Positions 1 to 64,000 of a stretch of DNA of 64,000 bases are shown here, piece after piece. Made by a program: the position numbers and the translations under genes. The notes under the pieces were generated by a model. The model saw nothing but the letters and a program-made list of their open reading frames with translations, had not been told where the DNA came from and did no database searches. How positions within the stretch are numbered: the first letter of the stretch is position 1; the number at the start of each line of letters is the position of its first letter. Source of the stretch: Schizophyllum amplum (lineage: Eukaryota; Basidiomycota; Agaricomycetes; Agaricales; Schizophyllaceae). The stretch covers positions 1 to 64,000 of the forward strand of contig VDMD01000039.1 in the NCBI GenBank assembly GCA_007026445.1. Direction: 5' to 3'.

Positions 1-366
1 ATCAACGTGATCAACAGCTGGAACCCAACCACACCACCTGCGGGAACGCATGGGGAGACCAGAACGTAAAGAATCACGCGGATGCCGGCCCCGCGCTAGA
101 TGGAGCGCGCGCAGCCCTGCGTCAACAGTGGGTAGCAAGCGAGCAGGCAGGCGTGCGTATGGAGCAAACAACGCTTGACCTGCGGCGAGTAAACGAGCTG
201 GGAACAGTGATCAATTTAGCAAAGAGAAGCTATGTGCCACGTGAGGATGGTGATGGCGAGTGATGGCGAGTGATGGCGAGTGATGGGCGGTGATGAATGA
301 CGGATCGGGACAGTAACCCCGGTTAGATACAATAGGTTGCATCAAACGGTCATCGTGTACGGCGGC
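1..366. other. Left edge, no gene recognised
   Basis: I see no supported gene in these bases. At about 250-299 there are four to five copies of a 10 bp tandem unit (gtgatggcga), the last ones degenerate. The first small cysteine-module gene starts at 367, so the 3' part of this stretch is presumably its promoter and leader. Confidence 0.6.
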
Positions 367-707
367 ATGTGCGAAATTTGCATCTTTTCCAACTGCACAG
401 CGAGCGAGTTGTTGAGGGAGGTGCTCCGCACGGGCAAGGTGAGGGTCGTTACAACTAGAAGGAGAGATGACGCATCTGACAGGACCAGACCTACGCCGAG
501 CTCTGGGAGGAATACAAAACAGAGCTGGCCGCGCTGGACAAAGTGTACCGCGCAAAAACCATGCTGGACCTGAGGATCAAGAACCTGGCAGAACTTTGCC
601 CAGAAGCACTTGAAATGGACGAGGAGGAGAATGGACGGCAGTTGACCGCAGAGGAGGCGGTGGGGATGACAGGAGGTGTGGAGAACAAGCAGAGCGCAAG
701 GTCGTAA
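367..707 (+). CDS. Small Cys-module/coiled-coil protein A (acidic type, 96 aa)
   Basis: Two exons, 367-438 and 489-707, flank a 50 bp intron (gtgagg...ccag, phase 0). Exon 1 gives 24 residues beginning MCEICIFSNC, a Cys-x2-Cys-x4-Cys module directly after the start Met. Exon 2 begins TYAELWEEY, forms a predicted helix and contains the block NLAELCPEALEMDEEE before an acidic tail. The copy at 13443-13779 (M) repeats this layout with the same exon 1 length and the same NLAELCPE block, which supports the splice model. No signal peptide or membrane segment is visible. The basic-type gene B follows 134 bp downstream on the same strand, as N follows M. Function is unknown; an acidic member that pairs with a basic member is my inference. 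Confidence 0.78.
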
Positions 708-841
708 AGTGTGACCGAAGCAGTGGAGGGCATGCGCCTCACAAGTGACTCTAATTAGTAGGGGCTGGAAACAAATTTAAATGTGGAGCCGGGAGTGAAC
801 TTGCTGTCAACGCCCATCATCAAAATCAGAGACGATTGGCG

Positions 842-1129
842 ATGTGCGGAAAGTGCGACAGGAGCGAGTGCAAGCTCAAAGAAACAATGGAAACAGGCGT
901 ACGTCTACAGGTGAGTTGCGCTCGTTACACAACGCCAGCTGCTTAGTGTGCAAACAAGAACTACATGTACGCCGTGCAAGTGCTGGAAAGGATGCGGCAG
1001 GTCAAAGCCGAGCAGGAGAAGGACAACAGGAGCGCTGAGATCCGTATTGGCATCTACAAGGAGCGCATAAAGGGTCTGCGGAGCGCAAAGAAGGCAGCCA
1101 TTCAGCCAGACGGGAAGGCGGCAGCGTGA
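842..1129 (+). CDS. Small Cys-module/coiled-coil protein B (basic type, 75 aa)
   Basis: Exons 842-898 and 959-1129 are separated by a 60 bp intron that opens with a strong gtacgt donor and ends aacaag. Exon 1 is only 19 codons, starting MCGKCDRSEC, shorter than the 24 codons of gene A but equal to its relatives N (13823) and O (14244). Exon 2 starts NYMYAVQVLERMRQV, continues through YKERIKGLRSAKKAA and ends in a lysine-rich tail. N has HYVYAMRALEGIRQV and YKERIKAWKAANRR at the same places. A second possible donor (gtgagt at 911) would keep a few more exon 1 codons; the alignment to N favours the first. Function unknown. Confidence 0.75.
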
Positions 1130-1590
1130 AGGCACAGTCGAGGATGATCACAACGCAGACAAAGGAAGGAAGTGTAGAGGTTGAGGTGAGCGCAGACCGT
1201 TGGGTGGGTGCGGGGAGGTGGAAAGAGCAGGTGTATGGATTGGCTGGATGACAGGACGTGTGGGGTATTTGGGAAGCCCGTATGAGCAAGAAGTCGCTTA
1301 CACCACCTTGTCTCTTAAGCCGGTGGAGAGTAGGAAGGGGGCTACGGTGCGTGGATGAATTCTCCTTGGCAACGGCGGCTGATTTCGCTGTAGAATTTAA
1401 ATGATTCTCAACGACTCGCCTGAATTCGTGCCACCAAACGTTGCAGCCAATCCTTCAGCGGGTCTAATGCCACAATGCCATCCGCTCCTTGTGTGTCCAG
1501 TATTCTGCATGGCTGCTGTGCTATCCGAGCAAGTAGCGCACTCTGCGTGTCAACTCATCTCTGAATTAACTGCCCCTCCTCTTTATCCTG

Positions 1591-1973
1591 CTAATTGCCG
1601 TCTTTCTTCCCCTCCCCTTCTGTGCCCTTGATGTGCTCGTCATTGTTGCTGAGGTCTTCTTCACCCTCCTCGTCTTCCTCATCCTCCTCGTCTTCCTCCT
1701 CATCCACGTCCTCCAAGGTCTCATCAAACAGGTCGGGATATCTGGATCGCAGGTCCTTCATAGCCTGACGTACACTACGTATCTCCTCCTCAAGCTGATT
1801 GCTGTGCTCGTGTTCTTTGTGCATGGCCTCTTCGACAGCGGGGGCGGTCTAGTAAAGAATACTCGTGTCAGACAAGATTTCCTGAACACAATATAGCTTA
1901 CCATTCCTGACCGAATCATAACCTGCAGATCTTGATTGACATCGCATGTCTTACTCCCGCAAATCAAACACAT
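1591..1973 (-). CDS. Small Cys-module protein C with long acidic tail (109 aa)
   Basis: On the minus strand exon 1 is 1973-1902 and exon 2 is 1848-1591, with a 53 bp gtaagc...ctag intron. The protein starts MCLICGSKTC and continues NQDLQVMIRSGM. Exon 2 opens TAPAVEEAMHKE, runs through a helical block (EEEIRSVRQAMKDLRSRYP) and ends in an Asp/Glu run (DEEEDEEDEEDEEGEED). Gene J (7155-7531) is its closest relative, with RTIRQAMAHLGSRN at the same place. The divergent neighbour D begins 216 bp away and is likewise the closest relative of K, J's neighbour. A purely acidic tail on a coiled coil suggests a protein-protein or histone-like contact, but that is a guess. Confidence 0.8.
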
Positions 1974-2189
1974 TGTGGTGTGTACAGACAAGGTGGAAGA
2001 GGATAGCGTGTCCGTGCGCTGAATCCTCGACGGTAGGAAGAAGCGATCAAAATGATTGCACGTGATCAGTGAAAGCGATTGATGATTCACGAGCAGCTTC
2101 CTCACGCCTCAAAGGCTGTCTCCTGCCATCATCACCGTTACAAAAACTTCACCGTTTGAGCATAACCACCTCACCTGCTGGTGCACATC
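1974..2189. promoter_or_regulatory. Shared divergent promoter of C and D
   Basis: These 216 bp separate the two start codons. At 2044-2058 lies a near-perfect inverted repeat, CGATCA-AAA-TGATTG. The paralogous C/D-type promoter at 7532-7733 has the same motif as a perfect inverted repeat, CGATCA-GAA-TGATCG (7596-7610), and both share a tcctgccatcatcac block nearer the rightward gene. A common operator read in both directions is an inference. Confidence 0.45.
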
Positions 2190-2493
2190 ATGTGCAAACC
2201 TTGTCATTCGGAGGATTGCGCGCTCGCCCAGGCGTACCCGCTCCGAAGCGATTATGTGCGTTAATTGCACATTGTTTTTGTAGAGACCTCACCTGTCTCA
2301 GTGTCATGGATATGAAATGAAATTGCTTGCGCGTGCAACAAAGGCCAGAAAGGGCAAGGAAGAGGAACTGAAACACATGCGAGCGGACCTCGACGAAATG
2401 GAGGAGATGTTGGCGGGATGGAAGGAAGCAAAACAGCGTGGACAGTCAATGAAGGAGTGGAAGGCCGCTTGGTGGGCTGACATATCGGAATGA
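2190..2493 (+). CDS. Small Cys-module/coiled-coil protein D (85 aa)
   Basis: Exon 1 (2190-2255, 22 codons) gives MCKPCHSEDCALAQAYPLRSD; a 46 bp gtgcgt...ctcag intron precedes exon 2 (2302-2493). Exon 2 reads CHGYEMKLLARATKARKG, then a heptad-like helix (LKHMRADLDEMEEMLAGW) and the signature W-x2-A-K-x2-G-x-S-x2-E-W seen in all rightward partners (here WKEAKQRGQSMKEW). K at 7734-8045 is the nearest relative, sharing MCKPC-x-SEDCALAQ and the same intron position. D is transcribed divergently from the acidic gene C. Mixed charge, no signal peptide. Function not recognised. Confidence 0.8.
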
Positions 2494-2881
2494 GAATCTA
2501 GCTACTTGTCCTCTTAATGCATGTATCGCATGTCTCGCACAACACCAACATAGAAGCGCTGCATATTGCGGCATAGGCAAGCACCAAACAGATTTGATCT
2601 ATATACCTTAATCCTTGCACATTTGTTGATTATAGTCCTCACGCTCGCAGGCGTAGTGGCGGTCGCAGACGTTTACCTGCCGGCACAAGTGAGAATACGA
2701 GGGATACTGTAGCATTTCGACCGTATGTTCAGTCACGCGTCACAACCGTTTTGCGGGAACCCCGCAATAATTTTCTTTCGATTTATCGGGTTTTTGGAGA
2801 ATTCTCGGATAAATTTTACGTCATAATTGATGAACATACGGTCGAAATGCTACAGTAAGGGCCGGACTTTGACTTTTAATT

Positions 2882-3065
2882 GGCAAGGCCCAAAGCGGTG
2901 TCCCGCGGACGACACGGGATGCCAAAAAAGGTAATACATTGGCGAGGCCCAAAGCGGTGTCCCGCAGACGACGCGGGATGCCAAAAAAGGTAATACATTG
3001 GCGAGGCCCAAAGCGGTGTCCCGCGGACGACGCGGGATGCCAAAAAAGGTAATACATTGATGCTG
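2882..3065. repeat. 61 bp tandem repeat, three copies
   Basis: Three head-to-tail copies of a 61 bp unit carry the core aaagcggtgtcccgcgg and a 3' part ccaaaaaaggtaatacattg. Copies differ at a few bases. The array abuts the 3' end of gene E. A related short piece (caaaagcggtggcgcgg) occurs near 5940, so the unit may come from a dispersed element. Confidence 0.8.
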
Positions 3066-3069
3066 GGCC

Positions 3070-3367
3070 TCACTGCTCTTCGTCTACATCCCCCTCGGCG
3101 GCATCGCGATCCAGACAGTGGAACAGCACCTCCCAGTACATGCCCTCAAGGTCATCCACAGCCTTCTGGGCATCCAGCAAGTCGCGCTGAACGTGCTTGA
3201 GGTGCTCGCGCTTGGCGATGATGGCTTCCCCTATATTGAAGGCGCTCTGGAAACGGTGATGAGAACCGTAAGAAGGACGACAAGAGAGTCTCTACCGTGC
3301 CCAGCCGGATCATTGCGCATAGTCCTTGGTTGATATTGCAGGTCGATTGACCGCAGATGTTGCACAT
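3070..3367 (-). CDS. Small Cys-module protein E (82 aa)
   Basis: Exon 1 is 3367-3296 (24 codons) and exon 2 is 3246-3070, with a 49 bp gtagag...tccag intron. The product begins MCNICGQSTCNINQGLC and continues AMIRLGT. Exon 2 starts SAFNIGEAIIAKREHLK, continues LLDAQKAVDDLEGMYWEVLF and ends with a short acidic tail (GDVDEEQ). P at 14630-14990 is the paralogue, with QAIIVKRELLK at the matching position after eight aligned codons. Gene F diverges 114 bp away, and P's neighbour Q is F's paralogue. The acidic tail is much shorter than in C, J or P. The stop lies only a few bases from the 61 bp tandem repeat. Confidence 0.78.
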
Positions 3368-3481
3368 GACGAAAGCGTACGAGATGAAAGAGGGGGAAGA
3401 GAGGCGTGCGATCGGCGCATATTGGCAATCAGCGCAGACAGATGTGCCGCGCACCACGTTTTGCCTTCCACAACCATTAGT

Positions 3482-3782
3482 ATGTGCACCGCTTGCGCCG
3501 AACCGGACTGCCAGCTGGCAGAAGCGTATCCGATGCATGCCGCCTTTGTGCGTGTCCTGCGCATGCAACAGCGAACATTAATCTGACCTGGGCTAGATGC
3601 AACAGGTGCAGGAGCTGCTGCACCTAGACGAGCAATTGCGCCTCACGCAGGAGCAGTGGGAGGTGGAGAAAAGCAGGCTTGCGAGTCTGAGGAAGGCCAC
3701 TGTGTCATGGGAGATAGCCAAAGCGCAGGGAAAAACAATAAGCGAGTGGAACGAGGAGTGGCTGAAAGCCGGTGGAGAGTAG
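3482..3782 (+). CDS. Small Cys-module/coiled-coil protein F (78 aa)
   Basis: Exon 1 (3482-3547) encodes MCTACAEPDCQLAEAYPMHAAF. The 64 bp intron ends at ...ggtgcag, and exon 2 (3612-3782) starts ELLHLDEQLRLTQEQWEVEK. An upstream acceptor (caacag) is also present. I chose the downstream one because it keeps frame and gives exact agreement with paralogue Q, where only that acceptor works. The C-terminal signature is WEIAKAQGKTISEW followed by NEEWLKAGGE. F and Q are both 78 aa, so this subtype is under length constraint. It diverges from E. The helix has alternating Leu spacing typical of a coiled coil. No known domain. Confidence 0.8.
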
Positions 3783-3959
3783 GAAGGGGGGCTACGGTGC
3801 GTGGATGAATTCTCCTGGGCAACGGCGGCTGATTTTGGTGTAGAGGGCTACAGGGTACAAGATTACGTGACAGTACATGGTCTTCCGCATGCGACTGCTG
3901 CTCGCGGCGGTGTGCGAGCCAGCGCTAGGATGACATGAGAACCAATGTTGTTCGCGGCG

Positions 3960-4279
3960 CTACTCCTCCTCATCAGTTGTGGCACTCTCCGCCAGCTCCT
4001 CCGCATCCCTCGCATCCGTGTCCTCATTGTCGTAGTACGCTCTGGGATACGTGACGTGGAGGTCGTCAATCAGACGCTTCATCGCCCTCATGTTTTCCTC
4101 GAGCTGTTTCATTCGCTGGCGTTCTTTTTCCAGGGATTCAGCGACGATGGCAGGGGTCTGGGGAAAGCTGTCAGCCTTCTGCGGGTAGTGCGCAGGTCAT
4201 CTCCCACCCTTTCAGACCGTATCATGAACTTGAGCAGTCGGATGACTTCGCACTTGCGATCCGTGCAAATGACGCACAT
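3960..4279 (-). CDS. Small Cys-module protein G, acidic tail (89 aa)
   Basis: Exons 4279-4208 and 4157-3960 are joined across a 50 bp gtggga...cccag intron. The N-terminus is MCVICTDRKCEVIRLLKFMI; exon 2 opens TPAIVAESLEKERQRMKQLEE, reaches DDLHVTYPRAYYDNEDTDAR and ends acidic (AEELAESATTDEEE). R at 15475-15806 is a close copy: it also has MCVICT-x-RKCEVIRLLK and YPRAFYDTEDTDARDAEE. Sequence is conserved even in the spacer between Cys module and intron. Gene H diverges 128 bp away. The neighbour relationship G/H is repeated by R/S. Function unknown. Confidence 0.8.
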
Positions 4280-4340
4280 GGTGGGATGAGCTATGGTGAT
4301 GATGGGATGAGAAAGAAAGGGAAGACGTTAAGATAAAGGG

Positions 4341-4351
4341 TTAAATAATCG
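4341..4351 (+). promoter_or_regulatory. TATA-like element ttaaataatcg in the G/H promoter
   Basis: The same 11 bases are found at 15875-15885 between R and S, followed in both by a tgctttctcacgc block just before the rightward start codon. Conservation between the two promoters, where flanking bases have diverged, is the evidence for function. Confidence 0.4.
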
Positions 4352-4407
4352 CGCTTCTGCTTTCTCACGCATTGCAGGTTGCTTCCAACCACCATCACCT
4401 TTCGCAT

Positions 4408-4735
4408 ATGTGTCAAACCTGCGCTGCCCCGGACTGTGCGCTGTCGCAAGCGTACAACCACCCTGATCGAAAGTCGTTTGTGCGTGTGGTCCACCTTGAG
4501 GGGTTCGCAAGCTTACACATCCCAGGATGTTGACATCGAGCAACTGCGCCGTGCAATGAAGGAGAGAAGGAAGATGGAGATCGAGCGGAGGAGGTTGAGT
4601 CAGGACATGCATGACGCGCTGAGGACATCGAACGAATGGGAGTCCGCTAGGCGCAACGGCATCACCACAACCCAGTGGAAGGCCTCGCGGGCTGAGACGA
4701 AGGTCAGAGACAGTGATCCTATGGTGCGCACGTGA
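4408..4735 (+). CDS. Small Cys-module/basic coiled-coil protein H (93 aa)
   Basis: Exon 1 (4408-4479, 24 codons) gives MCQTCAAPDCALSQAYNHPD and RKSF. After a 46 bp gtgcgt...cccag intron, exon 2 (4526-4735) gives DVDIEQLRRAMKERRKMEIE and RRRLSQDMHDALRTSNEW. It ends with the rightward signature WESARRNGITTTQWK. The helix is strongly basic, in contrast with the acidic tail of its divergent neighbour G. S at 15942 is the paralogue, with APDCALAQAFNHPNRKSF in exon 1. The opposite charges of G and H fit a heterodimer, though nothing in the sequence proves one. Confidence 0.8.
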
Positions 4736-5009
4736 ACACTGCTGCTCATCGGTGGACTAACACGGGGCAGGACGGCGCGCAGGCATCAACCTCGACCTCT
4801 ACCTTGGCTTCGACGGCGTAAGGATTGGCCATAGTGCGAGCATTCAGTGATGGCGGCCAGATTCATGGGCTGGTGTATGTGGACTTGGACAGGTGATGCT
4901 GGTACAGCATTCCCCTTAGCATGCCTTTAGCTAAGCCATGTCACACCCGCACCGCTGCATGATTAGCAGAGTGATGGTCATACACCCTTTCGTTGGATGA
5001 GAGACTTCC

Positions 5010-5230
5010 ATGTGACGGTCATGCGCGCATCCGTAATGCGACGGCCATGCGCAATGCCACGGCCTCAATCCGAACAATCCGCAGAATGCGATGGTCATGC
5101 GCGGATGCGTAATACAAAGGCCATGCGCGCATCGGCAATGCGACGGGCATGCGCGCATCGGCAATGCGACGAGCATGCGCGCAGCGGCGATGAGACGAGC
5201 ATGCGCGCAGCGGCAATGCGACGGCCTCAA
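5010..5230. repeat. Degenerate tandem array of about 20 bp units
   Basis: Repeated variants of a unit containing gcgcatcggcaatgcgacg and catgcgcgcagcggc run for about 220 bp, first loosely, then tightly from about 5120. No gene lies within it. Confidence 0.7.
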
Positions 5231-5598
5231 GCCGAACTATCAGCGGTGGTATGCAGATTCTGATGCCGATGATGCCTGTCAAAGTGACAGGGTGAACGGC
5301 TTTGACATCCCGAACAATGGTGACATCAACGGATTGTGACGATCAATATGCTTATCAGCCGAATACTAGCACACATTAAACATCGGGTGAGAGCTAATGA
5401 AGGCTCACAGGGATACGGGCACCAGGGCGAGCAAAGAGAAGCTAATCAAGACTACCCAGCGGCAGAAGCCATGCGCAGATGTGGAAGCCGACTGACGCCG
5501 AGCAACTATGGACTGCGCATGTGGGATTAGACGTGACAAGGATCAGCAGATCATAATAGCGTGAGGTGCATGTGCGCTAATGGCACACCGAGTGGGTG

Positions 5599-5672
5599 AA
5601 AAAGTCAGAGTCCGGCTGTCAAAACCTCGACAGAGGACGTTTTGAGTGCGGGACTTTGACTTTTGAACTTTT
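5599..5672. repeat. Hairpin element, copy 1
   Basis: About 74 bp whose ends pair (a left arm ending agtccgg and a right arm gggactttgact) with an inner pair gtcaaaac / gttttgag. It matches copy 2 at 5860-5932 closely. This is the layout of a tiny MITE-like or hairpin element; no target duplication could be fixed. Confidence 0.55.
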
Positions 5673-5859
5673 CAAAGTCGGCGTGGTTAACCATCCAGCA
5701 AAAGTAGTGCGCAGGTAAGAAGCAGTGTGCGAGGTGCGATGCGGAAGAGGACGCATGGCGGGTGAGCATGGATCGGACATGTGTGATGAGATTCGATAAG
5801 GATCACCGAGTGATGACGGAATATGGGGGATGAGGCCGAAAGGCACATTCGGTGAGCTC

Positions 5860-5932
5860 AAAATCCAGAGTCCCGCAGTCAAAACCTCGACAGGCGGCGT
5901 TTTGAGAGCGGGACTTTGACTTTTGAAAGTTT
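5860..5932. repeat. Hairpin element, copy 2
   Basis: Left arm gtcccgcagtcaaaac pairs with right arm gttttgagagcgggac around a loop that shares cctcgacag with copy 1. The right flank gactttgacttttgaa is shared with copies 1 and 4. Confidence 0.6.
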
Positions 5933-6384
5933 CAAGTCCAAAAGCGGTGGCGCGGGCTGACGCGGGTCAACCAAACAAGGACAGATGGATGGGAGTGGCT
6001 ATGGGTAAGTAACTGGAGATGTAAGAACGTACAGCAAGGCTAGCTGGAGGTAAAGCGTAAATTGGTGCGGATCAGCAGAATGGGGGCGCAAGCAGATAAA
6101 CTGGTCCCTGACATAAAGGGAGGGCCTGCAGGTAGGAGAGGTACATGAACCAAGTGTACAATAGTAGCCACACATGTGAGCGAAGGCACCGCAAACAGAC
6201 GAGGTACATGCGCGCAAGGAAGAGCTGAGGCGCTGGAAATGAGTGACATACCTGGGCGCAAATCAGCATTGACAGCAGACAAGGAACGAGGTGTGGTAAA
6301 CATCAGTGACCACTGACAGAGAATTGGGGGACAGATAAGCTGAACCGCAAAGGTGCGAAGATGAACCACCCTAACCCGAAGAGA

Positions 6385-6525
6385 AGCAGCACCACTGAGG
6401 TGCGAAGAAGGACCACCGGGGTGCGAAGCAGAACCACCGGGGTGCGAAGCAGAACCACCGGGGTGCGAAGCAGTACCACCAGGGTGCAAACCAGTACCAC
6501 CAGGGTGCGAAGCAGAACCGCATAG
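6385..6525. repeat. 21 bp tandem repeat
   Basis: About six copies of a 21 bp unit (gaaccaccggggtgcgaagca and variants). Because the period is a multiple of three, one minus-strand frame stays open and reads RTPVVLL repeatedly; I regard this as a by-product, not a gene. Confidence 0.75.
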
Positions 6526-6814
6526 CTGGATGAGAAGAGAGTGAATGCGCAAAATGATTCAAAATCAGGACGGCACTGGGTTTGGCAACGGTGACAGCAG
6601 GGCGTCGGTGAGGAAACACCTCGCAATGCCAGCCAAAGTGGGAAGTTTATTGCAATGATCGAAAAATTTGGATGCGGTGGGGAGAATGTGCTGTGCACAA
6701 CAGCGACGAGGGGTGTGAAACCAACAACGACACCAGGAAACATGAGTTGATGACACCCTAAATGGGTAACAACAGCCAGCTTATTGCATATTAAATCCAA
6801 ATTTAATTCCCTAA

Positions 6815-6880
6815 TATTAGCAGAACCAGGCACGAGCAGAACCGGTTCTGATAGCAGAACCACGGATAAGGGGGATAGTT
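6815..6880 (+). repeat. Dispersed AGCAGAACC repeat, copy 1
   Basis: Contains agcagaaccggttct followed by tagcagaacc and a short gataag/ggtaag motif. The same order of motifs occurs at 24190-24245. Boundaries could not be defined from two copies. Confidence 0.45.
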
Positions 6881-7154
6881 TAAAACATTCTCGCCTCTCC
6901 GTATCGCCGCCGCACAGCTCAGAAAGTACATCTCCGCCACTCCAAGACCAGAACTTGATAGAAGCGACACGCGCGGGCTCTGTTGTTTCAGACGACTTGC
7001 GCTTCGTAATCCTGAGCCAGGCCACCGCCGGGGTACTCGCTATGATTTGCCTTGCTCGCATACCCCGCAAGTGAGGACGTATGGATGATCGCCTCTAACC
7101 CCTCCTACAACTGAATTTATCCCTATCCTACTTCATTCCTTTGCCCACCTTGTG

Positions 7155-7531
7155 CTATTTGCCCTCCGCCTCGTTGATTCCCTCGTCATGTCCTCTGTGG
7201 CTATCATCGGCTTCCTCATCCTCGTCTGCCTCATCCGCTTCCTCATCCTCGTCTGCCTCATCCGCTTCCTCATCCTGGTCGGCCTCATCCGATGTTTCGT
7301 AAAAGACCTCGTAGTTTCGAGATCCCAGATGAGCCATAGCCTGCCGTATCGTACGCAGCTCGATTTCGAGCTCCTTCTGTGTGGCCTGTTCGACAGCGGT
7401 AGCGGTCTGGTAAGCTTGGTCAGCACCCAACAATGCTCTGAGTGCAGGATGGAGCTCGCCTTTCCCGACAGGATCATGCTTTGCAGAATTTGGTAGACTT
7501 CGCAAGTATTGTCGCCGCAGATCACACACAT
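7155..7531 (-). CDS. Small Cys-module protein J, acidic repeat tail, GC-AG intron (107 aa)
   Basis: Exon 1 (7531-7460) encodes MCVICGDNTCEVYQILQSMI and LSGK. The intron (7459-7407, 53 bp) starts gcgagc, a GC donor, and ends taccag; its position matches the GT donor of paralogue C exactly. Exon 2 (7406-7155) starts TATAVEQATQKELEIELRTI, then RQAMAHLGSRNYEVFYET. Its tail is made of 27 bp (nine-codon) repeats reading EADEADEDE. The tail is therefore likely to vary in length between strains. K diverges from it 202 bp away. Function unknown; acidic partner by analogy with C. Confidence 0.78.
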
Positions 7532-7733
7532 TGCGGTACAAAATGGCGAGGTAAGAGAAGACGTCCTTTGTGCGCGTATGATCGAAAGAAGAGACCGATC
7601 AGAATGATCGCAGGCGATCGGTACGAATTCATGAATGCGCCACCTGTCTGACAATCAATACCTTGCGTCCTGCCATCATCACATTGACGACAACTTTACC
7701 CACTAAAGGCGACACCCACTGCTTGTGGAGATA
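7532..7733. promoter_or_regulatory. Shared divergent promoter of J and K
   Basis: These 202 bp carry the perfect inverted repeat CGATCA-GAA-TGATCG at 7596-7610, with a second cgatcgg close by. The C/D promoter has the same motif with one mismatch, and otherwise only patches of similarity, so selection on this site is plausible. Confidence 0.45.
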
Positions 7734-8045
7734 ATGTGCAAGCCGTGTTCCTCCGAGGACTGTGCACTCGCTCAGGTGTACCAGCTTCAAGACGCCTATG
7801 TATGTCCGTTTCTTTGGCTTTTTCACTTATCTCACATATCTTAGTATCATAAAGGGGCTGTGAAGCTGCTTGCGCAGGAAAGAGTGTATCGGGAGAACAA
7901 GGAGCAAGAGCTCCGAGACCTTCAAGGTCACCTGGATGAGATGAGGGAGCTGCTGGCGGCATGGGAGGCGGCAAAGCAGCGAGGGGAGTCATTGGAGGAG
8001 TGGAAGGCTGCTCAACAGGCGAGTGCGCTGGAGTCAGACACTTGA
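7734..8045 (+). CDS. Small Cys-module/coiled-coil protein K (88 aa)
   Basis: Exon 1 (7734-7799) gives MCKPCSSEDCALAQVYQLQD and AY. A 45 bp gtatgt...cttag intron, the second shortest here, precedes exon 2 (7845-8045). This starts YHKGAVKLLAQERVYRENKE, has a leucine-spaced helix (LRDLQGHLDEMRELLAAW) and the signature WEAAKQRGESLEEWK. It is the paralogue of D, with the same exon lengths apart from three extra C-terminal codons. K is transcribed divergently from J. Nothing suggests secretion. Confidence 0.8.
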
Positions 8046-8618
8046 TATACACGGCTTGGATCAAAGCTGCTCACCCTGTACTTGATTGCCGAGGATATAT
8101 CTGTGCACATTCTTTTTTGATGGGGAATGAGAGCCTGAAATATTGTAAACACTGAAGTCTGGCCTGAATGCTTATAGTTTAGGCGCGTCGCATGGGAGGG
8201 CGGACGCGAGCGCGTTTCGAGCGGGGTGAGGGGGGAGAGCTGTCTGACGGGAAGTCCTTGGTGCTGATGGAGACACCGCAGTCGCTCGCCTCCCGCGACG
8301 AGAAAGTTGTGGGTACCTACGCCGCTGCCGAGGAGGCACGGTAAAAAGCTGTGCTTAGATGCGCTATGTAGGCGTGTGCTGAGCAAACGGGTGCACATCT
8401 GAATGCCGCATGAGCGTGCCAATGATGCTTGCCACTGGTGTTAGCAACGCGTGAGCCGCGGTGCGAGGGAAGAGCAGCAAGGGCTCGACCGCGAGCTAAT
8501 AAAGATCTGACTGTGGAACGAGAGTTTTGACCGGCCGGAAGCGCACGCGCACGCAGGGCGAGAGGATGGCTGAGAGCATTCATCAAAGACATTACAGGGC
8601 AGGTGGGACTACGCTTGA
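8046..8618. other. Spacer downstream of K
   Basis: No supported gene. Some short frames exist on both strands, but none has family resemblance, splice support or a plausible composition. Confidence 0.5.
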
Positions 8619-9062
8619 CTAGCTAACGGTGCCCGATGACGATCCTGCCTCGCTCGTGGGCTCGGGGAAGAACTGGCGGCGCATGTTGTCGACAAGACCT
8701 GCAACGAGCGTATGACGGCGCTCGAGCACGTCGTTCTGGAACACGCGTGTGAGTCGAGCTGATGACCGACCGGACGAGTGCCACACCTGCTGCTGGAGGC
8801 GAGCGACATCCAACCTGAGCTGCACGCATGAAGCACCGCATTGAGGCTCGCTCGCTCGCTGATGCGCGAGCTCTTCCCGAAGCGACTGAATCTCGGCTTC
8901 CTGTCCCTTGAACGCCTCCCGCAGATGGGTCAGGGTGTACGCCTGCACATCAAGCATATCCAAGGGTTTGGTGATCACCGCGTCGGGGTGGCAATGCCGG
9001 GGGCGCACATACGCAGGGATGCGCAGCTCGTCTGCGTCACCGGGCTGATCATCGTATGCCAT
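8619..9062 (-). CDS. Predicted coiled-coil protein, intronless (147 aa)
   Basis: A single minus-strand frame with start at 9062 (MAYDDQPGDADELRIPAYVR). Residues about 50-95 form a coiled-coil-like helix (LREAFKGQEAEIQSLREELA) and a second helix follows near VQLRLDVARLQQQVW. A CGASC motif lies between them. The frame is open further upstream to 9158, but that part is low-complexity and the chosen Met gives a more protein-like start. It lacks the N-terminal cysteine module and intron of its neighbours, so it is not an obvious family member. It could be a regulator with a coiled coil, or a chance frame in GC-rich DNA. Confidence 0.5.
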   Translation of the reverse strand: MAYDDQPGDADELRIPAYVRPRHCHPDAVITKPLDMLDVQAYTLTHLREAFKGQEAEIQSLREELAHQRASEPQCGASCVQLRLDVARLQQQVWHSSGRSSARLTRVFQNDVLERRHTLVAGLVDNMRRQFFPEPTSEAGSSSGTVS

Positions 9063-9291
9063 CGGCGACACTGGACTGAACCTGCGCGGGGGAATGGCGG
9101 GAGAGTAATTGGACGGCTTGCTATGAAAAACAAACAGAGAGGAAGAGGGTGGGCGCACGCGCTTGGCTGGAGTGCGAGGTGATTGACCCGTGTAGGTAGC
9201 GGGGAGCGTGGGAAACTATTGACAAAGCGGGTTGTTCCCGTCCACATCCATCACAACCGCCCAAACACACCTCACAAGTGCGCATACGGTG

Positions 9292-9575
9292 ATGCCTGGT
9301 GATCAAGGAAACGGAGAGGTGCGCGCTCAGGCCGGCAGCGTAAGGCGGACTGACTACGACAACCTGGTGCGCATGTTGCTCACGTGAGCGGGAGAGGATT
9401 ACTGACTTTGGGTGCGCGAGTAAAGGCGGAAAGTTACCGGCGCCTCGAAAGAACCAACGAGGAGCTTCGTCGGCACAACACATCAGGAAACCTTTCAGAT
9501 CTTATTCGTCTTGTTCGTCTGGCTGACTTTTTCCAGATCGCTAAGACCACAAGTTTATGGACTTACACAAGTTGA
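9292..9575 (+). CDS. Possible small two-exon coiled-coil protein (74 aa)
   Basis: Exons 9292-9366 (MPGDQGNGEVRAQAGSVRRT and DYDNL) and 9426-9575 (AESYRRLERTNEELRRHN...) would be joined across a 59 bp gtgcgc...taaag intron in phase 0. The layout (25-codon exon 1, short intron, helical exon 2) resembles gene T at 12383 and the cysteine-module family, but there are no cysteines at the N-terminus. The acceptor is not strong. It could be a decayed or divergent relative, or a false model. Confidence 0.35.
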
Positions 9576-12250
9576 GCTACCTTACGACAAGGCTGGGACC
9601 ACCTGGTATAGGTATTTATGGAAATCATGACTGGAATTTGGCACTGTATAACATACATAAGGCAGTTCCTATCTGCGGCAGCGGGCGGGGACGCGACGGT
9701 AGTACATGACTGGGGCGAGAGCAAAAGCGATGTCACCTTGCGTGACGAGCAGGCCAGTCGCCTCCCGCGCTGTGCACTCGTCTGCAGCGCGCGGATCCAG
9801 GGGTGTAGGGAAAAGCTGGAGCCAAGCGGTGGCGCGTATTCGCGAGATGGCGCGTTCGACTGCGTGCAACTGTGATCGAGGGGCCGGTCGCGAGCCCACC
9901 CGCAGTGAGAGGGCTTGTCAGCCAAGGAGAGGTATTGCGCGTTGTGAGGGCACGAGGGAGGGATACAGCGGAGAAGCGGGAGACAACGGCGATTGCTAGA
10001 GATGACAGATGGGCTGTGAGAAGCGGAGAGACGGGCACAGGCGGGATAGTAATGTGTGCGTCCTGGTGGCGCATGGCGGGCAGTCGCCGCCATGCGTGGC
10101 TGCGCACGATGTCGAGCGAGGGGTGGGGCAAGAAGTGCGGCTACGAGGGGCTGGGAAGCCGTCTCGCGCCGCCCGCTCTGCTCATGATGACGGGCAGCCA
10201 GCAGCGCCTCAGCGTCTCTCGCCGTGCTTTCGTGAGCCCCCTCGCCCTTGGCGCATCGCCTGCGCTGACTGCGTCGAGCGCGAGCGCGGGAGCGCCACCG
10301 CGTCACTGGCGCTGGAGGCGTCGGCACCGCCCCTTGTGCGTAAAAGTCCAGTGTAGCATGTAAATATCGTCTATGTCAGTCCTTTGTTACGTGGCCGAGC
10401 ATAGTGGACGTACTTGGCTAGGTGAGCGCTCATAATGCCTCGCCCTCGGGCCGTCGCGCGCTTTGAAGCGCGCCGTTTTGCGTAGAGATTCAGAAGGGGA
10501 TGAGGTACGGTATCTTGAGGTGAGAATGAATCGGAAGGAAAAAGTGAACTTGAAGCAACCGCAACGGCAGCGCGGTCGCGGTTGCTGTGAGGACGTTGAT
10601 CGCCCCCCCCCCAGTGCAGGCGAAGTGCTGCAAGCCGGCCCTCAAGTGAGAAGCACGTGACCGGCTAGTTGCGGCCGATTTCGGATGCCCCGGGATGCCC
10701 CGTCGTTTTTTCCTCCCGAACTTCGACCATCTGTCTTCCATGGCCTTCCGCGCTGAATGCGATTCGCCCACTGCGACTCCGGCGCCGCGGTTAACGTAGG
10801 ACATCACACAGGCGTCGTTCAACATGCCCGACAAGCGCGCCCTCGACTTCCCTCACGCCCTCCACACCTCGCACCTCCCGCTTTCGCGTGTCCGCGAGCT
10901 CTGGCCCTCACCGCATTTTCCCGGCATCTGGGCCGCCTTGCACAGCGCTTTGCACTCCCACGCTGCCTCGCTTGTCGTTTCCCGTGCCTGTTGCGCGTAT
11001 GGCAGGCCACTCCGCCTGCGCTTCTCGCGCTCTCACCGACACCCATGCCATTCACAAGGCCTGAATAGCATTCTTCAGCGTAGACCCCACGTGTCTTGAT
11101 CGCTCGCGTCACTGCTCAGCGCGCGCGATGTTGGTGAATACTACAAGGAATTGACGGCCCAGGAAGTGTCAGGCCCACGTATCGCGGGGGCTTGTGGTCG
11201 AGGTGCGTGATCACCGTCTGCTATGGACATGACTAACGACTTCACCATTATAGACTGCCTGTACGGCTTGTTTGGCGTGCGGAGATGTCACTGGCGATTT
11301 GTAACCTATCTGCTGCCGTATGCACCGCGCCCGGGTATGTTAAGGATTACTTGCCGTGCGATGCTTACCGGTATACACAGGTACATTCCTTGTCCTTGCA
11401 GTCAACCAGCTCCTTCTCATTGCCAACGAATCCAAGCTGTGTGTGCTTATATTCATCTCACCTGCCTTGCTGACACGAGCGTAGTCATCTGCTTTATGTT
11501 CCATGCGCGCCATCGCTTACAGGGCAAGGTGCGCCGTATCAGTATCATCTCTTTATATTGCTGATCATGCATTGCAGTCGTTAGCTGCGCGCGGTGTGCC
11601 CGCCGAAGACTTCGTCCTTCCCACTCATTGGCTTCGGTGCTCCGTCGGAAGTCCATCTCAAGATGTGGTGCTGGGTGTATCTCAGCAGTCGTGTCAGTAG
11701 TACATCATGTAGTAGTTATAGACCTTGAATCTAGAGCTGTTCTTTCATCATTCCGTTACACATTAAGCAAGTGGCATCTGGTCCTCAAGTGAGCTACTGG
11801 TTGTCTTATTCCTGTATCTTACAGTCTTGTCTGGCCTGCTTAATCTTAAATGTCTTGTCTTGTGGGCTGGAGTAAGTAGGTCCCAACTTAAGCAAGTCGT
11901 CAACTTACTGTCTTATTGACTGCTGCCAGACAGTTAAGGCGCGAAAACGTTTCCTGATGCAAGCGCCTGCAGGATGAGATGAGGCAGATGGTCGACAAGT
12001 ACGAGCCAGAAACGGAGACTGAGGAGGAGGAGGAGGAGGAGGAGGAGGAAGAGGAGGAGGAGAATGCGGGAGGGACGGATACCGAAAATGTCGAAAAGGG
12101 CAAGTCCAGCGAGTCCAGCGCGCAGACAAAAGGAGGGCAAGATACTGAGGACCACGAGTTGAGCGACGAGGAAGAGCGATAGTCGCATGCAGGGCGATAA
12201 GGTGGATAGGGGGTGATATCAATCAGCTGATGTTTATCAATCCGGCGATG
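9576..12250. other. Spacer without a convincing gene
   Basis: Long open frames run on both strands through 9.6-10.4 kb, as expected at this GC content; their translations are Arg/Pro/Ala-rich and have no recognisable domain. A run of nine Cs lies near 10604. At 11.1-11.9 kb the sequence is less GC-rich and holds many splice-like signals, but I could not build a sensible gene. Near 11979-12182 there is an isolated acidic frame, listed separately. Confidence 0.5.
11979..12182 (+). pseudogene. Orphan acidic exon, possible remnant of an acidic-tail family gene
   Basis: After a ctgcag that could serve as acceptor, the frame reads DEMRQMVDKYEPETETEEEE, then a run of about 15 Glu and a Ser/Glu-rich end (HELSDEEER). 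The order helix, Tyr-containing turn, then Asp/Glu run is that of exon 2 in genes C and J. No exon 1 with Met-Cys-x2-Cys could be found upstream. It may be a leftover exon, or just a GAG microsatellite in an open frame. Confidence 0.3.
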
Positions 12251-12256
12251 TGTCTG

Positions 12257-12329
12257 AAAATTCAAAGTCCCTACATCCAAACGCGTTTGAGGGACGTTTG
12301 GACAGAAGGACTCTGAATGTTCAACTTTT
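12257..12329. repeat. Hairpin element, copy 3
   Basis: Outer arms ttcaaagtcc and ggactctgaa pair imperfectly; an inner palindrome tccaaacg / cgtttgga sits between them. It lies just upstream of gene T. Confidence 0.5.
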
Positions 12330-12382
12330 GGCCGATGCGCAGCAAGCACCACCTTGTTCCTCACGCTCATCACAAGCCGTCT

Positions 12383-12657
12383 ATGCCGGTCAACAACCCT
12401 GAACGGTTCGTGTGCTCGCACTGCGGACGCGAGAGCAGCAGCGGGACGTATGAACAGGTGTGCAGCGGTGAAAGCGCCTGACATGGCTGACGACTTGGCA
12501 GCGATTGAGCGCGCTGTGGGAAAAGTGCCAGCGCTTGGAGGCCTTGAACGCAGAGATCAGAACGGAGAATCACTTGTTGAGCTGTGAGAAGGTGATGATG
12601 CGTGAGCAGTACGAGACGGGCGGGTCACCCGAGCGGTTGTTGGAGCGGGAAGGATAG
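12383..12657 (+). CDS. Small CxxC/coiled-coil protein T (76 aa)
   Basis: Exon 1 (12383-12457) reads MPVNNPERFVCSHCGRESSS and GTYEQ; a 44 bp gtgtgc...ggcag intron (phase 0) leads to exon 2 (12502-12657). Exon 2 reads RLSALWEKCQRLEALNAEIR, then TENHLLSCEKVMMREQY and ends LLEREG. One Cys-x2-Cys pair replaces the three-cysteine module, and it is ten residues in rather than at the N-terminus. Gene layout and helix are otherwise like those of its neighbours, so it may be a distant relative or an unrelated small zinc-ribbon protein. It stands alone, flanked by hairpin copies 3 and 4. Confidence 0.5.
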
Positions 12658-12752
12658 TAATCTGCGGGGTATCGGAAGAGGGGCGGGTAGTGATCAGTCA
12701 ATGCCATTATGAGCGCCCAGGCACATGGGTCCAGGATGAGCCGGGAGACCGC

Positions 12753-12827
12753 CAAAATTCAAAGTCCCTAGGTGCAAACGCCCTCGAGGGAGATTTGGAC
12801 AGCGGGACTTTGACTTTTGAACTTTTG
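12753..12827. repeat. Hairpin element, copy 4
   Basis: Left arm ttcaaagtccc and right arm gggactttga are perfect inverted repeats. It is the most symmetrical of the four copies and ends about 80 bp before gene L. Confidence 0.6.
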
Positions 12828-12907
12828 AGGTGCGACCAGGTGAAAGCCGACGCCACAAACACTCGCTCTTTCTTCCCGCGTCCATCCTACCGCACACATC
12901 GCCCAAC

Positions 12908-13302
12908 ATGTGCCTGATCTGTCCAACTGCAGGATGTCCGGATTACGAGCTGCTGAGCAAGGTCACGGTGTTAGGAATGGTGCGCGAGACGGCTGAGCTC
13001 CGGCGGAAACTGTGGCTGACGGACTGGAAAAGACATACACCGAGCTGCTGCACGCATGCGAGGAAGAAGAGGAGCTGTGGAAAAAGGCGTCGGGAAGGAT
13101 TGTCACACTCAACAAGATGCGCACACGCTGGGGGGACATTTACATGGAGATGCTGCGCAACGATGAAGACGCCGTGGACGGGTTGCAGCATGCGTGCTCC
13201 ACCGAAACCGGTCGCATGGCCACCGATGAAGAGGAAATGGCAGCCGGAGAAGGCGCGGGCGCGCTGAACAAGTGGGTGGAGGAGGGTGGGCAGGATCTGT
13301 GA
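12908..13302 (+). CDS. Small Cys-module protein L (113 aa)
   Basis: Exon 1 (12908-12979) gives MCLICPTAGCPDYELLSKVT and VLGM; a 53 bp gtgcgc...aaaag intron precedes exon 2 (13033-13302). Exon 2 starts TYTELLHACEEEEELWKKAS, close to TYAELWEEY in A and M, then has MRTRWGDIYMEMLRNDED and an acidic tail with GRMATDEEEMAAGEGAGALN. It is the longest plain member. A 14 bp repeat (gaggagggtgggca) starts in its last codons and continues past the stop. No close copy of L exists in the window. Its partner may be O, the unpaired basic gene downstream of the M/N pair; that is inference only. Confidence 0.75.
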
Positions 13303-13442
13303 GGGGAGGAGGGTGGGCAGGATGTGTGAGGGGATCGGCAAGCGAGGCGAGGTGGTGCCAGCCGTGGGAGATTTAGGAGTGGCTAAATAGACCCTTTAGG
13401 GAAACGCAACCTGCTTCCCACACCCATTGAAACCGCATAGCC

Positions 13443-13779
13443 ATGTGCCACGTTTGCGACAGCAGCGAGTGCGGAAGGCGCAAAGTGCTTACCCAAGTGC
13501 TCGAGATGGGAATGGTGAGCGTCAGATCGCCCTGGGTGACTCCCTAACGCAGCGCAGACGTACGCCGAGCTCTGGGAGCAATACGAAGCAGAAAAGAAGG
13601 CGCTGTGCGAGCGGTACCTGGAGCGGGGCCACTTGGCGGTGCGAATGAAAAACCTGGCAGAGCTCTGTCCAGAGGTGTTTGCGTCGGGAGAGGGAGATGA
13701 CGAGGAAGCCGAAGAGCTGGAGGAGGAGGCCGAGGTGGAAGGCATGCTGTTGGTCCCTGATATCGAGGAGTGCACTTGA
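13443..13779 (+). CDS. Small Cys-module protein M (acidic type, 97 aa)
   Basis: Exon 1 (13443-13514, 24 codons) begins MCHVCDSSECGRRKVLTQVL. The intron is 43 bp (gtgagc...gcgcag), the shortest in the cluster. Exon 2 (13558-13779) gives TYAELWEQYEAEKKALCERY, then MKNLAELCPEVFASGEGDDE and an acidic tail ending VPDIEECT. It is the paralogue of A: the TYAELW start and NLAELCPE block match. N starts only 43 bp after its stop on the same strand, so M and N could even share a transcript. Confidence 0.8.
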
Positions 13780-13822
13780 GCTCCATCTTGCCTTAGACCA
13801 CCATCATCTCGAGCCGTCAAAG

Positions 13823-14114
13823 ATGTGCAATCAATGCTACGACGCGGAATGCAAGCTGCAGCAAACGATGACGGAACCCGTGAGCCTTTATGTGCGTGGC
13901 CGAAAGGTTGCCTGTACGCTGCTGATGGGCAGCGCAGCACTACGTGTACGCCATGCGCGCCCTCGAGGGCATACGCCAAGTCAGAACCCGTGTGGAGATG
14001 GAAAACAAGGAGGAAGAGAGCAAGATTGCGATGTATAAGGAGCGCATCAAGGCTTGGAAGGCTGCGAACAGGAGGGGTGTCGGCGCTGAAAGCACCTCGA
14101 GCGCCGATCCATAG
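13823..14114 (+). CDS. Small Cys-module protein N (basic type, 77 aa)
   Basis: Exon 1 (13823-13879, 19 codons) is MCNQCYDAECKLQQTMTEP; a 58 bp gtgagc...gcgcag intron follows. Exon 2 (13938-14114) starts HYVYAMRALEGIRQVRTRVE, has MYKERIKAWKAANRRG and ends GAESTSSADP. It is the paralogue of B, with identical exon 1 length and the shared YKERIK block. It keeps the order acidic gene then basic gene seen in A-B. The basic helix would suit an acidic partner such as M. Confidence 0.8.
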
Positions 14115-14243
14115 ACCAGTGACAGATCGGGATGGAGGGGGAGCACGAATATATAAGGAAGGATGCAACGTGAAACCCATCTTGTCTCTTACCACCACCA
14201 TCGCGTCGGACCAACAGCAATCGCAGCTACCGCGACCTCCGGC

Positions 14244-14505
14244 ATGTGCCAGTTTTGTGACAAGAAGACGTGTGAGATGGCGCAGTTCATAGGACCGCAA
14301 GTGCACATCAGCGTGCGTAGAGGGCGCGCGTGGATCTTGGGTGCGCAGCTGACAACAAGATCAGGAATACGTCCGCGTCGAGGACAAGTGGCGCAAGATG
14401 CGGGCCACCAGAAAGAAGCGCGAGGAGGAGGAGGCCAACGTCCGCGATGAGATTGACTACTACCAGAAGGCGGTCAGGGAGTACGTGGATAAGAAGGACT
14501 CGTAG
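14244..14505 (+). CDS. Small Cys-module protein O (basic type, 65 aa)
   Basis: Exon 1 (14244-14300, 19 codons) reads MCQFCDKKTCEMAQFIGPQ. A 64 bp intron (gtgcac...atcag) leads to exon 2 (14365-14505): EYVRVEDKWRKMRATRKKRE, then EEANVRDEIDYYQKAVREYV and DKKDS. It is the shortest member, with the exon 1 length of B and N but a different helix. The donor gtgcac is weak; another at gtagag 18 bp on would not keep the frame. It lies between the tandem pair M/N and the divergent pair P/Q and has no adjacent acidic partner. Confidence 0.72.
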
Positions 14506-14629
14506 CATCCGCTGTGAGTAACTTGTCCGAAAGCAAGCACGCTGCTGACGGGCGACCAGAGAGTGAGCGCGCTCACCCGCATGCGATGCAGATATACACG
14601 CTGTAAGCGATGTTGAAGATACATAATGT

Positions 14630-14990
14630 TTACACCTGCGCGTCCGCCGCCCTGTCTTCTTCCCGAACAATCTGATGCTGCTCCTCCTGCTCCTCGTTGC
14701 TGTCGCCGTCTTCCTCCTCGTCATCCTCCTCCTCGTCATAATCACAATTCAGAGGATAATACAGCACATCCGAGTACATTCTCTCGAGGTTGTTCACAGA
14801 TTCCTGCACATCCTCCAGGTCCTGCTCCAGCCGCTTGAGCAGCTCGCGCTTTACAATGATGGCTTGCGCCACATGGCAGAGAGGCTGGACAAGGCTGTCA
14901 GAGGTGTAACAGGTAGGATAGGCAGGGAGCTTCTACCGTGCCCGACTGGATCATAGAGCGCAGTTGTTGGTTGACAGCGCACGTCGACAT
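14630..14990 (-). CDS. Small protein P, acidic tail, Cys module truncated (102 aa)
   Basis: Exon 1 (14990-14937) codes MSTCAVNQQLRSMIQSGT, 18 codons instead of the 24 in paralogue E. Alignment with E shows that the six codons after the start Met, carrying two of the three cysteines, are missing in frame, leaving only the third Cys. The intron is 52 bp (gtagaa...gtccag). Exon 2 (14884-14630) begins PLCHVAQAIIVKRELLKRLE and includes LEDVQESVNNLERMYSDVLY. Its Asp/Glu tail is long (CDYDEEEDDEEEDGDSNEEQ). The reading frame is intact, so the gene may still work without the cysteine module. Divergent partner Q is intact. Confidence 0.72.
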
Positions 14991-15090
14991 GGTGAAAGCG
15001 GATGAGATGGACGATCGGGAAAAGGGGCGTGCGTCGGTCGCATATTGCCAATAAGATGACACCGCTCGCCACATTCTGCCTTGCGCCACC

Positions 15091-15389
15091 ATGTGCCCTG
15101 CTTGTGCCGAACGCGACTGCGATCTGGCAAGAGCGTATCCAATGCAAGCATCCCTTGTGCGTGTTCTTTGCGTGGGGAGCATCCGCTTATCTGACCTGTG
15201 CTGCATGCGACAGGTCAGGAGCTGCTGCAGCTCGAGGAGCAATTGCGCCTGACGCAGGAGCAGTACGAGTTGGAAAAAAGCGTGCTTGCGAACTTGAGAG
15301 AGGCCACCAGCTCGTGGGAGACAGCAAAGGCGCAGGGAAAGACGATAAGCGAGTGGAATGAGGAGTGGTTCAACGCTGGTGGGGCGTAA
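15091..15389 (+). CDS. Small Cys-module/coiled-coil protein Q (78 aa)
   Basis: Exon 1 (15091-15156) is MCPACAERDCDLARAYPMQA plus SL. The intron (15157-15218, 62 bp) ends gacaggtcag; only this acceptor keeps the frame, which also settled the choice in paralogue F. Exon 2 (15219-15389) gives ELLQLEEQLRLTQEQYELEK, SVLANLREATSSW and the signature WETAKAQGKTISEW, then NEEWFNAGGA. It equals F in length and differs from it mostly by conservative changes, so both look maintained. The start has a good context (gccaccATG). Divergent from P, 100 bp apart. Confidence 0.82.
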
Positions 15390-15474
15390 AAGGTGCGTGG
15401 GTGAACCTCGCTTGGCAGCAGCAGCTGATTGTTTGCAGACGCGCGCAGCATACAGGATTACATGACCTTTAATG

Positions 15475-15806
15475 CTATTCGGTCTGCCCCTGCGGCTCAT
15501 CAGCCATGGCGCCCTCCGCCCTCTCCTCCGCGTCCCTCGCATCCGTGTCCTCAGTGTCGTAAAACGCTCGGGGATACCTGGTGTGAAGGTCGTTAAAGAC
15601 CTTGCGCATCTCGCATAGCTCCTGGTCAAGCCGTTCCATGTTCCCGTGTTCCTTCTGCCTGGCTTCGGCAACACTGGCTGGGGTCTAAGGGACACCGTTA
15701 GTGTTGAGCTTGTAGCGCGCACATGTTCTCGCACCTTTTCAGCGCGCAGCATGCATTTCAATAGTCGAATGACCTCACACTTTCGATTCGTGCAGATAAC
15801 ACACAT
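15475..15806 (-). CDS. Small Cys-module protein R, acidic tail (93 aa)
   Basis: Exons 15806-15735 and 15684-15475 flank a 50 bp gtgcga...ccttag intron. The protein begins MCVICTNRKCEVIRLLKCML and RAEK; exon 2 starts TPASVAEARQKEHGNMERLD, then ELCEMRKVFNDLHTRYPRAF, and the tail reads DTEDTDARDAEERAEGAMAD before a Gln-rich end. It is the close copy of G. The tail has lost the Glu run seen in G (TTDEEE) and ends EPQGQTE. S diverges from it 135 bp away. Confidence 0.8.
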
Positions 15807-15941
15807 TGGCGGATGGGTTGTGGTGATGGTGGGATGATAAAGGCAGGTAGCGTATGCGATCAAGGCTTGATGGCTTAAATAATCGTGTGGCTGCTTTCTC
15901 ACGCCTCCCAGGTTGCTTCTTACCACCATCCCCCGGCGCTC

Positions 15942-16562
15942 ATGTGTCTTACTTGTGCTGCCCCGGACTGCGCGCTCGCGCAAGCGTTCAACCACCCCAA
16001 CCGCAAGTCGTTTGTTCGTGTCCTCCATCCTGCTGGGATCACAAGCTCACGCCTCTCAGGACATTGAAGCCGAGCTGCTACGCCGTGAGCTCAAGGAAAG
16101 GAAGAGCAAGCAGAAGGAGTGGCATGTGCTGCGGGAGCGCATGGAGAAGGCCATCAGCACAGTAAAGGAGTGGCAGTCAGCGAGGCGCAAAGGCATCACC
16201 ACGACAGAATGGAAGACGTCTTCGTTAGCTGAGATGATAACGGGCGAGGTGCGCCTCCGCAGATCGCAGCTGATCAGTGCGCTAATGGGAACCAGGACGC
16301 TGCAGAGACATTGGACTCGGCCAAGCGCCACGGAATCACCACGACCGACTGGAAGGCATCTCATTTGGCAGCAGCAGCGGACGACAAGGCTATGGTGCGT
16401 CTAGCCCAACAGCTGCTTATTAGTGCGCTAACATCGGGCAGCGCTCGGCGCAAGCGTCAACATCGTCAGCCCTGTGGTATGGCTGGGATATCGGTGGACA
16501 CGGCCGAAGCCCGGTACATCGGTCCGACCCGGTATATAGTCAGTTTGCATGTATTTGTCTAG
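15942..16562 (+). CDS. Small Cys-module/basic protein S, internally duplicated, 3' end interrupted by LTR element
   Basis: Exon 1 (15942-16013) codes MCLTCAAPDCALAQAFNHPN and RKSF; exon 2 starts at 16060 after a 46 bp intron and reads DIEAELLRRELKERKSKQKE with the signature WQSARRKGITTTEWK. Unlike paralogue H it then has a second copy of this end: a likely intron at 16249-16295 (gtgcgc...accag) leads to DSAKRHGITTTDWKASHLAA. That exon runs across the left edge of the LTR element (16473) and stops at 16562 inside the LTR, giving about 175 aa with a retrotransposon-encoded end. Without the second intron the frame stops at 16404 (138 aa). Before insertion the frame would have continued to a stop now at 23174-23176. 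Confidence 0.65.
16468..16472. repeat. Target-site duplication, 5' side (agccc)
   Basis: The five bases directly before the left LTR are repeated directly after the right LTR at 23139-23143. This proves that the two LTRs bound one inserted element. Confidence 0.85.
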
Positions 16563-16849
16563 ATAGCTTTTACACCTTGATCTTGTCTCTCGTCTCGTTT
16601 GGTTCCCGTATTGCCTAGCCCCCCGCGGATGCTCAAACATCCAGCGGAGGGCTCATATCATTGACAGCCCGCGGTCGGTTGCTAACACACCTGGCACGCG
16701 GGCTCATATCATAGACAGCCTGCCGTCGGACGCTACCACGTCCGGTACGAGGCTCCTTTCAGCTGGTCCAGCACCCCGCGCAGCATCCCGTGCTCACCCA
16801 CGGCTCTCGCACGGAGTCTCTGAACGCAGCGATGCCCGAGCGCATCACA
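16473..16849 (+). repeat. Left LTR, 377 bp
   Basis: Starts tgtggtatgg, ends gcgcatcaca. A TATA-like ggtatatagtc lies about 65 bp in. Internal near-duplicates (gggctcatatcat) occur twice. I saw no difference from the right LTR. Confidence 0.9.
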
Positions 16850-16850
16850 A

Positions 16851-16863
16851 TGGTGGCGTGACC
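16851..16863 (+). other. Candidate primer-binding site of the LTR element
   Basis: tggtggcgtgacc follows the LTR after one base, the usual place for complementarity to the CCA end of a tRNA. I could not assign the tRNA by eye. Confidence 0.45.
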
Positions 16864-17999
16864 GCGGACTCCATCAGCGAGTCCGTAAAGTTAGCAGCAC
16901 GATAGCGCCTTCTGCGGCGGTGTGCCCATCGTTGCCAGCGGCAGCTGCTTGCAGCGTGCCTTCAGGACATTCAGCATCCGTGCTGTCTGTTCTGCTCCGT
17001 CGAGTCGAGCGGTGCGCCTTCAGCGACGGTTCCGGGAACACCCGACTCGACGATGAGCAGCGGATGTGCCTCTTCCGGCAATCCGTGCGCCCCCGCGTTC
17101 CCGGACGTTGTTCCTTCTATATCATGTATGCTACGACAGGCGATCCGTGTGCCTCTACTGGCAACGGACACACCATTACTAGCTACGTTGATCAGCTTAC
17201 GCGCCATATCCGGCGGTTAGCAATATATTCATTCTTCAGTCACTCTTTATCCAACTTCGGTCTCTCCCTCAAGCTGTCTACTCGTACATGCCTTCAGAAC
17301 AATACTGCCATGTCGACATCACTCGCCCATCACCGACTTCGTCCTCTCCTCTTACCATCATGCCCAATCACTCTGTCTCCTCACCAAGCTCCCTCCAGGC
17401 TCTCTCCAGCTTTGCAAGCAATCTCTCGAGCATTCTCGCATGCCAACTGGGACAAAGGAGACTTTAGGAGTGGGGGGCAGGACACATCAGGACTGGGGGG
17501 CACGGGAATACGGCGCGTCGAGGACGCTCACCGCGTGAACACAGCTAACGACTCGTTCAATCGCGCCAGCACCCTTCGAACGTCCCGCCTGGGAGGTGCT
17601 TTGTGGATACCTAGTCAAGATAGGTTGCGCAGCAAGCGACGCACGCGCTGAACAAGCGCCGGCCGCGGCGACCTGCGCGCGCGCCTCGAACGACATGAGC
17701 GCCACACTGCGACGAGGACGCGAGGACGCGGCCGCATACCGTCTCGCAGCCACGGGCAGCCGATGAGCCAACGCGGCTATTGTCTGGACCACGAGCGAGC
17801 GAGGGCCGTCAGCGTTACCGGCATCCTCGCCGTCCCCCTCCCGAGTCTGGCATTCGCTGTGCGGATGGCGCTCCCCCTCAACGCGAGCACCTCGATCACG
17901 GCGCGTAATCGCGGCCGTCCTCAGGCGTACCCGCTCCACGCGTTGATCGTCAAGTGGCCCGCAGCGTCGCGTTCCCACTCTCCTGCCCTACGGGGCTCC

Positions 18000-20900
18000 C
18001 GCGGCTCGTTCCCGGCGCCATCGGCGTGAGAGCTGCCCCGGCGTGGGCTCAGCGCCTTCACCGGCGTGAGCTCAACGCCGCGCGGCCTTCACGCCAAAGC
18101 CCAAGAGTGCGCGCGCGGCACGCCAGAACGCGTCACCAGCGAGCCCGCAAACGCAAGCCTCTCACGCGCGGAATCAGCGCCTACCGCGGCGGACTCCACA
18201 TGCTGCCGCGTCTCGCTGGCTTCAACGCGCGCGCCCTCGGCGACGGTGCGCTCCCGCCCTCGCCATCTCGCGTACTCCCTCCCTTTAGTCATTCATCCCG
18301 TCGCCCGCGCGATCCGCATGCACTCTCTGAGTCCTGCCAATGGGGTCCCGGCTGGTCGCCCTCCCGCGCTTCACCTCTACCCGCGTCGATCAGGTAGTCG
18401 CCCGTGTGTCCACGCGCTCCTCTCCCAGCCGTGCACGATTGCCGTCTCGGTGCGGGCTCAGCGCCTCCAGCGGCGTGAGCTCAGCGCCACGCGATCTTCG
18501 CGCGAAGCGCGAGAAAGCGCGCACGCCTATCGGAGCTTGCCAGCAGCCCGGAGCATGCACCAGAAAGCACTACCCGCGCGGAGCAAGCTGGCGCGCCTTC
18601 GGCTGCAGCGTTACCATCTCCACGGCGCGTTTAGGACGCTCTGCGCGCTGACACAGCTGACGGCCGCCTCGATCACGACAGTGCTCTCCGACTGAGTCAC
18701 TAAGAGCCTCTCGCGCACGTCACGCATTTCGTCGACGAGCCAGCGCGGCTATCGGCCACCTTGCAAACGCGCACAAGCGATCGACTCGGCCATCCTGCGA
18801 CGCGGTCATCCAGTCAAGGCCTCAGCCCGTCCTCGCGCACGCGACCGCGATCACCAGTCCCAACGCGCATCGTCGGCCACGGAGCCCGTACCCTGTCCCA
18901 CGCGGGGCCGTCCGCTGGTTACGATTCACTTCCCGAGTCATCCATCCACGTACGCTGCCCGCGGCGGGAGCTCAGCGCCTTCACCGGCGTGAGCTCAACG
19001 CCACGCGGCCTTCGCACGGGAGCTCAAGAGTGCGCGCGCGCCATGCCGGAGCGCGTCACCAGCGAACACGCACCGACAAGCGTCTCTCGCGCGGAAACAG
19101 CGCCTATCGCGGCGGACTCCACGCGCTGGCGTGTCTCGTTGACTTCTATGGGCGCGCCTTCGGCAATGCCACCCTCATCTCCGCATCTCGAGCTCAAGCA
19201 CTTGAGGACACGCCCGGGCGAGCGTCGCCCCCACGAGACCAGCGCGCATACCGGTAGTCTACGCGTACGAAAGCGTTTCGCGGGCGTCGACATCGACCGT
19301 GTCCTCGCCGTCCCCATCTCGTGCTTGCCATTCCCCGCACAAACGGTACTTCGTTCCCAATTCGAAGCCTTCGCCATACGTCTTGGGGGATCAGGAAGCA
19401 GAGGAGGAGGAGCAGAACAGACTGAGGGGCATGGGAACTGGGCATATACGCAATTACGAGCGCGTCCGGTATGCATCTCGTATGGGGGGCTTTCCAACAA
19501 TACAAGACGAGCCAACGCGGCTATCGGCTACCTTTGAGGTCTCAGCTCGCCCTCGCGCAACGCGCACCCCCGGACACGGCCCCGTCCAACGCGGGGCCGT
19601 CATCTTGCTCTTCCCGCGTTGTCCCGCCACTGCGCATGAACGCCGTCCGCGGCAGGAACTCAGCGCCTCCACCGGCGTGAGCTCAGCGCCGCGCGGCCCC
19701 CGCGCCGAAGCTCAAGAGTGCGCGCTTGCTTTCCCGGAGCACGCCTCCAGCAAACTCGCACCGGCAAGCGTGTCACGCGCGGAACCAGCGCCTATGGCGG
19801 CGAACGTCCCGCGCTGGCGCGTCTCGTTAGCTTCAACGCGCACGCCTTCGGCGACGACGGCCTCTCAGTCTCACACACAGCCACCCTCATTCTTTGACAC
19901 CTCGCTCCCTCGCGCGCGAGCGCCATCCCCAGCCAGACCTCAGCGCCTTCGCTGGCGTGAGCTCAACGCCTCGCGGCCTTCGCGTCGGAGCTCAAGATGG
20001 CGTCCCCGTTACACGCGCTCTCGGCCTACGACTCTCTTACAGACGGCGCCCCGTACCCTTGAACACCAGGAGGAAGCGCCGTGCGGCGCTCCATCCCCTC
20101 CACGCAAGCACCTTGGTCACAGCGCATACGCACGGCTGTCCTCTGGCGTATCTTCCCTGGTCAATCGTCCAGTCGCCCGCATTCCCGCACCCACTCTCCT
20201 GCCCTGCGGGGTCTCGCCCATCGTCCCCCCGCGCCTCCGGCGTCAGTGCCGCTCCGGCGTGGGCTCAGCGCCTCCACCGACCGAACACGCGCCGGCAAGC
20301 GTCGCTCGCGCAGAATCAGCGCCTGTCGCAGCGGACTCCGCGCGCTGACGCGTCTCGCTGGCTGCAATGCGCGCGCCTTCGACGGTGTCGCCCTCATCCC
20401 CGCATCTCGAGCTCGATCGCTCGAGGACACGCGCGAACGGTTCTCCATCCCCTCGCTGTGAGCACCTTGATGACAGCACGTACGCGCGGTTGTCCTCCCG
20501 CGCCCCCAGTACGAATGCCGCCCCGGCGGGAACTCAGCGCCTTCACCGGCGTGAGCTCAGCGCCAAGCGGCCTTCGCACCGAAGCTCAAGAGCGCGTGCG
20601 CGCGCCGCCTCGGAGCGCCCCTTCAGCGAGCCCGCAACGGTGAGCATCTCACGCGTGGAACCAGCGCCTATCGCGGCGGACTCCACGCGCTGATGCGTTT
20701 CGCTGGCTTCGACACGCGCGCTCTCGGCAATGGTGCCTCACGCCCTCGTCATCTCGCGTACGAGTCCGCGCCCAGCGTCACGTCCCCCTCAAGTGTACGG
20801 ACGCACGGTCCATCCGCATCGCTCCCTCTGCGGTGTGGGCACAGTACCTTCACCAGCGTGCGCCCATCACCATGCAACCTCTGTGCCTGTGCAAGACGGC

Positions 20901-21960
20901 ACACACGCAACCCTGAAGCCGAGCATCCGCAAACACGCGCGAAGCCAGCGCCTACCGCGGCGAAACCCGCGCGCGAACGCGTACCGCCGGCTCCTACTTG
21001 CGTTCCTCGGGTGCATGGTGCTTCGCCCCACAGCGCGAGCACCACGGCTGTGGCACGTACGCGCGGCTGTCATCCTGCATATTCGTCGATCATCCTGTCA
21101 CTCAAGTGGCCCGTGTCCACTCTCCCGCCCTCGAGGGTTCTTGCCAATCGTCCGCCTGTGCTCCCGGCGTGAGTGCCGCCTCGGCGTGAGCTCAGCGCCA
21201 CGCATCCTTCGCGCTGAAGCTCAAGAGCACGCGCCTACAGCGAACCATCTCTCGCGCAGAACCAGCGCCTACCGCGGCGGACTTCACGCGCGGGCGCGTC
21301 GCGCTGGCTTCGATGTGCGCTCCTTCGGCAGCAACGCCTCCATCTCCGCGTCCCTACGGGCACGAGCACTCGAGTATGCGCACGGGCGAGCATCGCCTGC
21401 GCGGGACCACCGCGTCTACCGGCAGCCCACGCGTTCGCACGCGTCTCACTGGCTTCCCCGCGAGCGCGCCCCGGAGTCGCCGACAATATCCTCAACCGCT
21501 GCGCCGTCGCCTCCCCGACCTCCGAGAAGCCGCCTCCCAGGGCCGACTGACTACGAATGGCAAGGATCATTGCGTCGCATCGCAGCATGGACTCAGCGCC
21601 TTCACCGGCGTGAGCTCGGCACCCCGCGACCTTCGCGATGAAGCACAAGAGCACGCGCCTCACGAGGGAGGTCGCCACCAGCGACGACACACCGGCAAGA
21701 GTTTCCCGCGCAGCATCCGCGCCTCTCCACGTGCGGATGCGTCCCGCTGGCTTCAATGCGCGCGCCTTCGGCGACAACGGCTGCAGATATCACCGTCCTT
21801 TTGACAACTCGATCTCTCATGCGCAAGCGCCGTCCCCGGCGAGGGCTCAGTGCCTCTGCCAGCTCAACATTAGCATCTGCAACACCTCTTACGCATCAGA
21901 CATCCTCTTGTGTACTTCCTCATGAGTGAGCACGCGTGGAACCAGCGCCTACCGTGGCGG
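18000..21960. repeat. Degenerate internal repeats of the LTR element
   Basis: A block containing gagctcagcgccttcaccgg, then agctcaagagtgcgcgc, cgcgtcaccagcga and agcgcctatcgcggcggact recurs about eight times (for example near 18050, 18970, 19660, 19950, 20530, 21190 and 21600), with spacing of roughly 300-900 bp. Long open frames on both strands here are a by-product of GC-rich repeats: no frame is kept from copy to copy. Confidence 0.65.
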
Positions 21961-22761
21961 GCCCACGCGCAAACACAATGCTGCTCTTTCAGTCCCACCC
22001 CCTCGCGCGCCACATAGTCTGCTGAATGGAGCATTGCTTCGACACCTGCCCAAATCGGCCCACCCGCCCAGCCCACTCAACAGCCTGCCTTCCCTTATAA
22101 GCCCTGCCTCTTCGGTTAATCCATGCTTATTGGTTGGGGGGCCATCGTGATGCGCAATTCAGGTGGTACTTTGAAGCTCCCTTGCTTCGCTTATCCTAAG
22201 GCGCTTGCGAGGAACCTTCAAAGTGGGGGGCAGGGGGTGGGGTGTATCTGTATACTATACCCTCACCCCTGCCTGGTGCACTGTCCATGCCCAAGCTAGG
22301 CGAGGGCTGCACTATGCAGAGGCTGCCAGCAGGATGAGGCCATTGCTGCAGAGCATAGCCCAGGCCCTGTACATGGGTTACTGCTGCAAGCCGAGGCATT
22401 GATGGGAGGACATCGGAGCTTGGTCTACTGAGGACGGCATGCCATATGGTGACGGAGAAGCCGAAGGACTTAGGAGATGGAGAAGGACTGCGGCACGAGT
22501 GCAGGGCTGCACAGCAAATATCACAGAGTGCCCACCTGTCTGCTACATCGACTGGCTAGACCCTCAAGTGGACAATAGCGGGTGCAATGGACAGTGAGGG
22601 AGGAGCACCCGGGGAAGCAGATGCAGCGGGTGTGACTCAAACCTGTGCCCATCTGGCAAGTGTTTGAATCCCTCGCAGCAGGCAACTTTTATTATCCCCA
22701 CCCTCCCTCCCTCTTCTTGTGCTCTAGGCCCGTGTTCCGGTCTTGCCCGTGTGGGGGGCGT

Positions 22762-23138
22762 TGTGGTATGGCTGGGATATCGGTGGACACGGCCGAAGCC
22801 CGGTACATCGGTCCGACCCGGTATATAGTCAGTTTGCATGTATTTGTCTAGATAGCTTTTACACCTTGATCTTGTCTCTCGTCTCGTTTGGTTCCCGTAT
22901 TGCCTAGCCCCCCGCGGATGCTCAAACATCCAGCGGAGGGCTCATATCATTGACAGCCCGCGGTCGGTTGCTAACACACCTGGCACGCGGGCTCATATCA
23001 TAGACAGCCTGCCGTCGGACGCTACCACGTCCGGTACGAGGCTCCTTTCAGCTGGTCCAGCACCCCGCGCAGCATCCCGTGCTCACCCACGGCTCTCGCA
23101 CGGAGTCTCTGAACGCAGCGATGCCCGAGCGCATCACA
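22762..23138 (+). repeat. Right LTR, 377 bp
   Basis: Same length and, as far as I can read, the same sequence as the left LTR; followed by the target duplication at 23139-23143 and by the interrupted downstream part of gene S. Confidence 0.9.
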
Positions 23139-23906
23139 AGCCCCTTCCGTATCCGCTGCATAAGCGCATCAGCTAAGCGCTACTACGGTTGTTGACTGGC
23201 GTACATGGGATGTGGCATAGACATCTCCGTTAGCATGTTAGAAGCAGCGACATGGTAGACGCGCATCAGTGCATGATTAGCATGAATGATTGAGTATGCG
23301 CGCATCAGCAGGCACAGAGTCGCTGTTAGACTTATAGACGCAGATTGGGTACCCGCGCATGATTAGCTTGAGTGATTAGCTTGTGCATGAGTACCCGCAC
23401 ATCAGCAGGCACAGAGTCGCTGTTAGGCTGATAGACGCAGATTGGGTACCCAGATAAGCGTGATATGCAGGGTGAGGTGTTGATGAAGCATATCGGGAAG
23501 CGTACATTTGAGATGCCGAGCAATCATCAGATGACCCAATCTGGACCTGCAAGACGCCTATCAGTCGGCTGATAGATGCTACCCAGATAAGCAGGTTTTG
23601 ACTGCAAGATCCAAATGGCAACAGTGAGAAGGGCTATTGAATGGCGTATATTGACTTCAAGCGCACATCCCAATACCATGGTGACGGCTGGCTAGTCAGA
23701 TGCGCACAGTGCATAATTAGTAGTGCTAAAGCCATATATGTGTCAGTAGTGCCGAAGTTGTAAGCAGTACCGTAAGCATTACCGTAAGGAGTACAATGAG
23801 CGGTGCCGCACACACCCTGGCTGACGGAGGCAGATCCAGTACGCATGCCAAGCCAGGTCAGATGCACCCCTTTGAGATGCTCATCGAGTGCGTGCGAGGA
23901 TACTCC

Positions 23907-24094
23907 GATTCGGACCCGCGAGATGCCTATCGGGAGGCGGCAAGCGTCCGGACCACGTTGAGCGACAACGAGACGGCCCCAACAGCGATCAGAAGAGCCC
24001 CGATTCGGACCCGCGAGATGCCTATCGGGCGGCGGCAAGCGTCCGGACCACGTTGAGCGACGACGAGACGGCCCCGACAGCGATCAGAAGAGCC
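23907..24094. repeat. Tandem duplication of about 94 bp
   Basis: Two nearly identical copies of a unit beginning gattcggacccgcgagatgc and ending gcgatcagaagagcc. They differ at only a few bases, so the duplication is young. Confidence 0.75.
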
Positions 24095-24189
24095 GAGGTA
24101 AGGCCGAGAAAGGGGGTGAGGGAACAGCCGGCTTGACGGGTGACAGACGTCAGACGGTTAAATTTCGGAATAATCTATTTTTAAGCAGT

Positions 24190-24245
24190 GCCAGGCTGAA
24201 GCAGAACCGGTTCTCCTAGCAGAACCGCGGGTAAGGTGGATAGAT
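24190..24245 (+). repeat. Dispersed AGCAGAACC repeat, copy 2
   Basis: Shares agcagaaccggttct, tagcagaacc and the following ggtaag/gatag motif with 6815-6880. Confidence 0.45.
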
Positions 24246-24769
24246 TGCGGCCGCATGCTCGACGCTTCTATCTCACAGCCAGGCATATGGTCGCGGGGTT
24301 TCCCCGGACCGTAGCACATGGTAACTGGGAAGGAATAGGCACACCATGCGTCCCGGGCCGGCTAATCTGCCCACCTCGGTGGTCAGAAGGGCCGGCTAAG
24401 GCTCCGCTAGCGTGTGACTGAAACACTCAGAAGCTGTGCGCCGCGTGTTCGGATAACTTCCGCACCGTGTGCATGCGGTGTATACCGCATGGTTCTCTAT
24501 TCGGATCTTGTATCAGGATAAGAGAACCGCGTGCTAACACAGATAGAAGCACCCTGAAACGACCTTATCGGAGCACCCTACCAGTCGCCCGTGTGCACTG
24601 GCCGGGGAAAGCTACCCCGGAATGTTAAGTAAGCAGATCCTGATGAGCCATATAAAGGCGAAACAGGTTAGCTGGTGGATTCCCCATCAGCCTGTTGATC
24701 TGCGCTTCGCCCACTACTCATCTTCAGTAGTTTTCTTCAACAACACCTCGCTTCGCTCGGTGTTGTCCT

Positions 24770-24787
24770 CCCTAACCCTAACCCTAA
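24770..24787 (-). repeat. Interstitial telomere-type repeat (CCCTAA)3
   Basis: Three exact copies of ccctaa, the C-rich strand of the TTAGGG repeat used at many fungal telomeres. Directly before it, 24740-24747 and 24759-24766 form an inverted repeat (acaacacc / ggtgttgt) around an 11-base loop. Three copies could occur by chance only rarely; the tract marks the start of the satellite block. Confidence 0.7.
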
Positions 24788-25498
24788 GCGCACATCTCGC
24801 CTTTGGCGAGACAAAGCGTTCTTCGCGAGACGGAGCGCTGCCGAGCACTTCGTCGAGGAGATGAAGCGCTGCCGAGTTCGACAAGACGAAGCGACCCGTG
24901 TTCGACGAAGGGACAAGCTCCCGCGTCTGTCGAGGGGACAAGGTCCCGCGTTCGACGACGGGACAGGCTTCCGCGTGTGTCGAGACGACAGGCTCCCGCG
25001 GCTGTCGAGACGACAGGCTCCCTCGTTTGTTGGACAGGCTCCAGCATACGTCGAGGCGGCAGGCTTCAGTGCTGAACATCGACGAGACGAGGCTGTCGCG
25101 TTCGACGACGGGAGGAAGCGCTCCCACCCAGCAGTGAGACGCTCCCACCCGGCAGTGAGACGCTCCCGCGCTGGACAAGAAGACGACGGGTGGCTGCCTG
25201 AGACGACACGCCACGCTGCCGAGTTCGACGTTGGCGAAAGGAAGCGCCGCGTTCGTTGCCGCAAGGAAGCGCCGCCGCGTTCGTCGACGGTGAGAAGAAG
25301 CGCTCCCGAGTTTATCGAAGGAACGATGTGCGCCTGAACTCGACTGTGAGGCGAGGCGCGTCGACAAAAGTGACGAAACAGTGTCCTACCGTGTTTGACG
25401 AAACAGGGTCCCGCAGCGTTCGCGGCACGCTAGCTGAAAAGCTCGACAGGACGACGCGCACGGCAGGCGCCTCCGTTTGTCAACGAGACAGGCTCCCT
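24788..25498. repeat. Degenerate GC-rich satellite (left arm)
   Basis: Short variable units built from gaagcgct, gccgagttcgac, cgacgggacaggctcccgcg and similar pieces. No gene. The copia element interrupts it; it continues at 30872. Confidence 0.65.
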
Positions 25499-25503
25499 CG
25501 TTC
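25499..25503. repeat. Target-site duplication of the copia element (cgttc)
   Basis: cgttc precedes the left LTR and is repeated at 30867-30871. Because the bases after the left LTR also read cgtt, the exact LTR end could shift by up to four bases. Confidence 0.7.
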
Positions 25504-25836
25504 TGTCAAAAGTGGTGGGTAGGCGGACGAGCCTGCCTTCAGCCCGACGCACCGTGTCACGTCACACGGTGCATCTAAGTACCTTGCACCGTCACAATTC
25601 CCGATTAGGGAATTCTAACGCTTACTTTTATAGGGGCTCCGCCCTTTTCCGCCCCTCAGTCTTTACCCTCACTGCAGGAAGACTGAGGGTGCGTCTTACA
25701 CTACATTTACTTTATCCTCAGCTAACAGTACCTTAGTCTTACGCGTCCTGCGCATCCTTAGGTACGAATACAGTCTTTACCCTCACTGCAGGAAGACTGA
25801 GGTCTTACGCGTCCTGCGCATCCTTAGCTCGTGAAA
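25504..25836 (+). repeat. Left LTR of the copia element
   Basis: Starts tgtcaaaagtggtggg and ends tcgtgaaa. It has a TATA-like acttttatagg near 25625-25635, two copies of agtctttaccctcactgcag and two of acgcgtcctgcgcatcctta. The AA end rather than CA is unusual; see the ambiguity noted for the target duplication. Confidence 0.88.
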
Positions 25837-25837
25837 C

Positions 25838-25856
25838 GTTATGAGCCCCGCAAGCG
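25838..25856 (+). other. Primer-binding site matching the initiator tRNA-Met anticodon arm
   Basis: The 19 bases gttatgagccccgcaagcg are the complement of a tRNA segment containing ...GGGCUCAUAAC, the anticodon stem-loop of eukaryotic initiator tRNA-Met (CAU anticodon in CUCAUAA). Such a site, instead of one for the tRNA 3' end, is known for Drosophila copia and yeast Ty5, which prime from a cleaved half tRNA. The match is from recall of tRNA consensus and was not aligned to this fungus's own tRNA. Confidence 0.65.
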
Positions 25857-25905
25857 CCTAGCTGAGCAAGACCTCATCTATACGACTCACTCTCCCGCTC
25901 TCGCC

Positions 25906-28900
25906 ATGACCTCGGACACGGCGGACCAGAGCGGCTTCCTCCATGGGCCCAATGACTGGCCCCTCTGGAGCGTACGCATGGGGGACCTCCTGAACAAGGA
26001 GGACCTCATGGGCATTGTCGACGGCTCGGAGCCGCAGACACCGTCGATCACGGTTACGACGCCCGCAGGCGCAACGTCCCCCTCCCCAGGTGCTGGCACC
26101 ACCTCCTCTACCGCTCCGGCGACCGGTACCTCCACCGATCGGAGGAACAGCTGGCAATATCGCAACAGCCGTGCCCTCGCCACCATCCGCAGCAAGCTCT
26201 CCAACTCCCTCACGCTGAAGTACCGCCAGCAGAAGAGCGCCAAGGACCTCTGGGACGCACTCACCAAGGAGTTCGAGCAGACGAACACAGCGGAGTCCGC
26301 CCTCGGCATCCTCATCAAGCTGATGCGGACGCGCCTCAAGCTGCCCGAGGACGGCCAGATCGGCGACAAGACCATGAACGCCCACCTCCAGCTCATGCGT
26401 CAGATGATCGAGCGCCTCGACACCCTCAAGTTCGCCATCAACTCCTCCCTCACTCCCCTCATCCTCCTCGCTTCCCTCCCAGACAACGACGAGTACAAGA
26501 TCCTCTCCTCCACCATCTCTGCTTCCGCCACCCCTACCAACCCGCTCACGCTAGACGGTGTGGAGGCGAAGCTCCGTGCTCACGCCACGAAGCACGAGGA
26601 GTCTGAAGACGAGAACGACGAGCAGGCCCACGCCGCCAGCGCGCCACGCGTGAGCTCGTCGAAGAAGTCGAAGGGCAAGGAGAAGGCGAAGAAGCAGCCG
26701 AAGGGATGCCTATGGCATGGCCCTGGCAGCTTCCATGGCACCGAGGAGTGTCATGAAGGGAAGAAGGCCATCGAGGAGGCGAAGGCGAAGAAGAAGAAGG
26801 GGAGGGAGAAGGCGAATCGCGCTGCGCAGCGCAAGAAGGGGTCGGACTCGGACTCGGACTCGGACTCTGATGTAGACGAAGCGCATGTCATCTCTACTCG
26901 CACCTACAAGAAGATTTCCGCCTATGTCTCGTCCGATCCCAGCCCCTCCAAGCGGAAAAAGGCCACCATCATGGACTCTGGTGCTTCGAAGACGATGTCC
27001 AACCTTGACTGCTACTTCGAACTGGGCACCTACCGGAAGCTTGAGTCGCCGCGCGATGTCCACCTGGGCAACGACTCCATCGTCAAGGCTATTGGGAAGG
27101 GCACCCTCCGCTTCTCAGCCAGAACACCGGACGGCATGCGCGACTTTGAAATCAAGGACGCGCTCCATGTCCCCGACCTTGCCCTCACTCTCATCTCCGT
27201 CCCGCAGATCACCAAGAGTGGTATGCGCGTTGTCTTCGAAGGCGATACATGTGTGGTGCGCAACTCGTCGGACGATGTTGCCTGCATTGCCAAGCGGAAG
27301 AGCGGCCTCTACCACGTCGACTGCCAGCCGCTGGGCATGGACGAGCATGCCGCCTTCGCCATGGACATCAACCGCCTGCACCACCTCATGGGTCACACAA
27401 ACCATGAAAGCCTCCGCAATATGGTCCGGCATAACCAGCTGCAGGGTGTCACTACGCTCACCGGCGTTCCTTCCTTCTGCGAGCCATGCATCATGGGGAA
27501 GATGAAGAAGCTACCCTTCAAGCGGAGTACGACTCGCGCCACACATCCCCTGCAGTTCGTGTCCTGCGACGTCGGTGGTCCAGTCTCACCCGCCGGCCCC
27601 GGCGGCCTCCTCTACTGGATCGTCCTGGTCTGCCATTTCTCGTCAAATGTCTGGGTCATCTTCACGCACAAGAAGTCCGAGGTGCTGAAGAAGCTTCGGG
27701 AGTGGCGCCTCCAGCGCGAGCGCGAAACTGGAAACCCCATCGAGGAGTGGGAGTGGCTGGACGGCTGGATCGAGTTCTTCCGAACTGATGGCGGTGGTGA
27801 GTTCACCTCGAAAGCTATCGAGGCCGAGTTCCGCAAGCACGGCATCATCCACGAGAAGACCAACCCGTACACGCCGGAGCAGAACGGGATCGCCGAGCGC
27901 ATGAACCAGACATTGGTCACCCGGGCGATCACCAACCTTGCCGCGTCAGGACTCCCGCGGAAGTACTGGACATACGCCATGCAGTACTCAGCCGATACCA
28001 TCAACATCTCCCCCGCCAGTCGGCACAAGGGGGAGCTGCCGCGCAACCGCCTCCGCAAGGTCAAGCGCCCGGTCAACCTCAGCGACCTACATCCCTTCGG
28101 CTGCCCAGCTTATCCCCTCATTGACAAGAAGCTCCGCAAGGGGAAGTTCGCTGACCGGGCCCGCCGCTGCGTATTCATCGGTTATGCACTCTCGGAGGGG
28201 ACAAAAGGCTACAAGCTCCTGGAAATCTCCACCGGCAAGATATTCACGTCGCGCCATGTCAAATTTGATGATGCCTCCTCCGCACCAGCCGAGTTGCGCT
28301 CTGAAGATGACGACGAGCAGTGGGAGGACTTCCGCAAGCATCTCCGCCCGCGCAACATCTCCTCACCACCTGATGACGACGAGGACGATGACGATGCACC
28401 TCCACCACCCCGTCCAGGTCGAGTGGGAGGACCAGCACCACCTGCGCCAGAGTCAGTGGGAGACTCTCCTCCATCCAGCCGTGGACCCTCACCTGAGCCA
28501 GCCGAACGTGCCCAACGCCGCCGGGAGAGGACCTCACGGATTCCCCGCCTATCCTTGCCAAATGAGGTGCCACCACCTCCTGCGCCAGAACCTGGACCGT
28601 CTCGCCGGGCTGGTCTACGCACCCCACAGGAGCGGAAGGCCTCCAAGCCAAAGGATAGCGGTTATCTCGAGACTCGCGAGCGACAGCAAAGGTTGCAGAG
28701 CGAACAGCGGGAGAAGAGGCACGCCCAGATCCGCGAACGAGAGGCACAGCTCGAAGAGCGCAGAGCAGCCCGTGAGGGAGCGCCCGCTGAACCCGCGCCT
28801 CCGTCTCCGCCTCCGCCAGAACCCGCCGAGGAAGCACCAGCGCCAGAGCTTGACGAGGAATCTGCCAACCTCTCTTTCATGGAGGACGAGCTCTTTGCAG

Positions 28901-30552
28901 GCGCCGCCACTGGTGGGCGCTCTAGCAGCGGTGCGCGGAAGGTCCCCGATACGTGGGCACAGGCTATGGCAAGTCCGGACAGAGACAGGTGGCTTGACGC
29001 GCAGTCGGAAGAGTTGAACAGCTTCAAGCTGAACGACGTTGTCGAAGAGGTTCCGATCCCAACAGGGGTCAAGCCCATCACCTCAAAGCATGTCTTCTCC
29101 ATCAAGGAAGATGCGAAGGGCAACATCGAGAGGTACAAGGTGCGCATTGTTGCGCGCGGCTTCACTCAGCGTGAGGGAATCGACTATCAGGACGTCTTCG
29201 CCCCCGTCGCTAGCCTGGAATCCATCCGCATCCTCCTCTGCCTCTGCGTCAAGCTTGGCCTCCTTGCTGACCAGATGGACGTCAACACGGCCTACCTCAA
29301 TGGGGAACTAACGCAGCTGCTCCATATGATGCCTCCCACTGGTGTAGACATCAAGCCCGGACACTGTTGGCGGCTCAAGAAGTCGGTCTGCGGCCTCAAG
29401 CAAGCCGGACGCACATGGAACCAGACCCTCCACCAAAAGCTCGACAACCTCGGCTTTGTGCGTCTCAACTCGGAGACTTGCCTCTATGTCTTCCGGGATG
29501 GCAAGCAGGTCTGCTTCCTCGTGGTATACGTTGACGACCTCCTCCTCGCCGCTACGTCTCGTCCCTTCATGGACCAGATGAAGAAGAAGCTCTCAGCTTG
29601 CTTCAAGATGCGCGACCTAGGGCCCGCCAAGTACCTCCTTGGCATCGAGATCATCCAGCATCCCGGCAAGCGCGCCCTCTCCCTCTCACAGCGCAAGTAC
29701 ATCGACACCGTCCTAGAGCGATACGGCATGTCCGACTGTACGGGAGTTGGGACCCCAATGTCCACAAGCGTGCGCGTTACCGCCGACGATCCTTCGGATA
29801 ACGAGACCCGGACCCACATGTCACTCGCCAAAGGCGGTCCTGTGGTATCCTACCAGAGCGTCGTTGGATCTCTCATGTACGCGATGTTGGGCACCCGCCC
29901 CGACCTGGCATATGTGGTAGGCGTCTTGGGCCGCTACAGCGCAGACCCCAAGGCATGCCATTGGGAGATCGCGAAGCGCGTCCTTCGCTACCTGAAGAAG
30001 ACACGGGACTGGTGCCTCTGCTATGACGGTGCCGACACTGGCATGGACCTCGACTTCCACGGCTACACTGATGCCGACTGGGGCGGCGATCACGACACAT
30101 CCAAGTCCACCTCTGGATTTGTGTTCATCTCCAGCCGTGGCGCGATCGGATGGTCCAGCAAGCGTCAGTCCATGGTCTCCCTCTCCTCCACGGAGTCCGA
30201 GTACATCGGATTAGCGAATGCGGGTCAGCACCTAGCCTGGCTACGCTCCTTCTTCGAGGAACTTGGGCAGCCGCAAAATGGGTCGACGGAGCTCCGGTGT
30301 GATAACCGTGCAGCTATCATCCTCAGCCAGGACCCGCAGTTCCGAGCGCGGACCAAGCACATCCAGCGGAAGTACCACTACATCCGCGATGGGCTTGTGG
30401 CAACGGGCGAGTGCGTGGTGACTTGGTATCCTACCGACGAGATGGTGGCGGACATATTTACCAAGCCCCTTCCTCACGAGAAGCATCTCAAGTTCTGCTT
30501 GGGCATGGGCTTACGGCCAGGCTCGAGTGGGAGTGTCAAAAGTGGTGGGTAG
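25906..30552 (+). CDS. Copia gag-pol polyprotein (1,548 aa)
   Basis: The start is the ATG at 25906 (MTSDTADQSGFLHGPNDWPL); the frame is open 25 codons further upstream but without an ATG. In order from this Met: a UBN2/gag-like region (LWDALTKEFEQTN...) to about residue 230; a Cys/His-poor basic region with serine-aspartate repeats; aspartic protease IMDSGASKT near 357; the GAG-pre-integrase HHCC zinc finger (LHHLMGHTNHE ... FCEPCIMGK); integrase with D (SCDVGGP), D (FRTDGGGEF) and E (QNGIAERMNQ); a proline-rich linker; reverse transcriptase with VARGFTQREGIDYQDVFAPV and YVDDLLLA; and RNase H ending with TKHIQRKYHYIRD. No frameshift between gag and pol, as usual for copia. It ends 16 bases into the right LTR. 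Confidence 0.93.
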   Translation: MTSDTADQSGFLHGPNDWPLWSVRMGDLLNKEDLMGIVDGSEPQTPSITVTTPAGATSPSPGAGTTSSTAPATGTSTDRRNSWQYRNSRALATIRSKLSNSLTLKYRQQKSAKDLWDALTKEFEQTNTAESALGILIKLMRTRLKLPEDGQIGDKTMNAHLQLMRQMIERLDTLKFAINSSLTPLILLASLPDNDEYKILSSTISASATPTNPLTLDGVEAKLRAHATKHEESEDENDEQAHAASAPRVSSSKKSKGKEKAKKQPKGCLWHGPGSFHGTEECHEGKKAIEEAKAKKKKGREKANRAAQRKKGSDSDSDSDSDVDEAHVISTRTYKKISAYVSSDPSPSKRKKATIMDSGASKTMSNLDCYFELGTYRKLESPRDVHLGNDSIVKAIGKGTLRFSARTPDGMRDFEIKDALHVPDLALTLISVPQITKSGMRVVFEGDTCVVRNSSDDVACIAKRKSGLYHVDCQPLGMDEHAAFAMDINRLHHLMGHTNHESLRNMVRHNQLQGVTTLTGVPSFCEPCIMGKMKKLPFKRSTTRATHPLQFVSCDVGGPVSPAGPGGLLYWIVLVCHFSSNVWVIFTHKKSEVLKKLREWRLQRERETGNPIEEWEWLDGWIEFFRTDGGGEFTSKAIEAEFRKHGIIHEKTNPYTPEQNGIAERMNQTLVTRAITNLAASGLPRKYWTYAMQYSADTINISPASRHKGELPRNRLRKVKRPVNLSDLHPFGCPAYPLIDKKLRKGKFADRARRCVFIGYALSEGTKGYKLLEISTGKIFTSRHVKFDDASSAPAELRSEDDDEQWEDFRKHLRPRNISSPPDDDEDDDDAPPPPRPGRVGGPAPPAPESVGDSPPSSRGPSPEPAERAQRRRERTSRIPRLSLPNEVPPPPAPEPGPSRRAGLRTPQERKASKPKDSGYLETRERQQRLQSEQREKRHAQIREREAQLEERRAAREGAPAEPAPPSPPPPEPAEEAPAPELDEESANLSFMEDELFAGAATGGRSSSGARKVPDTWAQAMASPDRDRWLDAQSEELNSFKLNDVVEEVPIPTGVKPITSKHVFSIKEDAKGNIERYKVRIVARGFTQREGIDYQDVFAPVASLESIRILLCLCVKLGLLADQMDVNTAYLNGELTQLLHMMPPTGVDIKPGHCWRLKKSVCGLKQAGRTWNQTLHQKLDNLGFVRLNSETCLYVFRDGKQVCFLVVYVDDLLLAATSRPFMDQMKKKLSACFKMRDLGPAKYLLGIEIIQHPGKRALSLSQRKYIDTVLERYGMSDCTGVGTPMSTSVRVTADDPSDNETRTHMSLAKGGPVVSYQSVVGSLMYAMLGTRPDLAYVVGVLGRYSADPKACHWEIAKRVLRYLKKTRDWCLCYDGADTGMDLDFHGYTDADWGGDHDTSKSTSGFVFISSRGAIGWSSKRQSMVSLSSTESEYIGLANAGQHLAWLRSFFEELGQPQNGSTELRCDNRAAIILSQDPQFRARTKHIQRKYHYIRDGLVATGECVVTWYPTDEMVADIFTKPLPHEKHLKFCLGMGLRPGSSGSVKSGG

Positions 30553-30866
30553 GCGGACGAGCCTGCCTTCAGCCCGACGCACCGTGTCACGTCACACGGT
30601 GCATCTAAGTACCTTGCACCGTCACAATTCCCGATTAGGGAATTCTAACGCTTACTTTTATAGGGGCTCCGCCCTTTTCCGCCCCTCAGTCTTTACCCTC
30701 ACTGCAGGAAGACTGAGGGTGCGTCTTACACTACATTTACTTTATCCTCAGCTAACAGTACCTTAGTCTTACGCGTCCTGCGCATCCTTAGGTACGAATA
30801 CAGTCTTTACCCTCACTGCAGGAAGACTGAGGTCTTACGCGTCCTGCGCATCCTTAGCTCGTGAAA
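30534..30866 (+). repeat. Right LTR of the copia element
   Basis: Preceded by a short purine tract (gagtgggag). The stop codon of gag-pol lies inside it at 30550-30552. No difference from the left LTR was seen. Confidence 0.9.
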
Positions 30867-30871
30867 CGTTC

Positions 30872-31500
30872 GTCGACGAGACAGGCTCCCTCGTTCGTCG
30901 ATGAGATGCGAGACTGGAGGATCACCCCAAAACACCAGGCAGGAGAATTCGACGACGAGACGCCAGGCTGGAGAATTTGATGAAGAGACGCCAGGCTGGA
31001 GCAGTCGACGAGACGCCAAGCAAGAGCATTCGACGACGAGACGCCAGGCGATCGGGTTCGACGACGAGACAGGCGACCTTGTTTTGAAAGACGAGCCCTT
31101 CGAGCGTGTACTCGAGGCCCCTCCGCGTACTCGAACCCTTCGAGCGCGCATTCGAGTCCTTCGAGCCCTTCGGAAGCGTATACGAGTCCTTCGGGCACGT
31201 ACTCCGAGCCCGCGTATCTGAGCCCTTCGAGCACGTACTTGAGCCCTTCGAGCGCATAACGGAGCTCTTGGAGCGGGTACTCGAGCTCTTGGAGCGGATA
31301 CTCGAGGCCATTCGCGTACTCGAGCCCATCCCTCGGAGCACGTACTCACGCTGGCCCGTCGACGCCAAGTGCTTTTGTCGACGCCGAGTGCTTTTGTCGA
31401 CGCGGAGTACTCTTGTCGACGCGAGGTGCTCCTGCCCGCGGGTTGCGGTTGTCGACGCGAGTGCGTGCTCGAGCTCCGAGGGTGTGCAGGGCGTCTGAGC
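30872..31500. repeat. Satellite continued, then Glu/Ser-type short repeats
   Basis: 30872-31080 continues the cgacgagacaggctccctcg-type units of the left arm. From about 31085 the unit changes to gagcccttcgagcgcgtact and relatives, then from 31350 to cttttgtcgacgcgag. No gene recognised. Confidence 0.6.
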
Positions 31501-32731
31501 TGACTAAGACGGCGCACCATGGCTGATCCGGAACGGAGCGCCTGGCTGATCCGAAACGAAGCGCCTGGCTGATTAAGGCGGGGTGTCTTGGCTGGAGTTG
31601 ACGGAGCGTCTTAGCTGGAGTGGACGGAGAGACTTGGCTGGAGTGCCAGACAACGCCTCCCGGCTGTAGTGGAAGGAGAGCCTTGGCCGGAGTGGACGGC
31701 GAGCCCAGGCCGCAGTAGAAGGAGAGCCTTGGCTGAGGCAGGGGCAAAAACGAGGTATGGGGTATTGAGAGCAAAGAAAAACGAGAACGAGAACGAGGGG
31801 AGGTAGAGGTGAAAACAAGGGGGGGACCGAGAACGATGGGAGGGGGGACCGAGAACGAGTGAATGGGGGACCGAGAGAGGGAGGAGCGAGAGCGAGGGGA
31901 GGGAGGAGCAAGAACGAGGGCCGGGGGGAGCAAGATGGGCGCGGGGAGCAAGAAAGAGGGGAGCGGGGGAGCGACAACGAAGGAGGGGGAGCCAACGGAC
32001 GTAGGCGCAAAAACGAGGGGATGTAGGCGGGAAAACGAGGGGCGACGGGAAGGCACGAGAACGAGGGGCGAGGGGAAGGCATGACAAAGGTACAATAAGG
32101 TCAGTGACGGTGATCGAGAATGGACAGCGTTGCATAATCGTGAGTGGAGGTCAGCGTGAATCGTGAGTGAAGGTCAGCGTGAAGGTCAGTGTCGAAAAAG
32201 CAGATGGACGAGAGCACGGACGAACGGCAAAAGAGAACACGGACGAGCGGCGAAGACGAAACATGGACGAGGGGCGAAGAAGACTGACGAGGGGCGAAGA
32301 AGACTGACGAGCGACGAAGAAGAAACACGGACGAGCGACGAAAAAGAACACGGACGAGCGGCGGCGGCGAAGATGCGTGAATTGCATATACACAATATGC
32401 ACCAATTGCATATACTCAATATACACCAATGAATAAGTCTTTGGATACTGAAGACGACGTTCGTCAGCGAGAGCGCAATGAACCGGGGAGGGGAGCGTGC
32501 ACAGGAAGTTAGATAACGTACCACTCTCCGCGCCCTCGCCCTCATCGATTTTCCACGGTACGCGTACCCAGCGATGTCGCACGGTACGCGTACCCAGCGA
32601 TGTTGCACGCACCCGCTTCGTCCCTCCCCCTCACCTCCATCCCCCGTCCCCTCACCTCCATCCCCCCTTCCCCTTCCCCCTACTTCCCCCTCCCCCCCTC
32701 TCCCCCTACCTACTTCCCCCCTTCCCCCTAC
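31501..32731. repeat. Purine-rich low-complexity spacer
   Basis: Units of ggctggagtggacggagagc (31590-31740), then gggaccgagaacgagggga (31790-32080), then gacgagcggcgaagaagaac (32210-32370). A short AT-richer stretch with catatacacaatatgcacc lies near 32390-32430. I see no gene. It is downstream of the PBDC1 stop. Confidence 0.55.
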
Positions 32732-35040
32732 CTACTTCCCCCCCTTCTTCTTCTTCTTCTCCTCCCTCTCCCTCTCCCGCCGCTTCTCCTCCCTCTCCCT
32801 CTCCTTCCTCTTCTCCTCCTTCACCGCCTCCTCCTTCGCCAGGTCCTCCTTCGCGATCTCGTGCGCGGGGTCGTTCAGCCCGAGCCGGTTGCGGGCGATC
32901 TGGGATGGGGGGAGGGGGTCAGTTATGAAGGGGGAGGAGGGGGTGAGTTATAGGTGCAAGGGGGTGAGTGATAGGTGCGAGGGGGAGGGGGTGAGTTGGG
33001 AGCGAGGGGAGGGAACGGGTGAAAGGGGAGGGGTGAGCGAGGGGGTGAGTGATAGGTGCGAGGGGGTGAGTGATAGGTGCGAGGGGGTGAGTGATAGGTG
33101 CGAGGGGGTGAGTTTGAAAGGGTGAGCGCGAGGGAAAAGGAGGGAGGGGGGTGAGCAAAAGGGGAGGGAAGGGGTGAGCAAAAGGGGAGGGGGGGTGAGC
33201 AAAAGGGAAGGGAAAGGGCGAACGGGGAGAGGGGGGGAGCGAAGCGCATGATCATAGTACTGGGATAGTAGGGGTAAGCGGAGGAGAGGGGGGAGGGAAG
33301 ACGAGCAGCGGGAGTAGAGGGACGGCGAAGGAAGACGAGCAGCGGGAGTAGAGGGACGACGAAGGAAGGGAGGGAGGAGGCAGGGCGAGGGCGAGGGGAG
33401 GATGGACGACAAAGGGGGCGAGAGGAATGAAGAAGGGGAGGGGAAGAGGGACGGCGAGGGCGAGGGAAGATGGCGGAAGAGGGGAGAACGCAGAAGATGG
33501 CGGAAGACGGGAGAACGCAGAAGATGGCGGAAGAGGGGAGAACGCAGAAGATGGCGGAAGAGGAGAGAACGCGAAAGACGCGGGGGAGATCCTACGGAGA
33601 GACTCGGAAAAGGAACGCACCTCGAACGCGTAGAACTGCATGCGGGGCACTGCAAAATTGTTCGTCAGCGATCATATTCGTGAGCAATCATATTCGTGAG
33701 CGATCGTATTCCTGAGCGGTCACTTTCGTGCGGGGGTCGCCAGAGCCAGTTCATGCCCGCAATCACAAGCGCCATCCCGCAATCGAAAGCGCCAGCCCGC
33801 ATGGCACGCGAGCGTCAAAGCCAATTCGGGGGAGATGGGTGTGTAAGGTGGCAGACCCGTAACACAGGGGCAGAGGCGACGCGTAACACAGGGGCAGAGG
33901 CGACCCGTAACACAGTGGCAGAGTGGGAGGTGGATGACAGACGTGGGGGGAGGTGGATGACAGACGTGGGAGGTGCGTGGCAGAGGTGCGAGGTGCGTGG
34001 CAGAGGTGCGAGGTGGGTGGCAGGCACGGTGATGCACGGATGGGAAGGATTTTGCGCGGATTGAGGGGTGATGCGGGGATGGGAAGGGTGATGCGGGGAT
34101 GGGAAGGGTGACGCGGGGACGAGAAGTGCGACGCGGGGACGAGGAGGGTGACGCGTGGACGGGAAACACATTGGGCGGGGAGCATGAGTGCATGAATTCG
34201 AGTAATGATGACACAAGTACGAAACCGGACCGCCGGGAAACTGGTACGCGAACACCAGGGGAAGCGAGGCGGCGCAAAGACCGTGGTATGCGACGCGACG
34301 CGAACACTCACCGAAGATGGTTCCGAGTTCGCCGTACTCGCCCTTCGCCTCCGTGCGGATGAGGCAGCCGAAGCTGTGGTCCTTGACCTTCTTTTCGTAG
34401 CTGCGAGGGGTGTCAGTGACGGCTTTTGACGACACGGAGAGGGGCATGAATATTGCGATGGATAGACACGGCGAGAGCCGGCAAGAAGGTGAAGGGGGGA
34501 GAGGACGCGTACAGCTCGACGGGGAAGGGCGAGTCCTGCGTTGCATAGTGGGGTATGATCACCAGGCGGGGAAGTATAGTGCAGGGGCGGGGCATGGACG
34601 GACGTGTGATCGGGGATGCAGCCATGGTATATTCAGGCCGAGCAGTCGCAGTTAGTGCTGACCCCGCGGGGTTCGAAGTAGGAGGAGAAGGGAAGGGACG
34701 GGGGCACGCACCGGTTCATGAAGTCCCTCCAGCGTTTCTTGCCGTCATCGCTCTTGATCCACGCCTCGTCGAGCACGGCGACCTTGTCGTGCGGCGGTTC
34801 AGCCAGTTCGGGAAACGAGCTCATCACGTCCTCGTATATTTCATCGTCGATCGCCGTGAGCCGCAGGTCGCGGGGGTTCACGCGAGCGAGCAGCCGCCAG
34901 TACGTCTGCGCGTGCTCCACGACCTTTACCGCGAATCTGGGCGCATTTTAGTGATTGGCGAGGGTAGAACAGGGTAAGACGCACTGCTTCTCGATCTCAA
35001 CCAGGTTCTGCGCGTTTTCTGGGTCGAACTTGGTCGCCAT
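32732..35040 (-). CDS. PBDC1: PBDC1 family protein (188 aa, five exons, very long introns)
   Basis: Exons (minus): 35040-34985, 34936-34712, 34400-34312, 33649-33621 and 32899-32732; all junctions keep frame. The protein starts MATKFDPENAQNLVEIEKQF and contains AVKVVEHAQTYWRLL, LRLTAIDDEIYEDVMSSFPE, KKRWRDFMNRYEKKVKDHSF, then RTEAKGEYGELGTIF, VPRMQFYAFE and IARNRLGLND. This is the conserved PBDC1/YPL225W fold, reported as a small cytosolic factor acting with newly made eEF1A. The C-terminus is a Lys/Glu-rich tail. Exon 4 is only 29 bp. Introns 2-4 are 311, 662 and 721 bp, against about 50 bp elsewhere in the window, and introns 3 and 4 are packed with minisatellites. The family assignment rests on remembered conserved motifs. 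Confidence 0.88.
32900..33620. repeat. Minisatellites in PBDC1 intron 4
   Basis: A 21 bp unit (gtgagtgataggtgcga plus a G run) repeats in 32945-33120, and a 27 bp unit (agaagatggcggaagagggg...) repeats about four times at 33468-33580. On the transcribed strand these make a long pyrimidine-rich tract. Confidence 0.8.
33650..34311. repeat. Minisatellites in PBDC1 intron 3
   Basis: Three copies of a unit with gacccgtaacacaggggcag (33855-33920), then gaggtgcgtggcagaggtgc units (33970-34020) and gatgcggggatgggaagggt units (34065-34160). The intron still has a gtgagt donor and a ttgcag acceptor. Confidence 0.75.
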
Positions 35041-36150
35041 CGTGGACGAGGAGGGAGAGAGTGATGATCGGGCGCCTGATTCGCGGGGGTGACACGTCGC
35101 CGTGATCTCGCACGTGGTCGTTCCGCGTGACTCTTTCGTCCGCGAAATCGGCCAAGTCTCGCCTTGACATCACAACGACGATGATGGTCATGCTCTCTGT
35201 ACCGCTGTACGGTCTTTCGACGTACGTATCGTAGAAATATACCTCCTCTGACGCCTGAAAGTTTCCTTCACCTGCCAAGAAACGAACACTCGTGCGCGCT
35301 CGGCAGCAAGCCGCCGGCATCTTCTCCACTACATCCCTCTAACGATTAGACTCGCACCGGCCACTGATTGCATACCAGACCTGCAATTTACATTATCCTC
35401 AGCGTCGTTGACTGGGCGCAGCTTGAGGTGCGTACGCTGTCTGTGGACGTCTGCGCACGGCACTAACGTTTATCTCACGCAGAGCATGACCTTTGTATGC
35501 GTGTGCTCTGAACGGCCGTTGCGACGACGACGACGACCTCCGACATCTCAGCTACTGCTACTACCCCTCAGCTATTGCCACTACTAGGCAAACATTGTGG
35601 CAACAGTGCTGTCCGTCAGCTGCGAACGCCAGCGAGGGGCGCCGCGTGACTCTTTCTCGCACCTGAGCGCATTCATCGTGAGCCTCCTCCTCGTGTACAG
35701 TACGTCGATCTCACAGTATCTGTAGCTCTCGACGTTATGTCATGTCCTCAAAGCCTCCATCGTTTCCTCGCCCCCGGTGCGACCTCGTCACCCGTTCTGC
35801 GACCTCGTCACCCGTTCTGCGACCTCGTCACTCGTTCTGCGGCCTCGTCACCCGTTCCTCGCCCCTCCGACCTCTTCGCCCCATCTTCATCGCACCCCTC
35901 CCCTCCCTGCCGCCCTCATCTCGTCTCTTTACTTCATCCCTTTTGTCTCCCTTCGTCTCGTCAAGCGCAGGAGCGCCTTATCTCGTTAAACTCATTCCCC
36001 AATTGAACTCATCCCTCATCATCTCACTGAACTCATCCCTCATCATCTCACTGAACTTGACCCCCGGCGTCCCGTTGAGCTCATCCCCCGGCGTCCCGTT
36101 TTGCTCATCCCCCGGCCTCCCGTCGCGCTCATCCCCACACATCCTATCAT
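35041..36150. other. Region upstream of PBDC1
   Basis: Holds the PBDC1 promoter; the first few hundred bases are not repetitive. At 35779-35870 there are about four copies of a 20 bp unit (gcgacctcgtcacccgttct). No other gene is supported. Confidence 0.5.
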
Positions 36151-37690
36151 GTCGCTCAACGCAGGAGCGCTCTGCCTACCCGTCGATCGCGAGAGCGCTC
36201 TGTCTCCCTGTCGAGCGCGAGAGCGCTCTGTCTCGCCGTCGAACCCGCGGCGCTCTGCCTCCCCGTCGAACTCAGGGGCGCTCTGCCTCCCCGTCGATCG
36301 CGAGAGCGCTGTGCCTCCCCGTCGATCGCAGGAGCGCGTCGTCGTGGAGCGTGCTCAAGAGCCTATCCTCTCGTTGTTGAACTCGGGAGCCTATCCTCTC
36401 GTGGAACTCGAGTGCCTATGCCCTCGAAACTCGGGAGCCTATGCCCTCGACGAACGCGGGAGCCTGTCCTCTCGACGAACTCGGGAGCCTATCCTCTCGT
36501 TGAGCGCTGGGAGCCTGTCCTCTCGTTGAGCGCTGGGGGCCTGTCGTCTCGTGGAACTCGATCGCGCTTCATCTCGTCGTTCTCATACGCGGACGCGAGC
36601 GCTTCGTCTCCTCGAATTCGGCAGAAGCGCTTCGTCTCGTCGAACGCGCGTGTACCAGTCGTCTCGTCGAACGCAAGTACCAGGCGTCCCGTTAAACGCG
36701 GGTACCAGGCGTCTCGTCGAACGCGGGTACCGGACGTCCCGTCGACAAACGCCGGAGTTTCTCATCCGTCTCGGTGTTGACCTCGGAGGAGCGCTTCGTC
36801 CCGTCGAACTCGGCAGTCTTGTCGAACTCGGCAGAAGCGCTTCGTCCCGTTCAACTCGGCAGAAGCGCCTCGACCCACAGTCAACGAGCGCGGCGCTTCC
36901 TTTCACCCTCGAACTCGACCGCGCTTCCTTTCACAGTCAACGAGCGCGGCACCTCGTCCCGTCCAACTCGCCAGAAGTGTCTCGACCTAGCGCCGGAAAC
37001 TAAAGCCTGGCGTCTCGCCGTCGAACTCAGGCGTTGCGTCGTCCCGACGAGCTCAGGCGTGCGTCGTCCCGACGAGCTCACGCGGCGTCACCTCGACGAG
37101 CTCACGCGGCGTCGTCCCGACGAGCTCAGGCGTGCGTCGGCCCGACGAGCTCAGGCGCGCGTCGTCCCGTTGACGATCGCGGGCGCGCTTCGTCCCGACG
37201 AGCTCAGGCGTGCGTCGTCCCGTCAACTTCACGCGGCGTCACCTCGACGAGCTCAGGCGCGCGTCGTCCCGTCGATCTCAGGCGACGTCGTCCGGACGAG
37301 CTCACTGGGCGTGCGTCGTCCCGTCGACGAGGGCGGCGCTTCCTCTCACCCTCGACTCGGGAGCCTGGCGCCTCGTCGAACGCGCGGGTACTAGGCGTCC
37401 CGACGAGCTCAGGCGTGCGTCGTCCGGACGAGCTCAGGCGCGCTGTCTCTCACCGTCGAACTCAGGCGTGCGTCGTCCGGACGAGCTCACTGGGCGTGCG
37501 TTGTCACCGTCAACGAGCGCAGCGCTTCCTCTTGCCGAGCTCAGGCGTGCGTCGTCCCGTCGATCTCGGGCGTGCGTTGTCCCGACGAGCTCAGGCGTGC
37601 GTCGTCCCGACGACGAGGGCGGCGCTTCCTCTCACCCTCGACTCGGGAGCCTGGCGCCTCGTCAAACGCGCGGGTACTAGGCGTCACGAC
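36151..37690. repeat. Degenerate GC-rich satellite (right arm, inverted)
   Basis: Units such as cgtctcgtcgaactcgggag, cttcgtcccgtcgaactcgg and gacgagctcaggcgtgcgtc repeat for 1.5 kb. They are the reverse-complement type of the units at 24788-25498 and 30872-31080. Continuous open frames on the plus strand are repeat by-products. Confidence 0.65.
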
Positions 37691-39205
37691 ACGTCTTCGT
37701 CACTCTCCTTCCGACACCGCCTTCGTCACTCTCCTTCCGAAACCGCCTTCATCACTCCTCTTGATACGCCCTCGTCATCTGGGATCTCACCCGTTTCCCC
37801 CACCCTTCTTCACCTCCATGCATCTGTCCCCCTCTCACGAGCTGGCGATGCCTCGTACGGGGACGAGCTGGCCATGTCTCGGGCGGGGACAAGGTGACCA
37901 TGTCTCGTGCGGCGACAAAAAGGGCGGTGCTGGTTTACTGACAAGCAGGCCAGGACCATTCCGGCGATATCGCGCCCGATGTCGGCGAGGAGGTGATGCC
38001 TTGCTCGTTCAACGAGCAAGAAACCTCAACCGTCGACTGGGGCGGCCTCGTTCGCTAGCGTCGCCCGCAACAGACTCGGACTATGTCGCCGGCCGAGTCC
38101 AGCACGTAATCTGGTTCGGCGCGGACTTGGGCTCTGCCGAGTCGCCGAGGAGCATGCGACGCCTCATTCGTCGGCTAGGGTGATCATGCGGCGAGTTGTT
38201 CTTGTACGAGCAGGCGGCGACGCCTTCTCTGGCGATGCCTCGTTCAAGTTGGGGGACGATCGATCGTCCGACGACGGGTGGTGGTGCAGTATTCGCTCGT
38301 CAACCGGGAGGACGACACCACAATCCGCGGCAACAGGTAGGCGATACCTCGGCCGGCATCAAACAGACGATATCGCATTCATTGACGAGCAGGCGATGCC
38401 TCCCAGAGTCCCAGTCAACCGTCTGAAGGAGCAGGAGAGACCGCGTTCATCGACGCGACGCCTTCAAGCGACAACGCGTTCAGCAACGAAGTCGGCGACA
38501 ACCCCTCTCGCGACGCTGCACGCAACTTGACAGGCGAACATCCGTGGGCGGCCGGTCCCGCGACCGTTCGACCGACGACGGCAGCCTGAGCCAGCGATTT
38601 TCCACTGTAAGGCTTTCCGCTGTCGGTCGTGGGATTGTGAAACGCAGATTTGCCGCGGTAGATCGACAACGGTCGTGGTTACAATCTGGCGATAATCGTC
38701 GGTCGCAAGTTCGCCGTCTGACGGTGCATAGTTGACTCCAGGCTCGCGGTGTATGTACAAGGCGGCGCATTGTTGTCCAAGGACCAAAAGGGATAATTAC
38801 GCGAGAGCACCCTCACTGAACATCAGCTCATTCCTCGCAAACGAGTAAGTTAGAGAAGAAACTGAAACAACTGGTGGTGGAGGTGATATGTAGGAGCCAT
38901 TTGGAAAAGTATTCAAAGAAAAGAGCGAAGCGGAAGACGAGCGTAACCTTCGGAATGGCGGACGAGGCGCAGTGGGAAAGCGCGCATACGTGAGTCCAAT
39001 TCGAGTTCACGGTGGGTGTAAGCCACTATTCGACAGCATACGAGCAAGGCTGAATTGATACGAAGCGGGAGCTTGATCACCGTTGCCGGCCATGGACGTA
39101 TCGTTACGGCCGCCTTCGCGCAAGGCTAACCTGAAGAGAGCAAATACAGATTATGAGGTCTAGTAGATACATACAGCAGCGGAAAATAAAGGAAGTATAC
39201 TCTCT
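37691..39205. other. Spacer downstream of GCN1
   Basis: Short repeats (cgtcactctccttccgacac near 37690-37750, gacgagctggccatgtctcg near 37850-37890) fade into unique sequence. From 38.8 kb the sequence is less GC-rich and probably holds the GCN1 3' untranslated region. No gene recognised. Confidence 0.5.
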
Positions 39206-42200
39206 TCAAAAGAGCCCTGTCAAACTCTCGTCGTTCATCTCCTTGATGATGTCCCGCGCCAGCCGGGCTGGCCGCGCAATTGCTGGTCGTTCGTTGCTTG
39301 CACTCTCGATCGCCTTCTGCGCCACGCCGCGCAAGAGAGAAAGCTTTTGGAATAAGTTAAGTTGGTTGTGCATGCAGTCGTCTTCGTCGTCCTCCTCTAC
39401 CACCGTCAAGATGGCATGCGAGGACATGAGGGTTTGTGGCGTATCCGCGTCCAGGTATGTCCTGAACGTAGTCAGCGCTGCAACGACAGAGAAGGGCCTA
39501 AAGACGACTCACTCAACCACATCGCGGAAGGCCTCTGGGAAGTGCAACGAGCCAGCGCGCAACACTGCGCCTACTGCCTGTGCAAAGTGATCTGAAAGGC
39601 GATCAGTACTTATTGCATACGACAACGCATAGACGTACCGTCGTGGCTGTCGCGGAACGCGTCGCTGATGAGTTGCACGACTGTCTCGCGCGTCGTCTCT
39701 CCGATACTTGGGCCTGCGCTCTTGATAGTCTCCGCCAAGGCTAGCATCATGCTGGAGCCAATCGTGTCGTCGCTGGCCTTGACGCCCGCGATGAGCTCGG
39801 TAATGACAGGGTCCACGCGAGGCTGATGCTTCATGAGAACGCCCAGGGCCTTCGCTGCCCGAGCACGCACAGCGACGCTGGCGGGGTCGCCGGCGCTCTT
39901 CACGAACGTCCGCTGCAGCTGCGGGAAGAAGGGCTTGACGTATTGAGGGATGTGCTGCAGCATCACCATCAGGGCCGTCAAAATCGCCACCTTGACTCCC
40001 GGCGGGAACGCGGTCGCCTGCGTCGCCACACGGATAAGTGGGCCAGTGAAGGGCACGACGAAAGGCTTGATCGCGTCCGGTGCGGTACGCTCCACCAGGT
40101 CGCCAATCGCATATGCGGCGGCTTCGCGTTGCTCGTTGCTTCCAGTAGTCAAACCCGCGATAACGATGGGGACGAGGGGAGCGACGCCCTTCGGCAAGCT
40201 GAGTCCAGCGACGTGGTGCCCGGGAGATCCCGTGGACTCGATGCTTCGGCGAAGAGGTACAACTAGAGGCTCGAGCTCGTCTTTCGGCAATGACTTCACG
40301 AACGCGTCGAGCGCCTTCCATGCCGCCGTGTGGATCTTGACATCCGATTCCTCCAATCCCGAGATCAGCTGCCGGATCCAGTCGACACGATACAAGGACG
40401 CGTCCAGATCCGAGACTTCGCAGAAAAGCGCAAAGCAGTCATAGGCACTGACTCTTCGTCTCGGTGCATCGGCTTTGGTCCTACACGCTGATGAGCAAAT
40501 ATGAAGATGCATTGACCAACAGGGCGTACCATCCTAGCAAAACCATCATGACGGTATTGAGTCCTTCCAAATCGCTGATGGACGACAAAAGAGCACGCAG
40601 CGCTTCATCGGCCGCCTCCCGAAGCTCTTCGTCCGATGTCTCTTCAAGAACGCGCACGAGGGCGCCGATGATGACAGTCAGGCGCTTGCTCAAGGCGTTT
40701 CCGGCGACTGTGACCAAAGCCGCTAGCGCGCGCGCATTGAAGACCGTCATCGGTATCGCGGTGAGTGTCGGTATCAAGACTGGGAAGACCGTTGCAGAGC
40801 GGACCTGCAAGCTCATGGTGAGACTATATGCGCCTGTACGGCAAGCAACTTACGCTCATGACTTCCTGCAGTGCCTGTAGTGCTGTTCCGGATCCCTTGC
40901 CGGGCTGACGCAGGGCCTCCAGTAGCGTAGGGATCGTCTCGTCGATAGCCTTCGCCCCAAGCTGTTCCTGCAGAACGTCGAATGCTTTGGCAGCTGCCGA
41001 TCGTACGTTTGCCTCGTCGTCAACAAGCGATACGCGGACCATGGATATAATCTCGTTGTCGTGTCCTTCTCGCTGAGCCTCAGACGAGTTCAACCTGCAG
41101 GGATATGAGGGCTCGCTAATACTGCACGTAGAAAGAACTCACATCATCTCGCTGAGCACCAGATTGACGCCCTCCCGTGTCCGCGCGTCCGTTGATTGCA
41201 CCTTGGCGCGCAGCAGGGCGAGCATCTCGCCGACAATCCTCTCGCCGAATTTGCGACAAGTCTCCGCAACTGTACGACTCGCAACCTGAACGAAAATGAG
41301 TTCAATCCGACGCTAACTGATGGAGGATACTGCGCACCTCTTGCTGCTCAAACTCGGCGCTTGAGATAAGGACGATGAGCTGTGAAAGCAGCTCTGGGAG
41401 CAGCTCGCGAACTGTCAAATGTGGTAAGCCACTGCAAAGAAGCAAGGAAGTCGTACGCACCCGTTCGAGGAGTATTATGAACGAGTGCTTTCCAGATCTG
41501 GATTGACGAGGTACGGACGACCAAGACGCTATCTTGACGGACGATGTACAGAGCAGAGAGGATGCGATCGCGGCGCTCTTGTCCGAGGACCTCTACAAGC
41601 GCCTTGCGAGACGACTCCGTGACATTGACCTCCGCGTCGCCCGTGTCGTCCTCGTCGAAATCGGAAGTCTTGCCAGAGATGCCTGAGACCTTGAACAACA
41701 ACTCGCCAACCAGCGTGATAGACGATTGCTGCGTCACGGTGAGCATTTTATAGTTGACGTGTGACTTGACTTACCCTGATGCGCCATCCCGGGTCGAACA
41801 TGCCCTGCTCCAACTCCGGCAGTAGAAGGTCGATGGCCCGGTTCGCGTAGTTGGTGACAACCATACGACCTGCGCGCATCGCCGCATCTCGTACGTAGTC
41901 CTCCGTGTCCGACAAGCCGCTCAGAATGGGCGCTATGATGCGTGGCAGATGGGGTTGGAAGCGCATACCGAATGTGGCCGGAAGGTACACCAGCAAGCTC
42001 ATGAAGCCCTCGCGCACGGTTGCACGCGGGCTCTGCGCGTTCGCAATGACGTCGGGCAACAGCCCCTCCATCCGCTCCATTCCCAGACCCGAGAGGACTT
42101 CGGATAGACCTTGCGCGGCGCCCTGTCGATCCACCCCCGATGTATCGGTCTTGAGTGTGCGAAGTAGGCCTGGGACAAGATCGGGGAAGTAAGATTCACC

Positions 42201-45200
42201 GAGACGCTCGACGAGGGTACCGAGGGATTTCGCTGCGGTAGCACGGGCCTCCGGGACGGGATCGGCGAGAACGACATGAACGAGAGGAAGTAGCGTATTG
42301 AGGTAGGGCACGAAGTCCTTCGTGTCGGTCAGGGACGCAAGATTACCGACGATTTGAGCGGCCTTCCGCTTGGTTTCTGCGCCGCGCTCCTTGAGCCCGC
42401 GTTCGATGATGGGGATGACCTACGTATCCGTCAGCAAAGAGTGCAGAAGAAGTTCCAGGACAAACGTACCAACGCCAGGGATGACTGGTCGATGTAATGC
42501 ATGAAGCTCGTCTTCAGCAGCCCTGTCAGGGCGGCGAGTGTGCGCGAAGGATCCACCATCGCCTTCAAGAGAACCGGGACGAGGCTCTGGATCTCGGGGT
42601 TGCTGATCACTTCGCCGAACATCTTGAGACTCTTGTTGGCTGCCGAGCGAACCTGATGAGAGTCAGTAGATGCGCAATCGTCCTGGTAGGCGAACCTCAC
42701 CTGAGCGTGACTGTCCGTCAACACGTCCGTCAAGCGAGGGATAACGATAGGAAGACTAAGACTGAGCTGCTTTGGCGAGCAGTAGGCCATCATTCCAAGC
42801 AGTTCAATACTGCCCTTCTTCGTTCGCCATTGCTTCTCCTCCAGCCCTTCAAGTAGCGTGGGCAGAATGAGCTTGACACCATAGCCAGATAGCCTTCCCA
42901 TGATGACCTTCGCCGCGTCCGCCGTCGCCTCACGCACGTCGGGAATGGCGTCTCCAAACTCTGCGAGGAGGAGCGGGAGAACGACAGTGATGTACGGCTC
43001 GAACAGTCTCCCCAAAGTAGCGGACAGCGTCTCCGCAGCAAACATAGCGCCCTGCCGTGGCTCGTAGCGCTTCTTCTCCTCTGTCGCAGCCTTGATGCGC
43101 TCCATGACCTGGTACTTCTTCATCGCCGCGATGCCCGCTCCACGTACAGCGCCTGCGATACCGTATGCCGAGCCGCGCCGTACTGCGTACTTTGGTGCGT
43201 CGAGCAAGTCGTTGAAGAGGCGATCTATCAAGGCAGTGACCTTGATTCATGATTAGGCGCAGACTTATGCCATTGCGGAGCGCTCGTACCTTTGCGTCGT
43301 CCATACCAGCCACGAGCGGGGCGAGACACTCGCTGACAGCTATTTGGACCTGCTCGGCGGGCGTCGACAACGCATCCACCAGCCGGTCGACCACTTTCGG
43401 TATACGCGTATCCGAGGCGTCCATATGACGTGCAAGGCGACCAAACAGCACGACGACTGCCTCCTGGATGTAGTCGCCTATGACGGCATGTGAACGCATG
43501 TCAGATCTCAAAGGGAAAACGACGAACCTGCGGCTGTACCGCCACTACCCGCTGCGAGCTGGGCCTCGAACATGGCGATGAGAGGAGGAAGGACATGTAC
43601 ATGACCACCGTGGAAATCGATGACTGCTATTCCTGCGTCGAGCATTGCACGCCGCACTGCGGCTTCACGGTCACCCAGCGGTGGGTCTCCTTCTCGCTCA
43701 TCCTTGTCTATAGAAATGGTCAGAGTTGGTCCGCGCATCATAGTGCCAGACACGTACGTGCACTACTTGACCCGCCAATGAGGAACCCAAAGAACGGCTC
43801 CACCTCGGCGAGCGGGAAGTGAGGAGCAAGCTGCGCGAATGCCAATCCCACTGCTTCGCGTGCTGGCCATGGATCTGCGCGATCAAGCGACGACGCGATG
43901 ACCATTCCCTACAAGGGCATCAGCACGGAGTTCCGTCAAGAACGACAACGCATACATATTGGTCAAATTCGGGCGCAAGGATGCGCGCCTTCTCCCGGTA
44001 GTACTCCTTCATCACAGCCATCGTCTCGGCCGCGTTGGTGTTCGTCGGACCCGGCTTGAGCGCGACAGCGTCGGCAAGGGCCACCGCAGCCGACTTGCGC
44101 ACGTAGGAGGCCGCGTGATCTGGAGTCATGTATGAGCTTCGCGTCCAAAGAGCACCAGACGGGAATGTGATACCGAAGAAAGTAATATGCACGCGGATCC
44201 ACGCTTCGCCGGCATCGGGAACGTCGAGGCCGTTCTCCTCCCAGATGCCTCTCGCGACATCGACGTTCTTCTCGTCCTCGACATCATGACACGCGAGCCA
44301 CAGTGCGGGCGACCAATTGTCCCCAATAAGCGACGCGTCAAGTGGACTTGCTGCTAAGCCGGTCAGACGTGATGATCAAAGTATCAATAAGAACAAGCTA
44401 ACCGGATTGTGGGACGGACTTGGCCGCATGCGTCGCCGAGGTGCCCTCGAACGTTGCTGTGGCACCCGCGCCGATTACGCCGCGTTGCGCGGCAGACGCG
44501 TTGACGCCACCTTCCGGCACAGAACTCCCTTGCAGCTCCGTTAGATCCAGCGGAAGCAGCGCCTGCAGACACGCCTGCCGAGCATACGCCTCCGCTGACA
44601 GCGTGCCCGCGAGCAACGTCGAAATCTCGCTGGCGAGAGGGAATGGCTCTGCACCTCATATCAGCATCGGACATGCGGCAAGGAGAGACGGTGCAGTACC
44701 AGTCGTTTGGTCGGCAGTCTCTGCAGCCGCTGCAAGCGTCTCGCCCACCGCAACAAGTGTCTCCGCGGCGCCCCTCCGAAGCGCCGACTGTTTCTTGACC
44801 ACCTCGATCAGGAGCGCAATGACCCCAAGGCGTGGATAGGCAGCGTCGGAGAGCGAGGCGGCATGGAATGTAAGCGCGTCGAGAGCAAGCGCGAGCTGTT
44901 CGGAAGATTGTTCCCGAATTTCGGCTTCATCTGCGTGTCGGAAAGCCATTAGAAAACATCCCGAAGCAGAAAAAGGAACCACTCACCGTGATCATCGAGA
45001 ATAGGGCCCTTCTCGACAACACGCTGAAGCAGCGGGAAGACGTAGCTGAAGCTCGCCGCGTCGAGCGGTGTCTGCTCGGAAAGGAATCGAAGACGGTAGA
45101 GCATGCGTGCGATGAGACCTGAAGCCCTGGTCTAGTACTGCATCGAGTAAAGGAAAGACGCATACGCACCTCCGACGGGCTCCTCAGCCAAATCAGCTGG

Positions 45201-48200
45201 CAACGCGTCGCATTCATACGCTCGCAACGTCGCCACGCCGACCCATTTCGCAAACCCTGTAGACGAAAACGGGGACAAGCGGGAGGAGGAGACGTTCGAG
45301 AGCGCCTGGGATACCATATTAGTATTGTAAGCATCGACGGCCGTTACGAGAACGTACCAAATACACGTTGACACCCTTGGTGCCCACCAGAACGGTCCCC
45401 AAAGACGGAGCATCATCTTGTGTTCGGTGGCTCCCGAGGACACCATCAAGCATAACGCGCACGATACGACTCACGGAGGCCTTGGACGCCGCACGTACCG
45501 CGCCGTCGGTGACATCTGCAGAGACCTGTCGAATATTCCCCAGTGAGCATCATCCTCAAGCGTCACACCCGCCAAACACGCTCACCATCTCGCTCCAAGC
45601 CTGCACCCACGCCAGCCCGCGCTCCATCTGCAGCTTCACGCCTTCCACCCGCGCACGCGCAGCGGCCTCCACGTCCAGCTGCGCCTGCACGGCGGCCTGC
45701 TGCGCCTTGGTGAGAGCAGGTGCATTGCCCTTGCCTGATGCATTGCCTATTTAGCGACGGGCCAGCAATACGCGTCGGATACTCACCAAGCTCCTTCCGA
45801 ACCTCTGCCTCCCACTTGCGGAGCTCGGCATCCTTGCCCTTGATCGTCGCCTGCGCCCTAAGAAGATCATGTAAGACCAGTCTATACTACGGAAGATCCA
45901 CAACGTACTTATCACCTTCGAAATTCGGCGCTGCGTATAGTTGTCCTGGCGGCGTCGCCCACGCGCCCATGTCGTCCTTCGTAAGAGAGGAGAGCGTGCT
46001 CTGCGATAGGGAGTTGTAAGCATACGAACACCCCATATGCAATCGTACGCGGGGAAAGCAACTGTACGCGGCACATTCAAAGTACGAATACGTACAGGAT
46101 CGAGGTCTATTGTCATTTGCGCCATAGCACGCGGGACGACGAGGTCCGGAGCGACGAAGACAAGAGTGGCCAGCGCACGGGCTGCCGCCTCGGGCAGACC
46201 GGTCGACGGCGCGGTCGTCGAGGCGGCCAGTAGAGAGGCGAAGAGCGCGTCCAGCGAGGAGTCTGCGGAAGGGTATGTCAGTTGTGTAACTCTTGGTATT
46301 CCGGGCGTGTGGCTCTTGGTAGTCGGGCGTGTGATTCTCGTACCCGAAAATTGCGTGAATCTCGTAGCAGCACATCGCGTGCCTCTCGTAGTTGGACGTG
46401 CGACTCTTGCATTCGACAACAACACGAAAGCAGAAGAACTCACCAACGACAGCCCGGGGATCAACCCCTGCCCGACCACACAAACCGATCCATGCCGACG
46501 TCCTGTTCTTCCCGCTAGGAGGGCCGGAGACGAGGCTGTGGTGCGCCTCGACCAGCCAGGCAGCGAGTTCCTCGTGCTTCGCGCGCTCGTTCGCGCCATC
46601 TACACAACCCGTCAATTGAGCTCCCCGATGGCTGCTACATCCATAACCACGTACCTCCAAAAGCAACAGACGCCAACACCAGCGCCCGCAGACGCTCAAA
46701 GGGGAAGGGTATCTCTCCCTTCTCGCCTTCCGCGTCCTCCGCTGCCTTCTTCTCGTCCGATGTGTTCTTCTTCTCCTTCGCGGACGCGCCGTTCGCCGCC
46801 TTTGCGGACGCCTTGCTTGACACCTTCGCCTTCTCCTCCGCGATGATCTCCAACACACCCGCGCGTAACGCAGCACCAACAGTCTAGTCGTGAATCAGTT
46901 CTCCTTGTCTTTAACAGTTCTCCTCATCTTTAGCAGGTCTCCTCCTCCGTAGCAAGCGTGTACTCATCCCCCTCCTCGCAACAAACCTATTGCCCCGTCT
47001 CCACACCTCTTCCCCCTCACAGCCCTTCCATCTCTCCCCCCCATCCTCATCCCCCATCCTCCTCGCGACTCTCCTCTCGTCCTCTCGAACGCACAAAACA
47101 CGCACCTTCGGCACCCTCCCCGCTGCCCCGCTCACCAGCGCGTTCAACTCGCCCCGCACACTGTGGTCGGTCGCGCAGATGGCTACGTGCGCCAATGTCG
47201 CGCCGAGCGGGGTGGTGTCCACATTGCCGCCCGGCTCCGAGAACGCCACCAACGCGGCGACGCCCGCGCGCGCCAGCCAGAGCGCGTCGGTCGAGGAACC
47301 TGTAGACGAGGCGATCAGTCGGTGGATGAGTGAACGGGACGAGTGAGGGGACGAGGGGACGAGGGGACGAGGGGACGAGGGGACGAGGGGACGAGGGGAC
47401 GAGGGGACGAGGGGACGAGGGGACGAGGGGACGAGGGGACGAGGGGACGAATGGGATCAACAGACATATAGGGGACGGGGACGAAAACGCGCGACAGCAA
47501 ATCAAGGTACGCCTGTCCAACATCACAGCCCCGCCTCTCCAGCATCACAACCACAACCAACACGACAACCACGACCAACACCACAACCACAACCAACACC
47601 ACAACCACGACCAACAACCAACAAGCCCACAAACTACCCTCACTCACCCTCTCTTAAGACCTTCCCATACACGCGCTCGATGACCAGCGAGCTCGGGTGC
47701 GTGGTCTTCGTCGAGCTCGGGTGGGCGGTCTTCGTTGCCGAGCTCGCAGCGATCTTCGTCGCCGGGCTCGTAACGTTCTTCGTCGCCGGCTTAGTGGATT
47801 TCGCCTTCGCCGCCGGTGCCTTCCCTCCAGTCTTCCCTGTCGCTTTCCCGGATCCCGTGGTCGGCGTCGCGTTCCCGGATCCCGTGGTCGGCGTCGCGTT
47901 CCCGGATCCCGTGGTCGGCGTCGCTTTCCCGGATGCCGTCGCTGGTGTCGTCATCGCAGTCGCACTCGTCGCCATCGCACTCGTACTCGCCGGCACCGCC
48001 AACATACCCCTCACCGCCGGGTCCGCCAAGATCCGCACCGCCGGGTCCGCCAAGACCCTCGCGCGAACCTCCCCTGCCGCAACCCGGGGGAGAACCTCGC
48101 CTGCCGCAACTCGGGGGAGAACCTCGCCTGCCGCAACTGGGGGGAGAACCTCGCCTGTCGCAACCCGGAGGAGGGCCTCGCCTGTTGCAACTCGGAGGAG

Positions 48201-51200
48201 GACAGCCGCCGCCCGCCACCCCTCCCCTGCCGTATGCGAGCCCGCGAGGAGGGCGAGCAGCGCTGGCGTGGCGGCGGTGAGGAGGGAGGCGAGGGCGGGG
48301 AGCGCGTGGGAGGCTAGTGCGGGGGAGGCGAGAGCGGGGGAGGCTAGGGCGGGGGAGGCGAGGGCGCGAGGGTTTTCCGTGAGAGGCGTAGTGGACGAAG
48401 TCTGCGCAGCGTGCGTAGTGGACGAAGTCTGCGCGTATGCGTGTGGTCAGAAGCGAGCATACAAAAAGTGTTATCGACAGACGTACTCCAGCGTCCCACG
48501 CCGCACTGCAGATCACATCCACCGCCGCGCGCCGGACGGACTCCTTCTTGTCAGACAGCGGAGCCAGCAGGGCGGTGATGACGGCCTGCGGAAGTGGTAC
48601 GGTTCCTGCATAAGAAAAAAAAGTCAGCTTCGTGTCGGTGATCAGCTTCGTCGTGGTGGTGATGGTTGGCCTCTCGCGCCCACCCATGAACAGCCCCTCT
48701 CGCGCACCAGAGATCAACCTCTCGCTGGCCCACCCATGATCAACACCCTCTCTCGTGCCCACCCATGATCAACACCCTCTCTCGTGCCCACCCATGAACA
48801 GCCCCTCTCGCGCCCCAGAGATCAACCTCTCGCGCCCCAGTGATCAACCTTCCTCGCTGGCCCAATCAACAGCCCCTCTCGCTGGCCCAGTGATCAACCT
48901 CTCGCTGGCCCAGTGATCAACCTCTCGCTGGCCCACAAACAACCTCTCGCTGGCCCACCCACGATCAACCTCTCGCTGGCCCACCCATGATCAACCTCTC
49001 GCGCCCCAGTGATCCACCTCTCGTGCCCCTCAAAGCACACGCACCCCCACACACCAAAGCACCCCCCAGCCCCCAAACCCCCAATGCACACGACACGCAC
49101 CCTTCAAAGCACACGCCAAATGCGCCCTCAAAGCCCCCGTCAGCGCCACCAGGGGCGCCTCGTGCGTCTCCTTCGCGAGCAGCGGGAGCGCCGTTTGTAG
49201 GACTGCGAGCGAGGTCGGAGTTGAGGAGGCCGAGGTCTGGAGAGGTGGGTCAGTCTCGAGAGGTGGGTCAGTCTGGAGAGGTGGATAAGTCTGGAGAGGT
49301 GTATAAGTCTGAAGAGGTGGATAAATCTGAAGATACGTGAATCGTCAGAAGATATGTGAATCGTCGTTGAATGGGTGGATTGTCAGAAGATACGTGAATC
49401 GTCAGAAAATGGGCGAATCGTCAGAAGATGGGCGAACTCCATCGACACGCATGTGCGCGACTTGCGCACATCCCCGGCAGCGAATCGCGCAACATCCCCC
49501 TGCAGCGAACTGCGCCACATCCCCCGGGCAGCGAATTGCGCAACATCCAGTAGCGAAAATTAAATCTCTTCACTCACCTCGCCTACCCCAGCCACCCTCC
49601 CCACCCCACCCACCTCGTCCGCCCCAGCCACCCTCCCCACCATCCCAAACAACGCCGCCCGATGGTCCGGGCCTGCCGTCTTGCCCGCGAGGGGTGCTGC
49701 CAGCAATGCGTCGCAGATTTCCTTGGCGAGCGATGCGTCGCGGATTTCCTTGGCGAGCGATGCGTCTGCGGCTTGCTTGGCGAGCGATGCGTCCGCGGCG
49801 CATCCGACAGGGCCCGCGTCCGCGGCACTTCTGACAATGACGTGCAACAAATCACCCGCTGCTCCTCCCGCTGCTGGCACCCGCGCGAGGTTGACGATCG
49901 CGGGGAGGAGTTTGGTGATAAACTCCTTCGGCAGCGAGCGCGACGAGGGCGTTGGAGAGTGCGTGTATGTTGAGGCATGCGTCGTCGTCCCCGCCGGATG
50001 CGTCGTCGTCCCCGCCGGATGCGTCGTCGTCCCCGCCGGATGCGTCGTCGTCCCCGCCGAATGCGTCGTCGTCCCCGCCGTATGCGTCGTCGTCCCCGAA
50101 GGACGCGTATACACCCTAACAAGCCGCGTCAGCGCCACGGCGGCGGTCTCGGGGACCCGGGCGAGGGCGGACTCGGCCGCGTTGAGGAGCGGGGCCTCGT
50201 TTCCCAAATCGAGGAAGTCGGTGTCGGTGAGGAGGTGTGCGGCCCAGTCGTCGAAGGCTTCGAGGACGAAGGGCGGCAGGGACGTGCGGGCGGGGAGCAC
50301 GAGGGTGGTGTAGAGGGCTGTGAGGGCGGTCTGAGAGAAAAGTGTCAGTAGAGCGAGTTGGCGCGTTCGAGTACGCGACGCGGACGCGTTCGAGTATACG
50401 GACGCACCTTCTGCTCCTGCGAGACCGTTCCAGGGACGGGCTTCAGCCTGAGGGTGACGCCAATTGAGACGCCGAGGAGGGGCAGGATAGTGATGGGGTC
50501 GGGTCTGTTTGGCTGTGGTTTGGTATTTGCTAGACGCAGGAGCGTGTCGATCGTGGCTGGAAGCGCGTCAGGCGACTGCCGCATTGCCCTTCGTACGCGC
50601 GTGATGGCGCCGGACTTGACGCCGGGTTTGCCGCTGGCGAGAACGGTGGTGAGGAGGGAGGCCGCTGCGGATAGATGCGCTGGGAATATCGCGTTCGCGT
50701 TCCCCTCGGTTCCTGCGAGTACGACGATCAGCGATCTAAGCCGCCCACAAGCCGCATCGAGCACACGCACCTCGCGCCAGCACTAGATTCCAAAGCGCGC
50801 ACACCCATCCGAGCAGGGAGAGCGCGTCCGCGGGTGCGAGCGATCGCCGCGCCTCATGCGCGAGCCACGCCACCGCATGATCGAGGATGCCCAGGCGGTC
50901 CTCCGGGGCGCGCGCCTCGTCTGCGATGACGAGGGCGCGACCCGCGGGCTCGCCTTCAGCGCCGGGGAGGCGCGTGAGCACATCGAGGAGTGCCATGGCG
51001 TCCGTGAGGTTGTACTGGGCCAGGGCGTCGGGGGTGAGGCGCGCAAGGAAGGCGCGGCGGCGTTGGGCGCCTGCTTGGAGGAGCTCTGTGCGAGCGGCGG
51101 ATACGGGGGGCACGTCGATCTGTTCGCCGTCCGATCCGTCGTCGCTGAGGGGCGCGGCGCTGCCGAATCCGAAGCCGTCGTCGTCGTCGGCCATGGTGTC

Positions 51201-51424
51201 CGAGTCGGTGTTGGTGTTGATGTCGGTGCGCTCGAGCCAGGCCGCGATGCGGTCTTTGTCCTGCGAGGTTTTGTGTTTGCGGTCGAGCGCCTGAAGACGC
51301 GCAAAGGGACGCTTCGTCTTGGACGTCGTCTTGAGTCAGAGCCAGTCAGGATCGTGCTGATCGCGGTGCGCGGCTCGCGCGTCTCGATGATGATGGCGCG
51401 AAAAATCACGGATCGACGCCACAT
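39206..51424 (-). CDS. GCN1: GCN1, translational activator of the GCN2 eIF2alpha kinase
   Basis: A giant HEAT-repeat protein coded on the minus strand in many exons. GCN1 binds ribosomes with GCN20 and passes the uncharged-tRNA signal to GCN2. Recognisable blocks: N-terminal [20 protein letters not shown] from 51194, with frame open upstream ([15 protein letters not shown]), so the true start is earlier, possibly the ATG at 51424; the eEF3-like segment with [20 protein letters not shown] and [14 protein letters not shown] at about 46.0-45.8 kb; and the core HEAT region [20 protein letters not shown] ... [20 protein letters not shown] (43231-42431) and [20 protein letters not shown] (42311-41748). 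The last exons are 39639 and up, 39591-39513 and 39461-39206, ending NDESLTGLF. Most introns are about 50 bp; those at 47-50 kb are enlarged. I did not resolve every exon between 44 and 50 kb. Confidence 0.88.
47342..47450. repeat. 8 bp minisatellite (acgagggg) inside GCN1
   Basis: About 13 copies. A second array of ccacaaccacgaccaacac-type units follows at 47540-47625. They lie between coding blocks, so they are probably intronic. Confidence 0.8.
47840..47945. repeat. 27 bp repeat in GCN1, in frame
   Basis: Three to four copies of gtcgcgttcccggatcccgt plus seven bases. On the minus strand the frame stays open and reads ATPTTGSGN repeatedly. It could be a coding insertion or a retained intronic array. 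Confidence 0.7.
48062..48200. repeat. Second 27 bp repeat in GCN1, in frame
   Basis: About five copies of a unit with ctcgcctgccgcaactcggg; the minus-strand frame reads GEVLPRVAA repeatedly and is continuous with [20 protein letters not shown], which looks like HEAT-type helix. Confidence 0.7.
48660..49020. repeat. Tandem repeats within GCN1 (atgatcaacctctcgctggcc type)
   Basis: About twelve variable units of roughly 20-30 bp combining cacccatgatcaac, cctctcgctggccca and ctctcgcgccccag. No stable frame; probably an expanded intron. Confidence 0.75.
49978..50103. repeat. 21 bp repeat in GCN1, in frame
   Basis: Six copies of atgcgtcgtcgtccccgccg plus one base; the minus-strand frame stays open and reads TTTHPAG. 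It separates [10 protein letters not shown] from [17 protein letters not shown], which would be close together in a GCN1 without the array. Confidence 0.75.
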
Positions 51425-53677
51425 CGGCACTCGGCCCGCCCATCCGCCGCCCACATTGAACTTCAACACAAGACGAGGACGGGGCATCCGTACTCGCATC
51501 CTCCCCTTCCACGACACCAGTACAGAACTAAGACGCGATTCGAATGCCCGGCCTACTACCTGCCCTCCCACTTGCCGCTGGATGCGTACTCTACACGCTC
51601 CGAGGCCCGGCTGCCCGGCCTGACTCCGCCCTCGTAGAGACACGCCTGCCTCGTCTTCTGAATCTGAGGTCTCGCCGCCTCGTCCTATGAGGTCTCCCCG
51701 GCCTCGTACGTACTCTACGATCTCCCCGGCCTCGTAAGTACTCCGCGTAAGTACTCTGCGATCTGCCCTGACTCATTCCTGGCTCGCATACAAAATTAAT
51801 CAGTACCAGTGACCGCCTCAGGTTATCAATTTATCCCTGCAAAGAAGCACGTCTATGCACATCCCTTTCCTCTATATCCCTTTCCTTCACATCCCTTTCC
51901 TCCACATCCCTTTCCTCCACATCCCTCCCCTCCCTTCATCTCCCCTCCCCTCACTTCATCATCACCCCTCCCCTCACTTCATCACCCCTCCCTTGATCAC
52001 CCCTCCCTTCATCTTCCACTCACTTCATCTTCCACTCCCTTCATCTCCCACTCCCTTCATCTCCCACTCCCTTCATCCCCCCTCACTTCATCCCCCCTCA
52101 CTTCATCGCGACTGATGCGCCTCGCAGGTACTCCGACGCGCGCCGAAGCAAATGCGACGAGCTCACGCCCGCCGTTAGAACTTGGAACTACCAAGTTCAC
52201 ACGTTAGATATTACTACATACCAAGTACGTTAGAAACCGGAACTACCAAATTAACAAAAATTGGACGACGGTGACCCACCTACGGTCCACGACTCACCCA
52301 GCCGTGCACAGTTCACGACTCACCTAGCCGTGCACAGTCCACAACTCACCTAACCGTGCACAGTCCACAACTCACCTATCCACCCGTCACTTCGCGACTC
52401 ACCTACACCTAACCGTGCACAGCCCAGGACTCACACAGCCGTGCCATGCGGTCCACGACTCACCTAGCCGTGCCACATTCGGATGATGGGCGCGAGGTTG
52501 GGAGGATGGGTGCGAGAATAGGGAATCGGGCGAGATGATAGGGAATCGGGCGAGACAATGGGATGAAGGACGCGATAATGGCATCGGCAAGAGAACGGCA
52601 AGATGGGCAGGAGAACGGGAGGCGGACGAGGTGGACGAGAGGGGGACGGCAACATGGACGCAAGAGAACAGGAAGACGGATGCGAGAGATTGAAAAGATG
52701 GACGGGAGATAATTGGATGATGGACGAGAGGGGGAAAGACGATGAGGGCGGGGGAAAGACGATGAGGGCGGGGGAGGACGGCGGGAGGAGGATAGACGGC
52801 GGGAGGACGATAGACGAGGATGAGGACAACGGTGATGGATGACGACGGGGAAGACGGCGGGGGGGGGGGGGGGGGGGTGGACAACGGGAGTGTGGACAAT
52901 GGTGATGGATACGCTACAAGACGAGGACGATGACGGGCAGACGGGGACGAGGACGATGACGGGCAGACGGGGACGAGGGCGAGGACGGGCAGACAGTCCA
53001 TGGGTGAAAATCAGAAAAGAAAGTCTATCGTTCAGCGTAAGTAAAGTAGTTAAGTCTACGTCGTGAGGCTACGAAGGTCTACGTCGTGGGCTACGAAGGT
53101 CTACGTCGTGGGGCTACGAAGGTCTACATCGTGGGGCTACGAAGGTCTACGTCGTGGGCTACGAAGGTCTACTGTGGGGCTACGAAGGTCTACGTCGTGA
53201 GCCGGGTAGGACGGCATACTGCCGAGGTACAAACAGTCTAAGGTGGACGTAGAGTCTATCGCGAGAGTCTATACGTAGTCGACGACATAGTCTAGCACAG
53301 TCGACGACATAGTCTAGCGCAGTCGACGACAAAGTCTAGCGCAGTCGACGACATAGTCTAGGTGAGGTCCGAGGGATAAGTAAGTAGCAACATGGATAAA
53401 TAGATAGCTGGGCACTATATGGGCGGCGACGAGCAGCGTCAGTAACGAGGAAGTCGCTCGCCGCGTTGAGCGTCCCAGGATAAGGGTTGGATAAGTGATA
53501 GGATATGCGAGATTGTAGGGTAGGATAGGCTGTCATGGAGGCGTACGTATTGGGACGCTAGTCGTGGGGGGGAACCAGTCATGTAGATCCTAATCTGTGG
53601 GGGGCGTCAGTTAGCCGCGTTCGGCCGCGATAAGCACGAAACACGCACCATCGTGTGTCCACCTCCCCATTCGCAGC
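51425..53677. other. Repeat-filled spacer upstream of GCN1
   Basis: No gene. Arrays: cctttcctccacatccc units (51860-51930); cttcatctcccactccc units (51950-52110); cgactcacctagccgtgcac units (52275-52470); a run of 19 Gs at 52859-52877; gctacgaaggtctacgtcgt units (53060-53200), about seven copies; and gcagtcgacgacatagtcta units (53270-53360). Confidence 0.65.
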
Positions 53678-53980
53678 CTACGCAGCGAAGGCGCGCGCCG
53701 AGGGCTCGGCACGCTTGCGCATCGCACGCGCAGACGGCTGCTGGCGCTTGACAGCGCGCGCAGACGGCACCTGGCGGCGGATCGGCGTCGCGCCTATCCC
53801 TTCGTCAGCATCGATGGCGGGAAGAGGACACAGGATACACGCACTGTCCACAATGTTGCGCGGCTTCATGGGCGGCAGGCCTCGTGCGAGACGCTGCCCG
53901 TTCGTCTCGGGCAGTGGGGCGGCGCCGACGGCGGACGCGAAGACGATCGCGGCGAAGGCGAGGACGGCGGAGAGCTTCAT
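53678..53980 (-). CDS. Small secreted protein with Arg-Ala/Pro-Ser repeats
   Basis: The start Met at 53980 opens a typical signal peptide (MKLSAVLAFAAIVFASAVGA, cleavage likely near AVGAAP). The mature part begins PLPETNGQRLARGLPPMKPR and ends in three near-repeats built on PSARA (VPSARAVKRQ, QPSARAMRKR, EPSARAFAA). A 51 bp intron at 53794-53844 (gtgcgt...gatag, with a ctgac branch site) is likely: removing it joins NIVDS to ATPIRRQ and drops an odd ACILCPL segment, leaving 83 aa. Without it the frame is still open (100 aa). Similar short secreted proteins with an ARGLPP motif and dibasic sites are common in mushroom-forming fungi; their role is unknown. Dibasic repeats suggest possible Kex2 processing. 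Confidence 0.7.
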   Translation of the reverse strand: MKLSAVLAFAAIVFASAVGAAPLPETNGQRLARGLPPMKPRNIVDSACILCPLPAIDADEGIGATPIRRQVPSARAVKRQQPSARAMRKRAEPSARAFAA

Positions 53981-54475
53981 CGTTTTCCTGGGCGGCTGCG
54001 TAGGACAGGCTGGCGCGGGCAGGGAAGGATGGGGCGGCCGGTGGGGGCGCTGCGCTGGTGACGGCGGGGGACAAGCGGGGTGCACGAGGAGGCCGCAGCG
54101 CCAATCGCGGGGCGCCACCCTTTTATACGCGCTCGGGGCCGCAGCAATCAATTTATCATAAGTATCATATCACACAAAATTGTCAAATGTTTGGTCAGTG
54201 TTTGGTGATTGATCCGCCGGCGCGATCGAGATTACGATTGCCGTCATTCGTTCCCCCAAGCGTTCCCCGCCACAAACGAGCGCCACGCGTCTGCATCGTT
54301 CGACGTAGCCTCCGCCGTGCACTCAATTGCCCAGCGCGGTGGACAACTTATCGTGCTTTCCACCGGCGCCCGCGCTCCAAACCCTCCGTCACCGTTCGGT
54401 CATATCCAGCTGTGCATAGCATTCACAAAACGCCTCCACAAACAGCAGGTGGCCGCGAATCTCGGACGCGGTAAG
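53981..54475. other. Spacer between the secreted-protein gene and the DNA transposon
   Basis: Contains the promoter region of the minus-strand secreted-protein gene. No coding feature is supported; the open frame at 54209-54751 crosses the transposon edge and is not a gene. Confidence 0.5.
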
Positions 54476-54481
54476 TCTTCC
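54476..54481. repeat. Target-site duplication of the DNA transposon (tcttcc)
   Basis: Six bases directly before the left inverted repeat, found again directly after the right one at 61092-61097. Confidence 0.8.
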
Positions 54482-54514
54482 CAGGACCCCGGCTTATTGG
54501 GGGTAGGGTTACTG
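54482..54514 (+). repeat. Left terminal inverted repeat, 33 bp
   Basis: Begins caggaccccggcttattggg and ends gttactg. Pairs with 61059-61091 with three mismatches, all between positions 23 and 26. Confidence 0.85.
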
Positions 54515-54720
54515 TCCGGTGTCGGACAAAATTTGGGATTTGGCCGGTCGACGTGTCTGAGAACGACGGACAAACAGGGGGTCCGGCTCCGGAAGGGTTG
54601 TGCGACAAGTCGGACAGGCGATAGTTGGTCGCCAGCATGTCACTGCAACATGTCGGACAGATGGCTCAGTGGTCGGACTCGAGGCCCTGCGGCGTCATAT
54701 GTTCAATACTGCCTGGTGTT
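54515..54720. promoter_or_regulatory. Left subterminal repeats of the transposon
   Basis: Variants of tgtcggacaaa occur near 54519-54532, 54567-54573, 54609-54617, 54651-54659 and 54671. The right end has agtatgtcggacaaaag (60943-60959), gccggacaaaac (60989-61000) and tttgtcggacaaaa (61020-61033). Clustered subterminal motifs are typical transposase-binding sites. Confidence 0.5.
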
Positions 54721-54962
54721 AATTTTTTGTCGTCACAGTATGTTTAAGTAACAATTTTTCGTGCCCAAGGCATACGCGCGTGACGTCAGTGGCGTCGGTT
54801 GCCTTCCAACGCTGCCCCAGCGTCGCGGGATGCGTCGGCGGTGGTCTGATTTTATTCAAATTTCCGGGTCTCGCTGTTGACCGTTTCTCGTCTCTCAACT
54901 GTGCACGTCCGCCACCCCTCAGTACTAGCCTATCGACTTTTGACTTCTTCCTCACACCAGAC

Positions 54963-57900
54963 ATGTCAGACCCCATCGAGCTCACAGACTCAGAATCACC
55001 CGACGAAACTAGCCGTTTCATTCATTCTGAGTGGATCAACACAGGCAAGACGTACAAGAACGTCCCCGAGTTCGTCAGCCAAGAGAAACTCAAGCTCCTG
55101 ACGCCGCCTCGAGATGTAGAAGAGCGACTCATTCCACCACCCTCCATACCCGTCGTCGACTTCATTCAGCATCCCCTGCCCGACATCGAGAACTCTCGGC
55201 TCATGCGCGTCCATAGCGATCACGCGTTCAGCAAGCTTCCACCCAACGTCGACTTCAAAGTCCTTGAATCCCGTAGCGTACCGTGCGCAGACGATATAAG
55301 GGTTCTCGAGGACGCTCTCGGTCAGGCGTGGTTCGATGGGTGCGAGTCGTTCATAGACTGGCGCTTCGACGACGGTCATGAAAGACTGCCCTTCTGGGTC
55401 CTTCATCTCTGGCGTCGCATGACGCCTGTCATCGAAAAGCAAAAGGCATGGAAGGCTGGCATATCGTGGCTCACCAATAGGACGAAGGGTCCACACAGCT
55501 CGGACGCGTTGCTGCAGAACTCGATTAGTGAAGCACGCGCGTTACTGGAGACGCTTGGCTGGGACATCGTCAATCCGTACAACTCGGGCACGACCACGAG
55601 CGCCCTCCTCGCCACGTTTCTTGGCACGAGCTGGATGTCCGACGAGCACGTTCGCATGATGTTCGAGCACCTCTTCGACAAGGTCAAGGCCGATGAATCC
55701 CTCCGCAATAAGGTCCTCGTTGCTGGTCCTGACTTCGCCACGTTCATCATGGCTCTGGGAAAGATGGCAGCGGGCTGGCAGGAGTACCAAACTTTGCAAT
55801 TCTATGCGCGGAAGATAGCGGAGGGTGACTTCGAGCTGTTCATCTTCCCGATCCACGTCTCGGACTGCCATTGGATCACCGGTGCATACAAGCCAAAGGA
55901 AGGAATTATCACGTACGGTCTGTATCATGCCTTGACGTGCTTTCTCGCCGGTAATTCTGATACTCGAACAGGTGACTCGTTAGCGCACGAGCCTGGCATG
56001 AGGCCACCGGAGAATTTCCTCAGCAAGCTGAAGGCGTACATCGCCCGCTCGCCTATCCGGAAGCAGGTCACCATCTCGATCGACAAACTCGAGCACGGGA
56101 TGCAGGAGGACAGCTTCAGCTGCGCGATCTGCGCGGAGAACACGGCCGCTCGAGCGATCTACGGTGCAGCGGAGCCTCTGTGGACAAGCAAGAGCCGGGA
56201 CCGACTCCGCATCATACAGTTTGTCCACTTTGCTCGCGCATGCCTCGGGTTCTCGGTTAGTTCGTTGTTCGAAACTCGGTACCAAGACTGAACCTCTCTT
56301 GTCAGAACCCTAAAGACACCGTCAACCAAGACGGTGACCACGATGAGATGAATCACCTACCGATGCGACCCGACATTGTCAACCTGCTGAACAAGGCCAT
56401 GCCGGACGATTCCGATTTCGGTACCGAATCTGACAATGAGTCCTCGCATCGCGGTCGCTCGCGCTCTCGCTCCAGCCTTCGGTCTCCTTCTCATTCTTGT
56501 ACTCGCTCGCCATCACATGCCCCTTCTAGCTCCGACTCGGACTCTAATGATGGTCACGGTGGCGCACCTTCGCAGCTGTTGCGTGCCCGCTCCTCGTGCA
56601 CGTCCATCTCCCAGCCTCCTTCCACGAAGGCCTCGTCGCCGAAGCGTTCGATTTCTCCTGAGGACACCGCTTCTGGCAAGGAACCACGAAAGCGTCAGCG
56701 TGCAGCACGTAATACCGACTCGGAGGAGAGCGACGACCCGTCGAGGGCCTCCAAGCGCGAGCGAGTGGGCGGTCCCATCGGACATAGCCGGACGGCGACA
56801 AGGGAGAGGGATAATCGTGCAGCTGCACGTGCAGGGAAAGCGAAGTTGGAGGCAGGAAAACTGGAGGAGTGGCGCGACCACTGCCGATTTCGCGATCAAA
56901 ACGTACAATTTGATCCTGTGGATCCTAGAAGGGCCCGGCATTCGAACTGTGGTAGATGGACGACGGGCCGCTGGGTTTACGACCGCTCGCGTTGGGACAA
57001 ACATGTCGATACCTGCAAAAAGCGGCCCGTTAACACCCTCTTCGATGCTTGGCAGAAGCGCGCACCTGGGACAGTCAAGGCGGTCAAGCTGAAGCAAAAA
57101 CGAGCTCCGTCACCGATTGAGAAACCCTGCCCGGGTATCAAGAGCAAGAAACTCGAGACGTACCTTTCCCGGATGATGATCACCGGAGGTGGTGCACCAT
57201 CGGAAACCTCACTGGCGCGCAGGCTTTATCAGGGACGAAGCTATGCAAACCTTACCGCGGATGAGAAGAAGGATGTGCAGAGCATCCGCCTGCACCAGAG
57301 GCGATGGGTGAACGTGCACCACACGAAGCAGGTCTTCGCGACCGACTGCCACAAGACCGTGCGCTTCGTTCCCAAGGGTTCGTCCGCGGAGCCACCTATG
57401 TGCAGTAATTGCGCACAGATCTCGAAGGACAAGACCTTCAAGGCGGCGCTCGCACAGCCAGTACCGGAGAAGACGGACCGCAAGTACACGCCACGCCGCT
57501 ATCGCACGGGCATCTTTGCTGAAATCTTCGCCGACACCGCCGAGCTCTTCGAGATTTTCAGCCCTGAGGCGCAGCAGAATCCGCTACTGCAGTACACTAT
57601 CGGGAATCTAGAGGGGAGGTACAACGATGAGTTGTTCACGGGTATTGCGCACGCACTGCTCGTAATGCATTCGAAAGAGGAGCGCGGAGTTGGCATGCAG
57701 AACTTCCAATACATGCCTGCGTACGACGAGTTCATGCAGATTGTGCATGCACAGAGCCCATCGACAGCGAAGCTAATCGGAACACACCTTCCTGTACGCA
57801 GCGAGCGTTCTATGCGGTGTGTATCATTTTTTGTACATTTGCGGGTCACGGTGCTGACTTACTCCGGTGTACAGCACTAAACATGCGCGAGAACCCAAGG

Positions 57901-60799
57901 TTCCCTTCACAATCTGTTCAGCTGCGTTCTCTCGCGCTGAGAGTCAGCTCGAGGCCCTCGGGTGCAAAGGAGAACCAGTTTGCGTAGCACTCGATGACAC
58001 CAAGGTCTTCTCGCAACTCCGCGCGTTTTGGGACGCTGAGAAGGGCACCTATATCGTAGTCGGTGGGGACCAGGGCCCGCTCGCTGTGGATCTGAAGACA
58101 CTGCAACAGCTCGTTGAGAACAAGGAGATCCTGCCGTCGACAAAGGCGTGTGAGCATGCGCTGTGTTACACGAGAAAGCAATGCTTATGCATCGGCAGCT
58201 ACGCCTGGTCGTCGTGCAGGTGACAACCCATCCAAAGGCGTTCCCCATCATCCTCAACATACTTCCACTCCCCACTAAGGTCGACGCATCCTTCCTATGC
58301 GACTGGACCCGTCAGATCATCGTTGGCCTCCTAGACAAAGGAATCCAAGTCGTGTCGTACGCATGCGACGGCACCGAAGTCGAGCGCGGGGTTCAGCAGC
58401 TACTCCTTGAGAGCAGCGACAGCGGCGTACCAATCACGCACACGATATATTCTAGCCATAGCGGGACCGCTCCTGCGGTCGTGCGGACTGTATGCATACG
58501 CGGACAGCATATTGCACTCATTCAAGACTCAAAACATGCCCTCAAAACGTACCGTAACAACCTCTACACCGGCGCGCGCTGCCTGGTCATTGGCGACCAC
58601 CCGGAGCTGCTCGAGATGCTGCGCGTCATGGCCTTGGAACCGGGCTCACCGCTGATGCAACGCGACGTGTTCAACCCCGACCGCCAGGACGACAACGCGC
58701 CGCGGCGCCTCGCATCCGCGGCTACTATGGACTACATTGCCTCTAATCATCCAGAATGGGTTGGCTTGGCTGTATACCTCTTCGTCTTTGGCGAGCTGGT
58801 AGACGCGTATCAGAACCGCTCGATCCCGCACTCCGAGCGATTGAAGATGGTCCTCACCGCCCAGTTCTTCGTAGAGGCGTGGATAACCTTCCTCGACCTG
58901 TCGCAGTACCCCGTCAGGCAGTACTGCATCTCCCGCGAGGCGCTCGACATAACCCGACTCGTCGTGCAGGGGTATCTGTCGCTCTTTTACATCTATCGCG
59001 ATCAGCTGGGGGGCCGGAAGCCTCTGCTGCCCTGGATGCACGGTACGGAGACCTGCGAGCACGTATTCGGTGAAGCACGCAAGATCATAACAGACTTCAC
59101 GTACCTCGACTTCGTCTACCTTGTCCCGAAGCTCATGGCGAAGATGCGCAACACCATCCTGCACGCGCGTCTGTCATCATCGAAGGCCACTGCAAGCGGA
59201 TATAACCATACGTATTTCGACACCGAGAACCTCAATCTCGCGGCACTTCAACAATTCCCTGACGATATGGAGGTTAGCGAGATTGCGACAGCAGCGGCGA
59301 ACCAAGTTGACGACTTACTGCGCCTCGTTGGGGTCGACCCTTTGAAGCTTGAAGGTGCGAAGGGACTTGTACAGAAGAAGAACCTGCCCTCCTTGCGGGT
59401 ATGGTTCCCGAGGAGGCAGGATATGGGCGCCGGTCACATGTGGGAGTTGAGCAAGGGATGGTCCGCCGCAGAGGATGAGAGCGATGACGATGGGGCAGAC
59501 GAGTTGGAGGAGGATGATGAGGATCCGTTGAGTCAGCAACTGCAAGAAGTACTCGACCGTGAAGAGGCGTACCGTCGTGACCCAGAAAGACACCTCCGTT
59601 CGGCTACCGATGAACGCGAGATCGCACGGCTCATGCACGCCACCGTGGCTCTGACTGTGAGCGACACTATGACCATGTAAGTCAAGTATCTGTAAGCAGA
59701 CATGCAAAGTACTCACTAGAAGGCATTGCGCCCAGTAACGCTATGGTCGACGAGCCCGGGGATGATGAAGATCAAGTACTGGCTGGCCACGCGTCCTATC
59801 TTCGAGATGCGGCAAGAAATCTGCCCCCCGTCCTCACGAACGAGCGATCTCTGCCCGTCGGTCACGGTCCTTTGACAGTGGCGATGCTGGACCTGCACGT
59901 ATTGGCCGATATACGTCAACGGCACCAGACGCGGCAGGCGATGCAGGGAGTTCGCACGAGAGCCGTGCGAGCGCAGGAGTCTGCAGAGCAAAGTGCTCGC
60001 CGGCAGCTACTGCAGCGCTTCAACGCGGTGCTAAACGCGGGGCAAGAGCAGAGGACTGGGACCGGGATGGTACGAAAAGCGCATTACACGACGGCGGGCA
60101 AAGATCAAGAGGCGACGGGGAACGCGGCTAATGCGGCGGCTGTCTCGAAGCAGACGGCCAGTCAGGTGATTTGCACACGTTCGACTCGCGACGGTAGCGT
60201 TTCTGACTGACGGTATTGGCACAGGCTCTTGCACGACGGCGTACCATCATGGCCTCTTGCGGGCTACCCGCGTTTTTGGGAGATGCTCGTATAACTACGA
60301 TTCGCCCACTCACTCCTGGTGACATGGTCTTTGTCTGTGCACCCGACAACAACAGCATCTTGATCGGCCAAGGTATGTCGTTCTGTATCTCATAAATGGA
60401 CATATTCTGACGAGGATGGAAGTCTTGACTATGTATCAGAAGGGCGGTGGGAAGGCTGGCCGACACGGGCTCATCACGTCGACGCCCAATGTTGCCGCCG
60501 TCTCCTATGCAGCTCTTCGGGTATTCACTTTTGTGCGCGATACGACATTCTCGGCGGTGCTTCCCAGAACGACATTCTTGGGGAATGTAGCACATCTCCA
60601 CATTCCTTCGATGAACCTGCTCTCTGTGCTGCAACGACCGGTACATTTTACCGAAGACGGACGTGCCTTGACCATCGCCGAGCAAGATATGGCGACATTC
60701 GGGGAACTGCGTAGCGGGACGACCATTAGCAGGCTTGTGGATGCCCATAAACGGTTTAGGAAGCGTGCGCAGGCAGAGGTTGAGGAGGTAGAAGAGTAG
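54963..60799 (+). CDS. Ulp1-like protease/RNase H-like transposase fusion (about 1,835 aa, one apparent 1-base frameshift)
   Basis: Exons 54963-55917, 55972-56256, 56307-57816, 57875-59676, 59736-60165, 60225-60372 and 60423-60799. The N-terminal third is a C48/Ulp1 protease with His303 (DCHW), Asp320 (TYGDSL, formed across intron 1), Gln363 and Cys369 (MQEDSFSCA). A Ser/Arg-rich basic linker and a CGRW...HVDTC zinc-finger-like motif follow. The transposase part has ALDDTK (about 957), YACDGTE (about 1082), QDSKHALKTYRN (about 1135) and GTETCEHVFGEAR (about 1312). An acidic stretch and a C-terminal domain (DMVFVCAPDNNSILIGQ, KGGGKAGRHGLITS) end it. Near 58155 the frame changes from STKACEHAL to LHEKAMLMHRQLRL with no usable intron; the total is one base short of a whole number of codons, so a single-base loss is likely. 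The copy may be inactive. Confidence 0.8.
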
Positions 60800-61058
60800 G
60801 CTGTGTTTGTATCTCATATACGAGGGCTGCAGCTTTCTTTCGCGCGTCTATCCACTTTCTCTGCCTTATACCCGTCGTAGGAGCCTTATACAATATTTTG
60901 GCGATTTCTGGGATTTTATTGGCATTTTTATGGGGTTTCTGCAGTATGTCGGACAAAAGTGCGCCACCGCCCGGGATGTGTCCGGAGAAGCCGGACAAAA
61001 CAGCCTCAAAACGGCGATTTTTGTCGGACAAAAAAATGGCCAATCGGGCCCTCAGCCG

Positions 61059-61091
61059 CAGTAACATTCCCCCCAATAAGCCGGGGTCCTG
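61059..61091 (-). repeat. Right terminal inverted repeat, 33 bp
   Basis: Reverse complement of the left repeat at 30 of 33 positions; ends ccggggtcctg, followed by the duplicated tcttcc. Confidence 0.85.
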
Positions 61092-61118
61092 TCTTCCCCG
61101 ACGCAACCGTCTACACGA

Positions 61119-61448
61119 TCACAACCCCGATCGTCGTCCGCCTTCAAGAAGCTTCCGCGCGGACCAAATGCCTCCGTCCACCCCAGAAGCGTCGTCTACG
61201 CGCCGAAGCGTACGTTCGAAAGCACGGCTGCTTGCAGGATTCTGCGCTCCTTTGCAACACCGCTGACGCGTTTCGCAGCTTGGGCAATACCGCGGGGCTC
61301 CACTCGGATGTGGCTGATACACTTGGCACCGCTTGCCGTTCTTGTATCTTTGGAGGATCACGCATTGAGGCATCCGTACGCGGCAACACTCGAAGTAATC
61401 TCCCGTGCAATACTCCCCACGCGCTGAGAGGTGAGTGATTCCAGCCAT
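61119..61448 (-). CDS. Possible Cys-rich protein next to the transposon (109 aa)
   Basis: A minus-strand frame starting MAGITHLSARGEYCTGDYFE and containing about a dozen cysteines (FECCRVRMPQC, GKRCQVYQP, YCPSCETRQRCC). The cysteine spacing could suit a zinc-binding or disulfide-rich fold, but plus-strand frames are also open here and no family was recognised. A start inside a larger spliced gene is equally possible. It ends only 22 bp from the transposon's target duplication. Confidence 0.3.
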   Translation of the reverse strand: MAGITHLSARGEYCTGDYFECCRVRMPQCVILQRYKNGKRCQVYQPHPSGAPRYCPSCETRQRCCKGAQNPASSRAFERTLRRVDDASGVDGGIWSARKLLEGGRRSGL

Positions 61449-62076
61449 CGTACTGTACGCGTAGCTGCTGTTTGTATAGCGTAGCCCAATATCATATTGC
61501 TCTCTCGTACAACTAGTGTGGCGCCGATGTACGATGGTTCAGGCGGTCGTCTTCACTCTTCCCCGATTCCTTTCCTTGCACATTCGTTCCGCGCTGTGCC
61601 CTTCTTTTCGTACAACGCCCTCGAACGCGCACCCTCTCGATCTACTTACTCCCATCCATCCCGTTCCAGCCCCTCCTTGACGTACTACTCTCAGGACTTC
61701 AAATCGTCTTGTCTCCCGCCGTCGACGTGTTCCTCAGTTTGTGACTTAATTCCACGGTCGCTTCTCACTCGATGTTTATCCTGCTGCTTTTTACATAACT
61801 CACTCACGAGCCACACTTCCCCTGCCAGTCGTGTGCTCATCATGCACTTGCGTGGATGACTTCTATTTTCGCATGCATACAGGTCACTTATTGATCTCCC
61901 CATGATTGCTCCGCTGCGTATCTTCTCCTATACAGCCGCTCGTACGCCGCCGATCCGTGATCGGCGCCGCCGCTTGATTTTACGCTTACGTTCCACTGTG
62001 ATCTCGGACGAGTACTTAAGGTAGGCGAAGTCGTTGCCCCTCGCTCTCCTGACTCATGTGTGCAGGCTCTGGAGCA
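61449..62076. other. Spacer upstream of the MYND gene
   Basis: No convincing gene. A ctgactcatgtgtgcag just before 62069 looks like an intron 3' end, but no upstream exon could be joined in frame. Confidence 0.4.
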
Positions 62077-63960
62077 ATGCCCTTTGAACCGGAGACCTTT
62101 ACGGACGCACGCATTGCATCCGAGTATCGGACACTGCGCATCTTGGACGAACTCGCAAGCGATGCCTCTAACGAGCGGCCAGTATATACGGAGATCGACC
62201 AGAAAAGCGCCCTCGCGCAGATCATCGACATCCTCGACGACGACGGCAGTCTTGCCTTCGCATCCCTCATCTCCGATCCCCCACCTGGCACACTCGCTTA
62301 CGACGGCCACCTCGTCAGCATCATAATCGTCTCCCTCAATATTTTCATTGCCCTGTCGAACGCTGCGCTCTTCCCACAAAACCGCAGGCTCGATGTGACG
62401 ATGCGTATGCTATGGCCTCATATTGTCAGATGGGGCGCTGTGCTGCATCCCGCCCGTGGCCGTCTTATCCGCGCCCCCGGACCAGGCGATGCTCGACGCA
62501 ATGTCACAGCAGTCGTGCAGGCCTATCTCAGCATTTTTCAGTCCCCAGACATTGCGTACCTCAAGTCTTTTCTGCACGGGAATCCTGACGCCGTCACCCA
62601 AACGTTCGAGCTCTGGCTCCGCCTCCCGCATTACTGCTCCAAGTCTGCCATCCAAGAGGCGTCTAAAACCGTTGACGGCGTGATCACTCTGTTTGTCATC
62701 CTGGAGACTATATTCCTCAATGATCATGCCACAACGAACGACCGCGCACTCTTCGAGAACGAGTTGTTCCTTACAATCGGCTATCCGCGCACTCTGTACC
62801 GCGCGGTCTCTCGACAGACGCTCTTTCTGGCCAAGTTGACAGCGGAGTCCGCGCTTGTCCCCGCGCGTTGGAGCGAGCACTTCAGCCTGCTGGCCCGCTG
62901 CCTTTTTGTATGTGTTCCGCGATGTCCACAACCCCGGCGGCCCGCAGTCCCCAAGAAGGCCATCTTCTCTACCGTTTCAGCGGCGATTCTCTGCGTCAAA
63001 ATCCAAGCCCCCGGGGACGCCGCTCTCTGCGCCCTCGGACTGCTCACCTGTCTATGCCGCGCGGTTGCCAGTAACCGCCCACTGGCGCATGCGATCGACG
63101 CTGGTGTATTCGATCTTCTCCGCGATCTTGGTCGCCCGCAGTCAGACACCCGCGATGTCATAGCATTCATCCAACAGCTCTGCTCCGGTCTATTCAATCC
63201 GCGGGTCAGCCGCGTGTTCAATCGTCGGCATCCGAACGTCCCACACGTCGCACCATCCCCAGCGCGTTGCGAGCCGGGCCATATCCCTGATTGGCAGGAC
63301 GTCGCAATCCTATGGAGCTCGTTTCTCAAACCATACATCGAGACCTATGACTCTCGTTCGGCTGACTCATTGAAGGTAAGCTGGCGCTACACAACGGCAT
63401 GCCTGAGTCCTTGCGTGAGTGGAAATTCTGATTTTCTCAGTATTTCATGTCGCTGAGAGCAAAGGCAGGGTCCGCATAATCAACTTGTGCGCGTGTGTCC
63501 TTGTGGGACCTCTTTCTATTGTTCCGGCAGCTGCCAAAGGATGCATTGGCCGATTCATCGAGAATTTTGCTGCGCTGACCAAGGGCCATGGGGGATGAAA
63601 GGTATGTCGTGTTTTTGCGTCCCTGTGCATCGTATCTAAATGTATACCGTAGGTGCAATAACACTCGACGACGCGATGTTCATTCTCATGATTGCACGGA
63701 GTTACATATCTTTTCAGCGGAGAACGATCGCTGTCCAGATCGCGGCTATGGCTCGTTCTCATCCAGACGCCCAGATCTCCATTCTGATAGACTTGTGTGA
63801 CGTGCTTCCCATCCCTCGACACACGATACATGCGTATTCGAAGGATGTGATGATTCCAGTACACGGCAAGGTAATGGTCGAGGCTCTGTTACGTGTAGGG
63901 GGAGCACAACCGAGGCAGCCCCTGCCATTCGGGTACGGAATGAAGTATTTCGATCTATAG
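62077..63960 (+). CDS. MYND-type zinc-finger protein (about 592 aa)
   Basis: Proposed exons are 62077-63414, 63469-63601 and 63653-63960. The start is ATG 62077 (MPFEPETFTDARIASEYRTL); ATG 62056 is also in frame. The first 440 residues are helical and ARM/HEAT-like (ILDDDGSLAFASLI, WPHIVRWGAVLHPARGRL). The second exon encodes VRVCPCGTSFYCSGSCQRMH then WPIHREFC, the second half of a MYND finger (Cys-x5-Cys-x3-Cys-x3-His-x3-His-x3-Cys). With the gtgagt donor at 63415 the preceding residues include ACLSPC, giving a poor first Cys pair; with the alternative gtaagc donor at 63376 that pair is lost. The third exon is GAITLDDAMFILMIARSYIS ... FGYGMKYFDL. This matches a large family of mushroom proteins of unknown function, an assignment from memory. 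Confidence 0.72.
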
Positions 63961-64000
63961 TATCTAGCAATGATAGAGGCTACAAATTTTTGGACGCCAA
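63961..64000. other. Right edge
   Basis: Forty bases after the MYND gene stop; nothing recognisable. Confidence 0.6.

What the first reader, a model, noticed from the sequence alone, without database searches (positions are those of the whole stretch)
367..16562. Cluster of at least 18 tiny two-exon genes with a Met-Cys-x2-Cys-x4-Cys start and a coiled-coil second exon
Eighteen genes of 65-113 aa (one longer) share exon 1 encoding an N-terminal cysteine module and exon 2 encoding a charged helix; only P has lost most of the module. Five subtypes recur as paralogues (A/M, B/N, C/J+D/K, E/P+F/Q, G/R+H/S), which supports splice sites and frames. I know no family with this layout. Gene finders often miss such short spliced genes, so it may be unannotated in related genomes. 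Three cysteines per chain could make a shared metal site in a dimer.
Basis: partly seen in the sequence, partly recalled or inferred. Interest (0 to 1): 0.95.

Follow-up and report, generated by a model that had tools for sequence, protein, structure and literature searches.

The report
Paired mini-genes for metal-clipped coiled coils
The mushroom Schizophyllum amplum carries clusters, one of them within 10 kb of a chromosome end, of tiny genes found in no other organism searched; their proteins start with three fixed cysteines followed by a predicted helix, and likely pair up around a shared metal ion.

Summary
The window is contig C243 of Schizophyllum amplum (Agaricales). All 18 genes are there: 17 start Met-Cys-x2-Cys-x4-Cys (0.04 expected) and P lost two of the three cysteines in an 18-nt in-frame gap. 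Of 18 deposited S. amplum proteins returned by three profile searches, 11 equal my splice models; 7 are truncated, fused or have extra introns. Paralogues are mostly under purifying selection. Related clusters lie on 10 further contigs, mostly near contig ends; one lies 3-10 kb from a telomere array.

Three classes: acidic-tailed, W-hairpin (type II), short basic. All nine type II genes modelled lie head-to-head with an acidic-tailed type I gene, 100-216 bp apart. The first two classes show the 3.5-residue period of coiled coils; the basic class does not. No relative was found outside S. amplum, in Pfam or in the PDB.

Best reading: each pair makes two chains that associate through the coil, their cysteine modules sharing metal. 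Metal binding and pairing are inferred; a crude salt-bridge test did not favour cognate pairs.

The parts
367..707 (+). gene A, acidic-tailed class; exons 367-438, 489-707
   Evidence: the near-identical copy on C291 and relative P0011
842..1129 (+). gene B, short basic class; exons 842-910, 959-1129
   Evidence: paralogue N, dN/dS 0.35
1591..1973 (-). gene C, type I (acidic-tailed), pair with D; exons 1973-1902, 1848-1591
   Evidence: dN/dS to J 0.25
2190..2493 (+). gene D, type II (W-hairpin), pair with C; exons 2190-2255, 2302-2493
   Evidence: dN/dS to K 0.15
3070..3367 (-). gene E, type I, pair with F; exons 3367-3296, 3246-3070
   Evidence: relative on C30, dN/dS 0.27
3482..3782 (+). gene F, type II, pair with E; exons 3482-3547, 3597-3782
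   Evidence: identical to deposited P0004; AlphaFold model
3960..4279 (-). gene G, type I, pair with H; exons 4279-4208, 4157-3960
   Evidence: identical to deposited P0001; AlphaFold model
4408..4821 (+). gene H, type II, pair with G; exons 4408-4479, 4526-4723, 4771-4821 (third exon as in deposited P0015, placed by eye)
7155..7531 (-). gene J, type I, pair with K; exons 7531-7460, 7406-7155; GC-AG intron
   Evidence: C223 relative P0002 has a GT donor
7734..8045 (+). gene K, type II, pair with J; exons 7734-7799, 7845-8045
   Evidence: C223 relative, dN/dS 0.55
   Evidence: near-identical on C301 and C164, weak relative on C275 (E 0.036)
12908..13302 (+). gene L, acidic-tailed; exons 12908-12979, 13033-13302
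   Evidence: identical to deposited P0005
13443..13779 (+). gene M, acidic-tailed; exons 13443-13514, 13558-13779
   Evidence: identical to deposited P0010
13823..14114 (+). gene N, short basic class; exons 13823-13891, 13938-14114
   Evidence: same intron in deposited P0017, which starts at an internal Met
14244..14505 (+). gene O, short basic class; exons 14244-14312, 14365-14505
   Evidence: same splice junction inside deposited P0013
14630..14990 (-). gene P, type I, pair with Q; exons 14990-14937, 14884-14630; two of three cysteines lost
15091..15389 (+). gene Q, type II, pair with P; exons 15091-15156, 15219-15389 (acceptor differs from the copies, which equal P0007)
15475..15806 (-). 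gene R, type I, pair with S; exons 15806-15735, 15684-15475
   Evidence: deposited P0008 is its C-terminal part
15942..16441 (+). gene S, type II, pair with R; exons 15942-16013, 16060-16248, 16296-16394 (third exon as in deposited P0014, placed by eye, holds a second W-hairpin-like motif); a further 3' exon starts at 16442, its end is uncertain
1974..2189 (.). 216-bp shared upstream region of pair C/D; the others are 3368-3481, 4280-4407, 7532-7733, 14991-15090, 15807-15941
   Evidence: CCATCATC-like motif upstream of 9 of 18 window genes

Best explanation
These are genes kept by purifying selection, in a family that three protein searches found only in Schizophyllum amplum, and their products are predicted to be small intracellular coiled-coil chains that likely associate in pairs (a type I acidic-tailed chain with the type II W-hairpin chain encoded head-to-head with it), the Cys-x2-Cys-x4-Cys modules of the two chains together likely holding metal and clipping the coil at its end. 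The short shared upstream region of each pair would make both chains at once; the acidic tails and the W-hairpins would then present different surfaces on a common stalk. Shown: gene structure, low dN/dS, head-to-head class pairing, heptad period in two of three classes, clusters on 11 contigs and one next to a telomere array. Inferred: that the chains pair, that the cysteines bind metal, and that the proteins stay inside the cell (no signal peptide can fit before the Met-Cys start). The biological role is open.
For: Layout constant over 35 modelled genes from the window and five other contigs (partly by construction). Met and three cysteines are the only invariant columns among 24 aligned proteins, the next column reaches 54%. 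dN/dS (NG86) 0.12-0.55 in 24 of 25 usable comparisons. Hydrophobic period 3.48 over 34 proteins, power 30.1 against a maximum of 13.6 in 200 shuffles; 3.48 in the acidic-tailed and 3.44 in the W-hairpin class. AlphaFold: F is one helix 11-65, turn, helix 70-79, mean pLDDT 88. Nine of nine modelled type II genes lie head-to-head with a type I gene, 100-216 bp between start codons. Shared upstream motif at 9 of 18 window genes against 2.9% of random stretches (motif chosen after looking at the same regions). Gene T has the same layout with a CxxC alone.
Against: No metal, complex or expression data. A g-e' salt-bridge score does not favour cognate type I-type II pairs: cognate mean -0.33, other type I-type II -0.21, type I homodimers +0.67, type II homodimers 0.0. 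The basic class shows no heptad period (peak 3.06). AlphaFold leaves residues 1-10 unstructured, and the alignments were shallow (9 and 11 sequences); the G model is weak (pTM 0.39). P keeps an open frame after losing two cysteines. J against its C223 relative has dN/dS 1.33. YN00 gave a value for only 9 of 29 comparisons, among them 0.74 (M/M2) and 0.68 (D/K).
Confidence: 0.35

Rival explanations
1. The N-terminal cysteines are lipid-anchor or N-degron sites rather than metal ligands: after Met removal Cys2 is exposed, the cysteines would be palmitoylated or oxidised, and the helix would lie on a membrane or be degraded in a controlled way, as with the Met-Cys start of mammalian RGS4/5/16 (recalled).
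For: Met-Cys at the very start in all 35 modelled genes (partly by construction); helix predicted from residue 11.
Against: Residues between the cysteines are often polar or acidic and the second position is most often Ile (13 of 35), as in zinc knuckles of the C-x-I-C kind (recalled); gene T has its CxxC away from the N-terminus.
Confidence: 0.2
2. The chains are regulators that bind DNA or RNA: two modules would make an inter-chain cluster like that of Zn2Cys6 factors (two C-x2-C-x6-C halves, recalled), followed by a dimerisation coil.
For: Cysteine module followed by a coil, and head-to-head co-encoded partners as in basidiomycete HD1/HD2 mating genes (recalled); basic class B/N/O.
Against: Spacing is x4, not x6; the helix starts right after the third cysteine with no linker; no Pfam match for Zn clusters or any other domain in the 18 window genes.
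Confidence: 0.12
3. Selfish subtelomeric genes: each head-to-head pair is a poison-antidote-like or drive module kept by its own spread rather than by a host function.
For: Recent near-identical copies on several contigs, location near contig ends and one telomere, restriction to one species in the searches made.
Against: Low dN/dS over deep divergences; recurring order of unlike genes L-M-N-O beside the pairs on three cluster types; no toxicity or drive data.
Confidence: 0.1
4. Decaying or non-coding repeats whose frames are open by chance.
For: P lost part of its module and a copy of P on C223 has a frameshifted tail; deposited annotation is inconsistent.
Against: Frame, splice sites and class motifs persist between paralogues 35-81% identical, with dN/dS mostly well below 1; 11 of 18 deposited models agree with mine.
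Confidence: 0.04

Closest known systems
Rad50 zinc hook (abstracts seen in the listing, e.g. PMC5093744)
   Same: Cysteines at one end of a coiled coil; metal shared between two chains would clip them together
   Different: Rad50 is a long ATPase with CxxC at the apex; here chains of about 70-140 residues carry Cx2Cx4C at the very N-terminus, and metal is not shown
Zn2Cys6 fungal transcription factors (recalled)
   Same: Cysteine cluster before a coiled coil; six cysteines if two modules combine
   Different: There one chain holds all six with Cx2Cx6C halves and a linker; here three per chain, Cx2Cx4C, no linker and no Pfam match
HD1/HD2 mating-type gene pairs of mushrooms (recalled)
   Same: Several head-to-head pairs of unlike genes whose products may dimerise
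   Different: No homeodomain; proteins far smaller; pairs sit among single genes of other classes, in clusters near contig ends
Subtelomeric lineage-restricted gene families of mushrooms, e.g. Agaricus bisporus chromosome ends (PMC7473861, passages read)
   Same: Genes without relatives elsewhere concentrated at chromosome ends; Penelope-like elements linked to telomeres
   Different: The amplified genes there with a domain are RecQ helicases; here short proteins with no detectable domain

Membership tests
Any Pfam-A family | Score above the family's gathering cut-off | tested here: not met
   All 18 window genes and T scanned over (Q in the C164 form, S as deposited P0014); no family reached its cut-off, best was Med30 at 18.5 of 28.1 bits for G
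Proteins with a solved structure | Profile match in the PDB | tested here: not met
   32 sequences at E 0.057-0.93, mostly generic coiled coils; Foldseek of the F model: best E 6
Rad50-type zinc hook | CxxC at a coiled-coil end | tested here: met
   Cx2C at residues 2-5 before a predicted helix, a likeness of layout only; coil not supported in the basic class
Rad50-type zinc hook | Metal bound between two chains | not testable with these tools
   No metal-aware or multi-chain prediction available
Rad50-type zinc hook | ATPase head domains of an SMC-like protein | tested here: not met
   Proteins of about 70-140 residues, no Pfam match
Zn2Cys6 factors | Cx2Cx6C-x(n)-Cx2Cx6-8C in one chain | tested here: not met
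   Only Cx2Cx4C per chain; no Pfam Zn-cluster match
HD1/HD2 mating pairs | Homeodomain | tested here: not met
   No homeodomain match above cut-off
Subtelomeric multigene family | Location next to telomere repeats | tested here: inconclusive
   One cluster (C275) lies 3-10 kb from a terminal TTAGGG array; the other 10 contigs show no array beside the cluster, though most clusters lie near contig ends (lengths)
Single-species (orphan) family | No relatives in other species | tested here: inconclusive
   Three profile searches (546, 880 and 626 candidates scored) returned S. amplum only, but they need shared 5-residue words, and no other Schizophyllum genome could be searched

The most novel reading that the evidence does not exclude
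A new protein family in which a metal site is split between two differently encoded mini-proteins: each chain carries half of a six-cysteine cluster, head-to-head gene pairs supply matched halves, and the pairs and their single relatives diversify near chromosome ends as a combinatorial recognition or assembly kit.
Probability: 0.25. Interest if true: 0.8.

Novelty: new variant of a known kind. Interest (0 to 1): 0.55.

Why it matters
It adds a testable protein family to the large pool of lineage-restricted fungal genes: the layout is fixed, likely partners are named by gene order, the proteins are small enough to express or synthesise, and the metal question can be answered in one experiment. 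If unlike chains share a metal site, it would be a new natural example of metal-clipped coiled coils and a ready source of matched pairs. It also shows how automated annotation treats such genes: 7 of the 18 deposited models seen here are fused, truncated or different from the models drawn from the sequence.

Tried and rejected
Rejected or unsupported: chance. Close relatives in prokaryotes or viruses: scans of genome contigs and viral contigs with one member, P0003, found none (single-protein scans reach close relatives only). Pfam families, solved structures, Foldseek of the F model (six matches, best E 6). A helix-turn-helix reading of the W-hairpin motif, suggested by its A-x3-G spacing, was dropped: the residue before the glycine is polar in the members read, and AlphaFold gives a long helix, a turn and one short helix. 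Preference for cognate pairs from salt bridges: not supported. Literature: eight searches of which I saw the listings, and passages of PMC7473861 and PMC8893723, showed no paper on these genes; the term BD626DRAFT occurs in no held paper. A paper on the S. amplum genome that I recalled (doi 10.1111/nph.16032) is not held, so no expression data were seen.

Known weak spots: gene Q was given an acceptor that breaks its frame (34 codons), so F/Q and Q/F2 were dropped from the dN/dS count; A/M2 and M/M3 were undefined; 21 of the 25 comparisons kept have dS near or above 0.9, so the ratios are rough; the models of M2 and S in that script run on past the likely ends. The listing showed 100 places of 167, and its backward control gave 68, so part of that genome-wide count is chance. 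Upstream motif counts include paralogues and overlapping regions of pairs, and the motif was chosen from the same regions. In the own genome two isolated weak hits lie elsewhere (C223:1339222, E 0.08; C1:862729, E 0.21).
Full report
What the window is. The window is the first 64 kb of contig C243 (286,262 bases) of a 49.65-Mb genome in 309 contigs. The 18 proteins returned for the family are all deposited as hypothetical proteins of Schizophyllum amplum (lineage), and one of them, P0012, joins the window's genes A and B, so the organism is S. amplum.

The genes are real. Met-Cys-x2-Cys-x4-Cys, searched at DNA level, occurs 17 times in the window and 0.04 times by chance. Each hit continues into an exon 1 of 66-72 nt, an intron of 43-62 nt and an exon 2 with an open frame; the intron is GT-AG in 16 and GC-AG in J, whose C223 relative has GT. 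P is the eighteenth gene: its exon 1 lacks 18 nt in frame and keeps one of three cysteines. Eleven of the 18 deposited proteins equal my models, ten of which were on record first; seven do not (observation check). dN/dS by NG86 over 29 paralogue comparisons: 2 undefined, 2 dropped because Q was mis-modelled in that script, and of the remaining 25, 24 lie between 0.12 and 0.55 and one (J against its C223 relative) is 1.33. YN00 returned values for 9 of the 29, from 0.11 to 1.43.

Classes. The initial Met and the three cysteines are the only invariant columns in 24 aligned proteins; the next best column reaches 54%. A predicted helix follows. Acidic-tailed class (A/M, L, and the type I genes C/J, E/P, G/R): a coil, a short aromatic motif often with proline, an acidic tail. 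W-hairpin class (type II: D/K, F/Q, H/S): the coil ends in W-x2-A-x3-G-x-[ST]-x3-W, which reads as helix end, turn and helix start; the AlphaFold model of F shows a helix 11-65, a turn and a helix 70-79 (mean pLDDT 88, pTM 0.55). The model of G is weaker (mean pLDDT 76, pTM 0.39). Short basic class: B/N and O. Over 34 proteins the hydrophobic period of residues 27-64 is 3.48, its power above all 200 shuffles; by class it is 3.48 (acidic-tailed, 19), 3.44 (W-hairpin, 7) and 3.06 (basic, 8; no shuffle control by class), so a coiled coil is supported for the first two only.

Gene pairing. Each type II gene that I modelled lies head-to-head with a type I gene: C/D, E/F, G/H, J/K, P/Q and R/S in the window, and pairs on C30, C223 and C300 (the last read by eye), nine of nine, with 100 to 216 bp between start codons. 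Near-identical copies were not counted. The C300 pair is far diverged (its type I member matches G at 34%) and keeps the layout. A type I gene on C275 (129414) has no type II partner that I found. Upstream regions share a CCATCATC-like motif: 9 of 18 window genes against 2.9% of random 150-bp stretches, and CCATCATC itself in 9 of 36 upstream regions of the family where no 8-mer exceeded 4 in 50 shuffled sets. The motif was chosen from these same regions, and some are paralogous. It hints at common regulation.

Genome-wide distribution. Protein searches of the own genome place the family on 11 contigs. Positions and contig lengths in kb: C30 1.7-6.6 of 63.7; C164 20.3-23.7 of 23.7; C223 2,205.9-2,246.8 of 2,246.8; C242 12.8-15.5 of 288.5; C243 0.4-16.4 of 286.3; C249 224.7-231.8 of 233.3; C254 171.7-177.9 and 210.0-212.6 of 212.6; C275 124.4-131.4 of 134.3; C291 25.9-32.6 and 100.8-105.2 of 110.2; C300 99.6-100.1 of 102.2; C301 95.3-98.8 of 99.8 (lengths). 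Contigs can break because the family is itself repeated, so only C275 is decisive: it ends in a (TTAGGG)n array. Between array and cluster lies a reverse-transcriptase-like frame, which I take for a Penelope-like element from recalled motifs; Pfam gave no match for it, and the genome holds two copies. Penelope-like elements are linked to telomeres in Agaricus bisporus (PMC7473861, passages). Some copies are near-identical to the window (C164 99.3%, C249 98%, C223 98-99%), as alleles or recent copies would be; others are distant (C30/C254, C275). The order L-M-N-O recurs on C30 and C275 and, changed, on C291. Gene T stands before L in the window, with a weak counterpart near the L-type gene on C275.

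Relatives elsewhere. None found: Pfam for all 18 window genes, solved structures, Foldseek, three profile searches of 5.8 billion proteins, two of them listing up to E = 10, and prokaryote and viral contigs with one member. The protein search needs shared 5-residue words, and no other Schizophyllum genome could be searched, so absence from S. commune is not shown.

How it may work. Short chains with a cysteine module at one end of a coil, two classes encoded back to back, and a lone CxxC in gene T fit best with chains that lie side by side and share metal between their modules, in the manner of the Rad50 zinc hook (abstracts in the listing). Six cysteines in a dimer could hold one or two metal ions. 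This is inference. A simple salt-bridge score does not prefer cognate type I-type II pairs over homodimers, so the choice of partner rests on gene order alone. Rivals are a lipid anchor or N-degron at the Met-Cys start, a split nucleic-acid-binding cluster, and a selfish subtelomeric role.

Verdict. A real gene family, undescribed in the searches made and so far seen in one species, with an unusual and testable layout; its function is not known. Interest 0.55.

Noticed in passing
window 25828-30549 (+): Copia-type retrotransposon frame of 1574 codons with RVT_2, gag and integrase matches.
   Followed up: partly
window 39613-43246 (-): Exons of a HEAT-repeat protein that resembles the translation regulator GCN1/EF3 family.
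   Followed up: partly
window 54723-63453 (+): Four long frames of 467-539 codons without any Pfam match at E 0.01.
   Followed up: partly
window 24770-24787 (-): Interstitial stretch of three telomere repeats inside the contig.
   Followed up: no
C275:133044-134153 (-), next to the terminal TTAGGG array: Frame with reverse-transcriptase motifs (YIDD), by recalled motifs Penelope-like; no Pfam match; one further copy on C248, also near TTAGGG repeats.
   Followed up: partly
window 8619-9158 (-): Frame of 179 codons with a likely coiled coil between the two family clusters; no Pfam family above cut-off.
   Followed up: partly
window about 11950-12180 (+) and C275:127393-127899 (-): Coil plus acidic-tail frames ending in KYEPETETEEE-like sequence, alike in both clusters and placed before T/L; the window copy has no clear start and may be decayed.
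   Followed up: partly
window 2879-3059, 5085-5224, 6383-6519: Short tandem arrays (periods 59, 26, 21) between family genes.
   Followed up: no
deposited proteins BD626DRAFT_540172, BD626DRAFT_638570, BD626DRAFT_573874, BD626DRAFT_573870: Annotation errors by my reading: A fused to B; truncated N fused to O; R without exon 1; N without its true start.
   Followed up: yes
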